Source of the DNA: Neocallimastix lanati (nom. inval.)
Lineage: Eukaryota; Neocallimastigomycota; Neocallimastigomycetes; Neocallimastigales; Neocallimastigaceae
Direction: 5' to 3'
NCBI GenBank assembly: GCA_016946835.1
Contig: JACVTC010000116.1
Location: forward strand, 187,501-251,500
Length of the DNA: 64,000 nucleotides
Shown here: piece after piece, positions 1 to 64,000 of the stretch
Layout: every line of letters starts with the position of its first letter
Position numbering within the stretch: the stretch's first letter is position 1
Notes under the pieces: generated by a model
What the model was told of the DNA's origin: nothing
Seen by the model: the letters and a program-made list of their open reading frames with translations, nothing else
The model's database searches: none
Position numbers and translations under genes: made by a program

Positions 1-586
1 ATTTATATATTATATTTTATTATTAAGTAATTTATATTTTTTTATTATTTGTTCATTAAAAAATTTCGTCTTATTATTAGTTTTTTTTTTTTTTTGATTA
101 AAATGTTTTTTCAAAATCAATTATTTTTATTTTATTTTATTTTATTTTTTTAATTATTATTTATTTTTACTTTTTTAATATGATATTAAATATCAATATC
201 ATTATAAAAAAAAAAATTAAGAATTAAAAAATTAAAATGCTTTTTATATATATTTTTTTAATATATTAGTTTTGTTTCTAGGGATAATTATTTAAAATTT
301 TCATTTAATACTTTTTTTTTTTCTTTACTTTAATTAAATATTTATTAACAATATGAAGTTTATATTAACCTATATTAAAATAGAAAAAGCAATATAAATA
401 TATATATTATAATAAATATATTCCATTGGCATATAATAAATTTATTGTGTAACAATTTAACAGAATTAATTTAATACTAAAAATTTTTTTTTTTAATTTA
501 AATTCTTTAATTCTTAATTTTTATTTATTTAGTTTTTTTTTTTATATCTTTAAATTTAAAAATACAAAAATTTAAATACTTAACTA

Positions 587-617
<31 letters not shown>

Positions 618-3488
618 TAGGTACATTAATAATAAATATATATATAAATTATTTATTAATTATATTAATTATTGTTTATTATACATTATATAACTTCTTT
701 TTTCTTGTTATTTATTGAATATTTAAATTTCCATCAAATCGTATATTAATTTATTAATTGAAAATATATAATAATAAAAACAGAATAATTATTATAAAAA
801 AATCCATATAATATATATATCTAATTAATTTTGCTACCTTTACTTTAGTTCTTTTATTAATATTTTTCCTTCTTTTTTTTTTACATTTATTTTATTTTTT
901 GATAAATATTGATCATGAAATATTATCAAATATAATATTAATATATTTGACTAAATCACTTGTTTTTTTTTTTTTTTTTTATTCCTTTTATTTTTATTTT
1001 TATATATATTGTATAATAAATAATATCCTTTTATAAATTAATAAATTAGAAAAAAAATTAAAAAGAAAATAATTTATTTTTATTTCATGCCAATTAATAT
1101 CATATAATTTAATGTATGATGATATATTATAATGTAATGTATTGGTTAATACATTATATTTATATTTTTTTTATTTTTTATTTACCCCTTAATAATTTTT
1201 ATTATTTTTTTTTCTATAAATTTTTTAGCATAAATAATTGCTTCAAGTTTATTTTATATTTATTAAGGTTTTATATATTTTATATCATAAAAAAAAAAAG
1301 TTTTAAATAATAATTATATTTATCATTTACTAATTAATAAAATAAATAAAATGATAAAAAAAAATATATTATCAGTTAAAATAATAATGATAAAAATATT
1401 GATAATAACAATAATAATAATAAAACCAAAAACAACTAATCCTTAAATATATAAAACAAAATTTAAAAATTTTTATAAAACGATTATATGATCCCATTAT
1501 TAATTAAATAAACAAATAATAAAAAAAATTATAAATCCAGTTTAAGCCAACTTTTATTCAGTATGAATAGTTAATATAAATATCTATTTGAATTTTGTTG
1601 AATTAAAACAAAATAAATATATTTCTTCTAAGACTAATTTAATAATAGAATATCTTTTAATGTTTAATTATGGGGAAAAAAATAAAACAAATTAATTATT
1701 ATATAATACTTTTAATAATACTTTAACAAATTAAAATTAACAAAATATAAAATTAATATAAAAAAAATAAAACAAAATTGCAAATTTTTTTTTTCAATAT
1801 ATTTTTTATATAGATTTTTATTTCTCTATTTGCTTAACACCTTTTAGTTATATTTCTTTTTTTTATATATATTATTTATTTGGAAATAAATACGTATAAT
1901 AATATTATATATATATATTTTTACTACATTATATGTATACATATTATTTTTTTTTAAAGTTTATCATACAACATTAATTAACAAAAAAAAATTATATTAA
2001 TACAAATTTTAATATTATTTTAATTGATTATCTTGTTACGTTTTTGTTTTTGTTTTCTTTTATTTTACTAATTTACCTTAAGGTATTTTTCCATATAATT
2101 AATTCCTTATTATATTATAATTAATTGTTATTGCTATTATTAATAATTATTGTTATTTTTATAAAGAAGCATTTACTTATCGAGTCCCTCATTTCTCAAA
2201 AAGAATTGTAACTTTCTTTAGCATATTAATTAAATTTTAACTAGCCTGGTGCTAGTTATTACTCTGAAATTGGTTATATAACACTCCTTAATATTTTAAA
2301 TTTAAAAAATATATATATATATATATATACAATAAACCTGAAAATGAATTATTAATTCTTTAATTTTTATTTTCTATATTACTGTTTTTATAAAATATAT
2401 ATATATATATATTTTTCAATATTAAAAATATTTTCCAATTGTTAAGTTTTTAATTTTTCAATAGTACAATTATTCTTTTTAAATATATATATATATTTGT
2501 TTTAAAACTATTTAAGTTTTAATTAATAATAATACAATAAAAATATTTAATTAATTTATAATAAATATTTTTTATTATTAAATTAGTAATAATAATATAG
2601 TAAATAATATTAATAAGCAAAATTATTAATATAAAATATATTCATTTACTTAGACTTTTTAAAAAATATATTCAAAAGCTTTTATATAATTTATATAATT
2701 ATCAGTTTTTTTATGATAATTTAGTATTCTTTGATGTATATAATATTTATAATTTGTATCACATAAAAAAAAAAAAAAAAAAAAAAAAGCATTTTCCTTT
2801 ATATCATAGGATGATTCACATTAATATATTCAAAATGAGTCAACTGGATAAAGAAACTACAGTGAAAAGAATGAAAAAATACTAATTAATTACTTTTCTA
2901 AAAATTAAGAAAGTTATATATGTAAAATTTTCTTCCTAAATTTTCTTCTCTGACAGTTTAATCTATTGGGAATATAAATATTAATACATTTTTCATGATT
3001 ACAAAAACCATATTGTTTTGGTATAACAAAATTTTTCTCAAATGCATAATTAAAAATTTTATCAATTATTATCTTAAATATTATTACTAGAAAAATAAAT
3101 ATATTAATATATATATTTCTAAATATATGTAAATATAATATATTTTAATTTTAAATTTGAAAATAATTAATATTTTATATAATGAACTTTTTATATAATT
3201 TAATATAAAATATTTTTTTTAAACTTTTTTTTTAATTAGGAGAACACACTTTTATTTTTTTTTTTTTTAATTTTTATTTACTAATTATTAAAAATATTAA
3301 TATATTATGCATATACGTACACATGCTAATAAAAATACATTATGAATATATTAAGATAAAAAATATAAAAAAAAAAGGTATTTAATAAAAAATATTTTAA
3401 GTAGAATTTTATATATAATGAAATTAATGTAATAATAAAATTTTTAAGAAATTATTATATTATGAAGTGAATTTAAATCATTTCTACC

Positions 3489-3546
<58 letters not shown>

Positions 3547-3585
3547 AAAATAAATCAAAAAAAGTAATATTTGTATATTAGATAG
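1..3585. other. AT-rich intergenic DNA, no gene seen
   Basis: No open frame here has a believable amino-acid composition or splice structure; the longest ones are Phe/Ile/Tyr low-complexity readings of A/T runs. It holds homopolymers (poly-A at about 594-617, 2764-2788 and 3488-3516), TA dinucleotide runs, and one slightly GC-richer islet at about 2170-2290 containing inverted TAGC/GCTA words that I could not assign to any RNA or gene. Confidence 0.7.
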
Positions 3586-3588
3586 TGT

Positions 3589-3668
3589 AGAGTTTACTTA
3601 ATTTTTCCTTTAACCAAGAGAACTATTATCAGGAAATTCAAATTCAATATATTCGTTGTACAATGATT
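3589..3668 (-). mobile_element. short LINE C-terminal fragment
   Basis: This 80-bp patch is clearly related to 45593-45680. Both carry the words AGTGT(A/G)(G/A), ATTATCAGGAAATTC versus ATTATTAGGAGATTC, and ATTCGTTGT. On the minus strand the larger copy encodes the hydrophilic end of the LINE protein (ESL/SLRESL region). It is an isolated relic with no flanking element sequence and ends in a poly-T run at 3667-3685. Confidence 0.5.
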
Positions 3669-3801
3669 TTTTTTTTTTTTTTTTTAAATAATAAAAATAA
3701 TAAAATAATACTGAAGGTGAATATTTTCTTTTTTTAAAAAACTATAAAATATTTAATTATTACGCTTATTAAAACAAAAGGTAACATAAAATAGTTTATA
3801 A

Positions 3802-3803
<2 letters not shown>

Positions 3804-3843
<40 letters not shown>

Positions 3844-4260
3844 TTTATTTTATTAAATTCTATTCTATTTTATTTTACTTTTTTATATATTTTATTTTAT
3901 TCAGGTTTATTTTTATTTTTATCTTTTTTTCATTTTTTATTTTTTATTTTGTTTTATTATTTTGTTTTATTCAGGATTAATATTATTATTTTTATTTTAT
4001 TAATATATTTCTTTTTATTTTTATTATTAATTTTTTTTTTTTTTATTAATACTTGATTTTTTTTATTTCATCACAATTTATTATATTTTGTTTTATTATT
4101 ACTCTATCTATTATATATATTCGTTATTTATGTTATTTTATTTTACTTTTTTTTTTTATTTCTATTTCATTATTTATTTTATTTTATTAATACATTATAT
4201 AATATTTATATTTATTATTTACTCTATTTATTTTATTTTATTTTTTTTTAATATTATTTA
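3804..4260. repeat. poly-A run followed by degenerate TTTTA repeat tract
   Basis: About 37 A residues are followed by some 400 bp dominated by TTTTA/TTTATT words, with the phrase TTTTATTCAGG appearing twice (about 3896 and 3966). The phrase resembles TTTTATTCAATCTGTA of the array at 11.8-12.1 kb, so this may be a third, badly decayed array of that minisatellite. The relation is weak and only visual. Confidence 0.4.
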
Positions 4261-5335
4261 AATAATTAATTTTTAAATAAAATTTATTGAATATGAAATA
4301 GGATAAATTGTTTAATATTTTTTAAAAATGCTTTAAATTTAAAACATAATAATAAATAATCAATAATAATATAATTAAAAATTAAATAAAATATTAAGTA
4401 ATAAGCATTAGGAATTTTTAAAATATATAATTATAATTTAATTCAAATTTCAAAAAAAAAAAAAAATAAAATAAATTTTTTATTTTTTCTATTATATAAT
4501 TTTAACACATAAATTGACACCAAATTAAATTATTTTCTATAATAAATTACATTTTAATAAATTAAAAAATAAAACTGATTTAAAATTTTAAAGGAATTAT
4601 ATTTAATTCTTTATTATTTTTCTTTATATATATATATATATATAATAAATATAATACTTCTATAAATATTATATATATATTTTTTATTTATATTATTTTT
4701 TAATTATTTATTTGAGTTTCTTTTTTATTTATTTTTTTTTTTTTATTTTTTAGTTAATTCTATATTTTTTATTTTGCACTATATATAAATAGTTGTATTA
4801 TATATGAACAGTTAAATGATATCTTACAATATTATCAATATTGTAATATTTCTTTTACACTTTTTTTTCATTTTTTTTAATAGTAATTATCACGATAAAA
4901 TGTTCTAGAGGAATTAAGGATTACTTATTTCTATTTTAAATGTTAAATAATAAATAATCATATAAATAATTACTTATGGTTTAATAATTTTTATTATATT
5001 ATATTTATTTTATTTTATTGTAATTTAAATATATTAATATGTCTCTATTAAATATTTCAAAATATATTTTAAATTCTAATAATTTATTACTTTTAATTAT
5101 TAATTATCTTGTTAGGCTAAGACCATTAGTATTATTTTATATATAAAATTCTATTTTACTAAATAAAATAAGGGTTATAATATAACATTTAATATAAAAA
5201 AGTAATTATATAATATTTATATATATATATATATAAATATAATATATAATACCAATATGTATTTTAAGTATTTATTATAACATATATTTGAATGTATTTA
5301 TAAGTAAATTAACAAAGATCTCTAAGTAAACACCA
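4261..5335. other. AT-rich intergenic DNA, nothing recognised
   Basis: No coding potential is visible on either strand. It contains TA runs (about 4628 and 5220) and an A/T palindromic word ATATTATCAATATTGTAAT near 4830, but nothing larger. Confidence 0.6.
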
Positions 5336-5515
5336 TTACGATTTCATGTAAGCTCCAATACTTATAGTAGAGGATAATGCGCCTAATTACCCGGTAACAA
5401 CAGCAGTTATACCATCAACACTTAAATTTGCCCAGTTTGGAATGAGATCTTTGTAAACGTTTGATATAATAAAAGAAATAATATATAAAAATACAGTTAA
5501 TAAATAGAATTTCAT
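5336..5515 (-). pseudogene. small hydrophobic-protein gene remnant
   Basis: Starting at ATG (5515-5513) the frame reads 42 codons: a hydrophobic N-terminus beginning MKFYLLTVFLYIISFII, like a signal peptide, then a polar stretch ending NLSVDGITAVVTG. A stop follows at 5389-5387. The same frame then stays open for 16 more codons (LGALSSTISIGAYMKS) to a second stop at 5338-5336. The arrangement hydrophilic, then DG, then LGA, then a small hydrophobic helix, then KS parallels the intact 68-aa protein at 9257-9463 (IIDGILGAIATVASIWILKS). GC content is visibly higher than in the surroundings. Either a 42-aa protein is made, or this is a nonsense-mutated relative of the 9257 gene. Function unknown. 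Confidence 0.45.
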
Positions 5516-6139
5516 CTTAATTTATGAAAAAATTCGTATAATTTTAATACTATTATTATGTATTATTATTTATTTTTTGTTTTTATTTTATTTTATTTTT
5601 TTTTTCATTTTATTTTATTTTTTTTTTATTTTTTTTATAATATTTTTTTTTTTTTTATAAAACTGTTAAAATTTTACCACTTTAACAAATAAGTAATTAA
5701 TAACCTTATTATTGCTCATATCGTAAAACAAAGCATAAATTAAACTCGGTGTAACATTATTTAATTAATAAAAAAAATTTTATTTTCCTATTAGATAATA
5801 TAGAATAAATTTTCCATTTTTGTAAAACTTTAAATTAATCATCAAAGCAGTTGTAAAATGATACATTTAATTATATAAAATAATGATATAAAATGATAAT
5901 TCAAACCTTAATTAATATAAAAGTTTTATATAAAAATATAAATCTTATTAATAATTATTCTTTTATTTAAATGCTATCAACAAAAAAATTATATAAAAAT
6001 ATAAATGTTATTAAAAATATAAATGTTATTAATAATAATTCTTTTATTTAAATGTTATTAAAAAATAATAATAATAATGATTAAATTATTAATTATAAAG
6101 ACGTATTTGAATATTTACTTAAACTGTATAAATTTAATA
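5516..6139. other. intergenic DNA with short direct repeats
   Basis: No gene. A unit of about 45-50 bp, containing AAAATATAAAT, TTATTAATAATTATT and CTTTTATTTAAATG, occurs at about 5931-5975 and again at about 6010-6060, the second preceded by a partial extra copy. The repeats lie beside the 3' side of the decayed MULE and could belong to its end, but no terminal inverted repeat was found. Confidence 0.45.
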
Positions 6140-7458
6140 TGCTTTATAAATTAAACAATCCAACAACAAATTAATAATATTATTTCTATCACATTTAGCA
6201 TTAATTAACTTGGCTTTAATATTTTTGTAGCGTTCAATTAAGATATTAATTTCATTAGCTTTATTTATTGTTCTTTTTTTTTTATTTTCCAAATTCCTCT
6301 TATTTTTCTTTGATAATCATAATTTGATAAATGTTCAAGTTCATTTAATTTATCTATTAATTCATAATAAGATAGTTTTGTTGGAAATAAATTATTTAAA
6401 TAATTATTGAGAGATTCTGAGACATTGTTTGTTATATGTTCCATATTATTATAATAATTCCAAATTTTCATATCATAACCAACTGAATATGTTTTATAAA
6501 AATATTCTAAAAATTTTAAAAATTGACAATAATTATTTTTAGTGGATTTAATTTTTATTATAACGTAAATATCAAATATGTATTCAGGATTTATAAATGG
6601 TAAATTTGAAAAAGCTTTATAATAAATAAATATATTATTATCATTTTTTACTTCATAATTTATTTTTTTTTTAATTTCTAGTGATTTTTTATAATGCCAA
6701 ATGCAATAATTAATATTTGTATTAGGAAATATTGTTTTTGCTGCTTTAGGTATGCCCCTTTCAAAATCACAATGCAAATTTTTTGGTTCAATATTATAAT
6801 AGAACCAAAAAATTAATTGTTACATGTATTAGCATTTTTTTTTTTTTTTTAATTTTTCAAATAATATTTTATATGTTTCTTGTTCTTTATTTTTAATATT
6901 GCAAAAGAAATAGTGCAAAAATTATCTAATTCTTTAGCATAAGTTCCTGTAATAAATATTTGATAACTAAATTTAGGATCAATAAAAAATGTACCATCAA
7001 CAAATATATCATCATTATATTCAAATTCATTAGAAATTTCAGCAAATGTAGTTTTTTATTTAAATTTCTTGATATTTGGGATTTAATTGAATTATATTCT
7101 GAACATATAAGTCCCATTTCTTTAGAAATTTTATTAAATAGGGGTTTTATTTTTATACCAAAAGAAATTGAACTTTTTTCAATTCCATCTTTAATTTTAT
7201 GTTTCATTATAGATAGAGATACATCGTATTCTTTTTCAGGATGATTATGTGAACTATTATATTTTAAGATTTCTTTTTTATCATTTAAAATAATAAAAGA
7301 TTTACATTTATTTATTATTTTTTATATTCGGTACATTTATAAACTTTGGAATTATCTTTTTTTATTAATGAAAAATTAAATTTATATTTTTTATTAATAA
7401 TAATTTGCTCTTTTCCTTTGTTAGACTCACTTTCATCAGTAATTAGATTTTCTTCCAT
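6140..7458 (-). pseudogene. decayed MULE (Mutator-like) transposase with FLYWCH-type zinc finger
   Basis: The minus strand from ATG 7458 reads a FLYWCH-like zinc-binding start (KCTEYK, then KCKSFII, then HNHPE), a middle domain, the catalytic start VDGTFFIDPKFSYQIFITGTY (split: DGTFFIDPKF then QIFITGTY), the second acidic site HCDFERGIPKAAK followed by INYCIWHYKK, and the C-terminal TNNVSESLNNYLNNLFP stretch. These match, in order, the DDE core of MULE transposases (DGTF, D-FE-G, C--H, TNN-E--N). About three reading breaks separate the pieces: one after KCTEYK, one after NLNKK and one in the poly-A stretch near 6836-6850. The longest open piece is 6265-6777 (170 codons). No terminal inverted repeats were recognised, so only the coding relic is annotated. 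It is not functional as it stands. Confidence 0.75.
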
Positions 7459-7572
7459 TTCTATATTTTTATATATATTTTTTAATTATATATTATATAA
7501 TTAAAATTTTTATATTAATTATTCAATATTATTATTAATATTAATTTTGAAATTTTAGTTTTCAATTATTTT

Positions 7573-8010
7573 TAAAATAAATAAATAAATAAAGAATGTA
7601 AAAAGTACAAGTATATAAAATAAAATAAAATAAAATAAATAGTAGAATAATAAATATAAAGTACAGATGGAATAAAATAAAATAAAATAAAATAAAATAA
7701 ATATTGAATATGAATATAAAGTACAGATTGAATAAAATAAAATAAAAAAAATAAAATAAATAGTAGAATATTAAATATAAAGTACAGATGGAATAAAAAA
7801 AAAATAAAATAAATAGTAGAATATTAAATATAAAGTACAGATGGAATAAAAAAAAATAAAATAAATAGTAGAATATTAAATATAAAGTACAGATGGAATA
7901 AAAAAAAATAAAATAAATAGTAGAATATTAAATATAAAGTACAGATGGAATAAAATAAAACAAAATAAAATAAAACAAAATAAAATAAATAGTAGAATAT
8001 TAAATATAAA
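7573..8010 (+). repeat. minisatellite array, unit about 52-60 bp
   Basis: Seven to eight tandem units built from TAGTAGAATATTAAATATA, AAGTACAGATGGAATAAA and a spacer of AAATA/AAAATA words. The phrase GTACAG recurs at about 7661, 7721, 7782, 7834, 7887 and 7939, giving periods of 60, 60 and then 52-53 bp. The last units are almost identical, so expansion there is recent, while the first unit (about 7603, GTACAAGTAT) is diverged. A related array runs the opposite way at 11830-12110. Confidence 0.85.
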
Positions 8011-8096
8011 TTTATTTCTTAAAAAATTATTTAATAAAAATCAAAATAAAAAATAAATAAATAAAAATTCATTTAAATAAAAAAATAATAAATTAC

Positions 8097-8172
8097 AAAT
8101 TATTATTATTATTATTATTATTGTTATTGTTATTTTTATTTTTTTTTTTATTTTTTTTAAATAATAATAATA

Positions 8173-8209
<37 letters not shown>

Positions 8210-8212
8210 TTT
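8097..8212. repeat. ATT run facing AAT run (hairpin-forming)
   Basis: About 34 bp of ATT/GTT triplets, a T-rich spacer, and then about 48 bp of AAT triplets. The two runs are complementary and could fold as one stem. Confidence 0.7.
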
Positions 8213-9256
8213 TTTTTTCAATGTATTTTGATAAAATATTATATAAAAATTTGAAATATTAATAATATAGGTTTAAAATAAATAATTTATTGGGTTTTTT
8301 TTTTATATATTTATTTAAATAAAGTTAAAATCTAGACTTTCTTATAAATCTATTTTATTTTATACTATAACATTTACATATTAAATTTAAAAACAAAAAA
8401 AAAAAAAAAAAAAAAAAAACATAAACAAAAATAATAAGACTTTAATAATTTTTTCTGTAGTACAAGGCAACATAAAATGAAAGTCCTATCCTTTTAAGTT
8501 TAAATTTGCTTTTTTTTTTTTTTTCTTTATTTCTTTAGTACAACAACACAATATAAAATAGAATTTCTACCCTTTTTTTTATTAAATTTTAATGCAAAAT
8601 AAAATAAATTATATTAATTATATATATTCAGTGTATATTATAATATATATTTATATATATTATATATTTAAGTTTCACCATTGCCATTCATTATTTTATT
8701 ATTTTTTTAATTTTATGAAAAAAAAATTATTATCATTTTTATTTTTTATTTTTATGAAATAAAAAATTTTACATTAAAATTATTATATATACGAATACTA
8801 ACCGAAAATATAAACAAAAACAATTTAAATATATAACAAATTAAATATATATTAAAATATTTATTAATAATCCCGTTTTATACATCATAAAATAATATAA
8901 AACTAATAATTAGAAATAAATTAAAAACATATATTTTTATTATTTTTAAATTTATTTTTATTTATTCATTTATTTATTTATTTATTTATTTATTATTTAT
9001 TTATTTTATAAATAATTTTTCCTTTTCTTAATTTAATGATAGTCATTTTATTACAAAAAATTTTATATTTAAAAAAAAAAAACTATGTAAATGTTAAAAC
9101 CTAAAATTATATAATTAATATATATTGATTTTTATATATATATATACAATTATTTTTGGTTTATTTTTTTATTTTTTATTTTTATTTTTATTTTATATTA
9201 TTTTATTTTTTTATTTATATATTTCTTATTGAATAACTGTTTAAAAAATATTTATC
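8213..9256. other. AT-rich DNA upstream of the 68-aa gene
   Basis: No coding potential. It holds poly-A (8396-8419), poly-T, and TTTA repeats (8967-9005). The last 60 bp lead into the start codon at 9257; TATA-like words are everywhere, so no promoter element can be singled out. Confidence 0.55.
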
Positions 9257-9463
9257 ATGGATTCAGCTACCAAAATTAATTTAGTATTATTTTTGATGAT
9301 GTTTAACATAATTCCTAATGGTCATTTAATAGCTAAAGGGTTTAGATCCAACGATAATGGTGGTCTTTCTATTATTGACGGAATATTAGGTGCTATTGCT
9401 ACTGTAGCCAGTATCTGGATACTTAAGAGTGTAAGAAATAAATTGATTCAAGAAAAATTATAA
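9257..9463 (+). CDS. small hydrophobic protein, 68 aa, function unknown
   Basis: ATG GAT at 9257 opens a 68-codon frame ending in TAA. The base composition (GGT, GCC, GGA and ACC codons) stands out from the flanking DNA of over 85% AT. The N-terminal part is amphipathic to hydrophobic (INLVLFLMMFNIIPNGHLIAK split around residues 8-27, possibly a signal peptide or anchor). It is followed by a polar stretch RSNDNGGLS, and then a second hydrophobic helix from about residue 40 to 58 (DGILGAIATVASIWIL) and a basic end KSVRNKLIQEKL. Two membrane-seeking helices joined by a short polar loop are therefore likely. I do not recognise a family. A possible broken relative is at 5336-5515. It sits alone between two oppositely oriented minisatellite arrays. 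Confidence 0.55.
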   Translation: MDSATKINLVLFLMMFNIIPNGHLIAKGFRSNDNGGLSIIDGILGAIATVASIWILKSVRNKLIQEKL

Positions 9464-10152
9464 CGTATGAATTAGAAAATATTTACCATCCTTTTTTACA
9501 AAAATTGTAATTCTAAGTATTCATAAAATATATATATATAATAATCCAAATAAATACTTATTAACTAAAGAAAGAAAAATAAAATAAATTTATTAAAAAT
9601 ATAAATAATAAATAATTGAATATAACAATAATAAATGAGTAATTATATATTCATTAAATATTAAAGAAATTATTTTTATAACGATATTTTTTTAATTTTA
9701 ATAATTTAATAATTAAAAAATGTCTTATTTATTGTAGATACACTACACTAGTAAATAAAATTAAAAGTATAATTTTAGGTTAATACTATATATATGTATT
9801 AATAAATAAATGTTAAAATATAAGTAAAAATGTTGTAATGTCAGAATTATTACTAGATTTTTTTTTTTTCTTATTAAAAAAAAATTTTTTAATATTGCTA
9901 CTATTATTACTTTTTATTAAAAAGAAAATAATAAAAAATAAAATTAAAAGTATAAAATAGTAATGTACTTTTTTTTTTATATATATAAATATAATAATAC
10001 GTATTTATAAAATTAATTATTTAAAATAATAACAAAAGTTAATATAAATAATAATAAAAAGAAGAAAAATAAATGTAATAATATTAATATCAAAAATAAA
10101 ATAGAAAGAAGGAGAATATAGTAAATCCTAAAAACAAACATAAATTATAAAT

Positions 10153-10229
<77 letters not shown>

Positions 10230-10943
10230 CTAAAAATAATCAATATAATATAAAAATATACAAAAATAAAATTTAAATAAATATCGGTTAAAACACCATT
10301 TTATTTTATTTGTAAATGAATCTTATTATATTTTACTTTCTATTTATTTTATTTATCTTTTTTTTTTTTTTTTTTTTTAAATTTTATTAAATTTTTATTA
10401 TTGTTATTTTTTTATTTTAAAATATAAAATATCTTTTTATAAAAATATTATTAGATTTTAATTTTTTGTATAAAAAGTATTAAATAACTGAATTTATTAT
10501 AAAAAATAATAAATTGGTTTATTTAATATAAATCTTACAGGTTATACAAATAATATTATGATTTTATAAAAAAAAAAAAAATAAAATTTATTACATAGTA
10601 TAATATTTTGCTTTTAAAAAAAAAAAAATTACTAAAAATTATTTCATTATACAATATATTTTAATTTTATAAAAAATACTAAAAATTATTTCATTATATA
10701 AAATAAATAGTAAAAGTATTTAATTAAAAAATTCTTATTCATTTCGTTCCGCGGTACTTTATTTCTAATATATTATTTCGGTGAATAAAAATAACAATAA
10801 TTGTGAAAATAAAAGTAAAGTTCCTATTAATTTTTATTTATTGAATATATTAAATAAAAATTATTTAAAAAAAAAATAATATAAGAAAAAATAATATAAA
10901 AAAAATAATATATAAATATATATAGACGCAAGTATTACGAATT

Positions 10944-10979
<36 letters not shown>

Positions 10980-11084
10980 CCCATACAAATATTTCGTAAA
11001 TTGGCAAAATTAATTAATTATATATATATATATATATATATAAATGATAAACTTTTTTATTAAGAGAGGTATTTGTCATTAGAT
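9464..11084. other. AT-rich intergenic DNA with AAT repeat
   Basis: No gene. It includes an AAT microsatellite at about 10158-10228, poly-T at about 10359-10378, and a short GC-containing islet TTCCGCGGTACTTTATTTC at about 10746-10764. The TGAATAAAA and GTACTTTAT words of that islet echo the minisatellite units on either side. Confidence 0.55.
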
Positions 11085-11226
11085 CGTTATATGCTATTTG
11101 TTGATTTGATTATATAAATGATTATATAATTATCCGCATATTCAAGCCACACATAATGTAAAACCTGGTAAGTAGAAACCTTTATATACCTAAGAGTCTG
11201 GACTCAACCAGGCCTGGCCAACTAGG

Positions 11227-11229
<3 letters not shown>
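11085..11229. other. GC-richer islet of unknown nature
   Basis: About 145 bp with unusual words for this window, including CCTGGTAAGTAGAAACC, GAGTCTGGACTCAACC and CAGGCCTGGCC; it contains small inverted repeats (GAGTC/GACTC, CCAGGCCTGG). It abuts an ATT microsatellite directly. No tRNA A/B box or clover-leaf could be drawn. It may be the end of a repeat element or part of an RNA. Confidence 0.3.
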
Positions 11230-11280
<51 letters not shown>

Positions 11281-11297
11281 TATTATTATTGTTATTG

Positions 11298-11364
<67 letters not shown>

Positions 11365-11384
11365 ATTATTATTATTATTATTAT
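11230..11384. repeat. ATT trinucleotide microsatellite, about 150 bp
   Basis: Nearly uninterrupted ATT repeats with a few imperfect units (GTTATTG, TTAATT). It encodes poly-Ile/poly-Tyr in all readings and is not a gene. Confidence 0.9.
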
Positions 11385-11829
11385 CTAATAGAGCAATCAT
11401 TTAATGATAACCATATTAATAGACATGTTTCATATTATTTATTCCTTAGGATAATAATAACTATCAATTTATTTAAAATATAGTTATTTGTTTATTTATA
11501 TGATATTTGAAATATTTAATTATTAATTTAGGGCTTTTTATTTATTTTTATATTTATTTTTTAAAGATAGAATTTAATTATTATTTAATTCAATAATAAA
11601 TTTTAATGAAATCTAACCATTAAATATATTTTATATTAAATAAATTAAGTGAATAATATTAATAAATAAATAGTATCAGTTTAAATAAATTGAATAATAA
11701 AAAGTCTAAACAAAATATATATATATGTATTATTTATAAATAGTTTAAAAATAAAACTTATTTGAATAAAAGGTAATATAATATAAAAATAAATTAATAT
11801 AAAAAAAAAAATCAATAAAACCTTTATTT
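11385..11829. other. AT-rich DNA, nothing seen
   Basis: Short spacer without coding potential between the ATT microsatellite and the reverse minisatellite array. Confidence 0.5.
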
Positions 11830-12110
11830 TATTTTATTTGTTATTCAATGGGTTTTTATATTAATAATCTACGATTGATTTTATTCAATCTGTATTTTAT
11901 ATTAATATTTCATTAATGATTTTATTCAATAGGTACTTTATATTTATATTCCACTATTTGGTTTTATTCAATCTGTACTTTATATTCTACTGTTTGGTTT
12001 TATTAAATCGGTACTTTATATTTATATTCTATAATTTATATGATTAAATCTGGAATTTATATTTATATTTTATAGTATATATTATTAAATCTGGAATTTA
12101 TATTTTAATA
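11830..12110 (-). repeat. minisatellite array, opposite orientation to 7573-8010
   Basis: About six degenerate units of roughly 40 bp built from GGTTTTATTCAATCTGTA followed by CTTTATATTTATATTCTA. The reverse complement, TAGAATATAAAGTACAGATT GAATAAAA, is the core of the array at 7573-8010. The units are more diverged than in that array, some reading TCTGGAATTTATATT, so this copy is older or less homogenised. Confidence 0.75.
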
Positions 12111-12112
12111 CA

Positions 12113-14690
12113 TTTTTTTACAGTCACAATTATTACGGAATTTGACTTTATTTATTCAATCTATTTATTAATTAGAAGAATATTTGATTTTTAAATAAAA
12201 CATAGAAATAAAAAAAAAAAATAAATAAATATTATTTGTACAATATGAACATAATAATGTTTTAAATATTAATACGAAATTAAAAGTAATATTCAAAATA
12301 AAGTTTACAAATAATTTAAAAAAAAAAAGTAAATATGCCATGAACGTCATCTCCAATATTATAAGATTCTAGTTTAAAAAGAAATTCTTATTCTGGATTA
12401 GAGTTTGAATTGATTATCTGAAAGAAATTATGGTCTTTTCCTTCAGAGGAATTGGTCTTGCTTGCCTGTCTTATAGCCTGTTTTATAGTTTGTCTCATTA
12501 CATTTTCGGCATTGACGTTCCTAGCTTGGTTGCATTTATCCATTCGGAATAACAACCATTGTAGAGTACTCACAATAGGAATAATATTTGTAAAAAGAGC
12601 GGTAAATTGAACCATAAAATAGTGTTTTAGAATAATCACAAGAAATGATTTGGTTTTTTTTAAAAAAAAAAAAAAATATCCCATTCCTTTTTAAAATTTA
12701 AATCAATAATTTCTGCCTCTCTTCCATTAAGAAGGATGTTATATAATCGGTACTACGTCACATATATATTTATAAACGAATTATTCAGAAAATTATTAAT
12801 ATTAACACGATTTTCATAATTGATCTATTCATTATATTATTAGTAATAGTACTATTATTTTTACTATCACTGATATTAATATCCCCATTTTCACTATCAA
12901 TACAATTATTATTAATAACAACACTATTTCTTTTGTTATAACTAATTTTATTAATAATATTTACTTTGTTACTACTATCAGAATCAGTACTTGATTCTAT
13001 ATTATTCAAATTTGTGACATCAATACTTACATTACTATTCAATATTGGACAATTTCTGTTAATTAAAAGAAATATAAATAAAAATTTTCAATATCCATAA
13101 AATATTTCATTCGAAATTCACGGAAAAGATAGCATTTAGTACACCGATGTTTCAATTAATGATTACTATTTTCTCTAATGATATATGCTACAACAAGGAC
13201 GCCATTCTGGGAAGTTTTCTTCAATAATATTGGTGGTTTTTTACAACACGAGCATCAAATTTATATCAACATCTGCCACGAAGTATCCATCTGATACTAA
13301 GTTCAAGATAATTAAAGTTGAGTTTTAAGTAGTCTCTAGTATTCTCATATTCATTTTATAATTGGTTTTCCTGCCTATATCTATCCCAGTAAAATTTTAT
13401 AATTGCTTTTCTTGAAGGAAATTTATCTAATTTGACTGCTAAAATCTTACTTTTTTTATCTCATATTATGACGTCTACAACGTGATATATAAATCTAAGT
13501 AAATCAAAGATAATACAATTCGAATTTTTCCATTTTTTAAAACCCTTTACTTGAGCAATAGCACATTTAGCTGATAGAGGAGGAATGTTGAATTCTTTAG
13601 AAACACAATAAAGGGATGTAAAACTATTAAAATGAGCTGCCAAAGCCTCATTATAGATGACATGGTCAATGCAAGATGATCTAGTACCTTTGGCATAAGT
13701 AAATTTATTATCATATAAGGGAGCAATATACCAATTAGGAAAATTATTTGAAATGTATGTTTTGATCTTCTTTAATGACATGTTAAAATCACCAACTAGG
13801 ACAGCAGGAACGTTTTTTCTATTGTGAAAACGTAACCATTAAGAAAGTTCATCAAAAGCAGCTAGTCTTTCTTCCTTCCATTTGCTTTGAGGGAAGTAGA
13901 TATTACCAATAGTACATTTTTGATTCCAGAAATAAGTAATATTTACTGAAATGATATATTTGTATAAAAACGGTTCTTGGAAGAAAGAGCACGAAGAATG
14001 AACACCAATAAAGAGTCCTCTCATACCAGGGATTTTAGGATTAGCTCTAAAGAAAACTGAGTTGTAATATGGAATTAATGGTGATGAAACATCTTTTGGA
14101 AGATATTTACTTTTTCCAGTTTCTTGTAAACAGATACATATAGGTTTGAAAATAGAGTTGAGATATAAAATACTATCACGTTTTTCAGTATTCCAACCGT
14201 TAATATTTCAACTAACACAGAGATCAAAGAAAGAAGAATTTGAATTTAGATGGCTAGAGAAAAAATCTTTCGCCATAGGATTAAGATCAACATCAATGTT
14301 ATTAGATTTTCTTGACTTGTTCATTTGTTTAAGTTTATTACACAAGGCCCAGGTAATTTTAGCTGTTTCAGGAATTTTATCTCTTAAGAAATCTAAAACA
14401 TCGAAAAATTTGAGATCATTTTTGTGTTTATTAATCCTAATAATGAAGTATGAGCCGTACCTTGGAGAAAAAAGTTTTTTAGCGTATGGAATAATTTCAT
14501 TGTAGTTAGGGATCTTACTAATAACTTGAGCCATTAGATTACTAGGGGACCAAGAATTAAGGTTATGGATAAAGATAAGGCTATAATTGTTCATATGATT
14601 ACCGAAGCAGTAGAAACCACGATGGAAGGGAGTAGTATTAATTGAGCTAGAAGCATCCATGTTTAGAGTTTGATGATAACAAAACTGACT
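12113..14690 (-). mobile_element. LINE (non-LTR retrotransposon), internally deleted, with endonuclease region
   Basis: The 3' end lies left, at a short poly-T followed by a family-C-like end (ACAGTCACAATTATTACGG). On the minus strand the order is: 5' leader; a first coding stretch of 150 codons (14660-14208) rich in Asn/Ser; and an APE-type endonuclease with LQETGK, GNIYFP, VGDFNMS and the catalytic SCIDHV motif (13781-13461 is the last open piece). The endonuclease frame then runs straight into a segment normally found after the reverse transcriptase (FNIPPLSAKCAIAQVKGFKKWKNS is split here as FNIPPLSAKCAIAQ and FKKWKNS), so the RT is missing. Downstream come an Asn/Ser-rich tract (13042-12785) and the C-terminal box NVNAENVMRQ (about 12520). 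Several stops break the frames. It is a dead or non-autonomous copy; the clade was not determined. Confidence 0.8.
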
Positions 14691-15181
14691 TAATTTCTAT
14701 TTATTGTGAATTGATTAAAAGGATTGTATACCAAAGAATTATATATATAATATTAACATTTAAGTTTACTGAATATAAAAGTTAATTGTTTCACATGAAT
14801 TGAATTTCCAAAGATATATTAAAAAACAATGTTAGTGGAAAAATTATTTATTCAATAAAATATAATGTAAAATAATATATTTATTTAAAGTGAAAATATT
14901 TTAAAAGGATATGAAAATTAAAAACCTAAAGTAAAAATTTATATAGAGATATAAAGTAAAATATATAAAGATAAAAGAAGAAATATATATATATATATAT
15001 ATAGAATAGAAAAATTTTAGAAATATAAGAGAAAAAAATAAAAAACAATATTGTTAGTAGTATAGTATAAAAAATTCTTTTGATTGAAAAATTGATTTAA
15101 AAAACTACGGTTATGAATTATATAAAAAATAAAGATTGCATTAAAAATTGAAAAGTAATTTAGATTTTATTATTAAACTAA
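14691..15181. other. AT-rich spacer between LINE pieces
   Basis: No coding potential; contains a short TA run (about 14983-15002). Confidence 0.5.
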
Positions 15182-15545
15182 TTGCTGATCCCCTCAGAAA
15201 CCGTACAGCTTAGGTTCCATCATTGGGGAATAGTAATAGTAATAATAGTAATAGTAATAATAGTTATAGTATTATTAGTAATAGTATTATTAGTAATGTT
15301 AGTTATAGTATTGAAAATAATGTGTATGTTGATTCTAGTGTGTGTGAAAAAGTGTTTAATTTCCTTCTTGGAGGTCGAAGTATTAATAACAGTACAAGGG
15401 AATGGAAGGATCAGGATATACATAACGAAGTTTTATAAAATAACAGAAATGAGAGCTTTAGTAACCTTAGAGTTTTAAGTATTGGACCTGGAAAAATAGT
15501 CCATATCAATAAATCATTTATCACCGTTACAGATTCTATATTTAT
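15182..15545 (+). mobile_element. LINE C-terminal fragment, plus strand
   Basis: The plus-strand frame 15223-15438 reads a Ser/Asn repeat tract (NSNSNNSNSNNS), then VCEKVFNFLLGGRSINNS and TREWKDQ. The second half is nearly the same as the minus-strand piece at 49358-49552 (VCEKVFNFLLGGRSINNS, TREWEDL). Further on, GGACCTGGAAAAATAGTCC at about 15485 matches GGACCTGGAAAAACAGTCC at about 29311 inside another LINE. It is one of the few LINE pieces in the window with this orientation, and a fragment only. Confidence 0.65.
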
Positions 15546-15601
15546 AACATTTATTTAAAATGACATTAATAAACAAATTTAAAAATATTGGTGATAGAGA
15601 A

Positions 15602-15676
<75 letters not shown>
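15602..15676. repeat. AAT microsatellite
   Basis: About 25 uninterrupted AAT units. The rest of 15546-16248 is AT-rich DNA without genes and forms the 3' flank of the gene that ends at 16249. Confidence 0.9.
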
Positions 15677-15677
<1 letters not shown>

Positions 15678-16248
15678 TAAAATATTAAAAAAAATTTATC
15701 ATATATTTTTTTTTTTTTTATTATTTTTTATTTATGTTCTATTTTTTTCTAAAAATATTATTATAATAACAGAAACTATATAAATACATTTATTTTTTCT
15801 TTTTTAACTTTTTAATACTCAAGGTAAATTTGAAAAAAAAAAAAAAATATATTATTATAATACGAAAACTATTTAAAAAAAATAATAAAACAAATTATCT
15901 ATATACTATTTAATATATATGAAAATATTTTTAAACATTTCTTTAATAATATTGATATTAAATATTATTTATATATATATTTAAAAAATTTTCTCCCTTT
16001 CTTCTTTTTTTTTTTTTAAATATTTTATAATATCTAAATTATGTAGCAAAAAAAAAAAATTAATAAATAATAAAATAAAAACATTAAACTTATATATATT
16101 TATTTTACAAGTTAATAACTTTTATATCTTACTATAATATTCTATAATATTAATGTAAAATAATAAATATAATAAAAGTAAAAGCTTTCAATTAATTGAA
16201 TAAAGTCATTATTAATATTTCATTAGTAAATAAAAACTTTCTATATAT

Positions 16249-17695
16249 TTAAACACTCATAAGAGTAGCATTATTTTGATATTGTGGTACAGTTTCTCTC
16301 TTAGTAACTCTTCTCTTAATAGAAGTTGCACTACGACTAATACCTCTCTTTACAGTTGTAAATGCTTCTGGGAATTTTTGCTTTAAGTCTTCATAGGTAT
16401 TTGGACTTTTTCTTTTCATGAAGATCAAACCAGCACCTGCAGCTCCAAGACAACCGCCACCAATGGCGAGAATACCAACAGCACCTAAACCACCTTCTTT
16501 TTCTTCATCAACAGCTTTATTTACTTGATCGACTGGTTCTGCTGGACTTACAGTAATAGCAGAAGCAGAAACATCATTATTAGCATCAATTTCATTAGCT
16601 GGGGTAGCAATTTGATCTGATGGAGTACCAATTTGATTAACTGGAGTAGCAATTTGATTAACTGGAGTTGCTACTTGATTAACTGGAGTACCAACTTGAT
16701 TAATTGAAGTAGCAACTTGCTTAGGTGGAATATTTTGATTAATTGGAGTTTGAACTTGTTTAACAGTTGGAGTTACAACCTTCTTTGTAACTAATGGGAA
16801 TGGAGCTCTACTTGTACTTACAACAGATTTAATTGTTTTAATTGTTTTAGTAGTAGTAGTAGCTTTCTTGGTAACTTTATCTTCAGCACTAGCATTCTTT
16901 GAAAATTCAATATTACTATCACTACTAACAGCTAATCTTCTTGCACTAGCATTAAAAGCTGAAAGGAAAGCATCAGAAGACATACCAAATTTCTTAGCAG
17001 CTGAACTAGCACTACTGTAGAATGGTCCAGCTAACTTATTACCACTCTTTGAGTATATACCCCAAACAATCTTGGCAGTACCCTTACTTTCACCAACAAA
17101 CTTCGTAAATGCTTTCTTTGATAAATCAAGATGATACTTAGCACAAGAACTACAAGAATCAACAACTGTAGCCTTACCTATTGTATGGAATAATTATATA
17201 ATTAAATATAATTAAAATATAAATAAAATGAACAATGAATACATATTTAAAATACTATTTATATTTATTTATTTAAATTATTTTTATTCATATAAAGTTA
17301 TTTATCCAAAACATACCTAATCTACTTCCATATTCATATGGGAAAAAGATTGCATAATGACCACAATAATCATCATAATGAGATAATTTTGTACTCTTTA
17401 ATTATATAATTTAAATATATTTAATAAATATTATTATTTAAAATAATTAATTATTTGAATCAAACCAAAATTTTAAAATAAAATTTGAATAAATAAAATA
17501 TTATTCACTTACTAATGCAGCAAAGTTAGTTGGAAGATCGTCATCATCAAATTGTGGACATGATGGATTTCTTTGAGCTGAACATTCTTCTGGACAACCA
17601 TAAAATGTAATTTCATTTTCAGCTTCTCCACCACTGGCGAATACTGAAGCAACAGATATTGTTAATAAAGTAGTAACAAATTTTAATAATTTCAT
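16249..17695 (-). CDS. membrane-anchored expansin-like (DPBB) protein, paralog 1, 396 aa
   Basis: Three exons: 17513-17695, 17317-17395 and 16249-17177, with GT-AG introns of 117 and 139 bp (donors GTAAGTG and GTATGTT). Residues 1-20 are a signal peptide. The exposed domain (about 25-150) is a double-psi beta-barrel of the expansin/RlpA/Barwin type: EITFYGCPEEC at its start, DYCGHYAIF, then KATVVDSCSSC and the YHLDLS motif, then IVWGIYSKSG and LAGPFY. Six or seven Cys suit a secreted protein. A Lys/Thr-rich stalk follows, with heptads of the type ATPVNQI repeated about six times. A Gly-rich helix (about 318-341, ILAIGGGCLGAAGAGLIF) spans the membrane and a basic tail of about 55 residues begins MKRKSPNTYE. 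The DPBB fold suggests non-hydrolytic binding or loosening of polysaccharide or a wall-associated role at the cell surface; that is inference. It is the leftmost of five paralogs, all on the minus strand. Confidence 0.88.
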
Positions 17696-19654
17696 TCTTA
17701 TTTATAAATAAAACTTATTAATAAAATATCAATAAAAAAAATCACTTCACTAAATATATTATTTTTATTATAAAATAAAATAATTTTCTTTAGTTTTATT
17801 TTTTTTTTATCCAGGAACCAAAAAGTGTATTTATTGAATTTTCACTCCTTTTATAGGATTTTTTAAAAAAAAAAAAAAGATTATCGAGTAAATAGGGTGT
17901 TGTTAATAATAATTTTATTCATAAATAAAAAATTAATAATATTTAAACTTTATATGCAATGTTTTAAAAAATTAAGTAATAACTTTTTTAATTTAATTAA
18001 TTTAAAAAAAAAATGAATTTTCTTTTTATTTTGGTTAAATTAATTTTTTTTATATTAATAATAGAAATTCGAATTAAAATTTTAAATAATAAAAAAAAAA
18101 TAATAATAGTACAAAATTTATTATATCCTATTACTTATAAATATTTATTAATTGCATATATTATATATTTCATTTCTTGTGCAACATATAAAATTGAAGA
18201 AATTTGTATTATTTTTAATGAGAATATATATATTTATAATGTATTATTTATTTAATATTTATATATATAATATTATATTGCAATTTTATTATTCATATAT
18301 TATATATTATGTACTATTATTTATATATTTTATTTTATATATTTTATTTTATAATATTAAATTTTAATTTTTTATATAATCAATAGAAATAAATAATAGT
18401 TAAACTTTAATATTGTATATAATTTTTTTTTAATTTTTAAAAAAGATATTTATTAATATTATTAATATTTCTATTCTACAATAGAGATAGCTAAAAGTTC
18501 AATTTTACTTTTTTATATAGTATTAAAGGCAAAAATAACTTTTTTAATTATTTATTATAAGAAAAATTTTTAATTATAAATAATATATATTATATATATT
18601 AAGATATGAAGTTATTAAGTTTTATAAAGATAAATATATTTATGGTAAAAAGCTTTATTCTATTCCATTTTCCATTTAGGAAAAACTGTAATTTTTTATA
18701 ATTTCTTTATTCAATAAAAGAAAATGTATAATTTATTTTTTATATTAATGAATTATTTTTTGTTTTTATAATATTTTAATATAAAAATAAAAAATAAGTA
18801 CAAAATATAAGTGGTGCAATAATGATAAATAAATGTAATATATTAAATTTGTTATTTCATTAATGATATAGAGAATATTATTATTATTATTATTATTATC
18901 ATTATTATTATTGTTGTTGTTTCTATTTCATTAAATTTTCTGTTATTTTTATTTTTATTTTTATTTATCTACATATATATTTTCACTTTCTATATAAGCA
19001 TAATATATTCGATTAAAATTTTTAATTATTATTAATTATTTTTTTTATAGTATTTTGTTAAAAAAGTTAAATCATAAAAAAATTTAGAATTTTTATTTAG
19101 GATTAGGTCTATAGATTTAAAAAAAATATTTTATTATAATTTAATTCAAATTCAAATTCTATTTAATATAAAAAATTTATATATTTTAGAGTTTTGATTT
19201 AATTTATTATTCTATTAAGCATATATAAATATAAAAAAATAATATAAAATAATATATTTTAAATACTAAAAATTCAATTATTAATATATAGATAACATAT
19301 ATTCAATTTTAAATGTATCATTTATTTTATTAAAATAAATAGGTTAAAATTATAAAATAAAATACAATAACAATAAACTTTTTTTAAATAATTTATTGTT
19401 ATTATATATGAATATATAATTAAATATAATTAAAAATAAATATAAGAATATATAACTAATATATAAAATAATGCATAAAATAAAGAATTTTCAAAAATTC
19501 ATTAAATTTTATTTATTATTTATTATTTGAATATTTCAAAGTTTATTAAATTTTTATACAAACGAAGTTATTCTGTGTAACCTTTATTTGTATTTAATAT
19601 TTCTATTTCTTTTTATCTGATTATTATTATTATTATATTTAATATAATATTCTT

Positions 19655-19795
19655 ATTATTTATTATTATTTATTATTATTTATTATTATTTATTATTATT
19701 TATTATTATTTATTATTATTTATTATTAATATTTATTATTATTTATTATTATTTATTATTATTTATTATTATTATTATTTATTATTATTGCTTTG
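19655..19795. repeat. 10-bp tandem repeat (TTTATTATTA)
   Basis: About 13 units of TTTATTATTA with one TTAATATTTA variant near 19726. A simple repeat with no coding sense. Confidence 0.8.
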
Positions 19796-20860
19796 TTATT
19801 TATTATTATGATTATTATTGTTAATTCTAGTAGTATTTATAATATAATGATTATTACTTTTATTATATAAATAAATATAATTATGATATGAATATGTTAA
19901 CTTTTAAAATTAGTTTGTTTTGAAATATCTATTGATATTTATATTATATGTATTGTATATATATTATTTTAAATTATTAAAATAAAAATAGTTAATATTA
20001 AAATATATATTATTTATTATATATATTATATATTTCATTAAATATAAAAAAACAACTTTTTTTCATAAGTATAGATTTTTTTTATGCAATTAAAACTATA
20101 CATTATACATAAATAATTTGTGTTTGTATTATAACTATTATCATTTTTCTATTAATTTTGTCATTGTTTAATTTTTTTTTAAAAAAAAAATATACATATA
20201 TATATTTTATTCTATATTTAAATTAATCATCCATATTTATTTTTGTTTTTTCATTTTATTTTATGAAAATGAAAAGCTTTTCTTAATACTATTTAGCTTC
20301 CAAAACATTATCTCTTTTTCTTCCTTATTTTTTTATCTTTATAATAATTTTTATATTATCTTACTATGTTGTAATATAACGAATTCAAAAAAAGTCATTT
20401 ATTTTATAAAATCTATAAACATTCAAACATAGTTAAATAATAATTGATGATAATATAAATATATTATTTCATAAATGTTAATATTTCATTTTTATTTTAT
20501 TTAAAATATAAAGTTAAAAAAAAAAAGATTGCAATTAGCAGCTATATTACAGAATAATTGCTACCTTTTCATATTATAGATATTTTAAGTATTTTTTAAT
20601 CAAAAAATAAAATATTAAATCAAAAAAAAAAAAAAAAGTTAATTATTTTTTCAAGCCTTTTTAAACTAAAATAACCAATACTTTTTATTTTTATTTTTGT
20701 TTAAATTTTATTAAAATTAATAAATTAAAGTTCAACTACTAATTAAAAGAAAGACCTATATTAAATTTTTTTTTTTTATTTTGGAGTAGAGAGCCCCTTT
20801 TTTTTCTTATTTTTATTATTCTGTATAATTAAATTTTGAAATTTCCATTTTTAGACATAA

Positions 20861-20924
20861 GTATTTTTTTATAGTTTATTTTATTAATAATAACATTATT
20901 AATAAAATAAACTATAAAAAATAC
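20861..20924. repeat. near-perfect palindrome, arms about 30 bp
   Basis: Left arm GTATTTTTTTATAGTTTATT plus TTATTAATAAT, a 3-nt centre AAC, and a right arm that is its complement apart from one extra T. It could extrude as a cruciform or be a tiny inverted-repeat element. Confidence 0.75.
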
Positions 20925-21429
20925 AGAAAATTCAATAAAAAAAATTATTTTTAAACAAAAAATATATATATTTAACATATTAATATAATTAATAAAAATT
21001 ATTTTGTCAAGTATAATATAATATATCTTAGGTTCTTATCTCGATCTTTTGTTATTTTTTTTTATATTTATATCAAAAATAAATAAATAAATAAATAAAT
21101 AAATAAATTGAAATATTTTAAACAGAATAAGATAATATTAATAATTTATATAATTATGAATTATGAATTTAATAGAAATATTTAAAAATAAAATATAATA
21201 AAATACATTTATTTATAAAGTGTATTTATTTTAAAAAGTCCCTTGTTAATATTTATAAATATGAAAGTTAATAATTTTCATAAATAATTGTATTTTTTTT
21301 GGTATTAAGTAAAAATAAAATATTATATTAATTAAAGTTTTCAGTTGTATCTTATATCGAATAATTTTTTTTTATAACCTTTTAGTCTATATATACTTTT
21401 ACACTATATCATATTTATATACAGTGAGT

Positions 21430-21688
21430 ATAACCAAGAGCAGTGTAATATTCAATAAATATGGGTCATAACATGAATATATAATGTATAACATAGCCAC
21501 AAACTAATTACTTTTCTTAATCTCTAAATAAGGGTAGTATTGAATGATATCCCTTAACAATCATATTAAATGTGACTTAGACAAAGTAAAGGGACTTCTA
21601 TGTTTTTCATAAAAAAAGAATGACGACTAGTTACGTTAGCAAAATTCCAACTTCATTAAAAGGGAATACCCAGAATAGGGAGAAAATA

Positions 21689-21729
<41 letters not shown>
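21430..21729. mobile_element. LINE-related fragment ending in poly-A
   Basis: A GC-richer block of about 260 bp containing CTTAATCTCTAAATAAGGG and ATGATATCCCTTAACA, shared with 38957-39003 (CTTAATCTCTAAACAAGGG, ATGATATCCTTTTACA). It ends in an uninterrupted run of about 38 A at 21691-21728. At the 38.9-kb copy the same words sit next to the GACGTCGACC box of the LINE C-terminus, so this is a LINE piece; its strand is uncertain because the A-run is on the plus strand. Confidence 0.5.
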
Positions 21730-21730
<1 letters not shown>

Positions 21731-21889
21731 TTTAATAAATAGAAATATATAAAAAAAGTTACTTTTCATCTTATCTGTGGTCATTTTATTAGTTTTTAAG
21801 AAAGTTTTTTTTTTTTTTTTTTTTTTATGTTTGTTTGTTTGTTTGTTTGTTTGTTTGATTAGATATGACTTTTTTTTTTTATTTTCAGA

Positions 21890-22800
21890 TGAAATTAAAA
21901 AGAATTACTTTAAATAACAGTTGTATCATTTTCTTGATTATTAACAGTTAAATATTAAACTTCAACAGTTTAAGGAGAATAAATATTAATATATTCATTA
22001 TAATTCGTATTCTTTTTTTCTGAAACTCTATGAATATTATTATTAATTATAAGAGTTTCATTATCGGTAAAGATACAACTAATATAAATAACTTTATTTA
22101 AACCCCATGTAACAATATATTTGTTCTTAAAGTGGTACCTATCTGGGAAACCATTGTTAATTCTAGAAGTAATAAAATACAATATTTCTTAGTGATATCA
22201 TCAAAGATATTTTTTATGGTATGAATAGTTGTTTTGGATTATCAATAAGATCAGCAATACTAATAAAAGAGAAATTTATATATACAGCCTTGTTTACCTT
22301 TGTTTAGTCTACGTTAGTTTTCCATAATAAATATTATAGATTAAGGCTTAATGATTAAAGTTAAAAGAATTATTTTTAAATTATTTTTAATAGCAATACC
22401 GTAAAAGTTAGATTTTTTGGCAAATCCATTATTAAGACTATCAGCAACACTATAAACAAAATAAAAAAAAAAAATAAAAAGAAATATGGTAATGATAATA
22501 GGTATATTATCATCAGATCTATAATTAATTTCATTAAAAATTATAACACCAGTGATAATAGATTCAAGACATTTAATGGTACATTTCATAGTGTTAGAAA
22601 ATTTCTTATTCTTAAAAGTTATAACCAAATTTAAAAAAAATATATATATATATATATATGAATCTCTACCAACTTAATTTATAACCAGTAATATGTTCTA
22701 TATGAATTCTTTGAGAAAGTAAAGAAAGAATGGAATGGAACATCATTTTCAACAGAAATATCCCTCCAATCAGTTTTTTTTATAATAATTATATAAAAAA
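21890..22800 (-). mobile_element. degenerate LINE-like fragments
   Basis: Two minus-strand open pieces, 22182-21970 and 22628-22341, have mixed composition unlike the surrounding low-complexity DNA. The first ends RVSEKKNTNYNEYINIYSP and the second has a strongly hydrophobic centre (IPIIITIFLFIFFFYFVYS). Their layout, a hydrophobic helix followed by a polar Asn/Ser-rich end, recalls the C-terminal part of the LINE proteins elsewhere, and the words GATTATTAACAG and ATATATTCATTATAATTCG recall 45.6 kb. Homology is weak and the assignment tentative. Confidence 0.4.
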
Positions 22801-23592
22801 AAATTACCTCAATCGAATAATAAATTCTTATTGATACAAAAATAATTTTATATAGCTTTTTTTCTTAAAAAATACAGTAAATATATTTTTTATTTAGTTT
22901 TACACATACAAAATCAATAGAATAATCTTAAGAGAATAATTTTTTTAAAAAAAAATGTATCCATACTACCTATAAATACATAAATTTATATGTAAAAAAT
23001 ACTTAAATTTTAATTAGTATTTTTTTTCATGATTTTTTCTTATATAATTTCAGTATTATCTTTTTTTCTTTTTTTTTTTTTTTTTTTTTATGAAACAAAT
23101 AAATTTATTATAAAATAGCTAATATTAATAATTGATATTACAGACAAAAAATTAGTTAATTTTAATAATTAATTTTTCGAAAAATATTTACATTTGTAAC
23201 AATTTTTTTTTTTTTTTTATTTTTAATCTATAAAATGTATTATTATTTATTAATAATAATACTAAAATAAAATGAAAATTTTATATATTTAGAGGAATAT
23301 ATAGGTATTTCAATTAAAAAAGTAATTAAAAAAAAAAAATTTCAATTTTAATTCTTTTTTTTCTTTTTTTTTAATCAATCAAAATTAACTACCTATTTAA
23401 AGTTTAAAAAAAAGGTTTAACAAATTTATTTATTTATTTATTTATTTTTTAAGTCTGATTTAAATAGTACCATAATTTGTTATTTATAAAATTTAATCTA
23501 TTATATTTACCAATCTTTGTTATGTTTTTCTCATTACTCAAAATTTGTTGCCAAATATAGTAAAATTAAAAACATTAAATGGTAATATCCAT
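22801..23592. other. AT-rich intergenic DNA, nothing recognised
   Basis: Homopolymer-rich sequence (poly-T at about 23066-23088 and 23204-23219) without coding potential. Confidence 0.55.
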
Positions 23593-23883
23593 TAAAAAAA
23601 AGGATGTGGGGCATTTCGCCAGATTGCATTTCGCCAATTTTTTTGAAAGCATGTGGCGTATTAAAAAAATGTGGCATTTCGCCAAATTGAAAATTATTAA
23701 ATAAATAAATAAATCAATAAATAAAATTAAATATTATTAATATCTCATAAAAACAATTTTAAAAAAAAAATATTTTGAATTAATATTTATTTATTTATTC
23801 ATTTATTTATATCAATACTCTACTTGTCGAAATACAACCTGGCGAAATGCAATTTGGGGAAATGCAACTCTCCCTAAAAAAAA
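23593..23883 (+). mobile_element. MITE-like inverted-repeat element, copy 1, TTTCGCCA-rich
   Basis: The element occupies 23602-23874 (273 bp) and is flanked by the direct repeat TAAAAAAAA (23593-23601 and 23875-23883). Its left end has GGGGCATTTCGCCAGATTG and several more TTTCGCCA words; its right end has the complementary pattern (TGGCGAAATGC, TTGGGGAAATGC, TCTCCC). The core is AT-rich with AAAT repeats. It aligns end to end with the reverse complement of 26029-26324. Short length, inverted ends, no open frame and an 8-9 bp target duplication fit a non-autonomous DNA transposon, possibly hAT-like. Confidence 0.75.
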
Positions 23884-24824
23884 TACTTGAATATTTAGTT
23901 GGTTAGGATAATAAAATAATTTTAGGGGATCGCAAATAGTGAATATTGACTTCGGAACGTGGCTTTAAATAAAATATGGCATACTTAAATAAACGGTTAT
24001 ATACGAGTGTCTTAAATTATATCAAATAATTAAATATTTAATAAATAATAAAATAATATTTAATAGTATTTAATCTTAAAGATATAATAATAAAATAATA
24101 TTTAACAGTATCTTTCGTTGAAAAAAACATTAATATTTAATAGTATTTTTTGTTAAAATAATATTAAAATAATATTTAGTAATATTTAATTTTATGTAAA
24201 TATTTTTTTATTTAAAACAATAACCAAATAAATTTTAATATTATATAATATTAAAGATATAAATAAATTTTATTTTTTTTATTTATAATAATTTATTCTT
24301 TACCTCTATTTTCTATTTGTTTCACTTATTTTAAGTTTTGTTTTTTTTTCCACTTTTTAATGGTTAAAAATAAAATTTATTTAATTTTTCATAATTTATT
24401 ATTTATTTATTTAATTTTTTTATTATTTATTTTATTTATTATTTATTTATTTAATTCATTTTTTAATAATTATAAATATATATATATATTTTTTTGATGT
24501 TTAAAAAAAAAAAAAAAAATTAAACTACTTATATTTATTTCTAGTTTTATTTATTTATTTACGATTATTTAAAAAAAAAAAATAAAAATAAAAATAAAAA
24601 TGTGGTGAGTTAAATTACGAATAAAGTTTTTAATTATAAGCCACGTTGTAACACATTCATTTTAGAAATACAATTACTAATATTCAAATTTGTTTTTCTT
24701 TTATTCAAAGGATTAGATTGTCATCTTAATTACCACTAAAACAAATATTCCTTTTTTTTTTTTTTTTTTTTTTTAATAATTGTCATTTATTTATTTTATT
24801 TAATAAGAAAATATTTTTATATAT
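23884..24824. other. AT-rich intergenic DNA
   Basis: No gene. Short direct repeats of AATAATATTTAATAGTATTT type occur at about 24050-24175 (three or four diverged units). Confidence 0.5.
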
Positions 24825-25860
24825 TAGCCTCCAAATATATCCTTTCTAGTTATAATTCTTGATTTAACCTTAGTCACAATAGGTATAACATTAATAAGGA
24901 TATTTCGCAAGTCTCATAAAATATGAAATCGATTAAGAAGATTCTCTTGAAAGATATTGTTAATAAAACGCCTTCTTTCACCAAAAATTAGTTTTTTAGA
25001 TTTTATATACTGCATTTTCACCAAGAAGGAGATACAGCATGTAAAAATTAATATTATTATCAAAATCTTCTTCTTTATCATCGTGAATGTTCAGTGATTT
25101 CTTATGAGCAATAAGAGAAAAATTATTAAAAATTTCATCAACCAAAATGAATGAATTATTGCTTAAATTTTTCAAATTTAAAGACATAAAAATGTCCAGT
25201 GTGTAAAAAAATAGGTATGCTCCTACTCTCATTGCAACAAGAGCAACATGTTGGGAAATTCTTCCGATACAAATTTGCTGATTACAAGAGGTTTCACATC
25301 AATTTTGAGTCCAATCCAAAAAAAATCCAAGAGATTGTGAATATTTTAGTGATAGACGTTGAATAAATTTTTTAATACCAAACTTTTTTTTTATTTAATT
25401 TATCTAATTGCAGAAGTAGTACTTATATGATGAACATTTTCTCAGTTAAACTTCTGTATTTCTCTAAGAAGTTTATTATTGTGTCTGTGTATTGGTTAAT
25501 CTAGGTGATTTTTTTTTTTGTTCATGAATAATGTGAAAGTGTTGGTATATTTTTAACTAAATGAGAAATAACATAAGAAGATACTTTCTTCTTTTTTAAA
25601 GCATCAAAATCATCGTCTTAACACAAAAAAACTATTTATATGAAGTATAATTTGTTCTTTTGAAATATTATATAGAAGTAGTGAAAGTCTTAATTTTAAA
25701 CCCAAAATTCCAAAATAAACAGCAATTAAAATGAGTTTGAGTTTTTTGGTGTTCCTTTTATTTGATTCTAGTAAAGAAGTGAATTAAAGATAAAGGAAAC
25801 TTTTTCGGTTAAAAATCTAAAAAAAGGGTTAACCGTATAATTTATTTTACTACTCATCTT
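24825..25860 (-). mobile_element. LINE 3' fragment (family E), decayed
   Basis: The minus strand carries LINE C-terminal features: a Cys-rich patch around 25225-25260 (CCSC and related words from GCAACAAGAGCAACATG), then NNSFILVDEIFNNFSLIAHKK, read here as NNSFILVDEIF and NFSLIAHKKSL, followed by DDKEEDFDNN and LLLGENAVY. The last words equal the DSEKDYDNN...LLGGRSIY region of the copies at 27 and 47.8 kb. The RT-downstream block lies in 25380-25860 in broken frames. The piece at 41039-41330 is a close relative. Many stops; not active. Confidence 0.6.
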
Positions 25861-26020
25861 TGCAATAATTGAAAAAATGAAAATATTAGTAAAAATAAAT
25901 TATTTTTTGTAATAAAAAGTGTAAAAGATATTAAATATTAAAAAACATATTAATAAATTGTGAAAAAAAAAAAAAAATACAATGGGTGGAATGAATCTAT
26001 TTCTGTACTACATGAATACA

Positions 26021-26332
26021 AAAAAAGTGGGATAGTTGTATTTCCCCAAATTGAATTTCGCCAGGTTACATTTCACCAGATTACATTTCGCTAAGTGGAG
26101 TATTGATATAAATAAATGAATCAATCAATAAATAATAATTCAAAATAATTTTTTTTAAACTTGTTTTTATTCAATATTAAAACTATTTTAATTTTATTTA
26201 TTGACTTATTTATTTATTTAATAATTTTCAATTTGGGGAAATGCCACATTTTTTAATACCATGCTTTCAAAAAATAGCGAAATGCAACATGGAGAAATGC
26301 AATTTGGCGAAATGCCCTACTCCCAAAAAAGT
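26021..26332 (-). mobile_element. MITE-like inverted-repeat element, copy 2, opposite orientation
   Basis: The element occupies 26029-26324 (296 bp), flanked by the exact 8-bp direct repeat AAAAAAGT (26021-26028 and 26325-26332). Its reverse complement starts GGGAGTAGGGCATTTCGCC and ends AAATACAACTATCCC, aligning along its whole length with copy 1 at 23602-23874. Terminal inverted repeats are imperfect: GGGAGTAGGGCATTTCGCCA versus GGGATAGTTGTATTTCCCCA. No open frame. Confidence 0.8.
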
Positions 26333-26540
26333 ACTATAATTACATAACTATTCAAATAAAAAATAATAATAATAAAAAAAAATACATGATGATTAGATAA
26401 ATCTAACGGCATAGTACTATATATAAATGAATGATTCATATGAAAAAATAATAAACTCATGAGAAAAAAAAAAATAATAAAAAAAAGAAAATACGAAAAA
26501 AAGAAAATACTACATTTTTATTACAACCTTAATTATTGAA

Positions 26541-26542
26541 TA

Positions 26543-26632
<90 letters not shown>

Positions 26633-27354
26633 ACAAACAATTAATAAAAAAATAGATATTATTTATTCAAATTGGATTAGTATTATCTACCGAATCTGTA
26701 TCAGATCTTTCACCGGGAGATGAAAATCCATGCCTTATCATTTCGACATCGATGCTCTTGGCAACGGTAGATTCAGTAGATTCAATGGAATACCATTTCA
26801 TCATCAATCTAAAAGATCGACAAATTAATGGTATTACGTTTGTTAGAAACTCCACAATCCCCACAAAATATGGAACAGTCGACGAAGTTGAATTTTGTTT
26901 AAAAATATTGTCAACTAATTGTCTTTGTTCCACATCATTAACTTTAATTTTTGAATATATTGAACGCCCACCAAGAAGAGCACTCAATATATAATAATAA
27001 ATATTATTATCATAATCCTTTTCTGAATCTAAAGAAACATTCAAGGATTTTTGTTCAATTATCATTGCAAATTTTAAAAAGAGATCAGTTAGAAAAGGTA
27101 AAGATTTATTTCTGTAATTTTCCAATTCTTTACAGGCAAAGATCCAGTGAGAAAAGCTAGGTACACTAACACCACAACATGGGCAACATTTAGGGCAATC
27201 TTCTAAGACTATTTTTCTTTTAATGGAAATACTAATCTCAAATTTAAGACAGCACCTAATTCGAGAAATCTAAAAGAATCCTAATTGGTACCTAGGATAT
27301 TGAAATATTAAGCCTTTGATTTCTGAAATAAATCCAAAATCATTCTCCTTGTAT
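26541..27354 (-). mobile_element. LINE 3' part (family A), truncated and interrupted
   Basis: Poly-T of about 65 (26561-26625) is the A-tail seen from the other strand. The minus-strand frame 27125-26667 reads the LINE C-terminal domain: ENYRNKSLPFLTDLF, SEKDYDNNIYYYILSALLGG, RSIYSKIKVNDVEQRQLVDN, a hydrophobic stretch FLTNVIPLICRSF, then AKSIDVEMIRHGF and a polar end. Upstream of it are the zinc knuckle (CPKCCPCCG read through 27160-27200) and the block that breaks at about 27354, where younger LINE ends were inserted. It is about 90% similar by eye to 47380-48060. Confidence 0.8.
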
Positions 27355-27401
<47 letters not shown>

Positions 27402-27470
27402 CAGGGAAGAGAATACACTTAACATTTTATTAGTCTTTGATTTCTGAAATAAATCCAAATTCATTATCCT

Positions 27471-27473
<3 letters not shown>
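27355..27473 (-). mobile_element. ultra-short LINE 3' end with long target duplication
   Basis: Poly-T (about 27357-27398), the family-A terminal word AGACAGGGAAGAGAATACAC, some 12 more bases, and then a second copy of the target: CTTTGATTTCTGAAATAAAT plus CCAAATTCATTATCCTT (27434-27470) repeats 27315-27351 with two differences. It is thus a 3' stub of about 33 bp of element plus tail, flanked by a duplication of about 37 bp. Confidence 0.7.
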
Positions 27474-27508
<35 letters not shown>

Positions 27509-29345
27509 CAAGAAAGAGAATACATTTCCATAACTTTATTAATTTTATTATAAAAAAAATACATGTAGGTGAAAAGTTCATTTGAAAATAAAAATAAAAA
27601 AAAAAAAATTTAAAAAATAAAAAATAAAAAAGCTCAAAAATATTATGTATTTCGGCAAGTTGTACCATGCGGGAATTTTTCCCTTCCTAACAAATAATAA
27701 AGTAATAAGACCTAGAAGTAACATCTTTAAAATAGATAGTGTGGTGTCCACTAAACTCTCCCCGGATTCATCATTTATTGAACTACTAGGGCGAGATTCC
27801 CCCTTCGTTGAAATAGATGATGATCCTGTATTATCATTATGCCTTAACAGTACGACGTCGACGCTCTTGGTTAAGTTTGGTATTTTACAATACCTATCAA
27901 ATAATAACTCAAACGAACTACTTATGATAGGTATTGCTCTTGTTAAGAATTCCGCCAAGCCCACAATTTTTGGAATAGGTGACTCAGATGAACCTTTGAA
28001 AAGTAGTTCATTTAATTGTCTCTGTTCCCCACTATCGAAATGAAGCTCATTTAAAACTAAAGTCCTACCAAGAAGGAACAAGTATATATAATGATTGATA
28101 TAATATTCAAAATAAGAAATAGAGATATAGGAAGAAAGAGGATTAAACGCTCTAATCTTCCTAATGAATAAAACATAGAAATCATCGATGAAATTTAAAG
28201 AATTCCATCTAAAAGATGCAAGAGCATCGCATTTAAAAATCCAATGTTCAAAAGTTTGATTACCTTCGCCACAACAGGGGTAAGTCTTGGGACAATTCTG
28301 AAACTCTACCCATTCTAATAGCAATAGTAGTATTGTATTTATTAACCACAGCGTAAACGTATAATCCATGAAAACCCTAAGTTGAAATGGGGATATTTTA
28401 AGCTAAGAATAATTATATCTTTATTGTTTGAGAACTTATTACAATCGTAGTTTTGACCATTAATACCTTGAAATTTGGAAACTGATTTCCAGTAACGTTC
28501 TAAAATATCGTCATATTTTACACATTTATATTTTTTGATTATTTTATATATAGTGTTCTAGATTCTTTAGTCCATGAATAATATGGCATTATGGGAATAG
28601 ATTTAATAAGATACTTTATAAATACAGTTTGATTTACTCCATTTTGCAAATGACTTAATCTGTAATGCTGCGCAGATACCAGCAATAGGAAGGATGCTTA
28701 GATCTCGAGATAAAGCATAAGTACTCATAATAGAATTATGTCTAATATAGTTATTGTTTTCTGAAATTGTTTTACCATTTTTAGAGAAGGAACCGATAAT
28801 CCAAAATAGACCAGTATTAATTAATGTTTGAATTCTAGCCGTTCTAGAATTGTTTGAACCAAGTAAAGGAGAATAATAAATTACTTTACTAATAATAAAA
28901 GATTGAAGAACTTTTTTCTTGTATACAATAGGAATAAGTTTATTTGAAAAGAAAGGTGTAAATGAAAGAAGGGAATTTTCTAACTTTAAAATGCATGTGA
29001 GATATAATATGTTCTAATAAGAGATCATCTGACAAAGGAATACCAAGATAAATATAACTAGAAACTTTAGGAATAGCATTTATTCCTAAATAAAAGGTTG
29101 GGTTACTATAGTTTGGAGGAGATTGGAAGTTCATTGGTTTTATAACCATAATTGCACATTTTTCAATACCAAAAGTCATTTCATTTGAATTAGCCCATTT
29201 ATGTACCTTTTTTAATAATTTTTCTAAATTTTTTTGCACTTGGAGTGTAAGTGCGTAAGTAGATATTCTATCTGTTATAATTTTTGAAATGATTTAGCAT
29301 CAACCCTTAATGGACCTGGAAAAACAGTCCATATCATTGGGGCAT
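27474..29345 (-). mobile_element. LINE 3' half (family A'), 5'-truncated
   Basis: Poly-T (27472-27505) followed by AGACAAGAAAGAGAATACAT marks the 3' end. The minus-strand frame 28369-27578 encodes the C-terminal part: a zinc knuckle CPKTYPCCGEGNQTFEHWIF with a following C, the LLGRTLVLN segment, GEQRQLNELLFKGSSES, a hydrophobic helix, NLTKSVDVVLLRH, a Ser-rich stretch, and a hydrophobic tail LSILKMLLLGLITLLFV. Upstream (28380-28940) is the RT-thumb-like block, and 29239-28940 holds the piece just after the RT catalytic core (KVHKWANSNEMTFGIEKC, then YIYLGIPLS). The catalytic aspartates lie outside the surviving part. Frames are broken in several places. Confidence 0.8.
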
Positions 29346-29579
29346 TATGGAGAAAAAAATATATTAAATATTAAATATTAAATTATATGATAGTTTTAAT
29401 TAAATTTTTAAAAAAAAGATTAATTATATATTCTTCTATTAGTATATGATAATAATATTATTAAAAGCAATAAAAAAATTTATAAATTTCTTTTGGTTTT
29501 TATAAAAACTTTTATTTATTTATTTATTTATTTATTTATTATTATGTTAAAATTACTTTTTAAATTTTATAAAATATCC

Positions 29580-29610
<31 letters not shown>

Positions 29611-30256
29611 GTGTTATTAATAATAAAATTTAAATATTTAAACATTTGATAAATATTATTTTTTACATCATTATTAATATCTTTTTTTTTTATTAATTAT
29701 TTTTATTTTTGTCTTCGTTTATCAAAAATAAAAAATAAATAATAAACATTTTAAATTATTTTTTAATATATATTTATTGAATTATTTATAAAAAAAATAT
29801 ATATATATTAAAAAATAATATATATAAAAAAAAAAAAAAATTAAATCTTATATACTTTGATGAATTAGTAAATAATTATATATAAAAATTATATATATTA
29901 TATTATACAAAATATTAATTAAAAATATTTGTTATTTATTATATATATCATATTTAGTATTATTTAATTCTAATATTTTTTTACTTTTTTTTTTTTTTTT
30001 TTTTTTCTAATTTTACATATATATATAACATATATATAATTTTTTTTTTCTAATTTATATATATATAATATATATATATTTTTTCTAATTTATATATATA
30101 TATAATATATATTATTTATATATGTGTATTTTTTTTTTTTTTTTTTTTTTTTGAAATAACTTATATAAATTTAATAATAATAATTATAAATTTCAATTTA
30201 TATAAATATTTTTCAAAATAAAAAATTATAAAAAAAAAATTTTTATTTTTCTAAAA
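29346..30256. other. AT-rich intergenic DNA downstream of paralog 2
   Basis: No gene; poly-T and TA runs (30000-30150). Confidence 0.6.
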
Positions 30257-31678
30257 TTAAACACTAATAGCTGCTGATTCTACTGGTTTAACATTTGCAT
30301 TTCTCTTAGTGAAGGTTCTTTTAACAGAGGTAGCACTGCGACTTAAACCTCTCTTAACATTACTGAAAGCTTCTGGGAATTTTTGCTTCATACTTTCATA
30401 GGTATTTGGACTTCTCTTTTTCATGAAGAGTAAACCGGCACCGGCAGCACCAAGACAGCCACCACCAATAGCAAGAATACCTATAGTACCAATACCACCA
30501 TCATCTTCTTCTTCCTTTTTATCTTCAATAACCTTTTCAACTGGTTTAGGTTTAACTTGTTGAACTGGTTGAGTTGGTTTAGCAGGAACAACGGAAGAAG
30601 TTGCATTAACAGCTGGAAGTTGCTTGGAATCTGGTGTTAATTGTTTAGCTGGGACACCAAGTTGCTTAGTACCTGGACTTTGAAGTGGACCACCAACTGT
30701 GGTTGGAGTTTTTGCTTGATTAGCTAATGGGAATGGAGCTTTAGTAGTAGTAACAGCCTTTGGGGCAACTGGGGTATTCTTTGGAATGGCAGCTTTAGTA
30801 GTAACAATTCTCTTAGTGGTAGCTTTGACTGTAGTTTTTTTAGGTTGTTCAATATGAGCTCCAGAAGCAGAAAATTCCTTAGAACTACTACCACTAGAAG
30901 CTAAACTCTTAGCATTAGCTCTGAAAGCTGAAACAAAAGCATCAGAAGATAAGCCTAACTTCTTAGCAGTACCACTAACACTACTATAGTAAGGACCAGC
31001 AACTTCACTTCCACTCTTAGAGTAAACACCCCAAATAATTGGAACTGTACCATCTTTTTGTTTAGCAATTTTATTGAAACTATTTAATGAAACATCAAGA
31101 TGATATGCAGCACATTCACCGCAAGAATCAACAATTACTGCTTTGGCTATATTATTTTATTATTCATAATATTAAAATTAACATAATACATAAGTTTATA
31201 AATTTATAAGATGATATTAATATATATATATATAACTTTTTCTTAGAGTATAAATAAATAAATAAATAAATAGTTTTTAAATAATTACCAACTGTTTTAA
31301 CATTAGAACCATTAGATGACATGAAAATAGCATATTTATCACAGTAATCTTTGTAATTATGTAATTTTTTACTCTTTATTAATTATTTATATAAAAATAG
31401 ATTGAAAAAATAAAAGAGATAATAAAAAATACAAATTAGTTAAAAAATACATTAAATTTATATAATATTTTAATATAAAAGAAAAGTTAATTATATCATA
31501 CGAGAGCAGCGAAGTATGTTGGAAGATTATCATCATCATATTGTGGACAAGATGGATCTTTCTTAGCATGGGTTTCACCTTTTTGACCATAAAAAGTTAA
31601 TTCATAATTGCTATTGCCACCACAAAATACTGAAGCAATAAGACTTGTGATAATGAAAAGACTTCCTAATAATTTCAT
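30257..31678 (-). CDS. membrane-anchored expansin-like (DPBB) protein, paralog 2, 383 aa
   Basis: Exons 31502-31678, 31289-31373 and 30257-31146 (donors GTATGAT and GTAATTA; introns 128 and 142 bp) join in frame to 383 codons plus TAA. Signal peptide 1-19 (LFIITSLIASVFC end). The DPBB domain has YELTFYGQKGETHAKKDPSC, DYCDKYAIF, KAVIVDSCGEC, YHLDVS, IIWGVYSKSG and VAGPYY. Unlike paralogs 1, 4 and 5 it lacks the first Cys pair (GCPEEC is replaced by GQKGETH). The stalk is rich in Lys/Thr/Pro/Gln (TTKRIVTTKAAIP, KQLTPDSKQLP). The TM helix (GILAIGGGCLGAAGAGLLF) and tail (MKKRSPNTYESMKQKFPEAF) match the family. It is closest to paralog 3, with introns nearly identical to it. Confidence 0.87.
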
Positions 31679-33868
<2,190 letters not shown>

Positions 33869-33935
33869 AGAATTTTTTTTTTTTTTTTTTAGCCGCAATT
33901 ATTGCTAACTTTAATCTTTTACATGAATATTTTTT
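33869..33935 (-). mobile_element. LINE family C 3' stub
   Basis: Poly-T (33869-33889) then AGCCGCAATTATTGCTAACT and TTAATC, the same terminal words found at 34619 and 46324. Only about 40-50 bp of the element are recognisable. Confidence 0.6.
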
Positions 33936-33966
33936 ATATTATATATATATATAAAAAACACAATTA

Positions 33967-33967
<1 letters not shown>

Positions 33968-34009
<42 letters not shown>

Positions 34010-34552
34010 CAGGGAAGAGAATATACTTCCATAACTTTATTAATTTTATTATAAAAAAAAATACATGTAGGTGAAAAGTACATTTGAAATTAAAAAAAAA
34101 AAATAAAAGTTAAAAAATAAAAAATAAAAAAGCTCAAAAATAATAAGTAGATATTCTATCTATTTTCTTGATTAATTTGCAAAGTTTTTCATATTTATTA
34201 AATTGTTCAAGGTAATTATAACATTTTCACAGTTAAAGTAAGGCTTAATATTTCGAAATGCAATATGTTTTTCATGAGACAGTTTTTTAATGTAATAAGG
34301 ACAATAAAAAGCAGAGCCCTTTAAATTTATTGGAATGAAAGCCTTAATATCTTTCCCGATATTATTTGCTGTATTGATAAAATTTTCTACCATTTTATCA
34401 GCCATAAGCGAATTGTAATGAGAATCGAGGTCATTGGCTGAGATTGAAAAATAATTGTGTGATAAAATATCTGAGTTTTTTTTATGCAAATATGTGTAGA
34501 CCATTTAGAAATTTTAGCAGGCCTTATAAAGCCATCGGAGAGAACATTGTTA
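33968..34552 (-). mobile_element. LINE family A, internally deleted
   Basis: Poly-T (33970-34005), AGACAGGGAAGAGAATATAC and a 3' untranslated part nearly the same as 27520-27640. At about 34147 the sequence jumps to a 110-codon piece (34504-34172, minus) with KMVENFINTANNIGKDIKAF, IPINLKGSAFYCPYY and IKKLSHEKHIAF. This is typical of the linker between LINE endonuclease and reverse transcriptase. RT and C-terminal coding parts are missing, so the 3' end has been fused to an upstream region. Confidence 0.65.
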
Positions 34553-34554
34553 CA

Positions 34555-34621
<67 letters not shown>

Positions 34622-34970
34622 GCCGCAATTATTGCGAACTTTAATCTTAATTTATTTATTCATATATAAAATACGTGATTACTTTTAATTTTAATAAAAA
34701 ATAAAAAAAAAATACAGAATAAATAAAATAAATAAATATTATTTGTCCAATTTGAACATAATAATAAATGAAATAGTAACGTGAAATAAAAAGTAATAAT
34801 CAATGCATCCCTTCTTGTTGCAAGAAAGCAAAATAGGTTAATGATTAAAAATACCGTACAAACCGAGGCTTTATTAATATGAGTTGCCAAAGCCTCATTA
34901 CAGAAGACGTGATCAATGCAAGATGATCTAGTGTACCTTTGGAATAAGTAAATTGATTTAAAGGTCGTAA

Positions 34971-34974
<4 letters not shown>
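34553..34974 (-). mobile_element. LINE family C 3' part with endonuclease remnant
   Basis: Poly-T of about 57 (34560-34616), then AGCCGCAATTATTGCGAACT. On the minus strand near 34930-34870 the endonuclease end is visible (TRSSCIDHVFCNEALATHI; compare TRSSCIDHVIYNEALAAHF at 13.7 kb). It thus lies only about 250 bp from the element's 3' terminus, so the whole RT is absent. The younger family-B insertion starts at 34975. Confidence 0.65.
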
Positions 34975-35026
<52 letters not shown>

Positions 35027-35467
35027 GGCAGCAAACTTGTTTCATCTTTATTAATTAAATATTTGATAAAATACATGTAATAAAATAATAAAAAAAAAAA
35101 AAAAAGATAAAAAAATAAACAAAAAATAAAACACAAAATAAAAATAAAATAATGGTATAATATATTCTAGTTTCATTTAATTAATATTTGTAAGACTTCA
35201 CAAGGGCATTATTATACTGAAGTATAATAATTAACTTTGACTTCGCAATGTTAATCATAATTTTAAGATACAAAATTATGATCTTCATTGGTTGCGCTAG
35301 CCCTGCTGGCCTGTCTTACTGTTTCTTCAGCATTGACGCTCTTGGTAGTAGTAGTACGATTCGATTTGAACCTATTGAACAAAGACCATTGCTGGCCAAT
35401 AGCAATAGGTATAATCGATTGGAGAAGTGCCGCAGTAACCACTAAGAACGGAGTAGGTCGTAACATT
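34962..35467 (-). mobile_element. LINE family B 3' fragment with 13-bp target duplication
   Basis: The element 34975-35454 is flanked by exact direct repeats AGGTCGTAACATT (34962-34974 and 35455-35467). The poly-T (to 35022) is followed by the family-B end AACGGCAGCAAACTTGTTTC. The minus strand codes a C-terminal piece (35475-35263): TPFLVVTAALLQSIIPIAIG, then TTTKSVNAEETVRQAS and a polar end. It is about 95% like 48992-49577. It is 5'-truncated and sits inside the family-C piece to its left. Confidence 0.85.
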
Positions 35468-35560
35468 GGTATCAAATTAAATTTGATATAAAAAAAAAAA
35501 AGAGATAATATTATTATAATAAATTAATTTTAAAGTTTCAAAATTATATATATATAATTG

Positions 35561-35617
35561 AACAACTTTATAGTTTTTTTTTTTTTTTTAACGGCAGCAA
35601 ACTTGTTTCAACAACTT
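35561..35617 (-). mobile_element. hyper-truncated LINE family B stub
   Basis: Poly-T (about 35575-35589) plus AACGGCAGCAAACTTGTTTC only, framed by AACAACTT (35561-35568 and 35610-35617). Just about 20 bp of the element's 3' end were integrated. Confidence 0.65.
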
Positions 35618-35728
35618 AATAATATATTATAATGAATTTAATAATAGTAATTGAAAGTAGTTTCTAATATATAATATATCTTGTTAACTTTTATTTTATT
35701 TTATTTACTCTTATTATTATTATAATTA

Positions 35729-35780
<52 letters not shown>

Positions 35781-36096
35781 ATTACCATTAAAATTATTAT
35801 TCATAGTTTTAATTTTTCTAATTTATGTTTAGTTTTTGTTTTAGTTTTCGATAAAAACCTTCTTCTTATCAAAAAAACTATTTTTTTTTAAAAACTTTTA
35901 GTTAATGATATAAATATAATCATTTTAATATAATATTTATAATATATATTATATAGTTTTTAATATAACATCAATAATATAAAATATTTGAATGTTTTAT
36001 ATATTTTATATTTTAATATTAACTAAATGTAGCTATTTTATGATTGATAATAAAGTATAATGAATGATTAATATTTTTAGTTATTCTTTTTCTTTT

Positions 36097-36133
<37 letters not shown>

Positions 36134-36750
36134 ATTGTTATTATTTTCGTTAAACTGAGACAAAAATAATAATAAAAATAATATTTTATTTCTTTTTAAT
36201 ATATATCTAATCAAAAACAATATTTTTTTTAAAAAAAAAAAAAAAAAAATAAAAAAATAAACCTTAAATATATATTGTATATTTTAATTAATTAGTTAAT
36301 TATAACTTCACTAATTAATATATATTATTATACAAATTATTAGATTAAGTATTTAATATTTGATAAAATATTAAAACATTTTTTATCATAAATCATTTCC
36401 ATTATATAATCTTCCATTTTTCAAAAAATAAGAAGATTATAATTTTTATTTTTCTTTTGTAAATTTTATATTTCTTTTTTTTTTTTTTTTCTAATTTTTT
36501 TAAATATTAACATTTTTACTTGTTTATTTTTCTAATTTTTTTATTCATATATATTATAATTTAATTATTTTTTCTTTTGTCTTTTTATTCTTCTTCTTTT
36601 TTTTTTTTTTCTAAATTATATATATATATATATGTAAATTTGAAAAATCATATATATTTAAATTAATGTTTATTTATAATTATATATATATTTTTCAAAT
36701 AAAAAAAAAAGTTTATAAAATCAAAATTATATATTTATTTTTGTCTAAAA
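35618..36750. other. AT-rich intergenic DNA downstream of paralog 3
   Basis: No gene; ATT microsatellite at about 35727-35778, poly-T at about 36098-36127. Confidence 0.6.
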
Positions 36751-38246
36751 TTAAACACTAAGAGCAGCAGCATTTCCATTTGCGTTTCTCTTAGTGAAAG
36801 TTCTCTTAACAGAAGTAGCACTACGAGTCAAACCTCTCTTAACATTACTGAAAGCTTCTGGGAATTTTTGTTTCATGCTTTCATAGGTATTTGGACTTCT
36901 CTTTTTCATGAAGAGTAAACCAGCACCAGCAGCACCAAGACAGCCACCACCAATAGCAAGAATACCTATAGTACCAATACCACCATCATCTTCTTCTTCC
37001 TTTTTATCCTCAATAACCTTTTCAACTGGTTGAACTGATTGAGTTGGTTGAGCTGGTTGAGCAGCAACAACTGAAGAAGTAGCATTAACAGCTGGAAGTT
37101 GCTTGGAATCTGGTGTTAATTGTTTAGCTGGGTTAGCTGGGTTAGCTGGGTTAGCTGGGTTATTTAGTGGGTTAGCTGGGTTAACACCTTGTTTAGTTGG
37201 GTTGGTAACTTGCTTAGTACCAGGAGTTTGAGGTTGACCTCCAACAACACCTGGAACTTGTTTTGGTTGATTAGCTAATGGGAATGGAGTTTTAGTAGTA
37301 GTAGTAACTGGTTTTGGAGCAACTGGGGTATTCTTTGGAATGGCAGCTTTAGTAGTAACAATTCTCTTTGTAGTAGTAGTAGTTCTGGTAGTAGTTGGTT
37401 TGGTAGTTTTTTTAGGTTGTTCAATATGAGCTCCAGAAGCAGAAAATTCCTTAGAACTACTACCACTAGAAGCTAAACTCTTAGCATTAGCTCTGAAAGC
37501 TGAAACAAAAGCATCAGAAGATAAGCCTAACTTCTTAGCAGTACCACTAACACTACTATAGTAAGGACCAGCAACTTCACTTCCACTTTTAGAGTAAACA
37601 CCCCAAATAATTGGAATTTCACCCTCAGATTTTTCACCAATTTTATTGAAAGCATTTAATGAAACATCAAGATGATAAGTACCACACCTACTGCAAGAAT
37701 CAACAATTACTGCTTTGGCTATATTATTTTATTATTCATAATATTAAAATTAACATAATACATAAGTTTATAAATTTATAAGATGATATTAATATATATA
37801 TATATAACTTTTTCTTTGAGAATAAATATATAAATAGTTAAATAATTTTTAAATAATTACCAACTGTTTTAACATTAGAACCATTAGATGCCATGAAAAT
37901 AGCATATTTATCACAGTAATCTTTGTAATTATGTAAACTTGTACTCTTTAATAAATAGATATAAATAGATTAAAAAAATAAAAAAGATAATAAAAAATAC
38001 AAATTAGTTAAAAAATACATTAAATTTATATAATATTTTAATATAAAAGAAAAGTTAATTATATCATACGAGAGCAGCGAAGTATGTTGGAAGATTATCA
38101 TCATCATATTGTGGACAAGATGGATCTTTCTTAGCATGGGTTTCACCTTTTTGACCATAAAAAGTTAATTCATAATTGGTAGAACCATCACAAAATACTG
38201 AAGCAATAAGACTTGAAATAATGAAAATACTTCTTAATAATTTCAT
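36751..38246 (-). CDS. membrane-anchored expansin-like (DPBB) protein, paralog 3, 409 aa
   Basis: Exons 38070-38246, 37861-37945 and 36751-37718; introns 124 and 142 bp with the same donors as paralog 2. The joined frame has 409 codons. The N-terminal 59 residues differ from paralog 2 at only a handful of positions, and the DPBB domain is likewise lacking the first Cys pair but keeps DYCDKY, VDSCSRC, YHLDVS and IIWGVYSKSG. The stalk is longer: RTTTTTKRIVTTKAAIP is followed by a run of about six ANP/NPA tripeptides before KQLTPDSKQLP. TM helix and basic tail are conserved (SPNTYESMKQKFPEAF), ending NANGNAAALSV by reading 36784-36754. Inferred to be a cell-surface expansin-like protein; the substrate is unknown. 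Confidence 0.87.
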
Positions 38247-38879
38247 TCTGAACTAATTAAATTTATTTAAATATTATTTTATACAATAATAAAATTATTT
38301 AAGTGTTTTAATTACAAAATTAAATATAATTTTGAATTTTTTTTTTTTTCTTTTTTTTATAATTTACAAATTAATATACAAATATTATAAAATTATAATA
38401 TTTTATTATATTATATTTATATATATTTTATTAGTTATTTTTATTATTTATTGTTTTAAAGAAAAAAATTTAAAGATATTTTAAATCTTTTTATATAAAA
38501 AAATAATTACTTCTTCACATCAAAAATTTAAATGAAAAATCTTAGAAAAAACTAAAATTATTTTTTCATTTTTTTTTTTTTAAAATAATATATATTAATA
38601 ATATATAAAAATGTATTGTGTAACAATCTTTGTTAAAAAATTTTATTACATAATTTAATTTATTAACTTTTTTAAAAAAAATTAATATAACCAAAAGTAA
38701 TTATAAAAAAAATTTTTATTAAATAAAATAAAATTAAAATATTATAAATACTTTTTAAATGTTAAATATAATTACTGAGATATTTTATAAAACTTTATTT
38801 ATTTAACCTTTTTTAATTATATAAATAAAGAATATTGTATTCACAATATTCAATTTTTTATATAATTTTTTTTTTTTAG

Positions 38880-39112
38880 ACTTATCAAAAGCATATATAA
38901 CTATTACATAGCCATAATAGTTGCTAATTGGACATACCAGTTCGACGTCGACCCTCTTTTCTTAATCTCTAAACAAGGGTAATACTAAATGATATCCTTT
39001 TACAGCTACATTCGTGAAAATGTGGTGGATAGGATCCAGAAGCCTTAAGTGTTTTAACCCACGAATACTAACCACCAGGATAAAAACTGGAATGACAGCT
39101 TTATTCAAATTA
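38880..39112 (-). mobile_element. LINE C-terminal fragment
   Basis: A GC-richer block of about 230 bp. It carries TTCGACGTCGACCCTCTTTT (38941-38960), the box that elsewhere encodes KSVDVE of the LINE C-terminus, here KRVDVE on the minus strand. The neighbouring words CTTAATCTCTAAACAAGGG recur at 21516. The remainder (38247-38879) is AT-rich DNA without genes. Confidence 0.55.
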
Positions 39113-40458
39113 TTATAAAATCTCTATATATATAATATATTATATATTATAATTAAATAAGTTTATTAATAAAAAAACAAAGTACATACAAAGGATTAAA
39201 TAATACATAGATTAATACCATTATATGTTTAGTAGTTTATTAAATAAATTCATCTATATATAAAATAAATATAAATATAGTTTATAAATATGAATAATAA
39301 ATATGAATATAGTTATAATATAAAATTATTATATAGTATAATAAAATATAAACATATATTGATTTTATTTTCAACATATAAGAATATATTAATTTCAATT
39401 AAAAATTAAATAAATCAAAAATTGAAAAATAGAAATGTATAAAAAATTCAAATTTAATATTGTAATAATAGTTTTATTAATTTAATGACAAAAAGAATTT
39501 TCTATATTTTTTTTCTTTGGTAGAAAGTTCATAATATATGAAAAAATTAATAAATTAAAAATAAATTAAAAAAAACTATAAAATATATTTATATTGTAAG
39601 TTAATACATATAAAAAATGTATATTAAAAAGAAAATGTATTAATTATTTTTTTATCATTATAATTTTTAAGGCTAAATTTAAAAACTTAATTATAGTATA
39701 AATAAGTAAAAAATTTAAAAAAAATTACATATATTAATAATAATCAATGATTAATTTTAGTATTTCTGTTTATATTAAATTTAATATTAAAAAAAAAAAA
39801 ATTAATTAGTTTTTAAATTTTTATTTAGAAAAATCTGTTGTTCATCTTAATGTTTTATAATTAATATTTTTAATAAAACCAGTATTTTTTTTATTATAAT
39901 TTATTTTTATCTTAAAATAACCTATACACTAATTAATATATTTATTAATGATGATTAATAAAGTATACTATTCTCGCTCTTTTTCTCTTAATTACCTGTA
40001 AAATAATATTTATTTATTTTCTTTTTAAATATACATAAAAAAAAATTAAAATATCCGTTATTTAGCTTAAATATAAAAATATAAATTTAAACATTAACTG
40101 ATTTAAAATTGATATTAAATTAAATTAACATAAATATCCTTTATTAATGTAATAACAATATAAATATATATACTACTAGCATTTTTTACAAAACAATATT
40201 GAATAGTACAATATTACAAAACATATGTTTATTTTATTTTATTTTATTTTATTTTATTTTATTTTATTTTATTTTATTTTATTTTATTTTATTTTATTTT
40301 ATTTTATTTTTTTTAATGTATTTTTATGTAGAAATTTTATGAAGATCACATTGCGTTTAATAAAGTATTATCAATTTTATTATGAAATTTTTTTTTTTCA
40401 TAAATAATAAAAAATAATAATAATAAAATAATAAAAATAAAATAATAATTAGATGAGA

Positions 40459-40519
<61 letters not shown>

Positions 40520-41038
40520 TAGATGAGAGTATAATAATATAGTCAATTTAAGCAAATAAAATTAAATTCACTGATAATCAGAAGCAATTAATTAAATTTT
40601 GAAACATGCGATACCCAAAAAAAAAAAAAAAAAAAAAAAATTATTCATTTTACTATCTAATTTTTTAAAATTAATAATATTTATATTGATAAATATTTAT
40701 TAATAATCATAAATATATCTAAATTAAATAATAATAAGTAATTAGATTTTTATAAAAATATATGAAAATATTTAAAAAATAAAAAAGTGTCATGAAAGTG
40801 AAACATAATTATTTCTAAATTTAAAAAGTTATTAAAATACATCTAATTTTATTATTATTATTATTACTATTATTATTAAAATATTTATTTATTTATTTAT
40901 TTATTTTTTTTTGTAATATATAACTTAATAAATTAGTTTTAAGAAATAACATAATAACTTTAAAATTAGGGTTTTTATTTAAAGTCACAATTTATACTAC
41001 AATTAAATATATTTGATTTAAAATTTAACTATGTTATT
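39113..41038. other. AT-rich intergenic DNA with simple repeats
   Basis: No gene. It includes a TTTTA repeat at about 40226-40312 (17 units), an AAT run at about 40461-40520 preceded and followed by the same word TTAGATGAGA(A/G)TATAATAA (a duplication around the AAT run), and poly-A at 40619-40640. Confidence 0.6.
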
Positions 41039-41335
41039 TCAAAATATTTTTATTTTAATACTAATAAAACCCTCCTCTTTGTCATCAGGAATGCTCAATA
41101 ATTTTTCATGAACAATTAAAGAAAAATTTATAAAAATTTTATTAATAAATGTAATGAATTGTTGCCCAAATTCTTCAAATTTAGACATAAAAGTATCTAG
41201 TGTTGTAAAACTTGGTATACTATTACTTACACCGCAACAAGGATAACATGATAAGCAATTTTCTGATACCAGTATGCTTTTTACATAAGGCTTCACATCG
41301 AATTTGAATCCACATTTAATTCTTTCATAAAATTA
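41039..41335 (-). mobile_element. LINE family E C-terminal fragment
   Basis: The minus strand reads a zinc knuckle patch ENCLSCYPCCGVSNSIPSF, then TLDTFMSKFEEFGQQ, IFINFSLIVHEKLLSIPDDK. The order and words match 25230-24996 (IFNNFSLIAHKKSLNIHDDK). Both sides are AT-rich, and no tail or target duplication is evident. Confidence 0.65.
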
Positions 41336-41745
41336 ATTATTATTATTTTTTTTTTCATGTAAAAATATAATATTTAATTTTAAAGATTTAATGGTATTAA
41401 ATTAATAATAATATTATTTTTTAATAAAAATATATATGAAAAATATATTAAAATTTTATAAAAAAATTTTTTTTTTTTTTGTTAAATGTGTTTTATAATA
41501 AAATTTATTTATTTTTATTTTAATTTTTTTAATTTTTTTTCTATTTTTAATTTTTTATTTTTTTTATATATATTATTATATAAAACATCTAATTAAAATG
41601 GACATAAGAAAATAAATATTACTACTATTATTATATATTTTTATTATCTTTAAAAATTAATAATTAATAAATATCAATCTTTTTCTAAAAGAAAAAAAAT
41701 TTTTTTTATCTTTTTCCTTTCTTTTATTCTTTTTTTTTTTTTTCT

Positions 41746-41783
<38 letters not shown>

Positions 41784-42300
41784 TAATATTAACAAAATAT
41801 ATATATTGATTATTTACTATATATTATGATATAATAAATGTTGATATTTTATTAAATAATCATTAATTATTTAACCATTATTTTTTTTTTTTATAAATAT
41901 GGTATTATTATCTTCAAATATATATATATATATTATAAGATTACTTTTATAATAAAAATTAAAATAAAATTTTTATTATATAGTATTGGTATATTTAAAT
42001 TAAATATTTCTTTTTTAATTATAAATATAAATTAATTGCATAAAAAGAATTATATAAATATTGAAAAGGAAAAAGATATTTTTTTATTATTATATAAATA
42101 AGTATCTTATTGTTGTATACCTTAATCAAATTCATCTTTAATAATAATAATAATAATATATATATATATATATATATATAGAAAAAAGGTGAATTTTTAA
42201 TTTTTTTTAAAAAAACTGTATTATATAATTATTTACTAGTAACTGAATTAAATTTTTAGAAAAAAAAAATTTTTTTTTCCTTTAATAATATTAGTTAAAT
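41336..42300. other. AT-rich intergenic DNA
   Basis: Nothing recognised apart from poly-T (41745-41782) and TA runs; 3' flank of paralog 4. Confidence 0.6.
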
Positions 42301-43725
42301 TTAAACGTTAATTTCATCAGGAGATGGTTCTGGAACCTTTATAGTAACTCTTCCTTTAATTGATTTAGCTTTACGAGATAAACCTCTTTTAACATTATTA
42401 AAAGCTTCTGGGAACTTTTGCGTAATTCCTTCATAGGTATTTGGGTTCTTCTTTTTCATGAAAAGTAAACCTGCATCAGCGGCACCGATACAACCTCCAC
42501 AAATAGCAAGAATACCAATAGTAGTTCCTAAACTACTACTATCGTTAGTATTATTCTCTTTTATAGCTTGTTCAACTTTATTATTGGTTTGATTTTGATT
42601 TTGATTTTGATTTGGAGACTTATTAGTATTAGTTGAATTGTTAGAGGCGACACCAGGTTTTACTATAATAGTTGAATTGTTAGAGGCAACACCAGGTTTT
42701 ACTGTAATAGTTGAATTGTTAGGGACTACACCAGTTTGTAACGCATTAGTAGCAATTGAAGTACCGGTTATAGTAGAAGTGACAGTGATAGTAGTAGTAG
42801 TAGTAGAAGTGATAGAACCAGAGCTAGAAGAATTAAAACTTCTAGAACTACTACTACTTGAAGCTAAACTTTTAGCATTTGCATCAAAAGCAGAAATGAA
42901 AGCATCAGAAGATATACCGAGCTTCTTAGCAGATCCATCAACGCTATTGTAGAATGGACCAGCTAATCTACTTTCACTCTTTGAGTAAATACCCCAAATA
43001 ATTTTACCTGTACCTTTACTTTTTTCGCGAACTTCTTTGAAAGTTTCTTCTGATAAATCAAGATGATATTTAGCACATGAACTGCAAGAATCAACTACAG
43101 TAGCCTTTGCTATTAGTTATTAATTAATAAATAATAAAATTTTTATTAAAATACGAAATAATCATTTGGATATTTGATTATTAATTTAACTAAATTTAAC
43201 AAATAATTAAAAATTATTCAAATACATACCAATAGTCTTGATATTACTACCATCAGTCATCATATAAACAGCGTAATTACCACAGTAGTCATCATAGCCA
43301 GATAATTTAGTACTCTTTTCATATAAAATAAAAAAGAAGGGGAAAGAGAAAGAGAGATAAAATATAATTTGTATTAGATATATTATTATAAAAATTTTAT
43401 TTATTATTATAAAAATTTTATTTACTATTATAAAAAAATATATATATATTTAAATTTAAAATTAAATATATTCATTTTTTCTTATTAAAAAAAAAATATA
43501 TTTTTTTCTTATATATGTTATATTATTATATTATTATTGACTTACCAAAGCAGCAAAGTGAGATGGAAGATTATTATCATCATATTTTGGACAAGATGGT
43601 CCTACTTGACCTGTGCAATCATCTGGACAACCGTAGTGGGTAATTTCATAATTAATGTCACCTCAATCTGCATATACTGAAGCAATAGTGAAAGTTAATA
43701 AAGTAATTGCTTTTAATAATTTCAT
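42301..43725 (-). pseudogene. membrane-anchored expansin-like (DPBB) paralog 4, in-frame TGA at codon 21
   Basis: Exons 43546-43725, 43230-43314 and 42301-43109 (introns 231 and 120 bp, GT-AG) join into 358 codons. The frame is open throughout except TGA at 43665-43663 (codon 21), one residue beyond the predicted signal cleavage (ASVYA|D). A Gly codon (GGA) sits there in relatives, so one base explains it. The rest keeps the family pattern: HYGCPDDC, DYCGNYAVY, KATVVDSCSSC, YHLDLS, IIWGIYSKS, LAGPFY. The stalk has 13-residue repeats of the type VASNNSTITVKPG and a QN tract. The TM helix has an Asp in place of Gly (IGAADAGLLF), and the tail is NPNTYEGITQKFPEAF. It is probably a young pseudogene, as no other damage is seen; a sequencing error or a strain allele is the alternative. 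Confidence 0.8.
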
Positions 43726-45592
43726 TTTAAATTTTTAAAATATTTAATATTTTATTTAACAGCTTATTGTTTATTATTACTAATACTTTTTTTATTGAAT
43801 TTTTAAAATAAAATAATATTATAATATTATAATATTTAAATTTAATATATTATTCTTACTTTAATTTATTTTATTATTATTTTATTTTTAATATTTATTA
43901 ATTAATTTTTTTTTTTTTTTATTTTCATTTTTTTTTTTTTTTTTTTTTTAATTTTTTTAATTAACAAGTTTGAAAACTACCTTAATGAAAAAATTATATT
44001 TAAAATAAATTTATAAAAAAACAAAAAAAATTATATATATTATAAACATATTTCAATATATATATTCTTTTAGTACTAGATTTATTATTACAAATTTAAT
44101 TAGTATTTTATTATTATTTTATTTTTAATGATTATTATTTTTTTTCAATTGTACAGTAAAAAAAAAGGTTACATAATAAACTTTAATTCATAATATTTTT
44201 ATCCTATTAAAATTATACTTAAAAATAACCAAAAACCAAACATAATTTTCAAAACTTTTTTTTTATTCAAAAAAATCTATAATTATTAGAATTATTTATT
44301 TATTTATTTATTTATTTTTTTTTTTTTAAATTAATTAAAATTAAAAAAAAAAAAAATAATAATAATTAATACTGTATGAAATAATTAAAAATTTTTAATT
44401 ATTTCATACAGTATTAATTATTATTATTATTATTTTTTCTTATTTTTTCTTATTATTTACCACAAATATCCTTTTAATTTTTTAATATTAAAAAAATATT
44501 ATTGCATTAATTGATTCACCTTTTTTTTTTTTTTATATTAGTGTTATCATAAAATTATTAATAGTTCTATTTAATATATATTAAAAATTTTTTTTTTTTT
44601 TTTTTATTTTAAATATCTAAAATTTTTTAATATACATTATAGATATATATATATTTTTTAGATTATGACTCAACGTAACTTGGTTTTTAATTTTCATTTA
44701 GGGAGATATTTTATCACTTATTTATTGAGCTTTATAAAGTAAAAAAAAAAAAAAAGTAATGATTAAAATAAAGTACACCTATTTTTATATATTGAATTTC
44801 ATATTTACATATAATTACTAACAATAAATTTATGTCAAAACATAAATATATTTTATTATATTATTCTATATCATGTTTCTTTTTGTTATGTTATTTTCAA
44901 ATTTATATAATTATTTCATGTGATTATCAATCAAGATTTATAAATTTTAGATTATTATGTATAAATAATTGTTAATAAAGTATTATTATCAATGCTAACA
45001 CTATTACCATTTATATCCCCTTTTTGATACAGATATATCTTAATATAAATAATATTACCTTTTTTTTTTATTTTTTTTTTTATTTTTATTATGTTATTTA
45101 TTAATAAAATAAACTATTTTATTAATTAATACTTCATAAGTAATTATTAGTCCTTGAAATAATTCTAAATAATTCCAATTATCTCAATTCTTTTTTATTT
45201 GATTTTAATAACAAATAATTTGAATATAAATATATATATGTTGTAATGTAATTTCCTATATAACATTTGATCTTAATATCAGCCATAATTATAAATTTAC
45301 GTTTGATTCTTCTAACCTAAATATTTGTATATTTTGTTTTTAAATAAACCTTTTTAAATATTAAAAAAATATTTAAAAATGATTTTTAGGTATATTTTAT
45401 ATTATAAAAAAATGTTCAAATATTAATTATTTTTTGTTAACTATTAAATAATTTATTATTAATAAAATTAATGATTCATAAATAAATGCTTAACTGAATA
45501 AATAACTAAATAATTAACGAACTAACTAACTAAATAAATGAATAAATTAACAATCAGGAAGTTAAATATATAATTTAATATAAAATGTAGAT
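43726..45592. other. AT-rich intergenic DNA upstream of paralog 4
   Basis: No gene. It holds poly-T (43902-43949), the 74-bp palindrome listed separately, and a TTTA/AAAT stretch at 45480-45545. Confidence 0.6.
44355..44428. repeat. perfect 74-bp palindrome
   Basis: Two 37-bp arms meet without a spacer between 44391 and 44392. The arms contain the non-repetitive word ATTAATACTGTATGAAATAA and its complement TTATTTCATACAGTATTAAT, so this is more than complementary A and T runs. It can form a hairpin or cruciform. Confidence 0.9.
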
Positions 45593-46260
45593 AGTGTGAT
45601 GTATGTTAAGCTCTCCCTCAAACTAAGAGAAATATTATTAGGAGATTCAATTTCCAAAAATTCGTTGTGTGAAGAATGATTATTACTATTTGTGTTAGAT
45701 GAATTTTGAAAGATTAATGATAGAAGTCCTTAATTACTATATTGGTTGGACGTTAGACTCTTTCGGTTGTGAATGCTTTTTTTTTTTTTTTTTTGTTTTT
45801 GTTTTTGTTTTTACTATACCATTCATAAAGTTAATTGAAGAGAAGCTACTAATCATTGGTATAATGTTAGTAGGATCATCCACTATACTAATTGGAATAA
45901 ATTCTAAGTAGAACATTAACAAATAATCCAATGGATAAATGATTGATTACCTTTGTTGAGATATAAACATCATCTAATGAATTCGTTTAAATTTTATGTT
46001 AATATATTTTCAGCTATTTTATTTATTTATTTATTTTTACTAAGAATTAACTTTATTTATTAATATTTAATATATATGTGAATTAAATTAATTAATAAAT
46101 AAATGAATAAATAAATGAATAAATAAATGAATAAATAAATAAATAAAAAAATAAATAAATAAAAAACTACTTTATGAGTTTCGAGGAAGATAGGATCTCT
46201 AACTCTTCTCATTCATTGATGATAACTCAATGAGGATAAAAATTATTATTCGAATATTTA
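45593..46260 (-). mobile_element. LINE C-terminal fragments (family D)
   Basis: The minus strand of 45593-45935 encodes the polar/hydrophobic LINE end: IDDPTNIIPMISSFSSINF with a KTKTKTKKKKKK insertion from a G/T-rich run, then ESNVQPI, and the SLRESL region near 45610. A second short piece at 46185-46250 reads like the EEWEKLEA end of the 47.3-kb copy (CTCTAACTCTTCTCATTCAT). In between lies AT-rich DNA with AAAT/GAAT repeats (46088-46160). Confidence 0.5.
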
Positions 46261-46321
46261 TCAGAATTTTTTTTTTGACTTATAGTTTCTACGATAAGTC
46301 TAATAGTATTAGATAAATTTT

Positions 46322-46645
46322 ATAGCCGCAATTATTACAAACTTTAACATTAATTATTCATTTATTAATTACATGAATATTTTTTATTATAAAAAAAAAA
46401 AATAATAATAATAAAATAAAATAAAAAAAACACAGAATTAATAAAAATAATATTATTAGTCTAATAAGAATATAGTAATATTTAGAATAGTAATGTGAAA
46501 TAAAAAGTAATATTCAAAATAAAGTGTATAAATAAATTCAGCAAAAAATTTCATATGTAACGAACCTTACCTCCAAGATTATAAGATTTCTGTTTTAAAA
46601 GGAATTCTTTTTCAAGATAAGGGTTTGAATTGACTATCTAAAAGA
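46322..46645 (-). mobile_element. LINE family C 3' fragment
   Basis: Begins AGCCGCAATTATTACAAACT (family-C terminus, no long poly-T left) and runs to TTCATATGTAACGAACC and GGGTTTGAATTGACTATCT. The last words recur at 48739-48800 and 12405. It is the 3' untranslated part plus the last codons of the protein. Confidence 0.6.
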
Positions 46646-46649
46646 AGTT

Positions 46650-47162
46650 TATTTTTTTTTTTTTTGGACTAGGAAAAGATTACACTTCCAGTGCGTTATT
46701 AAATAGATGATTATATTTTTATGTATTACATTTTTTAAAAAAATATATATATATTATATAATTTAAAGATAAAAATAAGACATATGTAAAAGGTTAAGTA
46801 AAACAAAAAATAATAAAAATTAAAAAAAAAAAAAAAAAAGTTTTAATTAATCATACAAAAATTTAATGTAATAAAGAATAAAAATAAGGTCAATAGTTAA
46901 AAAATTTTCAGTGTGATTTACATTATGTGTAGTAACATGACCAACAGTTAAATCTAAAATAATAAAACAAAGAAGTAACATCTTTAAAAAAGATAGTATG
47001 ATACCCACTAAACTCTCCCTTGAACCACACAAAAGATCATCAAAAATTGAATTACTTACTATAAATTCTGTGTTCGGAACGGTACTGCTAGTAAATATGC
47101 ATTGATGAGAATTAATAGGACTACCAACTGCACTATTTCTTCGCTATATCGGCACTCTTGGT

Positions 47163-47165
<3 letters not shown>
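46650..47165 (-). mobile_element. LINE C-terminal part (family D), split by a later LINE
   Basis: A short poly-T and GGACTAGGAAAAGATTACAC mark its 3' end. The minus strand 47032-46847 reads CGSRESLVGIILSFLKMLLL, a hydrophobic C-terminal helix like that of 27.7 kb. The element is cut at the word GCACTCTTGGTAAT and continues after 48708, where the same word is repeated. Confidence 0.65.
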
Positions 47166-47210
<45 letters not shown>

Positions 47211-48708
47211 CTTAGAGAATAACTTTATTTAATTTATAATAATAATAAAATTACATGAAATTAAATGAAAAAATAACAAATAAAATACATGAAATAAAAT
47301 ATTATATATTATAAAAATATAAAAGTGCGTTAGAAGCAATAGCCTCTAACTTTTCCCATTCCTCGATAATAACACTACGTCCATTATTGCGAGTAATAAT
47401 TTCAGTATTAGTGTTATCAATCGAATCTGTATCTGGAGGTGAAAATCCATGCCTTATCATTTCGACGTCGACGCTCTTGGTAACGGTAGATTCAACGGAA
47501 TACCATTTCATCATCAAACTAATGATCGACAAATTAATGATATTACGTTTGTTAGAAACTCCGCAATCCCCACGAAATACAGAACAGTCGACGAAGTTGA
47601 ACTTTGTTTAAAAATATTGTCAACTAATTGTCTTTGTTCCCCATCATTAACTTTAATTTTTGAATACATTGAACGCCCACCAAGAAGTGCACTCAATATA
47701 TAATAATAAATATTATTATCATAATCCTTTTCTGAATCTAAAGAAACATCCATGGATTTTTGTTCAATTATCATTGCAAACTTCAAAAAGAGATCATCTA
47801 GAAAAGGTAAAGATTTATTTCTGTAATTTTCCAATTCTTTACAAGCAAAGATCCAGTGAGAAAATCTAGGTACACTAACACCACAACAAGGGCAACATTT
47901 AGGGCAATCTTCTGAGACTATTTTTCTTTTAATGGAAATACTAATGTCAAATTTAAAATCACATCTAATTCGAGAAATCCAAAAGAATCCCAATTGATAC
48001 TTAGGATATTGAAATGTTAAGTTTCTGATTTCTGAAATAAATCCAAAATCATTCTCCTTGTAAATAATTGCTTTTTTTAACTTTTGAGGGTTTGAAGACA
48101 TCCCTTTCCCAATAAAACTTTTTTCATTTCATTTGTTTTTTTACCAATTAATTTCTTATCCAAAGTCCTTGATTCTTTAGTCCATGAGTAATGTGACATA
48201 GTAGGAATATTATTAGTGGGATGATTAATAATACATGATGAATTTTTCCATTTTTTAAAGCATCGTAATTGAGATATTGCACAGATAGCTGAAAGAGGAG
48301 GTATTCTTAATTCACGAGTAATATCATAGAGACTAACAGAAGAATTGCGAGATTTAAATCCATAACTCCAATAAAGTATTCTATTAATAATTTTTTGAGC
48401 TTTAGAACGTCTGCTCTTATTTGAACCAAAGAGAGGAGCATAATATATAACAAGACTAAGAATAAACGAAATTAAAACATATTTCTTCAATGGGAGAGGA
48501 ACAGATTTATTAATAAGAAATCGAAAGTACAAATTTAATTTGACATTTAAATTACTGTTTAATTTGGATTGTATAGGTTTCAGTGATAAAGATTCATCAA
48601 AAGGAATACCAAGATAAGTATAGTTGTCAGTTTTAGGTAATTTGTTACTACCAATAAAGAAAGATGGATCTTCATAGTTTATCGGTTTAACAAAGCACTC
48701 TTGGTAAT
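47152..48708 (-). mobile_element. LINE family A, 5'-truncated, exact 14-bp target duplication
   Basis: Flanked by GCACTCTTGGTAAT at 47152-47165 and 48695-48708; the element is 47166-48694 (1,529 bp). Poly-T (47166-47207) is followed by AGACTTAGAGAATAACTTTA. The minus frame 48532-48077 holds the post-RT block (RRSKAQKIINRILYWSYGF, RIPPLSAICAISQLRCF). The frame 48101-47514 has GFFWISRIRCDFKF, the zinc knuckle CPKCCPCCG...HWIFACK, ENYRNKSLPFL, SEKDYDNNIYYYILSALLGG and EQRQLVDNIF. A last piece (47532-47302) has TKSVDVEMIRHGF and EEWEKLEA. It is the most readable LINE C-terminal half here. The RT core is absent through 5' truncation, and a few frame breaks remain. Confidence 0.9.
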
Positions 48709-48978
48709 GAAAGTGTTTTTGATAAATCTCTCAAAAAGTTCATATGTAAAGAACCTCACCTCTAGATTACTTATTCGGAATTAGGGTTTGAATTGACTAT
48801 CTGAAAGATATTATGGTCTTCTCCTTCATAGACATTGGTACTGCTGGCCTGTCTTACAACATTCTCAGCATTGATGTTCCTGGTTAGTTTGCGCTTGTGC
48901 CGTCGGAATAGTAACCCTTGTCTAGTACTAGCCCGAGGCATAATTTCTTTTAAGAAAGTCTCAGATCGCACCAAGCAT
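48709..48978 (-). mobile_element. LINE fragment between two insertions
   Basis: Continues the split family-D element and then (from about 48739) a family-C-like end: minus frame 48974-48771 reads FRRHKRKLTRNINAENVVRQ, ASSTNVYEGEDHNIFQIVNS. The same C-terminus is at 12684-12388 (NVNAENVMRQ, EGKDHNFFQIINS). Confidence 0.6.
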
Positions 48979-48988
48979 GGCGTTTACT

Positions 48989-49028
<40 letters not shown>

Positions 49029-49590
49029 GGCAGCAAACTTGTTTCATCTTTATTAATTAAATATTTGATAAAATACATGTAATAAAATAATAAAAAAAAA
49101 GATAAAAAAATAAACAAAAAATAAAACACAAAAGAAAATAAAATAATGGTATAATATATTCTAGTTTCATTTAATTAATATTTGTAAGACTTCACAAGGG
49201 CATTATTATACTGAAGTATAATAATTAATTTTGACTTCGCAATGCTAATCATGATACAAAATTATGATCTTCATTGGTTGCGCTAGCCATGCTGGCCTGT
49301 CTTACTGTTTCTTCAGCATTGACGCTCTTGGTAGTAGTAGTACGATTCGATTTGAACCTATTGAACAATAGCAATATGTATAATCGATTGGGGAAGTGCC
49401 GCAGTAACCACTAAGAACGGAGTATCAGAATAAGCACCTGATTTCATCTGGCACTTAAATAGATCCTCCCATTCCCTTGTACTGTTATTAATACTTCGAC
49501 CTCCAAGAAGGAAATTAAACACTTTTTCACACACACTAAAATCAATATACACATTATTTTCAATACTATTACTAACAGGCGTTTACTCAT
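48979..49590 (-). mobile_element. LINE family B, 5'-truncated, 13-bp target duplication
   Basis: Flanked by GGCGTTTACTCAT (48979-48991 and 49578-49590). Poly-T, then AACGGCAGCAAACTTGTTTC; about 430 bp match 34975-35454 nearly base for base. It extends further upstream: frame 49552-49358 has VCEKVFNFLLGGRSINNS, TREWEDLFKCQ, TPFLVVTAALPQSIIHIAI. Confidence 0.88.
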
Positions 49591-49740
49591 AAAGAAGAAA
49601 GAGAGAATGCCTTTTCAGAAATTATACTGATGTCTTGATTTATATCCCATTCATTGTGTCTCGTATATCTGATTGTACCAATGGAAAATTTATTAGACCA
49701 TTCGATTAATGCACTATTTATAGTGAAAAAACAAAAATAA
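49591..49740 (-). mobile_element. LINE fragment right of the family-B insertion
   Basis: The minus strand reads NSALIEWSNKFSIGTIRYTR followed by HNEWDINQDIS, of LINE-like composition, and lies directly after the target duplication. It is therefore probably the continuation of the element that was hit. Confidence 0.45.
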
Positions 49741-49790
49741 ATATTCAAAAAAAAAAAAAAAAAAAAAAAAGAAACAGAAACAAAAAAAGA

Positions 49791-49836
<46 letters not shown>

Positions 49837-49934
49837 TATATATATTTTATTAAATAACTTTTATTTAATTATTTATTTTCTTTTTTTGGATTAATTTTTG
49901 ATTAAATTATTTTGGACTTTTTCGGATTTACAAG

Positions 49935-49967
<33 letters not shown>

Positions 49968-50048
49968 GTTTTTAATCTTTAATAAATACCTTTACTTTAA
50001 TATATTTTTATAAGAATATATTTTTAATTATTTACTTATTTATTATTA

Positions 50049-50079
<31 letters not shown>

Positions 50080-50517
50080 CAAAATAAAAAATAATAATAA
50101 ATAAAAAAAAAAAAATTAAATAAATATATAATTATACATAATACATTAAATATAAATGTAGTATAATGAATTCATTTTTGATAACTTTTTTTTTTTTTTT
50201 CGAATATAAAATTAATAATAATTATCAAAACTATTATTAAGATTTCAAATTATTTTCCATGATTTTTTTCTCTGTTAAGATTTGTCATTATTAATATTTA
50301 TCTTCTAAATTCTAATTTAAAATAATAATAAAAAGAAAAAAAAAAGCTATTAAATTTTAATATAAATTAAATATAATAATTTATAAAAAAAATTTAATAA
50401 AAAACAGTGAAATATGATAAAGTACTACTTCATTTAATAACTATTATAAGATATAAAATGATATATATCTTTTTATATTATCATTTTTATATTATTTTCT
50501 GCTTTTGGAATTTTTTC

Positions 50518-50567
<50 letters not shown>

Positions 50568-50886
50568 ATTATGATTTTCTTTTAAACTAGATTTTTTTTT
50601 AATATATTATTATTAATATATTAAAACAAGTTTGATAAATACTTTTTTTTTTTTAAAAAAAAATTTTTGAAATTTGGAAAATGCTATATTTTATTTTATC
50701 TCTACATTAAAAGTATTTAATAAAATAAAATTATAACAACTTAATTATACTAAATATTAAAATATTATGATATAAATATTTATAAATATAATATAATATA
50801 GATATTATTTTTTTTCAATAATAATAAAATTAAAAAATAAATATTAAATTTTTTGTTATATTATTATTTTACATGGTTTAGCTAAT
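49741..50886. other. AT-rich intergenic DNA downstream of paralog 5
   Basis: No gene; AAT run (49794-49834) and several poly-T runs (49939-49967, 50051-50079, 50529-50566). Confidence 0.6.
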
Positions 50887-52750
50887 TTATACATAGTATC
50901 TACCATCTTCCTCACAATATCCATCATCATTAATATACCTATTATCATAATGATATCTACCATCATAATGATATCTACCTTCACTATGATAATTATTTTC
51001 ATTACGATATCTATCTTCATTGATAAAGCGGGTTCTTTCTTCATTTCTTTCATTATTATTTACACGAGGTAAACTTCTATCATAATTACTTTTACGAGAT
51101 AAACTTCTCTTTACAGTTGCGAAGGCATCTGGGAACTTTTGTTTTATGCCTTCATAAGTACTTGGACTCTTTTTCTTCAATAAGAATAAACCAGCACCAG
51201 CTGCTCCAATAGCACCACCACTTATAGCAAGAATACCAATAGTAGTACCTAATTTATTTTCATTTTCCTTATCTTCCTTTTCCTTATTTTCATTTTCCTT
51301 ATTTTCATTTTGAACGGTGGATAATGTTGGAACTGCATTTGGAGCAATTGTAGCTTGTTCAATATTTGGTAAAGTTTTAGCTGGTATATCATTGTTATTT
51401 CCAAATGCAGGTAGAGTTTTAGCTGGTATACCATTATTGTTTCCAAATGCAGGTAGAGTTTTAGCTGGTATACCATTATTGTTTCCAAATGCAGGTAGAG
51501 TTTTAGCATTATTAATTAAACCGGCCTTAGCTGGTAAAGTCTTTGAATTAGTGCCAATATTGAATCCATTTAAAGGTAAAGTTTTAGCATTACTGTTTAA
51601 ACCTGCTTTTGCTGGTAAAGTCTTAGAATTGCTGAAGTAACCTTGATTAGCAGATGGTATAGATTTAGCATTGTTGGAATATCCAGATGGGATTCTTTTA
51701 CTGTTAATGTTACCATAATATCCAGAGTTACCGGAAGAACCGGAGTAACCTGAACGATTGGATGTACCAGAATAAGCTGGAAGAGTTTTTGTTTTACGAA
51801 CAGTTGGAAGATCCTTTGTGGTTTTCTTAGTTACGTAATTAGGTATTTTTCTAGTAGTTGATTTAGCTTTATAAGAAGTAGTTTTCTTTTCTTTGATTTC
51901 ATCATCAAAATAATCACTAATTTTACCAGAAGTTGAGAATTTAGCAGAATTATGACTACTAGAAGCTAAACTTTTTGCATTAGCATCAAATGCAGAAACG
52001 AAAGAATCTTTAGACAAATTATTTTGCTTTGCACTACCACTAACACTATTATAGAATGGACCAGCTAATCTTTCACCTTTTTTTGAATAAATACCCCAAA
52101 TAATCTTACCAGTACCTTTACTATGTTCTCGAAGTTCTCCAAATGCAGTTTTAGATAAATCAAGGTGATATTCAGAGCATGAACTACATGAGTCAACAAC
52201 AACAGCTCTAGCTGTATAATTTCGATAATTAAATTTATGTCAATTAAAATTATTAGATTAATATTTATTATTTTTTAATATATTCTATAATAATGAAGAA
52301 AGCAATAATAATTAATTTAATATTTTTTAATCATTTATACATGCCTAATTTATCTGATCTGCTACCATCAGCCAACATATAAACTGCATAATGACCACAA
52401 TATTCTTCGTAATTAGATAACTTTGTACTCTTTTTTGTTTAATTTCAATTTATTCAATTTAAATTTAATTGTTTTATAAAAAAAATATTATATATATTAT
52501 TAAACATAAAATGCCTTAAAAATATAAAATAATAATAATAATAATTCCATTATATTCTATAAACACTTACTAATGCAGCAAAGTGTGATGGAAGATTATC
52601 ATCATCAAATTGTGGACATGATGGACGTCTTTGAGCTGAACATTCTTCTGGACAACCATAGAAAGTCATTTCATTGTCAGCTTCACCTCCGCTAGCATAT
52701 ACAAATGCAAAAGAGCAAGCTAATAAAGCAATTGAATTAATTAATTTCAT
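50887..52750 (-). CDS. membrane-anchored expansin-like (DPBB) protein, paralog 5, 529 aa
   Basis: Exons 52571-52750, 52345-52429 and 50887-52211. The introns are 141 and 133 bp; the second has a GC donor (GCATGTATAA) where the relatives have GTATGT. The frame is 529 codons. Signal peptide 1-19 (ACSFAFVYA end). The DPBB domain keeps both Cys pairs: FYGCPEECSAQRRPSC, EYCGHYAVYM, RAVVVDSCSSC, YHLDLS, IIWGIYSKKGE, LAGPFY. The stalk is the longest of the family, with SGYSG/NSGYYG repeats and a 14-residue repeat FGNNNGIPAKTLPA about three times, with more distant KTLP copies before it. It then turns into Glu/Asn/Lys (KENENKEKEDKENEN). After the TM helix (GILAISGGAIGAAGAGLFLL) and the conserved SPSTYEGIKQKFPDAF, the tail is extended by a Tyr/Arg/Asn/Asp-rich repeat (EGRYHYDGRYHYDNRY). 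Confidence 0.87.
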
Positions 52751-55700
52751 TTTTTTTTAATATATCTAATATATTATTTAAAGTTGTGAATATCCAAAAA
52801 AAAATAAATAAATAAAATGCGATAATATTTATATATAAGTTGCTTTTTATATATTTTTATATTTATTTTTATTTGACAATTTTTAGAAAAAAAATAAATA
52901 ATTAATCAATAACAATTTATTTTTTTTTCTTTTTTTTTAACTTTTTTATTTTTTTAATTTAAAAAAAAAAAAGTAAAAACTTTTTTAACCCTTATATATA
53001 AAATTTCAAAGAATTGACTTTTTTTCTTTTTCTTTTATTATTCTATTTTTTTTTTAAAAAAAAAAATTTTTTAATACATTAATTAAAAAAAAAACTATAC
53101 ATTTCTTTTAATCATTTAGTCACCATTTACATATATTATTATCATGGCTGTTATATATAAGAAATATATTTTATTAATTTTATAATAAATTAAAACTCTA
53201 AATAAATTGATTTAATACTTATTATTATAAATTAATTATTTTGTGTTACAAATTTCATTTGCAATTTTTATTAATAAAAAATAATATTGTATAACTATTA
53301 TTCAAAATAAATTAAATTTAAAATTAAAAATACAATTTTTTTTTTTAAGAAAAAGAGAATCAAAATATTAAAAGAAATTTAGAATATTATAATTTATTAT
53401 CTATAATATTATAATTGTAAATATCATTTATTATTTATAAACATTTACAATTTCTAATTATTTATCAAAATTATTATATATATATATTTATTTGTTTATT
53501 TTTATTATAAAATATTAAAATATATTTGAAGTATTGATTTCCTTCCCCTTATTTGTTATAAATAATATTTTGTAAAATTATTCATATATCAATATATATT
53601 ATTTAATTTTATTAATAAAAATAAATAATTTTAAAAAAAAAACATTGTATATATATTTTAATATAATATTACAATATGAAAGGTGAACTGATTATATGAA
53701 TTAATAAATAATAAATATTACTCTGTTTGAATAGGTAATTAATAATTTCACATATTACAAAATTGAATAATATTTTATTATTTATTAATTACCTATTCAA
53801 ATATAGTATAAGTTTTTAATAATAACTTAAACTCTTTTTGATAACTATTTTTTCTTAAAAAAGGAAACCATCATTATCATTATTCATAATAATAATAATT
53901 AATAATAGTAATTATTATTATTATTATTATTATTATTATTGGTTTATAATCGTAAATTTATATATATCTAATAAATTATATTATAACAAATATTTATTAT
54001 CTCAATTGAAAAATATATAATTCCATATCAATTAAATAATGCAGAAAAAAAAAACTCCATAATATCATATGAATATATATAATTATAAAATTGAATATTA
54101 TTTGAATGGCATGGTCATCAAAAAAAAAAACTTCTAATGAATATCTTATATATTTATGAAATTGTGCTTTTATGGATTATGGGCTATATTAGTATAGATA
54201 TTTAACATTTATTTTTAAATATTAATAGTAAACGATTTTTATTTATAAAAAAAAAAGTATTATTTATATATTAAAAAAAAAAAACTTTTAATGAAGTTTA
54301 TTTTATTTAATTTTTATTCTTTTATTTTCTATTCTTCTATTTATTATTATTATATACGAATGAATAAATTTTATGTATATAATTAAAAAAAATTTTTTTT
54401 ATAGATTATTTAAATATAATCTTTTACATGCATAATTAAAGTATCAACTCATTAAAAATGAAAAAAATTATACATAAAAAATGATCACAAGCCATGCTAA
54501 AATTTTTTATGAAAATTTTTAAAATTATTATTAAAAAAAAAAAGTGAGAATAGATTTAAATTAATTTCAGATATATAAATAATTAAAAAATGCATTAGAA
54601 ACTGAAGTAACGTTACCTTTCAGTTTGTATAATCATAAAAAGGATATTATTAAAGTTTAGAGTATAAATTTTGAATTGTAATAAAAAGATAAACATAATA
54701 TTTATTAATAATTATTTTATAAAAAAAAAAAAGCTTCTGTTACACTAGTACTAATATTATTTTTTAAGGATTTTTTCCAAAATTTAGATAAAATTTTTTA
54801 TAAAAAATATATTAATATTTTACTATTTATTAAATTATATAAATCATGTAGTATAATTAAATTCGTACAAAACCTTATTTATTATGAAAATTTTCTATTT
54901 TACATTTTTACATTTTATTTAATTATATTAAAAACAGATTTTTATAGAAAACTTTAATAATTAAAATATGATATATATATTATGTATTTTAATTATTATT
55001 TAAAATCTATTAATTCATTTTTTATTTTTTTACATTTTTATATATTACTTCATTTATTTATTATATATTATTAATTTATTGTTTTTATATTTATAATTAT
55101 TTATTTATTTAAAGATAGATATAGATAGTAAAATTCTATTTTTTATTTTTACTGTTCAAATTAATATTTTTTTTTTTACTTGGGTATATAGTAACAGTTA
55201 TCTAAAGGAAAAGACTTTATGATTATTAAGTTATTAATTAATTAGATGGAGATTAATAGTATTCTTTTTTTTACAATAAATAAAAATAATATGTATTATT
55301 TTTATATTTTTAAAATGAATATTTAATGAAATTTAAAAATTTTACAAATAACTTTATTCATAATAGAAATATAATTTTTTATGTTTAGTTATACAATTTT
55401 TTAATGTGTAATATATATTTTAGATAAATATATATTTAATATATTGAAGTATAATTTATAATAAACCAAATAGTCTAAATATCAATAAAAAAAAAAACAA
55501 ACATCAAATAGTAAAAAAGAAATAATTTAAAATGATCCAGGAACCTTATGTTAGTCCCGAATTTTAACATAATAATTATATTTTCTTAGTTAATTTATAA
55601 TTAATATAACTTTTGATTAGCTTATATTATACATTTATACACTTAAATAAATTTTTAATATAATTAAATATAATATTAATTATATTTAATTTAATATTAA

Positions 55701-55829
55701 AATTTTATTTAGCTAAATAGTTTTTATACATTTAAAAATAATAATAATTTATTTAATTATTCATTTAATCATTAAATTTAATTAGTTTTTATTTAAATTA
55801 AATTATGAACTAAAATATTACTTCGTACT
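52751..55829. other. AT-rich intergenic DNA
   Basis: No gene in 3 kb. It includes the inverted repeat listed at 53726-53801, an ATT run (53909-53940), and otherwise A/T runs. Confidence 0.6.
53726..53801. repeat. inverted repeat, 20-bp arms, 36-bp loop
   Basis: TTTGAATAGGTAATTAATAA (53726-53745) and its exact complement TTATTAATTACCTATTCAAA (53782-53801). The arms contain GGTAATTA and so are not simple A/T complementarity. Confidence 0.85.
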
Positions 55830-58080
55830 TTATTATGTATTTAGTGTTTTACTACGTATTCTGTATTTTAACATGAACTCAGTATTTTAACATGTATTCT
55901 GCATTTTATTAATCATGAATTTTTCATTTTTAATGTATTATTTTTCATTTTATATTTTTATGTAAAATTCAAGATAATGGAACAAAATAGATGAATTATA
56001 TTTTTTATAATTGAAATATTTTTTATTATTTTATTCTTTTATTTTCAATCATTAAATTAAAATAGAAAATCGATTAATTAAGGTTTTTCTAATTACTTCT
56101 TGGAAGTAATCTGTTTTACTTAATTAACGCATTGATCGATATGGATAGAATATCAATCAAAAATTTATCCGGGTTTTTCATCTAATTTTTTCCAAGATAA
56201 GAGAATAGATTAGAAACTCATTTTATATTTAATCTTATTTTCACTAAAAGTATAAATAAGACTCTTTAGTTATCTTTAAGAAATCAAGAATTATTATTGT
56301 AACAATTATAATATAATAATTAAAATTTAACATTTTTACAAGTAAAACAAATTATTTTAATAAATCAAATTTTATAATCAAATCTTTTCTTTTGCAATTT
56401 TGGTGATTTGATTGTTATATTTCGTTATAATAAACTCAATAATTAGAAAGAATCATAAATAAAAATGATTATTTATTTCTAAACCTTTAATATTAGCAGT
56501 TAGAGCTAAGATTAATGATTAATAATTCAATTTTTAATTTTATAATTAAATTATTACATTTTTGTTAAAGAATGTATTAAATAAAGTAAATTATGCTAAA
56601 ATTGTATTTTAGGAATTATTTTCTCCTTTTTTATTCTTGGAAACTTCCTATATTCTTTAATTGTTCTTATCTTAATATTAAAATATTTTAATTCTTTAAA
56701 AATTCTTAATTGAAAATATTATATATTTTATTAAAAATGTAATTTTTTATTAATAATAATATATTATAATGTACTAATCAATATCAAATTATTTTGATAA
56801 ATAATAAGTTAAAAAAACTAGAAATTCTATCAATTAATAAAATTTTGGTTAAACTTTGTCCTAAAATTTCCTTACTCTAATGATTACATCCATTGGAAGG
56901 GTAAATGGTTCCTATTCAGATTCTCTTGGTCAATGGAGATATATGTAGGAATGTTAATGTTAGGGGATACAGCCCCAGACAGATGTATAAGACGTGTGGA
57001 GGGGCGATGCTGTACTAGTATGTCAGTATATCACACTTTACAGTTATATCTGTTATAGTCATGATGGGAGATGGTTACTCATTATGTGTGTGTCTAAATT
57101 ATTTTTTTTATCCTAAAATTAAATAAAATGAATTCACTCTAAAATCTAATGTTTAGGAAATTATAAAATAAAATTTAATTAAATCAAAATAAATAAAAAA
57201 AGAATATAATAATAAATTAATTAATCTTTAATTATTTTAATTAAAATTATAATAAATTAATAATATTCTTTTTATATAATAATATTTAAATAAACAAAAT
57301 AATAAATAATTAAAATAATTTAAAAACCGATTTTTAAACAAACAAAAAATAAAAACTAAAAATTTAATAATTAAATCAAAAACTAGAAGAGCAAATAAGA
57401 AACCTTAAAACCGACCTAGCTAAGGAACAAACAGGCAAAACCATTTTTTTACAATAAAGTCTCGCAACACAACCAAGAACTCGAGAAGTCATACAATGAG
57501 GTAATACAACGTTTTACAATATTGGAGGAAATGATCAATAATCTCAACCAAATTGTAAATAGACACAAAAACTCTATAATCGACCTAACCAATTATCATA
57601 AAAATATCATCTGATGTTATAAGATGTTGTCTTGGTAATAACAAATATCAGTATGGGCCAAAAGTAGACTTATTTAAAGACTTATTATTTCAGTCTAACA
57701 TTTTAAGGTGGCTCAAAGGATTGTTAAACAGTGGTCTGAGAAAAAATAAAAAATTGAGTAGAATAAACCCTACTACATAAATTAGGTCTTCTCCTAATTT
57801 CAAGGAGTTTTGAGTGACAATTTAAATAACGTACAATTTTTTGACGTTACTCCTGAACATCTCAAAGTAAGATTACTCAGCGATGTGATTTCTTTTAATA
57901 AAGATGAATATCAAAAGCAATATGATGAAGAGGAAACGGCCCAAACCTTTACTGAAGATGACTTAGAATTAGAAGCAATACTAGTACAAACCGAAATGAT
58001 CTATAAAACTCATCCTATTAAATTTTGATCATTTTGATCTTCCTAAATTGTCGAATAATCAGCATTTGTAAATATTTATA
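55830..58080 (+). mobile_element. possible fossil retroelement region, broken, family uncertain
   Basis: Composition rises above the background in blocks at 56040-56290, 56870-57100 and 57370-58060. The first block has a TATA-like TATAAATAAGACTC (about 56249) and the look of a long-terminal-repeat promoter; the last holds plus-strand coding pieces with coiled-coil-like Glu/Leu/Lys composition. The end piece (57810-58028) is 72 codons, acidic, ending in KTHPIKF; it has no ATG near its start and an upstream in-frame stop, so it is an internal fragment. The region is broken in several places and no enzymatic domain was recognised. An LTR-type relic is my best guess; a dead host gene is the alternative. 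Confidence 0.3.
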
Positions 58081-59959
<1,879 letters not shown>

Positions 59960-62643
59960 TCATATGAATATTTTTTTCTCATGTATATATTCAGTTATAT
60001 CAGAATTGAGTGTTTGACTTGAATTTCCTTTCTCATCAAATTGAAAATCAAATATTTTATTTGATAAACTTGTATATGCAGCTTTTTCATTACTGAATAT
60101 GTTAGTTGAAAAATAGCTTACTCCATTATTATAAAAAAGTTCATTTTTTTTATCATTATTTGTAAGAATATATCCATAATAACTATCTTTATCGATTGTG
60201 GGAATAAATATTGATATAATTCTTATTCCGTAAATACATATATATTTAGAAATTGTAAAGATAAAAGTAATCGTTATTAACAATGTATTATAAGCAATAT
60301 AATTTTTTATTAAGATCATACTGAATATGTGATATAAAACAATGGAAAAAGCGTCTACTGATACTGCGGTGACGAAAAACTTTTTTTCAAAATTCTTTTC
60401 CCTTGATTTCCATTCTTTAATAACTAAATATATAATTAAAATTATACAAACAATTTCATAACAAGCTACACTGAATATTAACATTTTTCCAAAGAATCTT
60501 CTCATTTCACATTTATGAAAATTTTCTCCATTAATAATAACAAAACTTCTAATATCATATGGTATTAATCCTAATAATAAAACTAAAAATAAATCACCCA
60601 TCATGATAATTATAAAAAATCTAAATTTATAGTTTTTCACAAATAATGATATTGCATTTGGTTTTGGGTAATCTGAAATTAATCTATATAAAATAGGTGT
60701 CACACTACAAACAAAACCAACTGATATAAAAGATCTCCTCAAATGACATTTAAAAGATGATGCTTCCCCATAAAACGTCAAAATAGAACTTAGTAATATT
60801 ATACATCCAAGTATAGATATTAACCAAAAATCTTTTTCAAAAAGTATAAATGTGTCTTGATATTTTTTATTATATAAAAATAATATTGATAAAATCATAA
60901 TAAATAAGACTAAACAAAATACGATACAGGTAATTAATCCTAATAATGAATCATTTGGATTAAGTGATAAATGATAAAATTTCGTTAAATCTACTATATC
61001 CTTTATTACTTCATTTATAGTTTTATTTCCTTTGATAAATTCAAATACTAATGATCTATATTTTTTCGAATAATAACTAATATCATATGTTTTTTCACAA
61101 TCAAAATCCATAACTGAAAAAGGTTGTACACTTTTGATTAAATTACAATTTACAAATTCACACACTTCTGGGTCGTCATATAATTCAATTATAGGTGAAA
61201 ATATTTCTTCATTAATAAGAAATTTTTTATGTGTTTCTGTAGATGAAATATATTTCATTGCTTCAATTGCAGCATTTTTTTCCTCTTTGCTCGTGTATTT
61301 ATTAACAGCAATATTGTATGTACTTATTACCGAACCGCTTATACCTTTTTTTCCACCAGGTAAGGCTGACGCCGTGTATAATGAAGTGTAATATTTTGAA
61401 TACCAATATTTAATAAATATTGAATTTCCCGTTATAAAATTATTAAATAATAAATCTTCATTTGAATACCACTCCGAACCAACTTTTTAACAATTAATTA
61501 AATAATTAAGTAATTAATTAATTAATAAGTTAATTAATTAATTATTTATTTATTAATTTACTTATAAACTATCTTGTTTACCTGATGACCCGCTATTTAT
61601 AAATTTTTTTAGAGTTTCAAGTCCTAAAATCGTTTCTTTGCTTTCTAATTCTGGGTGAGGAGAATTCAATTTCTTTCTAAAGGAATTAATAAATTCATAT
61701 ATTATCAACTCACCCTCTTCACTATCTAAAATTATTTTCCATATATATATATTTTTTTAATATAAATTTAAAATTAATTCTAATTATTCTATTTTATTAT
61801 TTTTTATTGTTTAATATACTATATATTTTGTATTATAATATACCATCAAATAACCCATTATAATTTATTAAATCTGTATTATTAAGATTTCTTTCTTTTT
61901 CTAAGATAAATTTACTTGTTCGTAGTAATTCATCCCATGTTTTTGGAATATTTTTATTATATTTTTCTAAAAGTTCATTATTTGAATATAATACATCTAT
62001 ACTTATTGTTACAGGCTAAATTATATATTTGAAAAAAAAAAATAATTAACATATAATCAAATGTACTGTAGGATTTAATTTATATATTAATAATATTAAT
62101 TTTTATTATCTATAATTACCAGTCCAATTATTTTATTTTTATAAGTACACGCTTTAGTAATAATTTCTCTATCGTATTTTTTAAGATAATCCTTTGAAAA
62201 ATAATCATCTAGTACTAAAAAATGTTGTCCATATCTTTTTGAATATATTCCATAATAAAAATAAAGATCATATTTTTTTGATTTTTTATTAATTAATGTA
62301 TCCATTAATGATCCAAAATCATCGATACCCAGTGTTGAATTATCTGATGTTAAAATAGTTAATATTAAATTAATATTTAAGTCATTTTTTTTAGAATATT
62401 TATTAAATTCACTGACTAATGAATTGTAGTATTTAATTTCATCTGGATACACGATAGCCAAACCATTTATATTAATTAATTTTGTATAATCTATATATAT
62501 TATGAAAATAGACAAATTTATTATTTATTTTTATTAATGGTAAATATTATATTTATTAATATATATGTATATACTAAAATTTTACATTTATTTATAATAT
62601 TTAGAAAACATAATATAAAAATGTATAAATATTTATACATCAT
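59960..62643 (-). CDS. solute-binding-protein-like / class C GPCR-like 7TM receptor, 755 aa
   Basis: Five exons join in frame: 62586-62643, 62120-62490, 61844-62015, 61582-61725 and 59960-61482 (introns 95-118 bp, GT-AG, donors GTAAAA, GTAATT, GTATAT, GTAAAC). The start exon encodes a hydrophobic leader (MMYKYLYIFILCFLN) and its phase fits exon 2. Residues about 25-400 resemble a type 2 periplasmic binding protein: NGLAIVYPDEIKYYNSLV, TISIDVLYSNNELLEKYN, PKTWDELLRTSK, LPGGKKGISGSV, YISSTETHKKFL. A Cys-rich junction (VCEFVNC) leads to seven membrane helices (about 429-673). The Cys at about 494 (FKCHLRR) and about 573 (HKCEMRR) fit the TM3-ECL2 disulfide of class C GPCRs. The tail is about 80 residues, polar. 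Likely a plasma-membrane sensor of a small solute or sugar; the ligand is unknown. Transcribed divergently from the gene at 63647. Confidence 0.88.
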
Positions 62644-62724
62644 AATGATAATATAAATTTTTTATAATATTGATGTAAGTATATGCATAAATATAATTTT
62701 TTAATTATTTTTTAATTGTCGATA

Positions 62725-62755
<31 letters not shown>

Positions 62756-63646
62756 GATATTTTTTTTTTAAAATTTCATATTATTTTTTAATTTTTTTTT
62801 TTAAAAAATTTCATAATTTTTTTAATTTTTTTTATTTTTTTTTATTCTCGTTTATTTATTTAATATTTTTTTTTTTTTTTGTATTTTTATAATTATTTAA
62901 TATTTTTATTTTTATTGAATAAAATAATTTTTTTTTAAAAAAAAATTATTTTATTCAATAAAAATATACTTATTTATATAGAAATTTGATATTAAATAAT
63001 ATAATTATATATTAAAACTTTAAGATATATTAATAATTACGTATAAATTATCTAAAAAGTTTTTTTATCCAATTTAAATAAATAATAACAATGTTGAATT
63101 TTATAAATATTTATAAAAAAATATTATTTAATATATAAATTTAATTCAATAAATAAAAAGGAAAAATAATTATAAAACAAAAAAAAAATTAGCAGAATAT
63201 ATAAATAAAACTAAACAAAATAAAGATGATAAAGATGAAAATGATAAAAATGATAAAAATGATTCATTTCAAACCTTATTATGTATATAAATTCTACAAT
63301 TTACAAGTATTGTTAAATTAAAAATTTTCCTTATAATAATAATAAAAACACTATTTTTAATATTTATATTATTATTAAATATTTAATAAATAATAATAAA
63401 TTATTTTATATTTATTATTTAGAATATTTATATATAAAATTTAAAACTACTAATATTTAATATTTATAATATTATTTACTATTTTATTATTAATTTAATA
63501 TTTTTTTATTTAATATATTTTTTATTAAAATTAAAATATTTTGTGGATTTATATTCTTAATTCATAAATAAACTATAATTATCAATTAAGATACATATAA
63601 CATTTTTTATAATTTTTATTTTATCAAAATTGAATAATAAAATAAG
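62644..63646. promoter_or_regulatory. divergent intergenic region between receptor and hydrolase genes
   Basis: One kilobase of very AT-rich DNA that must hold the promoters of both flanking genes. Poly-T at about 62728-62750 and the 60-bp palindrome at 62907-62966 are its main marks. A short GAT-rich patch (63223-63265, AAAGATGATAAAGATG and AATGATAAAAATGAT) reads as Lys/Asp codons and may be a scrap of coding DNA. No specific binding site was recognised. Confidence 0.45.
62907..62966. repeat. perfect 60-bp palindrome
   Basis: Arms of 30 bp (TTTATTTTTATTGAATAAAA and onward) meet at T9/A9 without spacer. They contain the word TATTGAATAAAATAA and its complement. It lies midway in a divergent promoter region. 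Confidence 0.85.
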
Positions 63647-64000
63647 ATGTTTTCATTACCGACAAAATTAGTTGGCAGTAAGCTTTCAAGTAGTATTTTA
63701 CCAACTGGAATTGCATTAAAGGGATATAATTTATTAACAAATATAAAATATTCATTTTTATCTAAAACAAATTCTTTTAAATTGCAAACTTCCCCTTTAC
63801 GATATTACATGAATATCAAATGTTATAATGGTATGCTAAATAGTTTATCTTTAAAAAAATCTAGTATCCGTTTTTATGGAAATTCTCCAGAAAAAAAAGA
63901 AAATGCAAAATCAAATTTACGAATTCAAATTATTCCTGCTGGACCATTGAGTGTTAATTGTTGTATAATTAATGATGAAAAATCTAAAGAAGTATATATA
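63647..64000 (+). CDS. metallo-beta-lactamase-fold hydrolase (glyoxalase II-like), 5' part
   Basis: ATG at 63647 opens 118 codons that run off the window. Residues 1-85 are basic, Ser-rich and lack acidic residues (MFSLPTKLVGSKLSSSILP, later SSIRFYGNSPEKK), as expected of a mitochondrial or hydrogenosomal presequence. From about residue 97 the frame reads LRIQIIPAGPLSVNCCIIND, which is the first strand pair of the metallo-beta-lactamase fold as in hydroxyacylglutathione hydrolases (AGPL-VN-YI--D). The zinc-binding HxHxDH motif would lie beyond the window. The exact substrate (glutathione thioester or other) cannot be told from this part. Confidence 0.75.
   Translation, partial: MFSLPTKLVGSKLSSSILPTGIALKGYNLLTNIKYSFLSKTNSFKLQTSPLRYYMNIKCYNGMLNSLSLKKSSIRFYGNSPEKKENAKSNLRIQIIPAGPLSVNCCIINDEKSKEVYI

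Follow-up and report, generated by a model that had tools for sequence, protein, structure and literature searches.

A tandem array of five membrane-anchored genes

The 64,000-nucleotide stretch of Neocallimastix lanati DNA analysed here (the window) carries a tandem row of five three-exon genes, G1 to G5, on the minus strand between positions 16249 and 52750. The shared intron positions and phases claimed in the original prediction were recovered, with phase 0 at the first intron and phase 1 at the second in 5/5 spliced models. Each model is laid out as a signal peptide, a DPBB head, a variable stalk, one transmembrane (TM) helix and a basic tail, again as proposed; hydropathy finds exactly two hydrophobic segments in every copy, corresponding to the signal at the N-terminus and to the TM helix, and the fold of the head was assessed by profile and model. 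Two repeat families, D12 (289 nt) and D13 (255 nt), have exactly these five copies each in the window, which places the array beyond chance.

All features below lie on the minus strand, and the TM helices were placed by hydropathy. G1 (17695-16249; exons 17695-17513, 17395-17317 and 17177-16249) encodes 396 aa ending in MSV, with its TM helix at residues 323-341 (16417..16473) and a predicted cytoplasmic tail at residues 342-396 (16252..16416) that starts KRKSPNTYEDLKQKFPEAF. G2 (31678-30257; exons 31678-31502, 31373-31289 and 31146-30257) encodes 383 aa ending in ISV, with the helix at residues 311-329 (30422..30478) and the tail at residues 330-383 (30260..30421). G3 (38246-36751; exons 38246-38070, 37945-37861 and 37718-36751; 409 aa, end LSV) has its helix at residues 340-358 (36907..36963) and its tail at residues 359-409 (36754..36906), and is a recent duplicate of G2, the dS between the two being 0.046 in the DPBB segment. 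G4 (43725-42301; exons 43725-43546, 43314-43230 and 43109-42301) has 357 codons and the end INV, with the helix at codons 288-306 (42457..42513) and the tail at 42304..42456. G5 (52750-50887; exons 52750-52571, 52429-52345 and 52211-50887; 529 aa, end YYV) has a GC-AG second intron (GC donor), the longest stalk of the five, with KTLPA-type repeats, a helix at residues 415-433 (51178..51234) and a tail (50890..51177) with an extra Tyr/Arg-rich stretch.

For two of the genes, uninterrupted database proteins support the splice models: P0001 differs from the G1 model at 3 of 396 residues and P0002 from the G2 model at the last of 383 residues alone. Their source contigs, of 1564 and 1442 nt, are presumably transcripts. 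The splice models of G3, G4 and G5 are predictions from the splice sites common to all copies. All five genes are present where they had been placed. Translation of G4 meets an in-frame TGA at codon 21 in exon 1 (43665-43663), directly past the signal peptide, so this copy may be a pseudogene, a polymorphism or an assembly error.

An expansin-like head

By profile match to solved structures and by the model of P0002, the head is predicted to adopt the DPBB fold that characterises domain 1 of expansins, EXLX proteins and loosenins. Among solved structures, it is matched best by expansins, a DPBB papain inhibitor, kiwellins and the loosenin LOOL12. In the P0002 model, the structure prediction that had been called for, the 10-residue mean pLDDT runs from 84 to 97 across residues 101-180 and from 53 to 95 across residues 21-100. 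The Pfam family DPBB_1 reaches about 22 bits in G1, G2 and G5, the three copies covered by the Pfam scan, under its cut-off of 28.8. Within the HLD motif, the Asp (D105 in P0002) is invariant in 12/12 alignment rows (alignment A2, from 12 of the 14 database matches, P0005 and P0011 left out) and aligns, in the profile match, to the residue altered in the Clavibacter expansin D78N entry. The conserved domain 1 Asp, which is required for expansin activity, is thus present. The head is probably a polysaccharide binder of expansin or loosenin type. It also resembles a protease inhibitor, 5ntb being among both the structure and the profile matches; on the head, the NCBIfam Papain_Inhib model falls far below its cut-off, and the EXLX1 model likewise far below its own.

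The window copies have the DPBB fold, the conserved Asp and the Cys pattern in common with microbial expansins such as EXLX1 and with fungal loosenins such as LOOL12. They differ from both in what follows the head, namely a helical extension and then the stalk, TM helix and inner tail. Unlike two-domain expansins, they gave no match to domain 2 (Expansin_C/CBM63, PF01357) in the three of five copies scanned (G1, G2 and G5), nor to a carbohydrate-binding module or a dockerin; under-cut-off matches to PF01357 occur at two other loci of the genome, L029 and L035. Matches of the window copies to MCPsignal, Connexin43 and similar Pfam families were treated as noise. Separately, the genome holds two-domain expansin-like ORFs (L034, L035) with a TM stretch, judged by eye, and an unrelated tail. 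The DPBB domain on a membrane-attached protein is also found in RlpA, and the earlier description of RlpA as normally anchorless was imprecise, E. coli RlpA being a lipoprotein. RlpA proteins are bacterial, lipid-anchored and set in a peptidoglycan context; those of the window are fungal and TM-anchored.

A constrained tail core beneath a drifting stalk

The juxtamembrane motif described as fixed is so in part. QKFP-AF and VKR are present in 5/5 window tails, but SR varies (TR in G3) and P-TYE is too narrow, being better rendered as P-x-x-Y-[E/D]-x-hydrophobic; past the core, the tails diverge. Selection estimates support the claim that the stalk changes while the tail core stays. For the tail core (38 codons), dN/dS was 0.03, 0.30, 0.13 and 0.18, with the fifth pair not measurable, at a dS of 0.4-1.6 (saturated in the G1-C47b pair), so selection, not recent origin, has preserved the core. 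The stalk gave 0.83, 0.39, 0.87 and 1.13 across the four correctly cut pairs, the G2-G3 stalk segment, which ran on through TM and tail, being excluded. Constraint extends to the TM helix (0.13-0.47 where measurable), and the tail beyond its core, C-terminus included, is little constrained (0.23, 0.50, 1.46, 0.94 and 1.20 for five pairs of 13-16 codons). The G2-G3 head value of 1.41 reflects very few changes, and values from short segments are rough.

The tail was modelled at low confidence in P0002. Scans of G1, G2 and G5 and of genome relatives gave no credible Pfam match over it, the sole match being DUF1358 in two CAP members, at E 0.01-0.05 and below cut-off. We know of no function for this tail.

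A related anchor and tail under CAP and GH114 heads

Searching with the tail of a CAP protein returned 8 matches from 505 candidates, three on CAP proteins and five on GH114 proteins, the latter with E down to 5.6e-20. A profile of 15 chosen DPBB tails (A3, which omits the Tyr-less divergent members L023, L024, L025, L031 and L053 and several close copies including G3-G5) was aligned with one of 11 chosen CAP and GH114 tails (A4). The hhalign probability was 97.4 and the score 56.6; none of 200 column shuffles scored above 18.9, and the reversed tail profile reached 19.3 (14% probability). The tail is thus homologous across the three head families; chance likeness of basic residues is unlikely given the shuffles, the reversed profile and the CAP to GH114 matches. 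A tail match at C79 (L081, E 6.4) was taken as unrelated.

The head assignments are above cut-off: CAP (PF00188) in 4/4 scanned heads (L055, L057, L058 and L076; 38.7-48.8 bits versus 21.1) and GH114 (PF03537) in 2/2 (L054 and L078; 200.3 and 151.9 bits versus 27). Head and tail lie on separate ORFs in L054 and L078 and within one protein in P0018-P0022; P0015 is named a PR-1-like protein of N. lanati. As in CAP/PR-1-like proteins, a CAP domain is present in the four CAP loci, where it leads into a stalk, a membrane-spanning helix and the shared tail. P-x-x-Y-x-x-hydrophobic is common to all three families, and the KQKFPEAFTTV block is absent from the CAP and GH114 tails, which means that the tail is no single invariant block.

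These occurrences rule out an expansin-specific tail; anchor and tail form a portable cassette, which suggests a module reusable for placing wall-facing proteins at the cell surface. The proposal of an uncharacterised expansin surface system is accordingly shifted. The head families have studied members and the tail has no known function, so the uncharacterised part is the shared anchor and tail. The original prediction had named the tail's presence on unrelated proteins of known function as evidence against it, and the CAP and GH114 occurrences come close to this. In searches of the open PMC literature, no title or abstract opening among the matches listed named this architecture.

Tail motifs and a proposed delivery and recycling role

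Among 44 proteins (the five window genes and all 39 database matches, some of them near-duplicates), [SN]P-x-x-Y and a hydrophobic residue at +3 from the Tyr both occur in 44/44, with seven residue types at +2. The Tyr is absent in 5/63 rows, all divergent DPBB members (L023, L024, L025, L031 and L053); in L023, V replaces it and the hydrophobic i,i+3 pattern is kept, so YxxPhi may merely mark one side of an amphipathic helix. The C-terminal residue is Val in 18 of 37 representatives, absent in 19, versus 6% expected, a binomial figure inflated by kinship among the proteins; the C-terminal end is hydrophobic in 28/37. Elsewhere in the genome, Adap_comp_sub (AP-mu type) matches lie on six contigs and cornichon matches on two.

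A precedent is the yeast wall sensor Mid2. According to one report (PMC4282331), its tail carries one YXXPhi motif, Mid2 binds AP-2 mu, Y278A lowers this binding by over half, and the binding-reducing mutations gave no in vivo phenotype. The likeness to the present proteins is one of layout and motif.

The computations establish the architecture and fold, the matching uninterrupted products of two copies, the homology of the tail across three head families and the constraint on TM helix and tail core. On our best reading, to which we assign a probability of about 0.45, these are type I single-pass surface proteins whose tail would serve as a surface-delivery and recycling cassette. A disordered stalk, differing in length between copies, would present the DPBB head beyond the plasma membrane, with a single TM helix containing many small residues as the anchor. 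The YxxPhi motif, some 8 residues in from the membrane, would be read by clathrin adaptor mu subunits, the C-terminal hydrophobic residue (Val being the commonest) may aid ER export via COPII or cornichon-type receptors, and the basic repeats could tether the tail to acidic lipids. As a result, heads would be concentrated and recycled at the growing surface, for example at rhizoid tips. A conserved inner partner of the tail is plausible. Several observations count against the delivery reading: the weak constraint past the core, where the C-terminus lies, the five Tyr-less DPBB members, the 19 of 37 representatives that lack a terminal Val, the low model confidence over the tail, the block missing from CAP and GH114 tails, and the absence of an in vivo phenotype in the Mid2 work.

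Alternative readings

The likeliest alternative, itself unlikely, is that these are wall or substrate sensors resembling Wsc1 and Mid2. The head would bind a wall polymer, strain would pass along the stalk, and a Rho-GEF or kinase would be recruited to the tail, with different heads reporting different polymers. The layout is the one described for Wsc-type sensors in PMC9024836: a wall-facing outer part, a Ser/Thr-containing stalk, one TM helix and a short cytoplasmic tail. One tail type under different heads would fit, as would the repeated basic and Ser/Thr units of the tail, which are candidate kinase sites. Unlike in Wsc1 and Mid2, the heads are DPBB, CAP or GH114. No WSC domain (PF01822) was found by Pfam in G1, G2 and G5, and no WSC match in the genome, where the control search was uninformative; the Mid2 family gave just two weak matches, set aside for their internal stops. 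Lineage-specific receptors with these heads and one signalling and sorting tail may have replaced Wsc-type sensors in anaerobic fungi, a rather unlikely extension that, if true, would have different fungal or plant wall polymers reported via one inner partner. Against a sensing role stand the lack of a known binding or signalling partner for the tail, the missing Pfam assignment for it in the scans, GH114 heads that resemble enzymes more than sensors, and window stalks with 3-13% Ser and 10-21% Thr, below the Ser/Thr share of a Wsc nanospring.

It is improbable that the proteins are tethered plant-fibre loosening agents, possibly shed by proteolysis for biomass attack, with the tail incidental. 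Other anaerobic-fungal expansin-like proteins act on cellulose and straw (PMC12632131), and Aspergillus has a membrane-bound GH114 enzyme, Ega3 (PMC12054363); unlike Ega3, the GH114 proteins here have a C-terminal anchor and a tail related to the DPBB and CAP ones. The lack of second-domain, binding-module and dockerin matches in G1, G2 and G5 argues against fibre loosening, which also leaves the conserved TM and tail core needing another reason. Similarly doubtful is a plain anchor, whose tail would act only in stop-transfer and topology and owe its similarity to recent duplication and gene conversion. The basic juxtamembrane residues match positive-inside topology, G2 and G3 are recently duplicated and constraint is weak past the core, but the low tail-core dN/dS at appreciable dS and the retention of P-x-x-Y-x-x-hydrophobic over three head families speak against it. 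Docking on a scaffold through a C-terminal hydrophobic-x-Val PDZ ligand is very improbable and was nearly dropped: the ends MSV, ISV, INV and YYV match what we take to be the class II pattern, but no PDZ domain was found in this genome by a search positive in 14/14 control genomes, which lack introns, so an exon-split domain could be missed.

Implications for anaerobic gut fungi

What is new is that three unrelated families of wall-facing heads carry a common, conserved type of inner tail. Anaerobic gut fungi break down plant fibre efficiently, and to our knowledge it is not known how their rhizoids sense or grip the plant wall or manage their own. Through its partner, the conserved tail gives a short, testable handle on wall sensing and gripping. 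GH114 proteins are abundant in these fungi, with a role termed little known (PMC6054980), and the shared tail offers a place for some of them. Anchor and tail together may also constitute a natural surface-display tag.

Array organization and gene models

The window lies within contig C20 (600,330 bp) of a 199-Mb assembly, and its minus strand carries five genes, G1 to G5 (16249-52750), arranged head to tail, which confirms the array described in the original prediction. The genes were spliced by hand at GT-AG sites, with one GC-AG intron, and in all five the first intron is in phase 0 and follows F-A-A-L, with the second, in phase 1, placed directly before the VVDSC-type strand; positions and phases are identical in two further hand-spliced relatives on contig C47 of the same genome. 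Two database proteins spanning all three exons, P0001 and P0002, differ from G1 at 3 of 396 residues and from G2 at 1 of 383, respectively, and are probably derived from transcripts, because their source contigs measure only 1564 and 1442 nt. The TM exon is therefore probably joined to the DPBB exons in two of the five genes, and for these the refuting condition set in the original prediction, a TM exon left unjoined, is not borne out. Translation of the spliced G4 model revealed an in-frame TGA at codon 21 of exon 1 (43663-43665, minus strand), a position at which the C47 relative (L027) retains an open frame. Since the dN/dS of the G4 DPBB segment against this relative is still 0.19, the stop is considered recent, allelic or an error.

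Minus-strand fragments that by appearance are non-LTR retrotransposon-like lie between the array genes (13464-14207, 26667-29293 and 47302-48730), and one of four pieces scanned has a weak Exo_endo_phos match (13464-13838). A sub-cut-off MULE transposase match (24.5 versus 27.6 bits) was found in a minus-strand ORF at 6268-6819; a further match of this ORF, to an archaeal flagella family, is probably compositional. On the same strand, a class C GPCR-like gene (59960-62524) scores 33.4 bits for 7tm_3 (cut-off 33.5) within 59963-61486, and its upstream ORF (62096-62524) has no Pfam match. The class C GPCRs of anaerobic fungi, which bear sugar-binding-like domains, are reported to number about 100 (PMC5168858).

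The DPBB head

Pfam DPBB_1 reaches approximately 22 bits in G1, G2 and G5, below its cut-off of 28.8, and no second expansin domain was detected by Pfam in these three copies. A profile of nine heads matched solved structures of expansins (E 2.1e-9 to 3.6e-4) and the loosenin LOOL12 (E 1.4e-6). All 12 rows of an alignment keep both Asp residues, the Cys pair and the His of the pattern D-S-C-x-x-C...H-x-D. An AlphaFold model of P0002 has a mean pLDDT of 59, good over most of the DPBB region and low in stalk and tail; its structural matches are expansins, a DPBB papain inhibitor, kiwellins and loosenin. Between the barrel and the stalk, this model places a segment of about 45 residues that contains two helices.

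Rumen eukaryotic expansins have been divided into four classes by domain organization in a study whose main text contains neither "transmembrane" nor "membrane" (PMC12632131). Other expansin-like ORFs occur in the genome. Two-domain ORFs at L034 (1281-2039) and L035 (1655-2503) both exceed the DPBB_1 cut-off, with an under-cut-off Expansin_C match in L035, the one scanned with Pfam for it; in both, inspection by eye shows next a strong TM stretch and a tail unlike that of the array. The ORFs L028 and L029 show no obvious TM and share a conserved C-terminal end, NNWWI[RK]NQW.

Constraint on stalk, anchor and tail

The stalk, delimited by our own cut, spans 97-224 residues across the five genes and varies in both sequence and length. 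Its dN/dS was 0.83 for G4 against C47b and 0.39 for G5 against C47c (both array relatives on C47), 0.87 for G1-C47b and 1.13 for G1-G2, whereas the TM helix gave 0.47, 0.42, 0.16 and 0.13 for the same pairs. The 38-codon tail core gave 0.30 (G4-C47b), 0.13 (G5-C47c), 0.18 (G1-G2) and 0.03 (G2-G3), G1-C47b being not measurable with dS saturated. These values establish as real the contrast noted in the original prediction, a drifting stalk against a conserved TM and tail core. Past the core, however, constraint is weak or absent (0.50 for G4-C47b, 1.46 for G5-C47c, 0.94 for G1-C47b, 1.20 for G1-G2 and 0.23 for G2-G3, over 13-16 codons).

An anchor and tail shared by three kinds of head

Six tail queries against the fungus's own genome, two of them from the CAP/GH114 side, recovered a common set. 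One of these, the G1 anchor-and-tail query, returned 26 matches, comprising 18 DPBB heads (all read and assigned mostly by sequence and motif, with Pfam on 5 of the 18), four CAP, two GH114 and two with unreadable heads (C47:317819 and C20:314593). The CAP and GH114 heads were read and then scanned with Pfam, and at the GH114 loci head and tail lie in adjoining ORFs. The best E-value in this search was 7e-50 and the weakest 0.145, the latter belonging to C20:314593, a locus backed at E 2.6e-7 by a CAP/GH114-side tail query. On both C20 and C47 the DPBB array lies on the minus strand and tail-bearing CAP genes on the plus strand further on (about 76 kb and 59 kb, respectively), and this shared arrangement suggests that a segment carrying both was duplicated.

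Database searches extended this set. The G1 tail query gave 14 matches from 125 candidates, two labelled Orpsp1_1, which we take to be an Orpinomyces genome, and the CAP tail query gave eight from 505, namely three CAP and five GH114. One database protein that matches the C20 CAP tail without a difference is annotated as a PR-1-like protein of the anaerobic gut fungus Neocallimastix lanati. A DPBB family profile found at least 31 matches among 7992 candidates scored, with Anaeromyces robustus and Orpsp1_1 labels among the matches listed, and the family may be spread more widely than these labels.

Direct comparison of DPBB and CAP/GH114 tails aligned 25 columns at a probability of 97.4%, leaving a gap of 11 residues because the CAP/GH114 tails lack KQKFPEAFTTV; the score of 56.6 compares with at most 18.9 in 200 column shuffles and 19.3 for a reversed profile. 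The tail is a cassette common to DPBB, CAP and GH114 heads. Literature searches of open PMC papers found no description of it. In the anaerobic fungi covered by one study, GH114 ranks in the top ten glycoside hydrolase families by abundance, and its role is described as little known (PMC6054980).

Tail motifs and possible function

The motif [SN]-P-x-x-Y, followed at +3 by L, M, I or V, occurs in 44 of 44 proteins (the five window genes and 39 database matches, 22 of which themselves came from tail queries). A wider table of 63 rows, genome ORFs among them, shares some entries with this set; 58 of its rows carry the motif with F also allowed at +3, and the remaining five are divergent DPBB members. 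Of 37 representatives, 18 end in Val and 28 in a hydrophobic residue; a C-terminal Val can act as an ER-export signal. AP-mu-type matches lie on six contigs of the genome and cornichon matches on two, and a PDZ search gave no match in this genome and was positive in 14 of 14 control genomes. A precedent is the yeast wall-facing TM protein Mid2, which AP-2 mu binds by way of a YXXPhi motif (PMC4282331). A second inner motif, DG[LY]PR-x-x-[LV]YD, was seen near the end of longer-tailed DPBB members (L017, L019, L020, L021 and L022), with a variant LYDPP in L023 and L024; it is absent from the window's five.

The interpretation offered in the original prediction is supported in part. We tentatively favor a sorting and recycling cassette, at a probability of roughly 0.45, over a sensor tail, the less probable reading, on the strength of the YxxPhi motif, the C-terminal Val, the AP-mu and cornichon matches, the lack of a PDZ match in this genome and the Mid2 precedent. 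Anaerobic-fungal membrane proteins number in the thousands, almost half bitopic and many unclassified (PMC5168858). The five genes are best called a variant of a wall-facing type I membrane protein, whose unusual part is the portable anchor and tail.
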